A stretch of 36,814 bases of DNA from Perkinsus chesapeaki (lineage: Eukaryota; Perkinsozoa; Perkinsida; Perkinsidae): positions 1 to 36,814 of the forward strand of contig JAAPAO010000358.1 of the NCBI GenBank assembly GCA_013115145.1. The letters run 5' to 3'. The position numbers and the translations under genes are program-made. The notes below the pieces were generated by a model. The model worked only from the letters and a program-made list of their open reading frames with translations. It did not search any database and had not been told where the DNA came from. Positions 1 through 36,814 of this stretch are shown here, in pieces; within the stretch, counting starts at the first letter, position 1, and every line of letters begins with the position of its first letter.

Positions 1-1510
1 GGATTTTCGTTTGAACCTATTCCACATACTGAGTTAAATTTTCGGGGCACTTTGAATTTTGGCCACACCGTGCGACCGATCAGAAATGGTTTTTGGATGA
101 ATGCACCAAGCTCGATGCAATGCTAGGAAGGATGCTACTGAACGCTTCTAGGTCGACTCCTGCGGAGCTGATGGCCAAGGCGGCAGCGGCAGTAGCTAGA
201 CCCACCTGGTGGGAGGCAAGGCTGAGAGTGGCGAAATACTGGCTGCACCGCAGCACAGCCGACCAACCTGGCTGGCTTACAAAGCTGGTCAAGAAATGGG
301 GGGCAAGATCTCCGATGGCACACAAAGAGCACTTCGTTAAATCGGACTGGGACCCACCGGAGGGCCTAAAAATAAACGTCGATAAGGACTATGGATGGAC
401 ATTGGAGCCCGATCGGAACCTGATAATATTCAGCGACGGATCGCTAGTAGATGATCGCAGGCGGAATATCCAGGCCGGAACAGGACTAGTAAGAGTGGGC
501 TCTGAAGTGAACCGACAAAGGGAGTGGCTGGCAGAGTACAGGGCCTACAAAATAACACAGCCAGCGAACATCTGCCAGGCCGAGCTTTTGGGAATCCTCC
601 AATCGCTAATATGGGCTGAACAGAGAGAGGAATCCAGAATCAGCATCTTCCTAGACTCCAGAGCAGCGATACTGGCAGTGAAAGGAGAACGGGAAACGGA
701 ACTAATAAGGAGGATCAGAAGACTCATCGATAACATCGCGGCGAAGGGGAGGGCGATTGAGATAAACTGGACAAAAGGGCATGGGGGGAACCCGCCGAAC
801 GAAGCTGCCGACTGGGCAGCCAATTATGGCAGAAGGGGCGGGCCAGGATCGGTGAAGGTGGACTACATCCCAACACCGGTAGCCTACACCGCAAGGGAGA
901 TCAACATAGCGGCGGAAACCGAGCTGGAACAGCGCTGGGAGAGAAAGGGTAAGGGCCTGGCCTGCAACAGGATAGGTCTCTCAATGGGACCGAAGCAGAT
1001 GGCCGCAATAATGCGGAACTCACTGAGATTGAAGACGGCAGACCGCAAGAAGCTATGGGAACTTATAACCTATCACGGAAACGTGAGAGGATACAAGGGA
1101 AGGAGCAAGCAGTACACCGGGCAAAGCACCGGATGCAGGTACTGCAACGCAGAGAAGGAGACAATAGCCCACTGGCTCTGGTGCGAGGCACCAAAAATGA
1201 GGATGTTGAGGGGAAAGTGCTTCCGATCAGGAAGTCCTGCACATGCTGGCAAGGGCTCCTCTCCAACTGTCAATGCCTTAAGGCTAGTCCGCGAGGCAGT
1301 CTGTGGAGGGGGAATTAAGCTTAGGCAATTGACTAAGTTCCTAAGGGCAGTGGTACCAGACTGGTCATCCGGGGGGGACCAGGCTGTCCACGACTCCCGA
1401 AACGGGACATCAACCTCAGGGTTGAATTAGCGGGCAAGTCCCGCGGAGCGAGCGGGTATACTGCCAATTAGAATGCAGGGATTACCGCACTTGAGCTCCA
1501 CAAACAAACA
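1..1510 (+). mobile_element. 3' end of a non-LTR (LINE-type) retrotransposon
   Basis: This is the 3' part of a LINE running in from the left edge. It holds the C-terminal RNase H and zinc-knuckle end of ORF2, stop TAG at 1428-1430, then about 70 nt of 3' UTR with a GC-rich inverted repeat (cccgc/gcggg near 1440-1455) and a short (CAAA)n-like tail at about 1502-1521. No reverse transcriptase palm is present, and the reading frame is closed upstream of position 33, so the copy is either 5'-truncated near the window edge or broken there. The tail abuts a 9-nt microsatellite, which may have been the insertion target. No target-site duplication can be checked because the left flank is missing or uncertain. 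Confidence 0.75.
33..1430 (+). CDS. LINE ORF2 C-terminus: RNase H domain plus CCHC-like zinc knuckle (partial)
   Basis: The frame is open from 33 to the TAG at 1428-1430; there is no good ATG, and the first start-like codon is TTG at 93, so this is a fragment, not an independent gene. Counting from 93, residues about 108-245 are an RNase H fold with the acidic catalytic set visible: D115 in FSDGS, E164 in AELLGIL, D188 in FLDSRAA, and the KGHGGNPPNEAAD motif with H230 and D240. Near residue 355 comes CRYCNAEKETIAHWLWC, the Cys-Cys-His-Cys knuckle that follows RNase H in Jockey/I/R1-type elements. RNase H would remove the RNA template during second-strand synthesis. The N-terminal 90 residues look like the RT thumb/linker. 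The RT itself is absent, so the fragment cannot transpose alone. Confidence 0.8.
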   Translation, partial: VKFSGHFEFWPHRATDQKWFLDECTKLDAMLGRMLLNASRSTPAELMAKAAAAVARPTWWEARLRVAKYWLHRSTADQPGWLTKLVKKWGARSPMAHKEHFVKSDWDPPEGLKINVDKDYGWTLEPDRNLIIFSDGSLVDDRRRNIQAGTGLVRVGSEVNRQREWLAEYRAYKITQPANICQAELLGILQSLIWAEQREESRISIFLDSRAAILAVKGERETELIRRIRRLIDNIAAKGRAIEINWTKGHGGNPPNEAADWAANYGRRGGPGSVKVDYIPTPVAYTAREINIAAETELEQRWERKGKGLACNRIGLSMGPKQMAAIMRNSLRLKTADRKKLWELITYHGNVRGYKGRSKQYTGQSTGCRYCNAEKETIAHWLWCEAPKMRMLRGKCFRSGSPAHAGKGSSPTVNALRLVREAVCGGGIKLRQLTKFLRAVVPDWSSGGDQAVHDSRNGTSTSGLN

Positions 1511-2109
1511 AACAAACAACTCCTACAACCACTACAACCACTACAACCACTACAACCACTACAACCACTACAACCACTACAACCACTACAACTACTACAA
1601 CCACTACAACTACTACAACTACTACAACCACTACAACCACTACAACCACTACAACCATTACAACCACTACAACCACCACGACCACTGCAACCACTACTCG
1701 GCCCCATGAGCCAGTCGTTGATAAATGTGAATTCCAGCGCAGGTTATACGAGTGTCGTGAAGATAGGGTTCCGCCGATATGCAGAGGCCTCTACTGGACC
1801 GACTCAACTTTCAAGCATATGTGTTTCGATGAGGGAGATGGTAAATGTGGCTATGGTAAGGCCAACAGGCCAGTAAGATGCAAGAGGACGACTCCCCCAA
1901 CTCCTTACAAGCCTCGCAACTCATGTGATGTATTCTGTAACGAGCACGGCAACAATCTCTGTGCGAAGGAAGGTTATCACATCGAGTGCAGGCGTGATAA
2001 TCACGTCTGTCGAGGACTTTACACTGACAGATATAGGTCTGGTATTTGTCTCGACCCTGTGGATCAGAATTGTGGTGACAGTCCGTTTAGCGTCGCTGTG
2101 AGATGTTGA
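1495..2109 (+). pseudogene. 5'-truncated copy of the secreted Cys-rich protein gene
   Basis: The open frame starts after an in-frame TGA at 1492-1494 and runs to the TGA at 2107-2109. There is no signal peptide, no first Cys-rich domain and no ATG before 1819. It contains a poly-Thr linker, then a six-Cys module (about 1726-1881) and an eight-Cys module (about 1915-2106) matching the second and third modules of the intact gene at 4623-5567. The coding part is undamaged. The lost 5' half coincides with the LINE sequence, so truncation by retrotransposon insertion or rearrangement is the simple reading. Positions 1750-2058 match 5208-5516 with one mismatch, while the flanks differ much more. 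It could still be expressed from a LINE-borne promoter, but I see no evidence for that. Confidence 0.75.
1527..1690 (+). repeat. 9-nt microsatellite (ACAACCACT)n coding poly-Thr
   Basis: About eighteen units of acaaccact and point variants (actactaca, ccattaca, ccaccacg). In the frame of the downstream Cys-rich fragment every unit reads Thr-Thr-Thr, so it corresponds to the mucin-like linker of the intact gene at 4623-5567. That linker, however, has Cys-Pro in every repeat and this one has none. Confidence 0.9.
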
Positions 2110-2306
2110 TCAAATGAGTTTCTTAGGACTCTCACTACCTGCCTGACGCCATCAGGCTCATGGCAATTCTGTTGTTTGTTGATCTTGCCTACTAGAAATC
2201 TAGTACGAGCCTGCTGAACAGACCCTGTTCAACAGGGCCTGTTGGACTTGAGTCTTGAACAGCAAGCTTGTTGCGTTTGTATTGAGTCAAACAGAATTTC
2301 GTTGTC

Positions 2307-2325
2307 GACTCAGCGGCGCTGAGTC
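2307..2325. repeat. Perfect palindrome, 8-nt arms, 3-nt centre
   Basis: Arms GACTCAGC and GCTGAGTC around GGC. It belongs to the class of odd-centred inverted repeats seen across the non-genic parts of the window. Confidence 0.9.
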
Positions 2326-2912
2326 AGCCCTACAAAGTACCAGACAGTCGCATGACAGTTTCTCGGAATGTGTACATGAAGCGGCTATCCTTAACTCTAG
2401 TAACTAGAGTCTCCGTGAATTGAGGTAATCATATATCCGGATTCCTAAAAGTTTACCCTGCTGCTCCAGGTCGATCTCATAGTAACTCAATTCTATCATC
2501 TTCAGTGATAATGATAATAAAAATGAAGGGATAAGTGGTTATTCTGTCTAACCAACTAATTTATGTACTCGTGTGCCATTATACGTATACGTAGCTCTAT
2601 ACGTTATCCACTGTAGCTTCGAGTGACAAGTGCAAGTAACTACAAGTAAAATTTACTTAGTCAACAAGTTGGATTCCGCGGACAGCAACAACCCATCATA
2701 GTCGGTTCACCCGACTCGGGTGGAATAAAAGTTGGCGGCAGATGAATTGCTTTCCCTGGTCCATGCTCTCCGTCTCAGCCCTTCTCTGGACCTCTCGGAT
2801 CCATAGAGAGTTCTGCTGGCGGGAGTTCAAGAATGAGAACAGGCGCTGGCTGGACTCCCATATCGAGGAAGTTATGAACACATCTGTTCCTGCTGGTGTC
2901 ATAATGTCAAGC

Positions 2913-2988
2913 ACCGTCTCGGCATAGCTCGTATCGACAACTTGTCGATCGCCTGCTCAGCTATGCCGAGACGGTTGTCGACGACAAC
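2913..2988. repeat. Nested hairpins: 17-bp stem enclosing and followed by shorter palindromes
   Basis: Positions 2913-2929 and 2959-2975 are perfect 17-nt reverse complements (arm begins ACCGTCTCGG). The loop contains another perfect palindrome at 2933-2949 (arms ATCGACAA/TTGTCGAT, centre C). A third (arms GTTGTCG/CGACAAC, centre A) overlaps the right arm at 2974-2988. Such nesting could form a cruciform in DNA or a stable fold in RNA. Confidence 0.9.
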
Positions 2989-3040
2989 GTAATGTATACT
3001 ATCACTCCGAATATTGCTCAATATATTAGATATTAAAAAG

Positions 3041-3063
3041 GTGTAGATTCTACACTGTAGAAT
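3041..3063. repeat. Two overlapping single-centre palindromes
   Basis: GTGTAGA/TCTACAC around T (3041-3055) overlaps ATTCTACA/TGTAGAAT around C (3047-3063), so each shares an arm with its neighbour. The same ACACTGTAGA-type core recurs at 5791-5809. Confidence 0.9.
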
Positions 3064-3101
3064 AGGACAGACGTGCAAGAACATGGAATACTGCGATCTG
3101 A

Positions 3102-3120
3102 TGTCAATCAATGATTGACA
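3102..3120. repeat. Perfect palindrome, 9-nt arms, 1-nt centre
   Basis: Arms TGTCAATCA and TGATTGACA around A. Followed at 3156-3170 by ACTCTC/GAGAGT around CGG. Confidence 0.9.
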
Positions 3121-4352
3121 ATCATTCAGCAATTAAGTTCTTCTAATTAATACTCACTCTCCGGGAGAGTCTCTCCCACTAACACAGTTTGAAATTGAGA
3201 GTCCCACCAATTGACACATGACGGGCGGAATGAAGTTGTCAATTCTACTCCGCTAGTCATGTGTGAATTACTGTTGTAACCAACTCTCACGAGAACTCAA
3301 TTCACGGACTCTAATTACTTTTGACACCCTTCAGATCACAGCGATCAGATCACTTGTGTAGGAGATGCTGTCGCGCTATGAGAGGAGTAGCGTCGAGGAG
3401 AGACTCTCTCGAAACAAGTCTTATGAAAACTGCCTATGAAGAGCCAAGTAATCACGACACGACAAGTCTAAAACAATAATGATTTGGTAGTTTCAATCAA
3501 CGTATGCGCGAATGTCACGCAAGCGCCCAACGCGGGGGCGCACAATTTTCTGCGCCCCACACAACAGCAGAAATCTCTGGCATAACAGAGGTTCACGGAC
3601 ACAGGACCTATCAATAACACATTACCACAGTGTCATGTCTACTAAGTCATTATCTAGTAAAATTGCTTCAGCGCAGAAAGGGGATGTCGAGCTGCTTATT
3701 AATTATTTTGATTATTGGACCAGGTTTACCCGAGGTGAAGGCCATACTGGGAAACAGCAATACTCGTCCTGCTTGACGGTATTCTTGCCTCACTTTGGTT
3801 TCTTGAGTTCCCTGATGGTTAACAGCCGGACATACCGCGCGCAAGTTTGAGGGCTGCATTGCACTAGAATACATTCCAAATATCACAAATTGCGGCCCAC
3901 AATTTGTAATTCACAAACCCAGGATGGTGGTAACTCTGTTTCGCTCTTACCAGTTTTGTGCGCTGAGGAGGGGCTCCACGCGCGTGGTACTATAGGGCGA
4001 TATAACACTGCGTTTCTGGCCCATTCAGAGCCTATTTCCGTCTACAAGATTCCCAATTTTATTATACCGAACTTTGCCAAACATTCTCTCAGACTTCCGG
4101 TTCATCAACTCACTATATAAAGTAGACAAAAAAAGCACGAAGTGGCGCGGAGCTGATTTGTTTCACTGTCTCCAAATATTGAATTACAAGACGGAAGAGA
4201 CCTCCACAGGAACTCGCGACGATTCATCCGGGGGTGATGAATAAATCGGCCACAAGGACCATCCCAGCTCCGCTTTGTACGTATTAGGCTCTACTATACT
4301 ATGTGTCCACGCTCAAGCTGAAAAAGATACCGCCGTTCCACGGGTGGTGGCG

Positions 4353-4375
4353 TTGGCTAGTGTTATGCTAGCCAA
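4353..4375. repeat. Inverted repeat upstream of the Cys-rich gene
   Basis: TTGGCTAG and CTAGCCAA separated by TGTTATG, about 250 nt before the start codon. The role is unknown. Confidence 0.8.
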
Positions 4376-4622
4376 TCGATGTATGCTGCTTCACAAGCTC
4401 CATAGTGCTCCTTTCTGGTCGCTTATAGTACGGTAGCTAAAGTCGCAAATATGACATTTGCTCGAAATAGGCCTCTCGTGGCTGCATACAACCCTCCATG
4501 TCATGGGGACATAATACTCCCGGCGCACAGGGCACGAAGTGTATAAGCGTGACGCCGTGCCTCAAGCTGATTTAATCGACACATTTCCGTTTATTAACCC
4601 TGGAGCGGTTGCTCTCTTTGTT

Positions 4623-5567
4623 ATGATGAAATCTTTTTACTTAGGTGCAGTCGCCCTGGTTCTTTCTAGTTCTCTGGGTGACTCTGATATTGCAAGGGAC
4701 TGCAAATCATTCTGTGACCAGTACAGCGAGGGTGCTTGTACTCGTCATGGTGGTGATTTTAAATGTCTGCGTGGGGAGCTCGTTAACTCCTGCTCCATGC
4801 TGTTCTGGACTGATTCCGCGAAGACTAAAATATGTATTGATGTAGAAGGTGGTGGATGTGTGCATTCTGCAATGAAGATTCCGGTAGAATGTGGAGGCAA
4901 CCCTTCTACCGTTACTACTGCACCCTGCCCGACAACAACTCCTGCACCCTGCCCGACAACCACTCCTGCACCCTGCCCGACAACCACTCCTGCACCCTGC
5001 CCGACAACCACTCCTGCTCCCTGCCCGACCACTACCACTACTCCTGCTCCCTGCCCGACAACTACAACTACTCCTGCGCCCTGCCCGACAACTACAACTA
5101 CTCCTGCTCCCTGCCCGACTACTACCACTACTCCTGGACCCTGCCCGACCACTACTCCTCAGCCTGAGCCCGTCGTTGATGAGTGTAAATTCAACAACAA
5201 ATTGTATGAGTGTCGTGAAGATAGGGTTCCGCCGATATGCAGAGGCCTCTACTGGACCGACTCAACTTTCAAGCATATGTGTTTCGATGAGGGAGATGGT
5301 AAATGTGGCTATGGTAAGGCCAACAGGCCAGTAAGATGCAAGGGGACGACTCCCCCAACTCCTTACAAGCCTCGCAACTCATGTGATGTATTCTGTAACG
5401 AGCACGGCAACAATCTCTGTGCGAAGGAAGGTTATCACATCGAGTGCAGGCGTGATAATCACGTCTGTCGAGGACTTTACACTGACAGATATAGGTCTGG
5501 TATTTGTCTCGACCCTATCGATCAGAATTGCGGTGCCAGTCCGTTTAGCGTCCCTGTAAGTTGCTGA
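4623..5567 (+). CDS. Secreted Cys-rich protein with three related modules and a Thr/Pro/Cys linker
   Basis: Start taken at ATG 4623 because the next about 19 residues (MMKSFYLGAVALVLSSSLG) form a clear signal peptide; the frame is open further upstream without a better ATG. The mature protein (314 aa precursor) has module A at residues 27-90 with eight Cys (C27, 31, 39, 48, 57, 71, 79, 90), a linker with nine copies of [A/G]PCPTTT(TT)P, a six-Cys module B and an eight-Cys module C. The modules share C-x(2)-L-[YF]-W-T-D or a variant and a [PI]V-x-C end, so they arose by internal duplication; B has lost the first Cys pair. The linker is mucin-like and probably O-glycosylated, and each repeat adds a Cys that could cross-link chains. 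An extracellular wall, adhesion or surface role is inference; I do not recognise a named family. No intron is seen. A truncated paralog lies at 1495-2109. Confidence 0.85.
   Translation: MMKSFYLGAVALVLSSSLGDSDIARDCKSFCDQYSEGACTRHGGDFKCLRGELVNSCSMLFWTDSAKTKICIDVEGGGCVHSAMKIPVECGGNPSTVTTAPCPTTTPAPCPTTTPAPCPTTTPAPCPTTTPAPCPTTTTTPAPCPTTTTTPAPCPTTTTTPAPCPTTTTTPGPCPTTTPQPEPVVDECKFNNKLYECREDRVPPICRGLYWTDSTFKHMCFDEGDGKCGYGKANRPVRCKGTTPPTPYKPRNSCDVFCNEHGNNLCAKEGYHIECRRDNHVCRGLYTDRYRSGICLDPIDQNCGASPFSVPVSC
4917..5160 (+). repeat. Tandem coding repeat CPTTT(TT)PA in the Cys-rich gene linker
   Basis: Nine in-frame units of 24 or 30 nt built on ccctgcccgacaac and variants. Units 1-4 and 9 carry three Thr and units 5-8 carry five, so unit length changes in steps of two codons. 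The paralog at 1495-2109 carries an unrelated pure Thr microsatellite at the same place. Confidence 0.85.
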
Positions 5568-5790
5568 ACCCCTTAAGCCTGCCATTACCTGCCTGATGGC
5601 GGTTTTCGCTCTATTTGGCTTCTCCGCGATTTCTTATACGTGGGTTCAGAGAGCTTGTTAGACTTGAGTCTATAATCGCTTTGTTGCAATGTGTTGCGTT
5701 TGTTTGTTAATCATGAGTATCTAATATTGGATCATACTCACATATCGGCATCTTCTGGTGGACTGTTGTGTGTATAGCAGTTGTGCTGTG

Positions 5791-5842
5791 GAGTCTACAC
5801 TGTAGACTCTACAGGGTTTACTGTAAACCCTGTGTAACACAG
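5791..5842. repeat. Three consecutive single-centre palindromes
   Basis: GAGTCTACA/TGTAGACTC around C (5791-5809), ACAGGGTTTAC/GTAAACCCTGT around T (5811-5833) and CTGTGT/ACACAG around A (5830-5842) follow head to tail, the last two sharing bases. About 230 nt past the Cys-rich stop codon, so they could sit at the end of its 3' UTR. Confidence 0.9.
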
Positions 5843-6506
5843 GAAATTTCCGGAAACGTTTTCGGGAATTCCGACGAATTGGCAATCCGCAATGAAACAT
5901 GAAAAACTGGCCATTTTTTCAATGGAGATGGGCACTTTACCCGGATACGGTGACGGTACGGTACGAGTTGGGGAAAGAAGTACGGTTTGCTGTACGGCGG
6001 CCGCAGCTGCACGGGTTCAACTTCCTGGGAGCCCCTCCAACTTATACCAACACAACATACTATAGTTCTAGAACCGAAACTGTCGAAATCAAAAAGCACT
6101 CTGTCTGTTATTTGATGCAAATACACAATTATCCGAGATGCTAGTGAGAGCCGAGGAGAATCTGGACTGTTTCTGGGAGCCGCGGCTTGAAGCCGCGAGC
6201 TTCGATCTCGTCAACTTCATCGATTTCTTCTGTCCCATCTCGAATACCGTAGTAATTCATTAGCAGTCTGAGAGTCTGCTTCACTCTCTTCACGACTCCC
6301 GTTACTGCTGTATCGAGGATCAAGAAAAGTAGAAGCGACACATAAATGGCTACGTACATGCTCAGGTTTCAGAGCAAAATCGAAATAGTCTTCCAGAGAG
6401 GGGATTAGCAACTTACAACACCGAGCAACCCTAGACTGGCCGTGACTCCGTTTTCCTAGCAGAGTGAGGATGATATGGTATAGTGCAAGCTTGAAGAACG
6501 CATATT

Positions 6507-6634
6507 CGTGTAGCTCTTATCCGTACAGTTGCAACACATACAGTTTTGAGCCGTACAGTTGCGTTTGGTACAGTGTTATGTCATCTTTTTGCACTTCGTA
6601 CAGTGCCATCTCGTACAGTATTAAATCGCACAGT
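6507..6634 (+). repeat. Degenerate 15-nt repeat, consensus CGTACAGTN7
   Basis: The octamer cgtacagt or a one- to two-base variant falls at 6507, 6522, 6537, 6552, 6567, 6597, 6612 and 6627, an exact 15-nt register with one eroded unit at 6582. Read on + from 6464, this gives a five-residue repeat with Tyr-Ser at fixed positions (for example PYSCN, EPYSC, TSYSA, ISYSI). Coding or not is unclear. Confidence 0.75.
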
Positions 6635-7222
6635 GTCCACACATGTTATTCTCTCTCAGAGAGATAACATTGCTTCAGCCTTTTTAGACCTGCCTTCTAC
6701 TTCTTGTCGAGCCTTGCATAACAATTCGTGCCCCCTAATGCCAGTAAGGCTGGCCCGACTCATCTTGATAACTTTCTTGCAGCGTGCCTTATCGGGAGCT
6801 CAAGTTGAAGGCGTCAGAGGGTTGAGGTATACTACTACAGAATCTGTACTCTGGTGTAATCCTATAATATGATTCCTATTGCCCATCTTCTCAAACGATG
6901 CCTGCCCTTAGCGCCTGAGACACTTCGCCCACCCCTGTCATGTTTTTCTCACACATATAGCAATACGAGGTATACTCTAGCGCTCCTTCAATAATAAGCT
7001 CGTGTGTTACTGGCATGTTAGGCCATTAGCGATACCACAGAGCTTCTAGACCAGAGGCGGGGTGTGCGGCACACCGTGTGCCACTCGATTTTTCACTAAC
7101 ATAATCAAAACGTTTGCCCAGATGCTTTAAAATCCTTTCGTAGAAAACGCTCATGAACCCCTACAACAAGTTTAACCTCTCTAGGTCCTCGGAAGCTGGG
7201 CATTCTATTATATTTGGTATCG

Positions 7223-7267
7223 AAGCCGACTTTTACTTCGAATCCATTCGAGTTTGGAGGTCGGCTT
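7223..7267. repeat. Inverted repeat with 8-nt arms
   Basis: aagccgac (7223-7230) and gtcggctt (7260-7267) with an inner imperfect palindrome acttcgaat/attcgagt at 7236-7254. Confidence 0.75.
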
Positions 7268-7911
7268 TGAACTCGCTGAGCTCGCTCCCACTCGTTTGAA
7301 GAGATACCGAGTTTTAAGCAAGCTTCGTATAGACGGCCTCAGAACTCGAGGGATACTATCATTGTTTGTGAGAATGAACCGCACTCCTCAAACCGGGCAT
7401 CACATTGTTATCATACGAATAAGATGCGTCCATGTTAAAATGTTGCGAAAACGGCTTACTCTTGTCTACATTTTCTCAATTGTGTTCGTCTTTCTTTCAA
7501 GCGAACCTCCAAACCACTCCACTACAGTGTTTTATTCTCGTTATGGTTCGCATAGAAATATCTTAACACGTGGCAGTCCCGCACATGAGAGGAGGCTCCC
7601 GCCGCAGCCATTCTGTAGCCCACCTTCTCATCATCAACCCTATCAGTTGTTCAGCATTAAACTCCCACCGAGCATGGCCTAACTTCACCTCACATATACA
7701 ATTAGTCGCTGAATGCTTCCGTATATTTCTGATCGCGGTGGAGGGTAACGGTGTGTGTAACAGTCATAGTTTTGAAATCCAAGTACGAGAAAGATGCTAT
7801 TGTCTGTTGCATTTTGAGGTAGTGCAACACTACTTCGAGTAGCTCGCTTATTTTCAATGGTACTGTCTGTAGTGCTTGCTATAAAATAGTCGAGGTTATC
7901 TCTTTATCTCA

Positions 7912-7928
7912 ACTTGTCATTGACAAGT
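7912..7928. repeat. Perfect palindrome, 8-nt arms, 1-nt centre
   Basis: ACTTGTCA and TGACAAGT around T. A near relative (CTGACAA/TTGTCAG) lies at 19571-19585. Confidence 0.9.
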
Positions 7929-8384
7929 AACATCTACAAGCCAACCAAAGGTTTACGATTGCGTAAGAACTCGGTTTTCCACTATATTTCTCGGGTTTCA
8001 CGGAAAGGTCACAATTCTCCATAAATGACGATGAACGGATTTCTTGCCGTTGCTCCTGAAGCTCGTGAGACGAGGAAATCTTGTTGGAGAAAATTCGGGC
8101 TGGTTTTTGAAGAAGATAATTTCAGGTGATAGAGCAGCATATGATGACGCTAGGTTCAGAAGGAATGTATTTGATGTTTCCTATCGGTCCAGGAGTATAT
8201 TGCCATTCGGAACGCACTAGGAACACTCCCCCATGCGGCTCTGCTACTCAATACTGTATATTGTCCGTCCGGTGCGGTTGTGGTGCATTACAGCGAGTTC
8301 ACTTTTGGAACAGCCTCGAATGATGAGTGTTTTGATTGGTAGTTAATGACTTGATTAAACACAACAACAACAAGTGAGAAATTT

Positions 8385-9071
8385 TCATAGGAAGTCTTCA
8401 GTTTCGGATACCTACATAAAGTGACCGGGTGGCATAAAAATGAAAAAAATAAATAAAAGTAATAAATAAATGTCACAAGGTGGCATGAAAGTAATATATT
8501 AATGTAATGAGGAGGTGGGTGCCTAAAATATCTCACCAATCCTGATAATGCATCATCCTGGTCAGATTCTTCACCATTCGGATCGAATTCCCCATCATCT
8601 TCATCGTCACTTCCAAACTCTTCGTTTTGAAGTCGCCAGATAGGATTGCTAAAATTCATTTCGAATTTCAATGCGCGCGGTCAAGTTTGTACCGTCTCAT
8701 TATCTCTCGCATTTCACTTGCCTCTCGCTCAACTTCACTCTCCGTCACCTCCAATATTCCATCTCGCCGCCGAGGCCTGACAGATATCCGAGGTTGAAGC
8801 TTGCAGGATACGAAAGAGCTCAGCATACCGCTTCGACGCAGCTCTCTCGTCTCCACCAGCTAGCGATGTCAGCCCAATCTGAAGGCCCTAGGAAGAAACG
8901 CTGATAAAATCGATCACGTAATCGGTTTACCGCATTCATATAGTCATCGTCTTCTTCGTCTTCCTCCTCCTCCTCCTCATCATCATCATCATCATCCAAG
9001 CTGCTAAGATCGGCCGGCGTTCCCACAGCACCTTGAGATGATATCCCGCCCGAGCCGGAACCAACTACCAT
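8385..9071 (-). CDS. Acidic-rich protein locus, unknown function (one or two genes)
   Basis: From ATG 9071 the frame reads a Gly/Ser-rich start, a run of about 18 Asp/Glu (from GAN/GAR repeats at 8941-9000), then NRLRDRFYQRFF-type residues. A 30-nt GT-AG candidate intron (8901-8930, family C) and an 80-nt intron (8777-8856, family B) lead into PRRRDGILEVTESEVER... and a stop at 8668. A second acidic piece starts at ATG 8659 (MNFSNPIWRLQNEEFGSDDE), is spliced across 8412-8536 and ends VSETEDFL at 8385. I could not find a frame-consistent join between the pieces, so this is either one gene with an unseen small exon or two adjacent genes. The composition suggests a nuclear chaperone-like or RNA/chromatin-associated protein, but no domain is recognised. 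Confidence 0.5.
8783..8811 (-). repeat. Family B stem-loop element in an intron
   Basis: Core GGTTGAAGCTTGC between gatatcc and ggatac; it lies inside the 8777-8856 intron. In the sense of the minus-strand gene it reads GTATCC...GGATATC, followed by TGTCAG as 3' splice site. Confidence 0.75.
8901..8930 (-). repeat. 30-nt family C candidate intron
   Basis: On the minus strand: GTAAACCG, then ATTACGTGATCGATTTTATCAG. GT-AG bounded, exactly 30 nt, stop-free and divisible by three, so splicing or retention gives the same downstream frame. The CGTGATCGATTT half-palindrome matches other introns. Confidence 0.6.
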
Positions 9072-9221
9072 CGAACCTGACCGACAACCATAGCACTTGC
9101 AAGGCGGTGGTACGAAGTGGAATCTAAAGCGTGATGATATGAAGTAAAATGAAGATTATGGAACAGTGGATGTTATTAGTTACCATACCAGCACATGGAA
9201 CTGGCAGAGTGTCGCTGGAGG

Positions 9222-10505
9222 CTATAAGCCTGTTGCTATACTTCTTTGCATCAGCCTTTCGAGCAACGGTTCAAAAGTTGAAACATCTACCCAGTGAACT
9301 CGGAACCGATAACAAGGTTCCTGACTGACTCGTTGTTGAAGCCTTCTCCTATTAGAAAGCGAGAAGAGCCACCAAAAACCGCACCCGGTAGAATTTGGAT
9401 ATCTCAAAGACTTACCAGAATCTTCTTCCGCTTCATCTCCATCATCATGGTCTTGGAAACAACTATTCGAAGGTGAACGGACCGATCGTTGTTGGAAATC
9501 TAATACTCCTCGGGTAGCCTGAGCGTCTCAACTTATTTTGTATCTTGCACGCTTCAACCTTTGATTCCTCCAGCTCCTGTACTGCTTTCGCCATCTTATC
9601 TTCTACGCTTTTGCATGGCTGATTGCCGGCAAGAGCGATATGGAAATTTTCTGATGAAGATCCAACCCAGAGTTTCACGAAAGCCAGCATCATCGCGGGA
9701 ACATCCAAATCGATCGCCTGATCGATTTTTCCCGTATCAACCGTCACTTCTATTCGACACTAACCTCCTCATCTTCTTTCACGCGCGCCACAAAATTAAT
9801 CTGATTGTCGCTCAAATCAACCTCAGTGATTTTCCTCCGATTCTTCAACGCGAATAGTAAAGTGATAAATCTACGTTGAGGAAATACAAGATTCAACAAG
9901 ATCGCAAGATTACCTACCCAAAGGTCGAGATGTAATTTCCCATCAAACTCAGTGTCTCCAGCACCGGAAAATCTCCACACGAAATCGATTGCGCGATCGA
10001 ATATACGCCGGCATCGAAAAGGAAATTCTCATCGAGTTCAAGTCGCTTCAGATTCTGAAGATATCCAAATCGATCAACTGGGCGAGCGCTCTTTACAAAC
10101 CGCCATACCCGCAGTCTTGCACATGTCTGTGTAAGGTTAAATGCAACTCCGTCCAAAAATCGGAAGGGGATCTTCTCAGGAGGTCGAGCTTGACTTTCTA
10201 AAAATAAAAGATACGCCAAATCGATCGACCGTTTCGGTTACTCACCGAGATCTGTCACAAAATCGAGGCACGGATTTCCCGAGCTCAACCGGCGATTGCC
10301 TAGTTTTGTCGTCGACTCTGAATCCATTTTTTGCATCGCGCCAATATGACATTCCGAAATAACCTGCGTTAAGAAAATGCAAGATTGACCAAGATTTCAA
10401 GATTCTCACCAAGTTCTCCAACTTTCTTCCAGTTCGTCCAATCGCATTTATAAGTCGTAAGAAAGCATCTGAGTATTTTCCGACGTAAATTCGATCGTTC
10501 GTCAT
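9222..10505 (-). CDS. Leucine-rich-rep. (ribonuclease-inhibitor type) protein
   Basis: Exons 10410-10505, 10246-10363, 10097-10197, 9918-10054, 9765-9870, 9559-9717, 9416-9518, 9291-9348 and 9222-9255 join in frame (about 303 aa from ATG 10505; the frame is open upstream to 10553, so an earlier start is possible). LRRs are clear: LENLVISECHIG, NLKRLELDENFLFDAG, VLETLSLMGNYI, ITEVDLSDNQINF, with the 28-residue RI spacing and a Gly after each N-x-[LI]. The tail is acidic (HDDGDEAEEDSGEG). LRR proteins of this type are protein-binding scaffolds; the partner is unknown. Eight short introns (35-67 nt) carry element families A (9871-9917, 10364-10409), B (9519-9558) and C (10198-10245, 10055-10096, 9718-9764). 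The last 35-nt intron hides a TAG, so retention ends the protein 10 residues earlier. Confidence 0.75.
9519..9558 (-). repeat. 40-nt intron made of an inverted family B element
   Basis: The minus-strand intron begins GTTGAAGCGTGCAAGATAC, so the element's own core supplies the GT, and ends GACGCTCAG. This is the opposite orientation to the copies in the transporter genes. Confidence 0.75.
9871..9917 (-). repeat. 47-nt family A intron in the LRR gene
   Basis: The whole intron reads GTAGGTAATCTTGCGATC... through CTTGTATTTCCTCAACGTAG on the minus strand. The frame before and after is the LRR frame. Confidence 0.85.
9981..10003. repeat. Family C-like palindrome within LRR coding sequence
   Basis: gaaatcgattgcgcgatcgaata lies inside an exon and codes YSIAQSIS of a well-formed RI-type repeat, so here the palindrome is exonic. 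It may be coincidence of codon choice or an exonised element. Confidence 0.5.
10198..10245 (-). repeat. 48-nt family C intron in the LRR gene
   Basis: Minus strand: GTGAGTAACC at the start, GGTCGATCGATTTGGCG in the middle, ATTTTTAG at the end. It contains one half of the TCGATC...GATCGA palindrome. Confidence 0.8.
10364..10409 (-). repeat. 46-nt family A intron in the LRR gene
   Basis: Minus strand: GTGAGAATCTTGAAATCTTG ... CTTGCATTTTCTTAACGCAG. It is nearly the same sequence as the introns at 20394-20441 and 13238-13290 in unrelated genes. Confidence 0.9.
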
Positions 10506-10585
10506 GATGCAGTGCGATCGTTTCCTGGCCGGCACTCTACCATCTTGACCTGCAACTAAAAGTGTTCGAATGTCCCACCACAGAG

Positions 10586-10606
10586 CAGCAGCAGCAGCAG
10601 CAGCAG
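10586..10606. repeat. (CAG)7 trinucleotide repeat
   Basis: Seven uninterrupted CAG units on +, reading poly-Leu (CTG) on the minus strand just upstream of the LRR gene. Confidence 0.95.
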
Positions 10607-11169
10607 TGTCACCACTGTCGTGTGAGGTTCATGAGGATACCCCAATGAGCCGCCTAGATACGGAATACAGCAAGACTTTACCAGACTACTCGCTATGTTC
10701 GGAGAATCGTATCGGCTGGAAAAATGCGAAACGGTTGATCGATTAGATTGAAGTGAATCATCGCCTACGAGGTTCAACTTGGAGGATTTATTTTTCCTAT
10801 TCGCAGCGCAGTTCTTTCTGCAAGGGTCATTCGGTTGCCTCTTACCGCCAGGGTCCCGCGTCATCACAGCGATGCAACAGTGGCATGTGGGGTTAGAGCA
10901 AATGATATTTTAACCTAATCTGGTGGCTTCAGAGTTCGATCAATTTCACTGCTTCCGAATAGGTTTGTTTCGTGTTTCGGAAATTCAGAGGCAAAAAGTC
11001 ATCGCGGCATTTTTACTCCCTAACAACACGTTCAACTTACTGTGCCACAATCGGGAAAGGTATGAGTTCCTCATCGTCGACGGGAAAAATATGCATTGTT
11101 CAAAGCGAAGAACTCGGAGATCGATGAAGTGAGGCAGGATTGATGATAAGAACTGAAAGGACCTTTGAA

Positions 11170-11197
11170 TTATCTCGCATGCTTCAACCTAGGATAC
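11170..11197 (+). repeat. Family B element
   Basis: ttatctcgcatgcttcaacc then taggatac; the same core and ends as the intronic copies. Confidence 0.65.
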
Positions 11198-11418
11198 CAC
11201 TGGAAATTCTCCCTCAAATAGAAAGTTATGAGCTCTCATAAATTTTACCGGATTCATCATCGAATTCCATCTGTGCTGATTTCAACAAATGAGAAATGGC
11301 GAATCGCCCTCCATCAGCGTCACCAAATTTTTCGCTGGCTTCCGATTTCAGAAAATTTTCTTGTTTTTTTTGGTAAATTTACTGCCTTACATGTACAAAA
11401 ATCGGGTCCATAATGCAG

Positions 11419-11519
11419 CGCTCGAAAAGAACGTTCCGAACTCGACTTCGAGTGGCCCGCCGAAGCGGCTCAACAATCCTCATCCAACAATCTCGACCTC
11501 TCTGAAAACAACCTATTTT
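11419..11519 (+). CDS. Candidate LRR exon on the + strand
   Basis: Follows ATGCAG as a possible 3' splice site and reads ...SSNNLDLSENNLFC, a good LRR core, ending at a GT that opens a family B-like stretch (GTATCATACC ... AACCTAAGATAC). No start, stop or second repeat was found. If real, it belongs to a gene divergent from the minus-strand LRR gene. Confidence 0.25.
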
Positions 11520-11652
11520 GTATCATACCAGTATCAACCTAAGATACTCTCCTTACCACATTCCGTATCGTCAAGCTTCTCAAGTTCGCGTAATCGACGA
11601 GTCTTCTAAAACTGCACAAGTTGGAATCAGTCAACTTGAAAATATAATTCAT

Positions 11653-11670
11653 GAATCGCTTCGCTCCGCC
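11653..11670 (+). repeat. Family E element (GAATCGCTTCGCTCCGCC)
   Basis: The same 16-18 nt string occurs at 27051, 27140, 32695 and, inverted, 22337, in or beside introns of different genes. Confidence 0.85.
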
Positions 11671-12036
11671 TAACTTTATTTACCAAATTTGTTTTATCGT
11701 CAAATATTTCATTATACGCCTGGCAAGATAGGGTACCCGATAGAGCTCTTGGAAACATGCATGGGTCGATGCCAATCATATACCTGCGGGAAGTTGGGGA
11801 AATTCACGGAAGAAAATTAGGAAAAAAACTAACAGGAAAGACTTGGATTTTGGAGCGCTACTGTAGTCTTCTCCACAAGTCTCTTTCACAAGTCGAATCC
11901 TCTGACATATTTTCGTGTCAAAAAATTCACAAAAAAAAGCTTTTATGTGTTTTTTGTTGAAATGCCTGCGAGTGATCGATTACGGTTATTGAGGATTTAA
12001 CCAAATTCCCCCCTATCGATTTGGTGAAAAAACCCA

Positions 12037-12065
12037 GAAAAATCGGAAAAATTTTCCGATTTTTC
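12037..12065. repeat. 29-nt perfect palindrome, 14-nt arms, 1-nt centre
   Basis: Arms GAAAAATCGGAAAA and TTTTCCGATTTTTC around A. It is the longest arm of the single-centre class in the window. Confidence 0.9.
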
Positions 12066-12792
12066 CCTACCGAGATAATGTTCCCGGAGCATCGGCTGCA
12101 GCTCCTGAGGCGTCTAAAATAACAGTTTCGATAGAATCTCTCACCGCCCCTGAAAATTGAATCACAATTCACCTTTAGTATCAACCTACCGCAAAGCTTA
12201 TGGCAGGTCGGGGGGACTCTGGTGAACCTAGAAAATATCTTTGAGAGATCAAATACTATTACACCAAACAGAGTGGTGCAGAACGGACTACGTCGGAGGT
12301 GGGGCGGCGAGTCAAGTAATATTTGTTATTTTACTGTTCTCCCAAAAACACTGCCAAATGCTTCCAAATGGCGTTCCGTAATTTCCGATTGTTCCGGAAA
12401 TTTCGGTAAATATTGATGTGCAGTTTATTTTTCGACCTGAGAATGGCTGGAGTGTATCTCGTCGTCTATCTGCAGTGAGGGGGATAATCTTCACGAGACC
12501 TCCAAATATTTTGCAGTTCTTTTGACGTTCGCTGATTTTCGTAAAATATCCAAAATTTTCCGCTTACATTCTTTTATTTCATTTTTGGAAATTTTCCGAA
12601 ATTTTCTGCTTACATTTCAGCCTCGTCGAGAAAACTGAACACCTGCGCCCACAACTCATTCGAGAGAGCTTCCACCATTAAAAAATAGCAACTAAATTTC
12701 ACAAAATTTCCATTTTGTTACGCCGGAGCACCACTAATGATACCAGTCTCGTGCCATGCAATCTCCGCGAGAATCTCTACTGTTCAAGATGA

Positions 12793-12820
12793 GTATCTTA
12801 GCTTGAAGCCTGCGAGATAC
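12793..12820. repeat. Family B element, 28 nt
   Basis: gtatcttagcttgaagcc then tgcgagatac. A sister copy follows 56 nt later at 12877-12904. Confidence 0.85.
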
Positions 12821-12876
12821 CCAAAAACCCCTTTAACTTCCTCCAAGTCACTCTGACCATTCACAAGCACCCCCAA

Positions 12877-12904
12877 GTATCTTAGCTCGAAGCGTGCATG
12901 ATAC
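12877..12904. repeat. Family B element, 28 nt
   Basis: gtatcttagctcgaagcg then tgcatgatac; direct repeat of 12793-12820, in the 3' flank of the U1-70K gene. Confidence 0.85.
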
Positions 12905-12966
12905 TCCATAGCTTCACTGACAAACTCAACACCCACTCCTTTAAGAAGCACCGAACTTTCAATCAA

Positions 12967-15900
12967 CTATTCCTCATCTCTATGATGTCGATGATGACGC
13001 CTCTCGCGACTTCTCGATCGTTCTCTTCTCGAATCTCTCCGCTCGCGATCACGATCACGGTCACGACTAAACAAATCCGTTGAGGAAATGCAAGTCAGAG
13101 CAAGATTGCATGATTCCCATTCCCATGTTTACCGAGATTCACCATCATCTCTCGCTCTTGCTCGATCACGATCACGGTCTCTGAGACGCGGGCCGAACTC
13201 GTCAAATTGCCTATGTGGCGGTGGGCCCTCATCATATCTAAGCGTTGAGGAAATGCAAGATTTAGCAAGATTACCGAGATTTGCTCTCACCTCGAGCCTT
13301 TGCCTTTACCTTTACCCCAACTGGATTCGTATGGTGGCGGTGCACCATACCTGGACAAAGAAATGATATAAATATCTTACTACAGACTGAAATGCACGCT
13401 TCAACCTCATCAAAAAATGAATTTTCCCATTCAACATATCTTTCCTCTCCATTAAATGCACGCTTCAACCTCACTAAGAATGAATATTCCCACTCAACAT
13501 ATCTTTAGTCTCCATTAAATGCACACTTCAACCTCCCCTGACCTTACCCCTTTCCACGACTGCTGCCGCCTCCTCCCTTTCCAAAATCGTCCATTCCCCA
13601 CCTCGGTGGCCCTCCCTTCCCCTTCCCCTTTCCATAACCGTCATCATATCCTCCTTTTCCTTTACCCCAGCTCGACATCCTCGGATGACTGTGATATCCT
13701 TGCTCCCATTCAGCAGCAGGTGGACCGAAGGCACTAGGAGGCACTCCAATAGAACTCTGAGGACCCTTCTTCGACTTTGGCTTTGCGATCCTAAACAACA
13801 CATCTGCGCGCGACTAATATAACTTATATTAGATTATATAAATCATTTATTACAAAAATTATATAATTCATTTTCATGAAAGAACACCCTATGAACAATA
13901 CTAAATATTCAACCCCATCATAGAGATAATCTTTTCCCATGAAAATTGCCGACTGCCCCTTTTCTCCTCCCAAAGAGCAATATTATCCAACCCAACGCCA
14001 CTTAGAGATGCAATTGGCACGAGCGGTCAAATGGCCAAAAGGTCGACTCTTTACAGTGCAATTGCCAATTGCACCGCAAAGAGCCGATCTCCCCGGTAGT
14101 CAACAGATTTCGCAAAAAAGATACCTCGCACCGAGGGGAGGTCGATTACGGACCATCGTGATTGATTCCACAAATCTTTCCAACAATACTCTTTTGATTT
14201 AAGATTGTTAATAAAATCTATAGAATTCCAATTGTCATCTTCCATAAATTAACATCAACTCCATCGCATCTCACGAAATGCTTCCACATTCCGCAAAAAA
14301 CGAAAAATTCCGAATGTCAGCTTCGAGCTTCAAACAACGAAAACTGTATTTTCGGAAACTACCTTTTTCACCGGTTATTTCATACTTTTAATCCAAGTCT
14401 AAATGGGAATATTTCAAACCCCTCCCATTATAACCTTCCGCTTCCTCTTCCTCCTCCCATCCTTCTTGGAATCCACCCCGAGACGGTTCTGCCGCGCTCG
14501 ACATCAACCAACACTCGACGACCGTCAATTTTAATACCGTCAGCCTACAGTCGGTTTAATAGGATACAATTTCGTGGCGCGTGACTTTATTACATTCTTG
14601 TATGCCTGTTTCAAGCTGCTTTCGCTGTCAAATTCAATAAAAGCATATCCTCGGCTTCTCCCATCCAAATCATGTATAATGGTCACCTGGCAACTCACAT
14701 TACCGCGCGCCACGAAATTGAATAATAGAGCATCTCATATAGCAAATGATTAAAAGATATTAATTACGATAACTATTCGACAGCTGCGTCAGTAGCTGCA
14801 GGTATTTCCACCCGAACCTTCGAGGTATCTTTTCGCACTGTGAAGATTCCCAAGGTATCTTTTCGCACTGTAAAGATTCCCAAGGTATCTTTTCGCACTG
14901 TAAAGATTCCCAAGGTATCTTTTCGCACTGTAAAGATTCCCAAGTTATCTTTTCGCACTGTAAAGATTCCCAAGTTATCTTTTCGCACTGTAAAGATTCC
15001 CTCACCTTTCGTATTGGTCCATATTCTCCAAAGATACGTTCCAATTGCTTCTCGGTCGTCTCATAGGCCACTCTAGCGACAAATAGAGTTTTAAATGGAT
15101 CTCCAGATACCTGAAAAAGATACTCTTGCGAATTGTAAAGAATTTAAAGATATTCTTCGCACTATAAAGACTTTAAAGATACTCTCCGCACTATAAAGAA
15201 TTCAAAGATATTCTTCGCACTATAAGGACTTTAAAGATACTCTCCGCACTATAAAGAATTTGAAGATATTCTTCGCACTATAAAAAAATTAAAAAAAATA
15301 ATGTATGGAAATTTATTTATATAAATTTATATATGGAAACTGTTAACGGCGGTATTGCTAGTCTTCTTCCCACCGACGGCGCTACTTTATCGTTATCCTG
15401 AGGCTTATAGTCATCTCGTAGACGTTTAATAAGCTCCTCGTAACTGACAAGTAATATCTTTCAATATATCAAATGCAACCTTCAACCTCGACCACCAAAT
15501 GCACGCTTCAAGCTCAGATATCAGTATTTAGATTGCTAATATCAATGTTACATGTCCACCCGACACCCGAAGCTGAGCTTCCTCCGATTCTCAGAAAATA
15601 AATTAATACGCCGCAAATGAAAAATGAATAACCAATCTGCACGTTGCATAAATTCCACTACCTCCCTCAGGAAACGAAGGGGAATTCATTGGACTATAAA
15701 TCAAAGAGGAGATGCAGGTGAACCGCGAAGAACAATTTCTCCTCTCAATGGATACAGGTTAACGGAGTTGACCCAGTTAATTCGGGGACGACTGGCCAGA
15801 GTGTGCACTGAAACCTCTAAACGCTCGGAAGGAAGGAAGGAATCAAGAAAGCTTGCATACCCAGTACGAACAATACACCCGGCGAATCTCCGAATGGAGT

Positions 15901-16743
15901 AAATGAAGGAATTCAACGGTAATAATAACAGAACGCTCCAACAGAAAATGATACACATTATGATTTTAAGCGACCACATTTTTGAAGTATTAGTCTTCGA
16001 TCTCGAAGATTTGTCATCGACCCTTTCTCACCAAACTCTTCACCGCACAAATCAACCATAGTTCTGCGGACTGTCCTCCCGAGCATCTTTCCAAATTTTC
16101 AAATAACTCATTTTCATGGGGTTTACTAGGCCATTGTTGCGTGAAGAGAATTAAGATATTTCAATCTTTCTACCACTGCGATTTCAGGAATCTTTTATGG
16201 GACACTGAAGCACGGTGTAACCTCCGACTTGACGGAGAGGGGCGCCACTATATCCAACTAATTTCATATTTATATCCGAGTGGTCGCCGGTTCGAATCCC
16301 CCGACGGTTATTATTACTTTTCCTTTTTCTCCTTGACTTTCCGTTTCTTCCTCTCCAAAGGAGTTTCATTGTGTGTTCGCTCCGGTGGCTCACCGTCCTC
16401 GAAGTACTCCACGAAGTCGGTTAAACCTGAATGGGACATCTTAGCTTTAAGCGTGCATGATACTAGAGAGGTCAAGTTATGAATTTCAGTTGAAACTATC
16501 TCAGAGGCCCCCAGGTTTAAGCATGTGGAACATAAAGAATAATACATCAAAAACAAGCATATCAGCCTACTATCCCCCAGTATCCAAGGTGGAAGCACGC
16601 ATGATCAAAAGAAGGTTGATTCACTTACCAGTCAAATGACGAGCAGTCACAGGAGCCTTCCGGATTTGCGGCTTCTCGTAAGCTTGCGGCGGCCTCGGGC
16701 AGAAGAGGGCCAGCAAATGCGGGGGCATTCCCTGAGCGCTCAT
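12967..16743 (-). CDS. SNRNP70: U1 snRNP 70 kDa protein (U1-70K)
   Basis: Ten exons join in frame: 16629-16743, 16318-16426, 15386-15443, 15006-15110, 14594-14686, 14435-14544, 13548-13790, 13291-13350, 13133-13237, 12967-13066 (365 aa). U1-70K binds stem-loop I of U1 snRNA and helps define 5' splice sites in the nucleus. Diagnostic parts: N-terminal [14 protein letters not shown] (family LPPNLLALFAPRDP); [32 protein letters not shown] (RNP2) and [14 protein letters not shown] (RNP1) of the [23 protein letters not shown]; then IPRRMGGG. The C-terminus is a Gly/Lys-rich stretch followed by an Arg/Asp/Ser tail ([12 protein letters not shown]), shorter than in animals. The nine introns (49-644 nt) carry families A, B and D, a tRNA-like piece, and two related tandem arrays around exon 4. 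The ATG at 16743 follows a pyrimidine-rich leader. Confidence 0.95.
13067..13132 (-). repeat. 66-nt family A intron (U1-70K intron 9)
   Basis: Contains CAATCTTGCTCTGACTTGC then ATTTCCTCAACG on the minus strand, with a short extra GATTTGTTTAG before the next exon. Confidence 0.85.
13238..13290 (-). repeat. 53-nt family A intron (U1-70K intron 8)
   Basis: GTGAGAGCAAATCTCGG ... AATCTTGCATTTCCTCAACG then CTTAG. Both flanking exons stay in the Gly/Arg-rich frame. Confidence 0.9.
13351..13547 (-). repeat. Tandem triplication of a family B element in U1-70K intron 7
   Basis: On +, aaatgcacgcttcaacctca and close variants start at 13390, 13456 and 13518, with units of about 63-66 nt that also share ttcccaytcaacatatcttt and tctccatta. 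The intron thus grew by local tandem duplication. Splice sites GTAAGG and GTCCAG lie outside the repeats. Confidence 0.85.
14056..14074. repeat. Palindrome in U1-70K intron 6
   Basis: Arms GTGCAATTG and CAATTGCAC around C, 19 nt, extended by CTTT...AAAG outside. It shows the odd-centred palindromes also occur in a long intron. Confidence 0.85.
14545..14593 (-). repeat. 49-nt U1-70K intron 5 with family D motif
   Basis: GTAATAAAGTCACGCGCCAC then GAAATTG ... GACTGTAG. The CGCGCCACGAAATTG string is repeated in inverse orientation 120 nt away in intron 4 (14703-14720). Confidence 0.8.
14823..15002 (-). repeat. Six 30-nt tandem units in U1-70K intron 4
   Basis: Units start at 14823, 14853, 14883, 14913, 14943 and 14973 and differ by one or two bases (aggtatct versus agttatct; gtgaag in the first). 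On the minus strand each unit reads ten codons ([10 protein letters not shown] or one-residue variants) and the array is stop-free and in phase with the RRM exon just upstream. Confidence 0.95.
15118..15290 (-). repeat. Diverged 30-31 nt tandem array in U1-70K intron 3
   Basis: Six units built on aaagatattcttcgcactat, alternating attcttcgcac and actctccgcac types, so the higher-order period is about 61 nt. The core (AAGATA...CGCACTRTAAAGA) is the same as in the 14823-15002 array on the other side of exon 4. Confidence 0.85.
16282..16317 (-). repeat. tRNA T-arm-like fragment at the 5' end of U1-70K intron 2
   Basis: On +, cgccggttcgaatccccc and gacggttattattac end exactly at the intron boundary (GTAATAATAACC on the minus strand). 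ggttcgaatcc is the pol III B-box/T-loop consensus. A D-arm-like cgagtggt precedes it at 16277, but no anticodon arm lies between, so it is not a tRNA gene; a SINE remnant is likely. Confidence 0.55.
16438..16463 (-). repeat. Family B element in U1-70K intron 1
   Basis: atcttagctttaagcgtgca then tgatac. The intron (16427-16628) also holds two more degenerate copies at about 16509 and 16582. Confidence 0.7.
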
Positions 16744-16782
16744 GGTGGAGAAAGGGAAACTTCCAGATGCTTGACATATTTC

Positions 16783-16810
16783 GTATCTTGCACGCTTCAA
16801 GTTTAGATAC
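16783..16810. repeat. Family B element in the U1-70K 5' leader
   Basis: gtatcttgcacgcttcaagt then ttagatac, about 40 nt before the ATG at 16743. Confidence 0.85.
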
Positions 16811-16934
16811 CATGCAGTTCTGAGAACCCGTCAGCCCACGATAAGGTTGATTAATGCTTTTCACAGACTGAAAAGATTCTCTTCAGTATCCCCCTCCCTG
16901 ATTGATTTCAACTGCATACACACAACTAAATTCA

Positions 16935-16993
16935 CTGGGCGCCGCAGAATACCGTTGAGGAAACACAAGTCTGCGCAAGAGCTCAAGATTCAC
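16935..16993 (-). repeat. Family A intron-like element, probably in the U1-70K 5' UTR
   Basis: Minus strand: GTGAATCTTGAGCTCTTGCG ... GTGTTTCCTCAACGG ... GGCGCCCAG; GT-AG bounded at 59 nt, no coding frame on either side. Confidence 0.65.
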
Positions 16994-17465
16994 CCAAATC
17001 GGTTGTCCCAGCTGGCAATGCCTTCGTGCTCAGTTGCCTTGACGATTGGTACTATTATACAGGTCGACTGATTGATCTATTTATTAAATAGATTCCTATC
17101 TTGTACTGTTGTGCTCCCTTTGTTCATTAGTTTGCTACTTCCCATATATGTACACAGAAGTTATGAAGACTTATCGACTTCAGGATGACCGTAGACCGGC
17201 GTATCGTTGACTTAATCAAGCTTAATAGCTCAGACCCTTCCCCTTCAGTTGATTAACACTTGCTTCACTCTTCTTCATTCAACATCGCTGGACATCCCTG
17301 TAGGTCCAGTGATATAGCCTGGAGTTCAAGACAGCAGCCGTATTGTACGGGAATAGCTGTCCAGAGACCCCCCTTCAAAGATGACTTAGGTTAACGACGT
17401 TGCTGATCTTTAATTGACAATGCCAACAAACAAGCAATAAGGTGGAATGAAATCCAAAGGACTCA

Positions 17466-17858
17466 TCATGATTCGAAATCATCTTTATAATACAAAAGAT
17501 ACGCCAATCTCATCTTCCTCAGAACAAACCTCGCAATTCCCATGACAAAAAGAACTACACACGCGAGCGCTAGGAGGCGTAAAAAGTAGGACGAGCAATA
17601 GCCGCCATCATCTTCATCACGCTTCTGCTTGATATCGGTTTCAGAAAGACTCGATAGACGCCTGCGAACCGTCCGCTCGTTTCTAGCCATAACATCGTCG
17701 TCGACGTCACTTGATAAAGTCGGCTCCACCTGAAAAAGCGCTCTTTGAAGGTAAGAATAAAACAGTATCAGTTTTGGTAGCCTCTTCACCACTTCTCCAG
17801 CCCTTACCTTATCTATCTCATTTTTTATGCGTTTCCTCACAGTTCCAGACGATGTCAT
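17466..17858 (-). CDS. Small tail-anchored membrane protein, unknown family
   Basis: ATG at 17858, exons 17808-17858 and 17466-17729, 104 aa after removing a 78-nt GTAAGG...TTTTTCAG intron (17730-17807). The product is basic and charged (TVRKRIKNEIDK, NERTVRRRLSSLSETDIKQK), followed by one hydrophobic helix (FLRLLALACVVLFVMGIA) and a short basic/acidic tail, the layout of a tail-anchored protein. SNARE-like position and size are suggestive, but no heptad SNARE core is visible. The intron is 3n long and stop-free, so an unspliced form would carry 26 extra residues. Upstream exons are possible. Confidence 0.6.
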   Translation of the reverse strand: MTSSGTVRKRIKNEIDKVRAGEVVKRLPKLILFYSYLQRALFQVEPTLSSDVDDDVMARNERTVRRRLSSLSETDIKQKRDEDDGGYCSSYFLRLLALACVVLFVMGIARFVLRKMRLAYLLYYKDDFES

Positions 17859-19311
17859 TTATACACTTTTCTGGATAAAAATTCTACCGACGACCACCAA
17901 ATACGAAAACGGTGAGAACGTCGATTTTCACTCAATTACAGGTGCCTCTTTCACCACTACTAACATTTCAAGGACAACCCTCAACGGTCGATTTTCACAT
18001 CAGTCAGCACCGAGAACCAAGTGGCAAATTGAGGTCGGCCGAGGGACGTCTCACAATTCGGTTGTCGTCACCTGCAATTTGAAAAGTGTTTTTCGATTGG
18101 AAAGTTCGCAAAGAGTTTGTTTTTACAGGAAATGAGCTGCCCCAGAAGTAATGCATTCGATGTCTTGGAACACATCGCCATTCTATCTACATTAAGAACT
18201 CTTTTTGATATATTTTCGTGGGAGTAGATGACCCCCTTTAAACTAATAAACTCAAGCCAATTTGATGACAAGGAAGGATTAAGCAACATGAAGGTGTTGA
18301 TAAGCATTAATCAAATCAATCATTAACAATACATCACCAAGCTTCATCACTGATAATGAAGAGGCGCCAAATCTCAACAGCACTAACGACTGGGACGTGT
18401 CTCTTCTCATTAGTTCCAACGTTCATGAGTTCCTCGACCCTCAGGGAGAGAGTCCATCCAACGTGAAAGAGTCTCTCACGTTCGCGCTCCTACAACTGTA
18501 TTAAAATATATATTATTGTGTCTCCTTTTGTGCGACCTTTCCCTCAGATATGCAGGACGCTAACGCATCCTTGTCGCTGTACCAATCCTCTGTAGCACAC
18601 AATGGGTCTGTCCCGATGGGAGAAGATAGGAGCTAAGCTAAGACTATGAAGATGATGCAGCTCTATCGAGTAATTACTGGATCATTAATAGGCATTCCTT
18701 CCCTATTTCATCCAGTGTAGTGTTGTCTCAATTAGCAAATCACTAGCAGGTATCTTTAGCTTATGTTACGCTGTGCTAGATACTTAGCAGTGTTGCGATC
18801 AATTGCAATTTTATAATTTCTTCCAACTTTATCATTCAATGTCGAGTTCCATGGGGTCACAACAATCCATAACATTGCCATATTTGAAGACATATAACCA
18901 CGAAAAAGAAGTTACTAATATATACTGATAAGAATAATAATAAATCTGATAAATTCATATCTATTAATCAGATTAATTCCAGAAACAGTGAGACGTTATA
19001 ATTCTGGACCCCCGTAATTTCTTCATTAGTGCAACCACTTTGAGTATTATTCTCGCTTCAGTAGTGCCACCAAAACGCACGCATACTATTATACGAAGAG
19101 TAACGTTATAACTCAGCAGTTGATATATCTCTAGCCATTCGATAAGCTCATCTGTGGAGCCACCAGAAATGTTCACAAAACAAGTCGACTAACGAAGCTG
19201 TGTCAAATTCTGTGTCCAACTGGGTTCCTGAATTATCTCACTAGTGTGCAACCTATGGAGGATCTAACCCCGCCAACCTAAGATACGCCTTCAACACCAA
19301 CTCGCGCAATA

Positions 19312-19333
19312 AACAGGGGCCCTGTTACAGGGC
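19312..19333. repeat. Overlapping palindromes
   Basis: AACAGG/CCTGTT around GGC (19312-19326) overlaps GCCCTGT/ACAGGGC around T (19319-19333). The same AACAGG-type words form the chain at 2215-2242. Confidence 0.9.
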
Positions 19334-19570
19334 TCATCGAATGAATAAGCGTTGCTGAATTAAGATATGTTTTGAAAATCCATTCAGATTATAATCGATA
19401 ACTAATCGGAAGTCATTCTCCAGGAGGATGACTAAGCGGAGAAGGATTCCTCCTCCGTTTCTTGCCGTCCAGCTACTCTAAAGTATCTCTTAAGTGTTTA
19501 AGTTGAGTATAATACCACTAAAGCTTACATAATGAAATCCACTCAACCTCGCCCAGCGACACGCTTGTGG

Positions 19571-19591
19571 CTGACAAGTTGTCAGTGACAA
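19571..19591. repeat. Overlapping palindromes
   Basis: CTGACAA/TTGTCAG around G overlaps TTGTCA/TGACAA around G. Confidence 0.9.
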
Positions 19592-19737
19592 CGAAGATTT
19601 TCGTGGCGCGCGAAACAGTTCCAGACCCAATTGGATATATTAGAGGACTGTTTACACCACACCCAGAAAGTTTTAAGTCTATGGATCTCTTCTGAATACT
19701 GGTATAGGAGCGTATCTGAGTTGACCCATACTGAACC

Positions 19738-19760
19738 GTGCATGCTTCAACCTAAGATAT
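19738..19760. repeat. Family B element in intergenic DNA
   Basis: gtgcatgcttcaacctaaga then tat; the left end is eroded (ccgtg instead of gtatcttg). Confidence 0.7.
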
Positions 19761-20286
19761 CTGCACCAACTAAACCAAAATAACAACTTGAACTAATTAA
19801 ATAAGTTACGAATTATAGCATAATCCCAAGTCCAAAATTATTATTAGTATCCTTCGTCCAATTCCACTGCTAAACCCGTCTGGGAAGGTATCAAACGGAA
19901 ATGACATCGTTAATATTATTGTATTGAACTGAGACAAGACTGGAAGAACCAAAAACGATTGACTTCGAATTAGTTCATTTCCAATCAATCAGTATTCTAA
20001 TTCGAGAAATTAATCTCCAATCATCGATTAGTAATCGACTCCATCTCTAGGGGGCCCTAACGGACATAAACCTGCCTGAAAAATTTACCACGATAAATTT
20101 TCACTGAGAGCAAGAAAATCATATCATTCATCTTCACCCCACAAATCAACATTCAACCCCAGCTACTTGCCATCTTCCTAAATATCAATAATATCGAAAA
20201 GTCTAACTGATAGCAATAACGTCAAAGTACAGGAAAAATATAATTTCCCTCACCGTCAAAAAACGAAAATTTTCTCGTTTTTTGGC

Positions 20287-22360
20287 TTACAATTGTCGCG
20301 GAAATCGATTAATTCTTTCAACATGTTGTTTAGTCTCCGCCTTCACTTTCTCGCTCGCTTTCTTGCTCATCTTCCCCGGCAATTTCAACGAATCTACACG
20401 TTGAGAGAATGCAAGTGAGAGCAAGATTGCAAGATTCTCACGTCCCATTCTCACATAGCGCTTCCTTATCTTTCTCAAGCGCTCTTCAAGGTCATCTCTC
20501 GCCTCTACAAACCACGCAGGTTCGATCCTCCCCGCCGCAATATTAACTCACTCAAATTCCGTTTCTTAACATGCTTGATCCAGTTTAGGAATTGACTATG
20601 TTCGTCCCGTTGGAAATAAATCAACGTGACCAAGTCCTCTTTTTCCTTTACAAGACGCTTCAATCGCGCAGTCTCTGTTAAAACAACAAAATAACAGAAA
20701 ATTTACAAGAAAATTATTTTCCGGAATTTCTTTTGGAATATTCGTAATTGAAAATTTACTTGCAAATTTTTTTCAAAATTGGTTTTTTAAAATACCTACT
20801 GTAGAGCTCATAATTGTCCCTCCCTTCGAACCCGCGTGCAATTTTTTACCGACAAATCCAATGACTGATAAAAAATTTCCGAAAATTCGTATTTCTGGCC
20901 GAACTTTTATCAAGAAAAATTTTCCGAATTTCCAATAATACTGGTTAGTCGAATAATTTCTCAGAAACTCTTTCGAAAACTTCCCCAAAATTTCCGAAAA
21001 TTTCCCAAACTTCTTCAAGGAATAGCGACTGACCTATCGCTAGAACATTCTTGAACGCAGACGACTCCATCAAATTCGCAGCCTCCAACTCCCGCACTTC
21101 CCTCCATAGTTTTTCATGCCTGACAGGAAAAATTCAAAAAGAGGGAAATTTTTTCCGATGAGATTCCGGAACCGCACGCGGAAGATTTTCCCACAAAAAG
21201 CTTCTTACCGTTGCAACACATCACGAGCATTTCTCATCCACAACTTCGACTTCATAAGCTCGTCGTCAATCTCATCGACACTGAAATCGATCAATCGGGC
21301 GCGCGCTAATTACAACCCCGCTTACTGCTCTCGCTTCGGTGAGATTCTCTCTTGTTTTGCCTCCAGGAGACCTTTCAACCTGTTTTGAGGATTCTCGAAA
21401 AGATTCCGAAATCTTTCTGATTTTTTCCGAAGATTATCGGTGCAACTCAAGCAGACTAGAATGCAATGGAAAAAAATCGAGGAAAAATGAAGAAATCAGA
21501 AAAATTTCGGCGAAATTTTAATTTAATTGCTGCGAATTGAGCGCAATTCCTTTTTCGATGACATGAAAGCTTCTTTACTTTTCTGAATCAGATAAAATTT
21601 TCCGTTTTTCCCAGAATTTTTAGATTTTTCCCCCAAAATTTACCATTCCTACCTCGTTCGCATTCCCGAGATTTTCATCTCCAGTCCAGCAATTTCTTCC
21701 CTCATCATGGTTCGGGCACTTGCATCTCCTAATTTGGGGCGCGCAAGAAAATCGGAGAAGTGAAATTAACAGAATTAATTTCCTCAGCTGGCGACTCGAC
21801 AAGGGAATGACGATGACGAAGTGTATAACGCGGCATTTTTCCCCCAAAAAAGAAATTTTTTAACGAAAAATTTTAGGGAAAATTTCGGGAAGAATTTCAA
21901 CAGAAAATTTCCGTGTAAATTTTTGTACTAAAGTGGCAACCTCATCCAGCTGAAAGTTTGATCAGCTTTATCGAAGTTGTAGCAAATTTCATTAGTTGGA
22001 AAAGTTTAATTTTTCCGGTTTTTTCCCGAATGAAGAAAATCGCGAAATTTCTTCATCTTTTAAACCACACTAAGTTCGAAGTTTACGCGACGATTCATCA
22101 ACCGGAATTCTGTGGCGCGCAAGAAATGTGGTTCTAAAACCCAAGAAAATTTTGGGAACTTGACATTTATTTTCCAGAATTTTTACGAATTTCAAAGACA
22201 ACGGAAAAATGCAACTTTTCTTACTTTCATTGTTTGCCGTAAAATGCCTCAAATCCGCCACACCAGTTGAAGCGATGACAGGAATCATTTTTTTACTCCT
22301 AATTGCCGTCGCCGATTGCCGTTTGGGACTTCCATAGCTTAGCGGAGCGAAGCATTTCAT
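20287..22360 (-). CDS. Coiled-coil protein, unknown function (multi-exon model)
   Basis: Exons I can support on the minus strand: about 22209-22360 (starts MKCFAPLSYG), one near 21660-21730 (MMREEIAGLEMKISGMR), about 21326-21365 (GLLEAKQERISPKRE), 21190-21280 (VDEIDDELMKSKLWMRNARD), about 21055-21120 (HEKLWREVRELEAANLM), about 20550-20680 (RLKRLVKEKEDLVTLIYFQR), 20442-20500 (DDLEERLRKIRKRYVRMG) and 20287-20393 (SLKLPGKMSKKASEKVKAET). Joins at 21281-21325, 20394-20441 and the 20500-20550 intron keep frame. The protein is rich in Leu/Glu/Lys heptads, so a structural or axonemal role is plausible but unproven. Introns include families A and C, a tRNA-like piece and AT-rich ggaaattttcc sequence. 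The first exon and its link to the rest are least certain. Confidence 0.5.
20394..20441 (-). repeat. 48-nt family A intron in the coiled-coil gene
   Basis: GTGAGAATCTTGCAATCTTG ... CTTGCATTCTCTCAACGTG then TAG; almost the same as the LRR-gene intron at 10364-10409. Confidence 0.9.
20503..20549 (-). repeat. Short intron with tRNA T-arm-like sequence
   Basis: The minus-strand intron starts GTGAGTTAATATTGCGGCGG and ends GTGGTTTGTAG; on + it contains gcaggttcgatcctcccc, a B-box match. It resembles the start of U1-70K intron 2 (TAATA..CG..GGGGA..TCGAACC), so the two may descend from one element. Confidence 0.5.
21281..21325 (-). repeat. 45-nt family C intron in the coiled-coil gene
   Basis: GTAAGCGGGGTTGTAATTAG ... 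CCGATTGATCGATTTCAG. The half-palindrome lies right before the 3' AG. Confidence 0.8.
22337..22356 (-). repeat. Family E element overlapping a start codon
   Basis: On the minus strand AAATGCTTCGCTCCGCTAAG; it supplies the ATG and first codons (MKCFAPL) of the putative coiled-coil gene, if that start is right. Confidence 0.55.
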
Positions 22361-22573
22361 GTTTTACATTTTCATATTGGCCTACCTAACTATGGGGACG
22401 TCGTCATTCCCGTCTGCGTTCGGTGGAATTCCGAAAGCTGATAAGAAAGATTCTTGAATCAAGGCGAACTGAACAGAACGTTTTAAACTGGGTAAAATAT
22501 TCCGATTAGACTCACGTTTAATCGTTCACGCTCCAGCGGTAACTCCATTTTCTCTTCCATTTCGCCAACCCCC

Positions 22574-25500
22574 TTAAACGTAGCTTCGTACAATTGATAT
22601 AGCTGAACCGGGAGAGCGCTTCTTTCCGAACCCGACAAACGCAAGTTCGTTCCTCACCAGCTCCTCGGTAACTTCTTCAATTTCCATATAACCTGTGTTG
22701 GGGAAACGCTGAGTTAAATCGATCGCTCGATCGATTTGCTTACCTTCCAAGTCCGATATAACACTCTCAATCTCAAAGCTGAAAAAAGCAAACCAAGTAA
22801 ACACAACAAATGTATGAAAATGACGTCCTTGGGAATCGAACCGGCGACCTCTCGCTTACTCGTGGAAAAAACACGCCGAGGAAACGCAATCAACAGCAAA
22901 TTCGAAATTCACATCATCCTCCAACTGAAAGAAATCAAATCGATCACGCGATCGATACGAGCCATGAACTCACCGCCGCCTTGGATGTATCAGAGATCGT
23001 GTCAACTTCGTAAACTGGCAAAAACGACGAAAATTTTCGGGAAAAAAAATAAAAAAACTCACCCGAAGATTCTTCCGACCTCAAATCGCACCCGAAAGAA
23101 TATCTGAAAAATTTCCGTATTTTCCCCAAATTTCCGTCCTTCACCTTCGGCATGCATTGGCTGCTAGACCTTCCGATAAATTCTCCATGAACTGAAAACG
23201 AAGAAAATTTAGGGAAAAATTTGCGTCGCTGTAATTGCCCAGGTTTGAAGACAATCCGAAAAATGAAGGGGAAACATTCGGACAAATTCTGAGAAAATGA
23301 TTTCTGAATTTTCTTATCTGATTAATTTCGCAGACAAAAAATTCCTCCGCGTGCGGATCCAGAATCTTGTAAAATGCAGCGTTTATATTTTCCCAGATTT
23401 TTCCTGGTTTTTTCGAATCGTCCTTCTCAAGAAACTCACCTGTGAAAGAGGTGTTGAAGATTCTGACGAGGCCGAAAAAATTTCTGGGAAATCTGAAACA
23501 AATACAGAAATTTCCGGAAATTTTCTGCCTACCTGACATGCTATCCACAGCACTGATCGACTCACCAGAATCGTCACGCGCCTGAAAATTATTCCATCAT
23601 CGACGAGAATCTTTTGACCTCACCGAAAGTGTTGAACTTGATAAGATATTCCCGACAACCTCCTCAGCGAGCAGCACTTCTACGGACATGTCAAATCTTG
23701 AAATCTTGCATTTCCTCAACGCATCACCCCACCATTGATTTATAAAAATAGGAACCTTCTCATCCTGAAACGCTTTTTCCTGAAACATGCTTTATTTTTC
23801 CATAAATTTTTCCCGATTTTTTTCTGTTTCTTCCTCGCTGGCCACCTCGTCCAGTCTCCGCAAGAACGCTTTTTCCTGCGGCAAAATTTCCACAATTTCC
23901 GAAAATTTTGCGCAGATTTCCCGCACACTCGTCAGGACACTCCACGTGCTGATCAGATACACTTCGTGCCGCTGTAAGGCGCCAATGCAGGCTCGACCGA
24001 ACTCGGCAAGCCAAATATTCTCTCCGCCGGATTCGAAGCGATGCCCGTTAACCTCCGTCAAATGCTCCAAGGCCCGCTCGACCTCCTCGTCAACTTCTCC
24101 GACGAATTCGTTGGTCGCCAAATCCAGCCACTCTCGATTGCAAAATGGCTTCATCGCTTGGGCTAAATGGATCGCCCTCAATCCATGAAGACCGTTGTGG
24201 AGCAACAATGATCGAAGAATCAAGCAAATGTGCACCGTCGTTGAATTCCAAATTTTCAAATCTTCAATCGCCGCCAAGACACTTGTCCAGTGCGCCGGAT
24301 CCAGTTGATTTTCGGCCGTCAAAAACTCAACCATCTTCATCACGCTGAATTTCCTTTCGCCGATCGTCGATATTTTTTTCTGAAATTTTATTTCTTCCGT
24401 AAATTCCGGATCATTCGTAAGCGCTCGAATCAACGCCCCCGTGGCCGTTTCTGGGCGAATCTTCAGTTTTGAGAATGCCGTCAAGAGTGCCACAATTTGC
24501 ACTTGGTTCAAGCTGGCAATCACAGCTGGTCGGCACAGACTCTCCAATAAGGACTTCAGAGTCTGAAAAAATGGGGAAAAATCCTGGAAAATTCAGAAAA
24601 ATTGCTGGGGGAACAGGTTATCGAAATACCAATACTGGAACTTCCAGTCTGGAAGTGTGCATGCTAACAATTACTGTAATCATAAGAAACGGAACTTCTG
24701 TGAAATAACGTTCCCTCAGCAAACCCGCGCATGAAACGTCATGAAGAATTCAAAGAGGAAAATACCTACGAAAATTTCCAAAAACTCCCAAAAATTTCCA
24801 AAGTTTCCAAAAATTTCCATGGAGGAATTTCAACTTACACATTTCTGCAAGATAAAGGAAATAATGAAAAACACGATTTTCCCCGAAATATACGAAAATT
24901 TTCTCAACTTTTATTTCACTTTTATTAATGAGGCTTCTCCAAGGAAAAGACCTTCCCCCCCAAAAGAATTTTTCGATGGCCAAAAATAACTCACCGATTT
25001 CATAATTGGTTCTGGTATCTCCTCCATGTGATGACTCAAGACGGCCAAAAGTTGCTGAATTTGTGCAGCAGCAAGTTTCCCTGTCCCTTTCTTCTTGATC
25101 GTCCTCAGACAGCCAATCGCTAGTTTTTCGGAAAAATTCGACAACTTCGATAATGTACAAAAAACCGTCGCCGAATTGCTCGCTGACCAATCCGAAAGAT
25201 TCCTCTCGCCCACAGCCGCCAGAAGATCTCGGACCGCACTCGAGAGAATCGGCCGTCTTTTCTGCACCGCCAACAGTAATTGCGTTGTTGCCGTTTCGTT
25301 GAGCGTCGATGCATATCTTTTTGCACGCACGCACAAGAGGTCCAAAATTTCCTGCTCCGGATCGAGGCAAGTATTCAACCTCGACACCACCGTCATCATT
25401 ACCAGCAATTGCTGCGCCGTCACTTCAGGTTTCTCGCGCGCCAATAAATTCAAGAATCTCTCGCGCGCTTTGTCCATGAACTCTCCATCAAAGACCTCCG

Positions 25501-26425
25501 ACCGCGCAAAAATTCCCAAAATTTGCACCAGTTGGAAAATTTCCATTTTTCCCAAAAATTTCGTCGCCTCTTTCGCGATGTCGTGGAGCAAGCAATAATC
25601 GATCAGATCCTGTCTCTGCGTGGCGTCCGCCAACTGCAACAATTTCCGTACCGATCCAACCTTTCCAATTCCATCTGAAGCCTTCACAGCCAATAAATGC
25701 TGAACCCTCTCGCTCGGTTGAGCATTCAACTTCGCCGCCGCAATCATTATTTCTCCAAAAATATCCGACCTTGAAGCGTGCATCTCACACACAGCTGCAA
25801 ATATCTTTTCTATCATCTCCGCATTTGTATCAATTTTCTCATTGCCAACCACCAACCTCGGTTGCATCCTCGCCAGACAGCAATACGCCTCAATCGTCCA
25901 CCAGTTTAATTCCTCCATCTGGACCGCCAAAGCTTCGATGCACATTTCCGCGAATCTAGGATCCCTCAAATGTTCGCATCTCTCCAAAGCCAAACATGTC
26001 CGAGCCAGCAACTGCGCGTCACCGCCAAGTCCATGCAACAACGCCGAAAATATCTCCTGTAAGATCTTATTCGGCAATTTCTCGCGCGCCACAATATTAA
26101 TCGCCCCCACAAGCTCCTTTCTCGAGTATCTTTCAATTCCGCAAGACACTGCCCGACCAATGGCAGCCGTTCCGAGTCGTCCAGATGAAAATTTTCCGGA
26201 ATTTTCCGAAAAATTTCCGAAACTTTTCAGAAAGTTCCTTCTTGTTGATCGCCGAGATACTCCTCCAGTATGCAGCAGACGGGCCGGTGTCACGCCGATT
26301 TTCGTGGCGCAGTGACGCGACGGTTTTCTCCTCAACCGTTTCAAAAACAATATGGCAGATTTCGGCAGTTCACGAACGCAACGGCGTCTACCGCAGGACT
26401 TCAGGGGCTCGACCATTTGCAACAT
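22574..26425 (-). CDS. Mitochondrial-type alpha-helical-repeat protein (OPR/HPR/RAP-like), with an uncertain 3' part
   Basis: ATG at 26425. Exons 24995-26425, 23846-24562, 23728-23779 and one starting at 23679 join in frame. The N-terminus is Arg/Lys-rich without acids for about 60 residues (GRRRCVREL, LKRLRRKPSRH, ARLLHTGG), like a mitochondrial presequence. About 700 residues follow as repeated helix pairs with pattern L-x-x-[IL]-[AL]-x-[LA], for example LLQLADATQRQDLIDYC, QIQQLLAVLSHHMEEIPEPI, VQIVALLTAFSKLKI. This is typical of octo-/heptatricopeptide proteins that handle organelle RNA in algae and alveolates; no C-terminal RAP domain was found. Small exons down to 22574 (EVLLAEEVVGNILSS, DSGESISAVDSMSDFPEIF, YEVDTISDTSKAA, FEIESVISDLE, MEIEEVTEELVRNEL) continue an open frame, but may be a second gene. 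Introns include 24563-24994, 23780-23845, 23680-23727, 22925-22973, 22693-22743. Confidence 0.65.
22693..22743 (-). repeat. 51-nt intron: hybrid of family C and family A end
   Basis: Minus strand: GTAAGC, full palindrome AAATCGATCG-AG-CGATCGATTT, then GCGTTTCCCCAACACAG, which matches the 3' end of family A. It links the two families and suggests recombination or nested insertion. Confidence 0.8.
22846..22894 (-). repeat. tRNA T-arm-like fragment just inside an intron
   Basis: The minus-strand intron begins GTAAGCGAGAGGTCGCCGG then TTCGATTCCC. It has a B-box match in the opposite orientation to the U1-70K copy, and no tRNA fold. Confidence 0.5.
22925..22973 (-). repeat. 49-nt family C intron
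   Basis: GTGAGTTCATGGCTCGT then ATCGATCGCGTGATCGATTT and GATTTCTTTCAG. Confidence 0.85.
23680..23727 (-). repeat. 48-nt family A intron in reverse orientation
   Basis: The sense strand reads GTGATGCGTTGAGGAAATGC then AAGATTTCAAGATTTG ... GTAG, the reverse complement of the usual family A intron. It is 3n long and stop-free. Confidence 0.8.
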
Positions 26426-26816
26426 CGAGGAATCTTAGCCTGAAGCGTGCAACATACGAATTAGGTTAACAAAACACAATCGGTTCCACCGAAACCTTCA
26501 CGAAAGAGATACTGATAATACTGACCATTCAATCAAAAAAATCTCGCTCCACATCACATTTTCCCGCGCGCCACAAAACCACCAACCAGCAAGAAATCTT
26601 TTAATATCAAAAATGTAGCTCTCCGCGGCAAACGACTTTTTCATTATCCGACACATCGGTATGACAGGGTCTGCTACAGGGGGAATATCACCACCTCGAC
26701 GAGCAAGTATGAGAACTAGATTAGATATAATCACTACGTTAGGAAAATAATCAACAACAACAACCGTCACGCGCCACAAAATGAGTCAGTAATGAGCGTG
26801 TAACTGTGAAGGTAAA
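26426..26816. other. Gap between transporter 1 and the helical-repeat gene
   Basis: 391 nt with a family B element adjoining the helical-repeat start codon (26430-26457) and family D motifs at 26564-26579 and 26766-26782. No gene seen. Confidence 0.6.
26430..26457 (-). repeat. Family B element abutting the helical-repeat start codon
   Basis: On the minus strand GTATGTTGCACGCTTCAGGC then TAAGATTC; the ATG follows four bases later. The CTTCAG and TAAG in it could serve as splice acceptors for the leader. Confidence 0.75.
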
Positions 26817-29800
26817 TTATCCGCCAGCCGATTCCAAAAGCCTCTCGTTTAAAAGATTCTCTTTTCCTGTTTCTTCCTCGACAACCTTCGGCTTCCACAA
26901 AGTGATGAGCATCACTCCACTGATCACCGTAAACATACCTAAATCGATCACGTGATCGATTATCAACCATATCATATCACACAAAAGTCGCCTTGGGGAT
27001 TTCCCGAAAAGAATCCATTTCTCCCGTTGCGATTATTAGAAAAATATTCCTGAATCGCTTCGCTCCGCCTATCATCCAAAAAACTGTAGAATAGCCCTTA
27101 GCAATTTTCCCAAAATAATCTTCCAGAAGATATAAAACGTGAATCGCTTCGCTCCGCCGTCTTCCTATTACCTATCAACTTTGTAGCTCCCGGAGCTGCC
27201 CCCAGGAACATATAAGCAAATATTAATCCCAGAATAGAGTTAGATGCCGCAATGACATTGACCACAGCAGTACAAGGATACGCCACGGCTTCATTCAAAG
27301 CCGCCACGCCGATGAACTGCGCGAGACCGGACACGTTGGGCCAGAAATATCTGAAAAAACGCTCCAACTGAATCGCAAACGTGGCCAGCGCTCGCACTGT
27401 TGTCGGTAATAATAGCATTTATCGAATATAACCTCGCTGAGATTATTTTCTGTAAGTTTTATAGTAATATGTAGTCAACTTGAATCCGCATCAGATCGAC
27501 CAAAATAAAATGTGATTGATAACCCAAGTCAACGAAATAAATTAATTTGCTACTTTGACCAGAAATATGGAACAAATTGCCAACTATCTTTCATCACTCT
27601 CCGACAAATCGAGGGAGGGGGAGCGCAACCTTTGTTGCACTGGTAAGACTTTCATGAAAATTAAATAATTATAAAGGGAATCATTTAAAGAAGTCGGACT
27701 CTGCACCAATCCATGATGTGAACCCCTCCCGTGGCCTCACGTAGAGGAGACCGATTCTCCAGCCAAGCACAGCTAACTACTGTTGAGCCGTATTATGGTG
27801 TAAATAAATTAATCCATCTATTAGGTTAAATAATAACCAAAAACATCAACGCAAAGTACTCAACCCACCGCCCAAGAAAGTTAATCTTCAATTCTCAAAA
27901 TGGCTCCCCGGGCGACAGGGGGCCTCACGGAAAAATAATTTAACTTAATAATAAAAATACAATAGGCGACACAGTACGGGGCTTGCCCTTTTCAATCAAG
28001 TTGGCCGCCAGTCCCGCGTGACACAATCGGCAGCTTCAGCATTGCCAGTGAAATCCCTCCTCTATTACAACGATCCATAATCCTTAGGCGCCTCGGAAGC
28101 TCCTTGTCTCGCCGCATAGACAAGCGCAATAATTCCAATAAAAAGCATGGTGAACAACCTGCCTGTGAAGCGGGATCTGAAAAAAATCGATCACGTGATC
28201 GATTATGAAGAATAACCAAACTCAGCTAGTCTCACCGAAAATGCCTTCCTAATGCGGCGGACGCGAGATTCGAGAGGGAAAATTTCCGGAATTTTTGGAA
28301 AATATATTTGATGACAAAATAGAGTCTCAACTAGATAATCTCCTTCGCCTCTCGGAACAAACATACGATAAAAAATTAATTAATTTCGGAAAAAAATTAA
28401 ACCAAACAAATAGGAGATTATTTCCCCCTTGAACGTAGACCGCACTGCAGTGAACTCCTCCAAACTGAGCGAGCAAGTTCTCCCTCATTTTCTAGGACAT
28501 TTTCCCATTCCAAAATCGCCAAGAACTCTCCTTGTCCATTGCACTGTCCGGCAGTCCCTATTACATTGCAGCCTGTCCCTCAATACAGGTATACCGCATG
28601 AAGAGCAAACTACTAGCAAAAGTAAGCATGCCAAAGATAGCATAGAAAAATCCAATCAGATGGCCCACTCGAGAATCAAACGCGGCCATAACCACCAAGC
28701 CTGACACCAGGAAATCTTGCTCATCTTGCTAATTCTTGCATTTCCTCAACGCTACCTGTCAGAACTATCAAAATTGCCACCCCTTGCATCAACGACAGTT
28801 TTTCATGATACAGAAAATGACAGGCTATTCCGACCACCTGAAAAAAATAAAAAAATAAGAAAAATAAAAAAGAAAAAAAAGAAAAAAAGAAAAAGTTACG
28901 AAAATTTCACAAGTTGACAGAAATACAAAATATAATGATTACATGTCACCGAAAATTCAGGTTAGTTTGCCTCGTCGTTTGTGCGAGTGCGGTCGCATAA
29001 CGTTACGCGTCACCAAAGGCCGCCTACGATGGGATTCACCCTGCTGCAACAGCAGCTCTTCCTGATGTTTTGATACGTGTCAGCTTTATTACGTGTATTG
29101 CCGTATCGTCTTAGTTGATAAAGTCGTAACTTACTATAAAGCTAGTTTCGAAATTGCTCAACCACAATTGTTGAGTTGAAGTGGGACGTATACGTTGAAT
29201 GCAAAGGTACTGGACGAATACCTTTGAGATGCTTTCCTATTCTGAGATGACAAAGGCAAAACTGCTGGATGAAACAATGATGGATCAACAGAAAGGAGAA
29301 AATGACACCACTGGACCAACTGGCCACTGGATGTAATAACACTGGATCAGATGATATACACCCATCGCACGCAACGTGTGCGTGCAGACGATTGTGCTGA
29401 GTATGCTGGGTAGCCAATGGCTACCAGGTAGCCAATGGTAGCCAATGGCGATTGTGCTAGCATGGCTACTAGCCATGCTATACCGTAATACACATCGCAT
29501 TTCAGCCCTCATCCCTCTGTGGTACTACACCTTCCAGCATGCACGTTATGGCGTATTTCTCGCTTGCCTTGTCTTCACACGCTAGCCGTTTCGCAAGATA
29601 TTAATCATGGAATGCCACTCATAAACTACTTATTATCAAATGTAGGATTCTTGCTGTTGCATAACGTTTGATCTGGTATAACACCCTCCGCTCCCGGGTG
29701 AAGGGCTCGTCGTCAACAGTTGTTTTCTGTACAGTGTAAATATAGCACCCAACTTGCTGGTGGACGGACTCTACGAGTACCACCGATTCTCGCGCTCGAG

Positions 29801-31206
29801 TATGATAATTTAACGGCAAGAAAGAGACAAACAAATTCTCCCCAAAATGGGGAAAATCAAAACAACAAAAAACGCTTGAAACCCCTCTCCCATTAATACC
29901 ATAATATCCGATGACGATACTGCCATCAACGGTCCTGTCGAATCCGGATCAGTTGCGAATGCCCGCTGAATCATCAACAACGAGAACCCAATGCATAGAC
30001 CTGTAAGCGGAAAGCGCTCGCCCGGGTGATCGATTTAATAATACCAACGTACCTTGTCCGACTGTTAGAGCTTTCGATGTGAAACTAAGCGTGGATGAGA
30101 ACTTTGCTCCACCGAGTCGATAAATTCTGACATCCTCATCGGTGTAGAAAATCGTACCAAATTTGAACCTGGGAATTGTGGTGTCCAATTTGAAGGGCGA
30201 TAAACTAGTATTAAAAATAAAGTAATAAAACGGACAGCATTATTAAACAAATAACGAGTCTCTTCTTTGGCGCCACCCTAATAAGATTCCTAATCTTATA
30301 TAATACATCTCGAAGCTCCGTGAAGATAAGTTCTCTCAATGGCACTCGTGAAAGACGAGCCTCAGGCAACTGGACGACGACGCCGACGATGAGCTGCCGC
30401 CTTTCGTTCGAAGCCCGAAAATCTTCTAATAATGTCCAATTTATCGAGAGGGAAGAATTGTTTCATCACCATTGCTCCATATTTGGTATCATCACCATTG
30501 AAGGCGATGAATGACTATATAACGTCGGCTTCGGCGGCGGCGGAAAAAGGAAAAGCAGGAAAAGCCTGCTGGAATCGAGACTGCAGTAGCAACTCAGCAG
30601 TTGAGGTGTAAATGATCCTCCTTCATGACACACTTCGTGCCACGAAGAAGGCATTAAAAAGTACTAAAAGTTATCACTGATATACAAGACGGTCTGTGAT
30701 GTTAGTTGTTAAATTTATACAGTATCATCATTAGTTATATCATTACATTATTAGATGGCAAATCTTACCATTTAAAACCTCTGATGACCAATTAACAGAT
30801 AAATGAGTATATGTACTTCCGTGAAGAGAAAATCGATAATAATAAAGTGATATAATATTATAATGCAAAGTGATATAATAAAATGATAATAATAAAGTAA
30901 TATATATTTGTTAATCAACTATATATAATTTTCTCAATGTCTCAATAGAACCTATCGGATCAATTGCTGAATGTTATCCATATGATTCCCTAAAAGAACC
31001 CTTGCCCATCATCATCATTACTACCACAAATAGACCGCCGGTATCATCGCCAACACTCCACAAGACGCCCAGTTCTGACCGACTGTCGCCCACGGGTTCG
31101 CTCCTTCTTGCTGGTTGCAATAAGATATTAAAAAATTAGACACGCCGAACGAAAAGCATGCCACCAGAGACCAAAGGACTGCCTGGGGGGCCACCTCGAT
31201 CGCCAT
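26817..31206 (-). CDS. DMT/EamA-like multi-pass membrane transporter, copy 1
   Basis: Eight exons: 31025-31206, 30053-30168, 29900-30000, 28756-28837, 28565-28700, 28069-28176, 27172-27350, 26817-26938 (341 aa). All joins are GT-AG and match copy 2 in position and phase. The product is about ten hydrophobic helices: FGVSNFLISYCN, LCIGFSLLMIQRAFATDP, QGVAILIVLTGLVVMAAFDS, IGFFYAIFGMLTFASSL, TMLFIGIIALVYA, AYPCTAVVNVIAASNSILGL, MFTVISGVMLITLWKP. The paired four-/five-helix halves and the [ST]AVVNVIAASNS end are typical of the drug/metabolite transporter fold (EamA, TMEM144-like). The substrate cannot be told; nucleotide-sugar, carbohydrate or metabolite transport are options. The acidic/basic C-tail faces the cytosol in related proteins. 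Three introns are large (388-1062 nt) and absorb other repeats. Confidence 0.8.
26941..26962 (-). repeat. Family C palindrome at the 3' end of transporter 1 intron 7
   Basis: aaatcgatcacgtgatcgat then ta; the exon starts two bases away (minus-strand ...CGATTTAG before GTATGTTTACGG). Confidence 0.9.
27051..27159 (-). repeat. Two family E copies in transporter 1 intron 7
   Basis: tgaatcgcttcgctccgcct at 27051-27070 and gaatcgcttcgctccgccgt at 27141-27160 in direct orientation, 90 nt apart in one 233-nt intron (26939-27171), which also ends in family C. Confidence 0.9.
28177..28235 (-). repeat. 59-nt family C unit at the 3' end of transporter 1 intron 5
   Basis: GTGAGACTAGCTGAG ... ATAATCGATCACGTGATCGA then TTTTTTTCAG. 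It has its own GT and AG, so it looks like a complete small intron nested in a 388-nt one. Confidence 0.8.
28701..28755 (-). repeat. 55-nt family A intron in reverse orientation (transporter 1 intron 4)
   Basis: The sense strand reads GTAGCGTTGAGGAAATGC then AAGAATTAGCAAGATGAGC ... GTGTCAG. The position equals copy 2 intron 4, which holds two family B elements instead. Confidence 0.9.
28838..29899 (-). other. 1062-nt intron 3 of transporter 1
   Basis: It is five times longer than intron 3 of copy 2 (216 nt). It contains a poly-A/G stretch (28838-28900), palindromes at 29409-29425 (GGTAGCC/GGCTACC around AAT) and 29458-29480 (TAGCATGGCTA/TAGCCATGCTA around C), and three tandem tagccaatgg words. 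No coding frame is recognised. Confidence 0.6.
29409..29480. repeat. TAGCCAATGG repeats with two palindromes
   Basis: gtagccaatgg occurs at about 29410, 29428 and 29438, flanked by the 17-nt and 23-nt palindromes named for the intron. Confidence 0.85.
30001..30052 (-). repeat. 52-nt intron with half a family C palindrome (transporter 1 intron 2)
   Basis: GTACGTTGGTATTATTAAA then TCGATCACCCGGGCGAGC ... CGCTTACAG. Confidence 0.75.
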
Positions 31207-31226
31207 GCCAGGAAAAAAGCTCACTG

Positions 31227-31248
31227 AAATCGATCACGCAATCGATAA
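31227..31248 (-). repeat. Family C palindrome in the leader of transporter 1
   Basis: aaatcgatcacgcaatcgat then aa; followed on the minus strand by TTTCAG and, 17 nt on, the ATG at 31206. Confidence 0.85.
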
Positions 31249-31667
31249 TACGATATGATATTAAGTAGTGTTCAATCACTTTTTTCCTCCCGATCAAGCA
31301 GGAAAATTTTGTTACGGAATCGCTTGCCTTGGAGATTCAAGGTTTAATCTCCGCGTTAGCTCACCGAGCTCATTAAGACGACGTCGTTCAGGAACACCGA
31401 CGGAGCTCCATGCTGGCGCCTGGAACTACATAAAATATCTGCATTCCATATCCCCTCCTCCTCCTCCGTATCACTAGTACCCATGGTAAAACTAGATTAC
31501 CAATTAATAACACCACGACATCAGAAGGATCATTCTGAAATGCTCTCACACGGCAATGTAACAAATATCAACCTTTTCAAGACAACCGAGGTATCACTCG
31601 GAAAGCTCCGTCATCATCATCACTGCGCATTAATAAAGTGAGCTCCTATACGGTCGCTCCATGCGTA

Positions 31668-31737
31668 CCTGAATGGCCTAACGGTAGAGCACTCGGCCTT
31701 AAACCCATTGACCCTTGTTCCATCCCCGCGGCCTACT
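31668..31737 (+). other. Degenerate tRNA-like sequence (not a functional tRNA)
   Basis: tggcctaacggtagagcact matches a tRNA D-arm/A box well and ttgttccatccc weakly matches a B box about 30 nt later. The acceptor ends do not pair and no clean anticodon stem forms, so a SINE or tRNA relic is more likely. Confidence 0.35.
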
Positions 31738-31975
31738 ATTTAACATCTAATTTCTCCGCTACTTGTGGCTGAACCACAAAAGCTGCTTCCGTTCGTCGAG
31801 TCATTTGGGAGCTTTAAATCTTTCTCTTTCACAACATCATCCGAAGACTCCTGAAGAAAATAAATTTAGATCACCGATGAATATACCCTCCTCCGCAAAA
31901 GATTAATCTTGTTTTATGAGTCTATTTAGGTATGTGCGAGATAAGAGGCAACTCAAAGGTTGAAGCAGGAAAGAT

Positions 31976-33960
31976 TCATCGAAGGTTAACCAGTTGACCT
32001 CCTCTCACCTCCTTCGGCTTCCATAAAGTCATCAGAGATACGCCAGCAATTACAAAAAACATACCTGAAAAAATGATAAGATCGAACAGTAAACCAAAAA
32101 CTGACAAGTCAACAGATATCGAAAAAACTTTCGTACATACGCTCCGAATAATTTCGCGGAAAATTTCTGAAAATTTCTTACCAATTATTTTTGGCGTTCC
32201 AGGAACAAGTCCGAGTAGGACCCAATTAAGCAATAAGACAACTATCGAATTCGATGCCGCTATGACGTTAACCACTGCTGTTGAGGGGTAAATGAGCGCA
32301 CGGTTGAGGGCAAGGACACCGACGGCTTGGGATGCACCCGATACCATTGGCCAGATGTACCTGGTGAATCAACCGTTTGGGTATCATGCACGCATCAGGC
32401 TAAGATAGAGAGGATCAATCAGTGACGAGAAAATGCTATCTCGGGATGACAAGTGCAACAACCAGGAGAGCAGATCGATCGTATACATGCAATTAATCCA
32501 CAACAACCAATACGTATCCAAGCTTGAAGCGTGCAGGATACAAAATACGCCAACTTACATATCAGCCCACAAATATGAGTTTGACACAATCAATCCTCCA
32601 TTAAATCCAGCCGAAGCAAGCGCAACTAGTCCCATGAAGAACATTACACCCATTCGGCCAATGAATCCCGACCTAAAACAAAAATGGTAAACAAAAATCG
32701 CTTCGCTCCGCCCAATCCTTACCAGGCGTCTATTCCGTCGATACAAGAGCTTCGGATGCAGACTATACTAGCCGCAAAACTGAGCATTCCAAGTATGGCG
32801 TAGATGAATCCAAGTGGACTTCCACCAGAGCTCGAGTCGAATGAGGCACCCATTACGATGAGACCTGAAAGATATCTCAAGTCGAGCGTGCAAGATACAA
32901 AATGGGTCGGAAGTTACAGACAAAAGCATTCAGGCTGAGTACTCGAAAATATCCTCGGTTGGAGCGTGCAAGATACACAATAGGTCGAAGAAAAATCCTA
33001 CCGGTTAGCACGACTAATATTGCTATTGCCTGCGTCCACGATAGCTTCTCATTGTACACAAAATGACAGTAAACGCCAATAACCTGAAAAGAAAGAACAT
33101 AACCTTCCGGAGCAAAATAGATACTTTAAACGCCGTCAAGAAATCGAATAGAGCCCAATATTAGAAAGATGACCCCAACAAAGGGCGGAAACATTTCTCC
33201 CTAAATAAAAACTGCTTGCGAAAACCGCACTCAAAAGGAGCGTAGAAGCGATTCACTTTGAAGAATTTCTTTGGAATTTTTGGGGTGGTAAGGTATTACT
33301 AGTATATCGGAGGAGATGACAGCAGTGAGCGGCCCTGATGCGGCTGGGTCGGTAGCAAACGCCCACTTCATCATTAGTTGGGACAAACCAACACAGATAC
33401 CTGACAGAAGATAATGATACATAGAAAGGGAGGATGTAGCTACCTCCCACTAACGTGAGTATCTTAGCTCGAAGCGAGATTTCGGCAGGCGGCTGATGCT
33501 TTTCGCCATTGGAAAGGTAGACGTATCCTGCCTCGGCGAGCTCGGGACTGCAAGTCGAGCTTTTTTGGATCTTTTGGGATTCCAGAAAGTCAGCAGTAAA
33601 GAAGACTCTACCAATTTTAAACCTGAGAAAAGGTATCTTGGGTTGAAGCGTACAAGATCCGTAAAAAGCTGACTTATTGCCTAGAGCAGAACGACGAAAA
33701 TTATATCGATAACTGATAACGGTAACTTCGAAACCCGACGTATCTTAGGTTCAAGCGAGCACGATACATAATAGGTCAGCTTACCAAAAGTAAACTCCAG
33801 TTAGTACTCCTATCAATCCCGAAGTGAACCATATCCATCCAATGACCGCCCAAGGGTCGATACCATCAACATTAGTGTACGATATCAAAAAGTTAGTCAG
33901 GCCGAACGTAACGTTGGAGATGACGGACCAGCCGACGCAGTAGGGGGAGACCTTCACCAT
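31976..33960 (-). CDS. DMT/EamA-like multi-pass membrane transporter, copy 2
   Basis: Eight exons: 33785-33960, 33444-33622, 33300-33400, 33002-33083, 32723-32864, 32559-32672, 32182-32360, 31976-32064 (353 aa). ATG at 33960 chosen because it aligns with the copy 1 start. About ten hydrophobic helices: FGLTNFLISYTN, LIGVLTGVYFWFKIG, ICVGLSQLMMKWAFATDP, SWTQAIAILVVLTG, LGFIYAILGMLSFAASIV, GVMFFMGLVALASAGFNGG, YPSTAVVNVIAASNSIVVLL, MFFVIAGVSLMTLWKPKE. Exons 3, 4 and 7 have the same lengths as copy 1 (101, 82, 179 nt). The loop after helix 2 is 21 residues longer than in copy 1. Same fold and uncertainty on substrate as copy 1. Introns 1, 4 and 6 each hold two family B copies; intron 5 holds family E. 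Confidence 0.85.
32381..32541 (-). repeat. Two family B copies in transporter 2 intron 6, opposite orientations
   Basis: gtatcatgcacgcatcaggc at 32381 and gtatccaagcttgaagcgtg at 32514 are in inverse orientation relative to each other within the 198-nt intron 32361-32558. Confidence 0.85.
32695..32713 (-). repeat. Family E element in the 50-nt intron 5 of transporter 2
   Basis: aaatcgcttcgctccgccc fills the centre of intron 32673-32722. Confidence 0.9.
32871..32976 (-). repeat. Two tandem family B copies in transporter 2 intron 4
   Basis: gatatctcaagtcgagcgtg (32871) and atatcctcggttggagcgtg (32949) are both followed by caagatac and a-aatrggtcg, so the repeat unit is about 77 nt and includes sequence outside the stem-loop. 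Intron 32865-33001. Confidence 0.9.
33459..33480 (-). repeat. Family B-like sequence inside a transporter 2 exon
   Basis: gtatcttagctcgaagcgag then at; on the minus strand it codes ISLRAKILT. Copy 1 has SFTSKALT there, aligned without a gap, so either coincidence or conversion by an element must explain it. Confidence 0.5.
33633..33767 (-). repeat. Two family B copies in transporter 2 intron 1
   Basis: gtatcttgggttgaagcgta at 33633 and gtatcttaggttcaagcgag at 33740. Each is preceded or followed by its own GT/AG-like signals (GTCAGC...TTTCTCAG and GTAAGCTG...TTCGAAG), like two small introns around about 50 nt of spacer. Intron 33623-33784. Confidence 0.85.
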
Positions 33961-34169
33961 AGATGCAAGTTATAGAGTGGAACTTCTGATGGAAAAAGCG
34001 TAATAGAGAGGTTCGTAATAACTAGCGCGCTCTAGCAGTGTGGAAAAGGGACAAAGTAATTTTGTGGCGCGCGACATAAAAATGCTTGAAGCTTACCGCT
34101 CGAACTCAATCCGTCACTAAATTCCTTACTCGGACACTCCCAATGTTCATTAAACCAATTCCGGGATTC

Positions 34170-34224
34170 AGAATCGATTCCAGCATCGTATTTTGCGTGT
34201 AAAAGGAGTTCTGGAATCGATTCT
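34170..34224. repeat. Inverted repeat, 14-nt perfect arms
   Basis: agaatcgattccag (34170-34183) and ctggaatcgattct (34211-34224). Each arm itself contains the GAATCGATTC palindrome. Confidence 0.9.
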
Positions 34225-34732
34225 CAATTTCAAAATCGGTTCATTGAACGATCCCACTAGGTTTTCTATTTTCTAGCTTAGTTGGGCGAGCGGCCTTCTA
34301 TGAACCCTTTGACGCAGGTTCTATTCCCAGGTGCGCTATTTTCTGCAAAAATTTCCGGCTTTCTCTGCGCGCTGAGCCGGGTGTTCTGCCAGAATGTGGG
34401 ATGCTCAGGGTTCCAATGGTGGTATTTGTACACTCTTATCTTTGACCCAGTGTTGCGTTCCACTAGTGGCCTTGGAAAACGAGACCATAGTAATATTAGG
34501 AGTAGCAACTATCCGTTCCCTATCCGCATCACTGGGGTAAGCATCTGCAGCACCGTAGCTGTAAATCGTCAATAAACTCCAACTGCGTAGTATGTAGAAG
34601 TATAACAAGTTAGTCGAAGTACACCACCCACTCAGATCCAACTCAATAACAGTCATTGCGGTAACAGAATCGCATGACATGCAATTTGCATGGATTACAA
34701 TACTTCACGCATTGAAACACTCCATTAAAATG

Positions 34733-34793
34733 AAATCTCATCGAATACGGGATTACGGGAGGGAACAGCAATACTCAACCCGAAGCCCGGACG
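34733..34793 (+). repeat. Dispersed direct repeat, copy 1
   Basis: aaatctcatcgaatacggga and the following 40 nt match 36682-36733 at roughly 80 percent with small gaps; spacing about 1.95 kb. Could be ends of a decayed element. Confidence 0.6.
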
Positions 34794-35524
34794 CTAGGTT
34801 ATCTCTGGGTTCAAAGCCTGAACTCCATCAACACCCGGCGTTCCAGAATAGGTGAGTAGTGTGTTTCCAATGTCAGTCTAATCTTGACCTCGAACTAAAG
34901 GAGTGAGGAAACCCCAGGTGCCGAGCACTGTTCAAGGTTTATTAGCAATAGGCTAGACATCGCCGTACTCAAGATCTTTCACACAAAACAAAAAAAATGT
35001 CCGTCGAAGTCCACTCGACAATGCTCCAGGCCCGGCTCGGCCGATACGGCCGTACCATGTGCCCAGAGGTGAACTGATAGTATCGCTGGATTTGCACGCG
35101 TGCCCCCAGCTGCACGCACAGGTTGTGTCGGATGTCTATTTTGTGTGGGGTTGCACAGTAACCTTACCAGTGCGCAAACCCTCTATTCGCGATATTTCAC
35201 TACCGCTACAGTCCAATTCTCCTTCCGCTAACCAGAGCTACACCTGTTCGACCTTTTGGCACCAGACTGTTATCGACCTCGCAACTCTACACAGTTTCCT
35301 ATCTGATTACTCGCATCCTCAGCTGTGACAATCTACGAGTCCTGAAATCATTTCTGCAAAATGTGTCACAATCGACGTTACTGATCAAATCACTACGAGT
35401 CGCTCTCACGCGAGTTTGACTCGCATATTGAACGCGATGCTCGATCAACACATAGTATTCAAGCGCATGTGAAATAACACTCGAGATTTTGGATATTTGA
35501 GCTTCTACTATCAATTCCGAACCA

Positions 35525-35800
35525 ATGCAAACTCGCAAGTCGACTGGTACTCCTATCAGGCTTCCCCCACATTACATCCAAAAGCCAGCTCAACCTCAAC
35601 CCGAATCCAAGCCAAGTGCGTGTACTAGATCTAAGGCCAAGCCGGAGCCTCGATCGAGTGAAACCTGGCCCAGACAAGTGGATACAAGCGGTTTGAAAAG
35701 AAGTCGGGCCGTACTAGTTGATGAAGACCCGGTTATCGATGATCCTATTGATGACAACTTCTCGGCAAGTTGCCGACGGCAACCACACCGGGCAGACTAG
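35525..35800 (+). CDS. Hypothetical basic, Pro/Ser/Lys-rich protein (weak)
   Basis: ATG at 35525, 91 codons: a Lys/Arg/Pro/Thr-rich first 60 residues (QTRKSTGTPIRLPP, KPSACTRSKAKPEP) and a short acidic patch (DEDPVIDDPIDD). It resembles the start of retroelement gag-like proteins in composition only. No partner ORFs, protease or RT motifs nearby. Confidence 0.3.
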   Translation: MQTRKSTGTPIRLPPHYIQKPAQPQPESKPSACTRSKAKPEPRSSETWPRQVDTSGLKRSRAVLVDEDPVIDDPIDDNFSASCRRQPHRAD

Positions 35801-36330
35801 GGTCTTACCAATAGCTTATGCGCCTGGCTCGAGTCCGCGCGCTGCATGATGCAGCCTGCGTCCACGGTAGTCCACAATATGGAGGCTTTTACCGGGCTCC
35901 GTGCACTACAACAGCCCACATTAAATACCAATAGTCAGCTAGACAAAAGGGTACAAGGTGAGACCTGTACGGCTGATGACCTTGTAAGTTACAAGTTGTA
36001 ACAAGGTCTCCAACAAGATACTTGCTGGAGACTCCAAAATAAGGTAAGTTGGTCTGTGCGAACAAGCCTGGAATTCGTTAATACCAACGATATAGTAGCT
36101 TGCTGTCGGCTTCCTCGAGAATTTATCAGACAGCGAACTTGATCGTGTTCTGAAACCCGAATTTACCGGAGATTCCAGTCAATGCGAATCCTTGCGCAAT
36201 GATCCGCGGCACATCAGCAGTCAAAGTATTTTCAAAGAACCAGTTATCAGCAGAAAGAATGTGGATAATACCGGCAAAATGCCCGAGGCACCTGGCAGAC
36301 ATAAGGTGCATCAAACGGCGGGCAACGGAT

Positions 36331-36391
36331 CAACAAACACCAGACTGGCGTTTGTTGCCCGGACAACACATCTAGACTGAGTCTAGATGTG
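36331..36391. repeat. Two adjacent long palindromes
   Basis: CAACAAACACCAG/CTGGCGTTTGTTG around A (36331-36357, one mismatch) and CACATCTAGACT/AGTCTAGATGTG around G (36367-36391, perfect). Confidence 0.9.
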
Positions 36392-36603
36392 AATGGAGCA
36401 TCGAACTTCATCCCGTCTGGTATCCTGAGGTAATCTAATCGAGACCTAGCACTCGAATAATTGTTATCATTCAAGTTAAAAACCCTCAACTCCTTAAGCA
36501 CAGAGCAGCTGGATAACCTCGTCGATGTTATAAATCAGGAATTTACCGAGTGTTCAGTTGCGCATGGAATAATTATCAGGGATAGTATTCAGTCGGTATC
36601 CAG

Positions 36604-36620
36604 ACTCTGGATTCCAGAGT
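36604..36620. repeat. Palindrome, 7-nt arms, 3-nt centre
   Basis: ACTCTGG and CCAGAGT around ATT. Confidence 0.9.
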
Positions 36621-36680
36621 AAGCGCCGAGTACAAAATCATACAGTTCTACCAACTCATGCGCGATAGTTGCCTTTCGTA

Positions 36681-36733
36681 AAATCTCATCGAACACGGGA
36701 GTGCGGGAGGAATACTCAAACCCGGAACCCGAA
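36681..36733 (+). repeat. Dispersed direct repeat, copy 2
   Basis: aaaatctcatcgaacacggg onward; partner of 34733-34793. Confidence 0.6.
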
Positions 36734-36814
36734 CACACTCCAAAGTTGAGCGGGAAGAGGTTTCGGTTTGGGTATCCATGTCAAAGCAGCAAGTGACCCA
36801 AGGCAAATCTAGGG

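Follow-up and report, generated by a model that had tools for sequence, protein, structure and literature searches.

A degenerate 42-bp repeat in short and older introns of Perkinsus chesapeaki, a likely introner-like family

There is good support for introners as a source of new introns. In a stretch of DNA from Perkinsus chesapeaki (contig JAAPAO010000358.1, 36,814 nucleotides, hereafter the window), a short repeat lies in introns of several genes, which raises the question of whether it builds introns or enters those that already exist. The host of the repeat is probably a shellfish parasite. Our comparisons make it likely that the repeat is an old, degenerate introner-like family, competent for splicing, which would both make introns and enter older ones.

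Extent and architecture of the repeat

The core of the repeat, GTATCTTAGGTTGAAGCGTGCAAGATACAAAATAGGTCAAnT, measures about 42 nt and has sharp boundaries. The original prediction described a 28-nt stem-loop element, which corresponds to the first 28 nt of this core; similarity continues for 14 nt past one arm and then stops sharply. The family itself was well seen, with 18 core copies in the window at E<0.01 (42-position model, R1). The predicted GTATCTT and AAGATAC ends around a 14-nt spacer do not describe the window copies, none of which has both arms exact around a spacer of 10-18 nt; nor does the proposed core string, as GCTTGAAGCGTGC is matched exactly only twice and the majority core is AGGTTGAAGCGTGC. 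Fifteen places in the window differ from the 28-nt consensus by at most 6 of 28 positions, against a mean of 0.0 in 50 first-order Markov sequences of window length. Genome-wide, 122 places carry both 7-nt arms exactly and 143 places differ from a 21-nt half of the core by at most 2 mismatches. The repeat is confirmed as a dispersed family, far above chance. It is very degenerate (mean identity to the consensus 77%) and is present in either orientation with respect to genes. Similarity beyond the 42 nt, as expected of a longer parent element, was not found among 53 copies, identity outside the core being 0.23-0.28 even when only the 40 closest pairs are considered.

Copies of the window outside the two genes treated below are the following (scores from R1):

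8784..8825, plus strand: core copy, the strand given being the one on which it reads forward (GTATCTTAGG...), reverse to a minus-strand acidic ORF in which it may give a candidate intron of 52 or 80 nt (first proposed at 8777-8856); 47.7 bits
9526..9567, minus strand: core copy, forward in an LRR-like minus-strand ORF, 5' arm mutated (GAATCAA), reading frame open also without splicing, so that the intron first proposed at 9519-9558 is no more than a candidate; 53.4 bits
11156..11197, minus strand: core copy, reading forward in an ORF of that strand, putative intron of 45 nt with open spliced frames on both sides; 44.4 bits
11506..11547, minus strand: core copy, reading forward in an ORF of that strand, putative intron of 46-58 nt with open spliced frames on both sides; 44.6 bits
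19719..19760, minus strand: core copy; 44.6 bits
26430..26471, plus strand: core copy adjoining, upstream, the ATG of a minus-strand 507-aa ORF; 46.1 bits

RNase H, cysteine-rich and other ORFs are also present in the window.

Two samples of copies were used, and the model scan covered the window, selected stretches and 100 kb picked by location. Sample 1 comprised 57 copies (51 of the 52 matches of one search and 6 of the 11 of another), many of them found through the core itself, so that tests on it rest on the flanks and not on core positions. Sample 2 comprised 40 stretches with 48 exact-arm places. Thirty-seven were taken from 50 listed among the 122 exact-arm places of the genome; the remaining 13 of the 50 had either been taken already (4, L001-L004) or were dropped by eye for a spacer unlike the family (9). 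The other 11 places lay in or beside stretches from a list conditioned on YAG.

The arms occupy positions 1-7 and 22-28 of the 42-position core in forward orientation. One of the predicted "inverted ends" is consequently internal, and terminal inverted repeats at both ends, the mark of a DNA-transposon introner or MITE, were not found. Target-site duplications (TSDs) were not found at any tested boundary of 44 copies (k=3-6, over a range of offsets), and for k=3, 4, 5 and 6, respectively, 168, 147, 14 and 31 of the 200 permutations did as well as the best counts. Decay of such duplications at 77% identity is possible.

That the arms form a selected pre-mRNA hairpin uniting branch point and splice sites, or that the repeat is another RNA signal, is hardly credible. 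The 7-nt arms can pair, with 83.5% of stem cells forming standard pairs; shuffled arms do so as often (84.6%). Covariation was not found in the stem, where two-sided change is seen in only 1 of 7 pairs, and the fold z-scores of four introns range from -0.3 to -1.5. No Rfam family matches the window at gathering score, which disfavours a conserved ncRNA as well. The stem-loop of the original prediction, taken as a structure under selection, thus finds no support.

Probable short introns made of the repeat in unrelated genes

Follow-up was directed to genes with recognised proteins. For forward copies in La, MCM4, eIF3a, prohibitin and OLA1, the spliced junction aligned without a gap to proteins of solved structure; for a reverse copy in Sec62, the alignment spans the junction and has a single gap, of 1 residue, two residues ahead of it. 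Protein support across the junction is weaker for HBS1, and the introns of a DBP2-like and a PRMT3-like gene are likewise less well verified. Pfam searches of spliced peptides gave no match for 7 of 10 in one set and 5 of 10 in another, and the matches for PRMT3-like and prohibitin were below the Pfam cut-off. The verified introns are GT-AG. Among 16 introns, 30 of 120 pairs were similar at E<=1e-5, the database for these E-values consisting of the 16 introns only and within-gene pairs being included; the introns of OLA1 and prohibitin share 95% identity over 42 nt. The predicted sharing of intron sequence between unrelated genes is borne out by the six proteins that align across their junctions, and this continuity supports the view that entire short introns of unrelated genes consist of homologous sequence.

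The single-copy introns of La, eIF3a, HBS1, DBP2-like and PRMT3-like measure 45-53 nt. By eye, the core lies within 10 nt of both intron ends in 6 of 9 single-copy introns, namely these five and Sec62, while MCM4, OLA1 and prohibitin depart from this at the 3' end. At the MCM4 site the matches of three paralogues are contiguous. This site may be old too, because paralogue C570 has an intron displaced by 1 nt and paralogue C68 one about 4 codons upstream.

Orientation matters for splicing. The forward core supplies a 5' splice site, GTATCTT, and forward splicing leaves at least 20 open codons on both sides at 35 of the 48 exact-arm places, versus 12 of 48 in reverse (Fisher 4.8e-6) and 41 of 114 at other GTATC sites (Fisher 1.5e-5). 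Without the YAG-conditioned places these counts become 28/37, 8/37 and 34/90. Forward exact-arm copies are thus not matches scattered at random without enrichment in introns. Thirteen of the 28 best models for forward splicing use the core's own GTATCTT, and 4 models of another set read GTRAGTATC. Sample 1 shows an excess of splice-like words at up to 20 nt from the core. In sample 2, reverse splice-like words were not enriched (5 and 7, versus 4.5 and 4.8 expected) and reverse open-frame counts stayed at background level; forward 3' words dropped to 7 versus 3.8 (p 0.075) once the YAG-conditioned places were removed. A coding score based on hexamers, with 43 long ORFs as training set, did not discriminate well enough to be of use.

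We propose that a forward copy would bring its 5' splice site as the terminal GTATCTT, in some copies joined to GTRA to give GTRAGTATC, and would probably bring a branch point within AAAATAGGTYAA. A nearby YAG would then suffice for its removal as a 44-79-nt GT-AG intron, while a reverse copy would usually borrow an upstream GT. Spread of the repeat by insertion, an event that we infer, would in this way have placed whole introns in unrelated genes. A different model, with an upstream TTGACC as branch point and a hairpin that brings the 3' site closer, was discarded: TTGACC is the apparent 5' site in one case (L024), and most of the introns verified elsewhere have the opposite orientation.

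Copies in older introns

Two genes of the window hold introns with paired copies. The first is a transporter gene (transporter 2):

33623..33784, minus strand: intron I1, 162 nt, two reverse copies; orthologues run across the junction
33633..33674, plus strand: core copy at the 3' end of I1; 46.0 bits
33740..33781, plus strand: core copy at the 5' end of I1; 53.7 bits
32865..33001, minus strand: intron I5, 137 nt, two reverse copies; orthologues run across the junction
32872..32912, plus strand: core copy at the 3' end of I5; 30.6 bits
32949..32990, plus strand: core copy at the 5' end of I5; 51.2 bits
32361..32558, minus strand: intron I7, 198 nt, two copies; paralogues P0006-P0008 run across the junction
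32367..32408, minus strand: core copy at the 3' end of I7, forward in gene; 41.7 bits
32514..32555, plus strand: core copy at the 5' end of I7, reverse in gene; 53.7 bits
31950..31991, plus strand: weak core copy following the presumed 5' splice site of the final intron (not seen in paralogue T1); 21.0 bits

The second gene we take, from its resemblance, to encode U1-70K:

16427..16628, minus strand: intron 1, 202 nt, GT/AG ends with core copies close to both, the conserved N-terminus being read on either side
16436..16477, plus strand: core copy at the 3' end of intron 1, reverse in gene; 46.9 bits
16580..16621, plus strand: core copy at the 5' end of intron 1, reverse in gene; 25.8 bits
16769..16810, minus strand: core copy upstream of the start codon; 51.8 bits
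12793..12834, plus strand: core copy downstream of the stop; 35.0 bits
12877..12918, plus strand: core copy downstream of the stop; 39.9 bits
13392..13473, minus strand: partial copies without stem (13392-13409 and 13456-13473), covering model positions 20-37 only; 17.1 bits each

The coordinates first given for U1-70K intron 1 and the three transporter-2 introns hold, the latter by their orthologues or paralogues, as does the placing of copies upstream of two start codons (16769-16810 and 26430-26471). The supposed intron of copies at 13351-13547 proved to contain the stem-less partial copies only, none above 17.1 bits. With the U1-70K stop read at 12967-12969, the two copies 12793-12834 and 12877-12918 fall some 50-175 nt downstream of it and are therefore probably not intronic.

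Transporter-2 orthologues from P. olseni (partial) and P. marinus are 84% and 82% identical over 74% of the query. Both are continuous across the I1 and I5 junctions; at I7 both protein models end. As read, I1, I5 and I7 share position and phase with introns of the paralogues T1 and TB, and I1 also with T3, and the 42-position model found no core copy in T1, T3 or TB. The I5 site holds a different repeat in T1 and a 41-nt intron without a copy in TB. Since these positions are common to copy-free paralogues, the comparison indicates that at I1, I5 and I7 the intron came first and the repeat entered it. The original idea that the element builds introns is accordingly contradicted at all three transporter-2 introns that can be judged in this way. 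A candidate transporter-2 exon at 33200-33132 was found to be false by comparison with paralogues.

These same sites would also suit an ordinary small mobile repeat, a MITE-like relic that inserts only into existing introns or UTRs, repeat-only introns arising later by deletion of the old sequence: the position is older than the copy in three of three cases, the I5 site of T1 is filled by a different repeat, and nine repeat-free introns measured in T3 and TB are themselves only 41-57 nt long. We nevertheless hold this reading to be unlikely, given that a forward copy carries a 5' splice site of its own and that the 45-53-nt single-copy introns leave just 3-11 nt beyond the core, less than any of these nine introns.

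The paired copies sit against both splice sites, at 7 and 9 nt in U1-70K intron 1 and at 6 and 3 nt in I7. In all four two-copy introns that could be placed, the copies are at opposite ends (simulated p ~2e-6, in a test chosen after the arrangement had been seen). Exchange of intron ends between genes, by gene conversion or reverse splicing, with a favoured sequence replacing others and no mobile element, would account for copies abutting both splice sites of these long introns, for the failure to find TSDs and for different repeats at one intron position in paralogues. It would not lead one to expect copies that are probably outside introns, copies in both orientations relative to genes or flanks without similarity, and we regard it as very improbable. 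An introner-like family, in which paired copies against both splice sites mark entry into older introns, is the reading that we prefer; the repeat would be a non-autonomous DNA element, now inactive.

Relation to known elements and consequences for intron turnover

MITEs are small, non-coding, dispersed elements with inverted arms. The 42-bp repeat resembles them in all these respects and differs in being extremely short, in its arms not lying at both ends and in that no TSD was found. The introner transposons of Micromonas and Aureococcus, as Huff et al. are said to have described in 2016, are short and non-autonomous, carry one splice site, take the other from the gene and reportedly show clear TSDs; the Perkinsus family would share the short, non-autonomous form and the use of one carried and one borrowed splice site, but no TSD was found in it.

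In the main text of Gozashti et al. 2022 (PMC9860276), introners are defined operationally as similar introns in at least 4 non-paralogous genes, with similarity starting within 10 intronic nt of both ends. Family medians there range from 30 to 654 nt, one type carries one splice site and borrows the other, and families without TSDs or TIRs exist. Similar introns were found here in at least four non-paralogous genes. As far as that text goes, the Perkinsus family agrees with these introners in its short similar introns in non-paralogous genes of a probably aquatic protist, and with that one type in its carried and borrowed splice sites. It differs in its strong degeneracy (77% to the consensus), in 3 of 9 single-copy introns whose core is not within 10 nt of the 3' end, and in copies that are also paired in introns at older positions. 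The main text of that paper does not mention Perkinsus, and no report of introners in this group was found among the freely accessible papers searched. In the alveolate parasite Amoebophrya, according to Farhat et al. 2021 (PMC7789003), repeated introns have inverted-repeat motifs. Inverted repeats of 8-20 nt join the two intron ends there, direct repeats of 3-5 nt are present, and the majority of introns are non-canonical. Perkinsus is likewise an alveolate parasite with inverted-repeat motifs in repeated introns. Its verified introns are GT-AG, unlike most of those of Amoebophrya, one arm is internal, and neither an inverted repeat joining the intron ends nor direct repeats at fixed boundaries were found.

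More tentatively, and with considerable doubt, the 42-bp element may be a portable intron in both directions, reverse or paired copies taking over the splice signals of older introns and replacing their sequence. If so, a forward element would be a nearly complete intron by itself, and repeat families, this one among several in the genome, would replace intron sequence at fixed positions. Intron turnover without intron gain would then be a second outcome of introner activity. To our knowledge, the fate of old introns in introner-bearing genomes has been little studied. Within one gene family, members differ at the same intron position, which is free of repeats, filled by one family of repeats or filled by two copies from a different family; consequently, it would be directly testable in Perkinsus whether introners act in the creation of introns alone or in their replacement as well.

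Extent, age and abundance of the repeat unit

The original prediction described a 28-nt element made of GTATCTT, a 14-nt spacer and AAGATAC, occupying introns in five or more genes. A shared dispersed element is indeed present, with 15 places in the window at no more than 6 mismatches of 28 to the consensus (mean of 0.0 in 50 first-order Markov sequences), although its form is different: nowhere in the window do two exact arms stand 10-18 nt apart. Alignment of 59 copies revealed that conservation extends a further 12-14 nt beyond one arm, and a model of the resulting 42 positions, the core, detects 18 copies in the window at E<0.01. Beyond the core, similarity between copies drops to chance level, with an identity of 0.23-0.28 even in the 40 most similar pairs. 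Core copies share a mean identity of 77% with the consensus (n=53; best pair 93%), the true mean being lower because copies were found by core likeness. By this measure core copies are old.

Throughout the 35.4-Mb genome (884 contigs, the window being contig C288), both exact arms separated by 10-18 nt occur at 122 places (2 in the control), while the 21-nt half AGGTTGAAGCGTGCAAGATAC has 143 matches at no more than 2 mismatches (0 in the control). Core copies are unevenly spread and the window is copy-rich; 100 kb chosen by place contained 4 copies at E<0.01, three of them within a single stretch. A genome total of about 1,400 core copies is only a rough extrapolation.

Other repeats were encountered in the window. 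The 55-nt intron I5 of transporter 1 (T1) consists entirely of a second repeat, about 42 nt long (CGTTGAGGAAATGCAAGA...), which also occupies apparent introns elsewhere (28701-28755; also 9874-9915, 10367-10408, 13078-13119, 13243-13284, 16953-16994 and 20399-20440). Exact 18-nt matches to it number 78 across the genome, against 0 in the control. Two apparent U1-70K introns contain tandem repeats of the GGTATCTTTTCGCACTGTAAAGATTCCCAA type, with units of 30 and 29 nt (14793-15001 and 15100-15322) that also hold GTATCTT and AAGAT motifs. GAATCGCTTCGCTCCGCC repeats are found at 11638-11670, 27037-27069, 27126-27158 and 32680-32712, some being intronic (e.g., I6 of transporter 2, T2, and T1 I8). 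Further short families are CGCGCGCCACAAAATT and the palindrome AAATCGATCACGTGATCGATT (9777-9801, 14699-14723, 25430-25454, 26078-26102, 26560-26584; 22716-22746, 26941-26971, 28184-28214, 31227-31257). Segments 1690-1989 and 5148-5447, in adjacent threonine-rich, cysteine-containing ORFs, are 94% identical and represent a local gene duplication. ORF 33-1430 contains an RNase H domain (4.4e-7) and probably belongs to a retroelement. One window ORF has a Perkinsus olseni match.

Protein evidence for core copies as introns

Based on protein continuity, several core copies are introns. Intron 16427-16628 of U1-70K falls between conserved N-terminal stretches in our reading. The junctions of T2 introns I1 (33623-33784, minus strand) and I5 (32865-33001, minus strand) are spanned by the P. 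olseni and P. marinus orthologues, and that of I7 (32361-32558, minus strand) is crossed by paralogues, the orthologue models stopping there. Elsewhere in the genome, five single-copy whole introns lie within known proteins and have a junction that aligns ungapped to solved structures.

Introns bearing a core copy and the protein evidence at their junctions
Prohibitin, 72 nt, forward: aligned to solved structure, junction ungapped
OLA1, 62 nt, forward: aligned to solved structure, junction ungapped
MCM4, 62 nt, forward: aligned to solved structure, junction ungapped
La, 53 nt, forward: aligned to solved structure, junction ungapped
eIF3a, 52 nt, forward: aligned to solved structure, junction ungapped
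Sec62, 59 nt, reverse: single 1-residue gap, 2 residues ahead of junction
HBS1, 47 nt, forward: weaker case
DBP2-like helicase, 45 nt: recognisable protein almost wholly on one side
PRMT3-like gene, 46 nt: recognisable protein almost wholly on one side

A longer intron, in a gene that we take to be RPS24, carries a reverse core copy close to its 5' end. When 16 introns were compared with one another, 30 of the 120 pairs, some from one and the same gene, matched at E<=1e-5, small values partly explained by a database of these 16 introns only; HBS1 and La introns match at 86% over 44 nt, OLA1 and prohibitin introns at 95% over 42 nt.

Two copies have other contexts. A reverse copy at L016:1494-1535 lies within a presumably DPH1-like reading frame that is open across it; it could be translated or, with AAG as the acceptor, spliced out. 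Another, at L042:6760-6801, is shortly upstream of the start of what we assume to be an adenosine-deaminase-like gene, a third 5'-leader case.

Working direction of the core

The strand that reads GTATCTTAGGTTGAAGCGTGC is termed forward. At 48 exact-arm places (sample 2), at least 20 open codons on both sides after splicing were found for 35 places forward and 12 reverse, against 41 of 114 other GTATC sites in the same stretches; reverse is therefore not above background in that sample. For the 37 places not drawn from a YAG-conditioned list, the counts were 28, 8 and 34 of 90, respectively. Among 57 core copies (sample 1), open frames after splicing numbered 23 forward and 17 reverse, with about 7 expected from random positions.

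In sample 1, the 20 nt next to the core held an excess of splice-site-like words, both in reverse (5', 13 vs 5.3 expected; 3', 17 vs 5.5) and forward (5', 11 vs 6.0, p 0.03; 3', 12 vs 5.5). From 20 to 80 nt they were near expectation, except for forward 3' words at 20-40 nt (12 vs 5.5) and reverse 5' words at 60-80 nt (9 vs 5.3, p 0.08). Sample 2 repeated the forward excess (5', 11 vs 5.3; 3', 11 vs 4.8) but not the reverse one (5', 5 vs 4.5; 3', 7 vs 4.8); at the 37 places, forward 5' words stood at 9 vs 4.1 and forward 3' words fell to 7 vs 3.8 (p 0.075). Forward is therefore the main working direction of the core. Reverse use is demonstrated by the Sec62, transporter and U1-70K introns.

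A usable 5' splice site stands at the start of forward exact-arm copies, and the core's own site is used directly in 13 of the 28 best forward models. The branch point would lie in AAAATAGGTYAA, the target would supply the 3' splice site, and the family would have spread through DNA insertion. Hairpin function found no support (83.5% of cells paired vs 84.6% in shuffles), nor did target-site duplication, looked for at core copies.

Occupied introns and relation to known introners

In the four placeable two-copy introns (T2 I1, I5 and I7; U1-70K I1), the core nearer the 5' splice site begins 3-11 nt past it, and its partner stops 6-10 nt short of the 3' splice site. Under random placement this has a probability of 0.02-0.09 per intron, jointly about 2e-6, for a test picked post hoc with the arrangement already known.

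T1 and T2 were compared with paralogues T3 and TB on contig C219, one of which reads as P. chesapeaki protein FOL47_005285; contigs C390 and C306 hold additional, weaker matches. Introns I1, I2 and I3 are common to all four genes; I5, I6 and I8 are present in T1, T2 and TB, as is I7 (in TB as read), and all four are absent from T3. Core copies lie within T2 I1, I5 and I7. The I1 intron is 46 nt long in T3 and 49 nt in TB, and TB has a 41-nt intron at I5. A model search up to E 5 returned no core match in T1 (26471-31950) or at the T3 and TB loci. Copy-bearing positions of T2 are thus common to copy-free paralogues, so the repeat arrived in T2 introns that already existed. Separately, T3 (L045, C219:21064-22205) retains I1-I3 and lacks I5-I8, a 3'-biased loss of the kind that cDNA recombination would be expected to leave.

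Where an intron of 45-53 nt carries one copy, it holds little beyond the core, suggesting either intron creation or complete takeover. At the MCM4 intron site, three paralogues match contiguously, a fourth has an intron 1 nucleotide off and a fifth has one about 4 codons upstream.

In Gozashti et al. 2022 (PMC9860276), the first operational test for introners is the presence of similar introns in at least 4 unrelated genes, which the core family displays; by their second test, similarity runs from end to end in 6 of 9 single-copy introns, judged by eye. Neither terminal repeats nor target-site duplications were seen in the family, features that, according to that paper, are not in every introner family. 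Compared with the Amoebophrya elements described by Farhat et al. 2021 (PMC7789003), it has other splice sites and another repeat layout. A search excluding subscription papers and supplements located no report of introners in Perkinsus, the Amoebophrya paper alone joining both topics. The core repeat is an introner-like family, within the literature searched new to Perkinsus, that combines probable intron making with intron occupation, an unusual mix.
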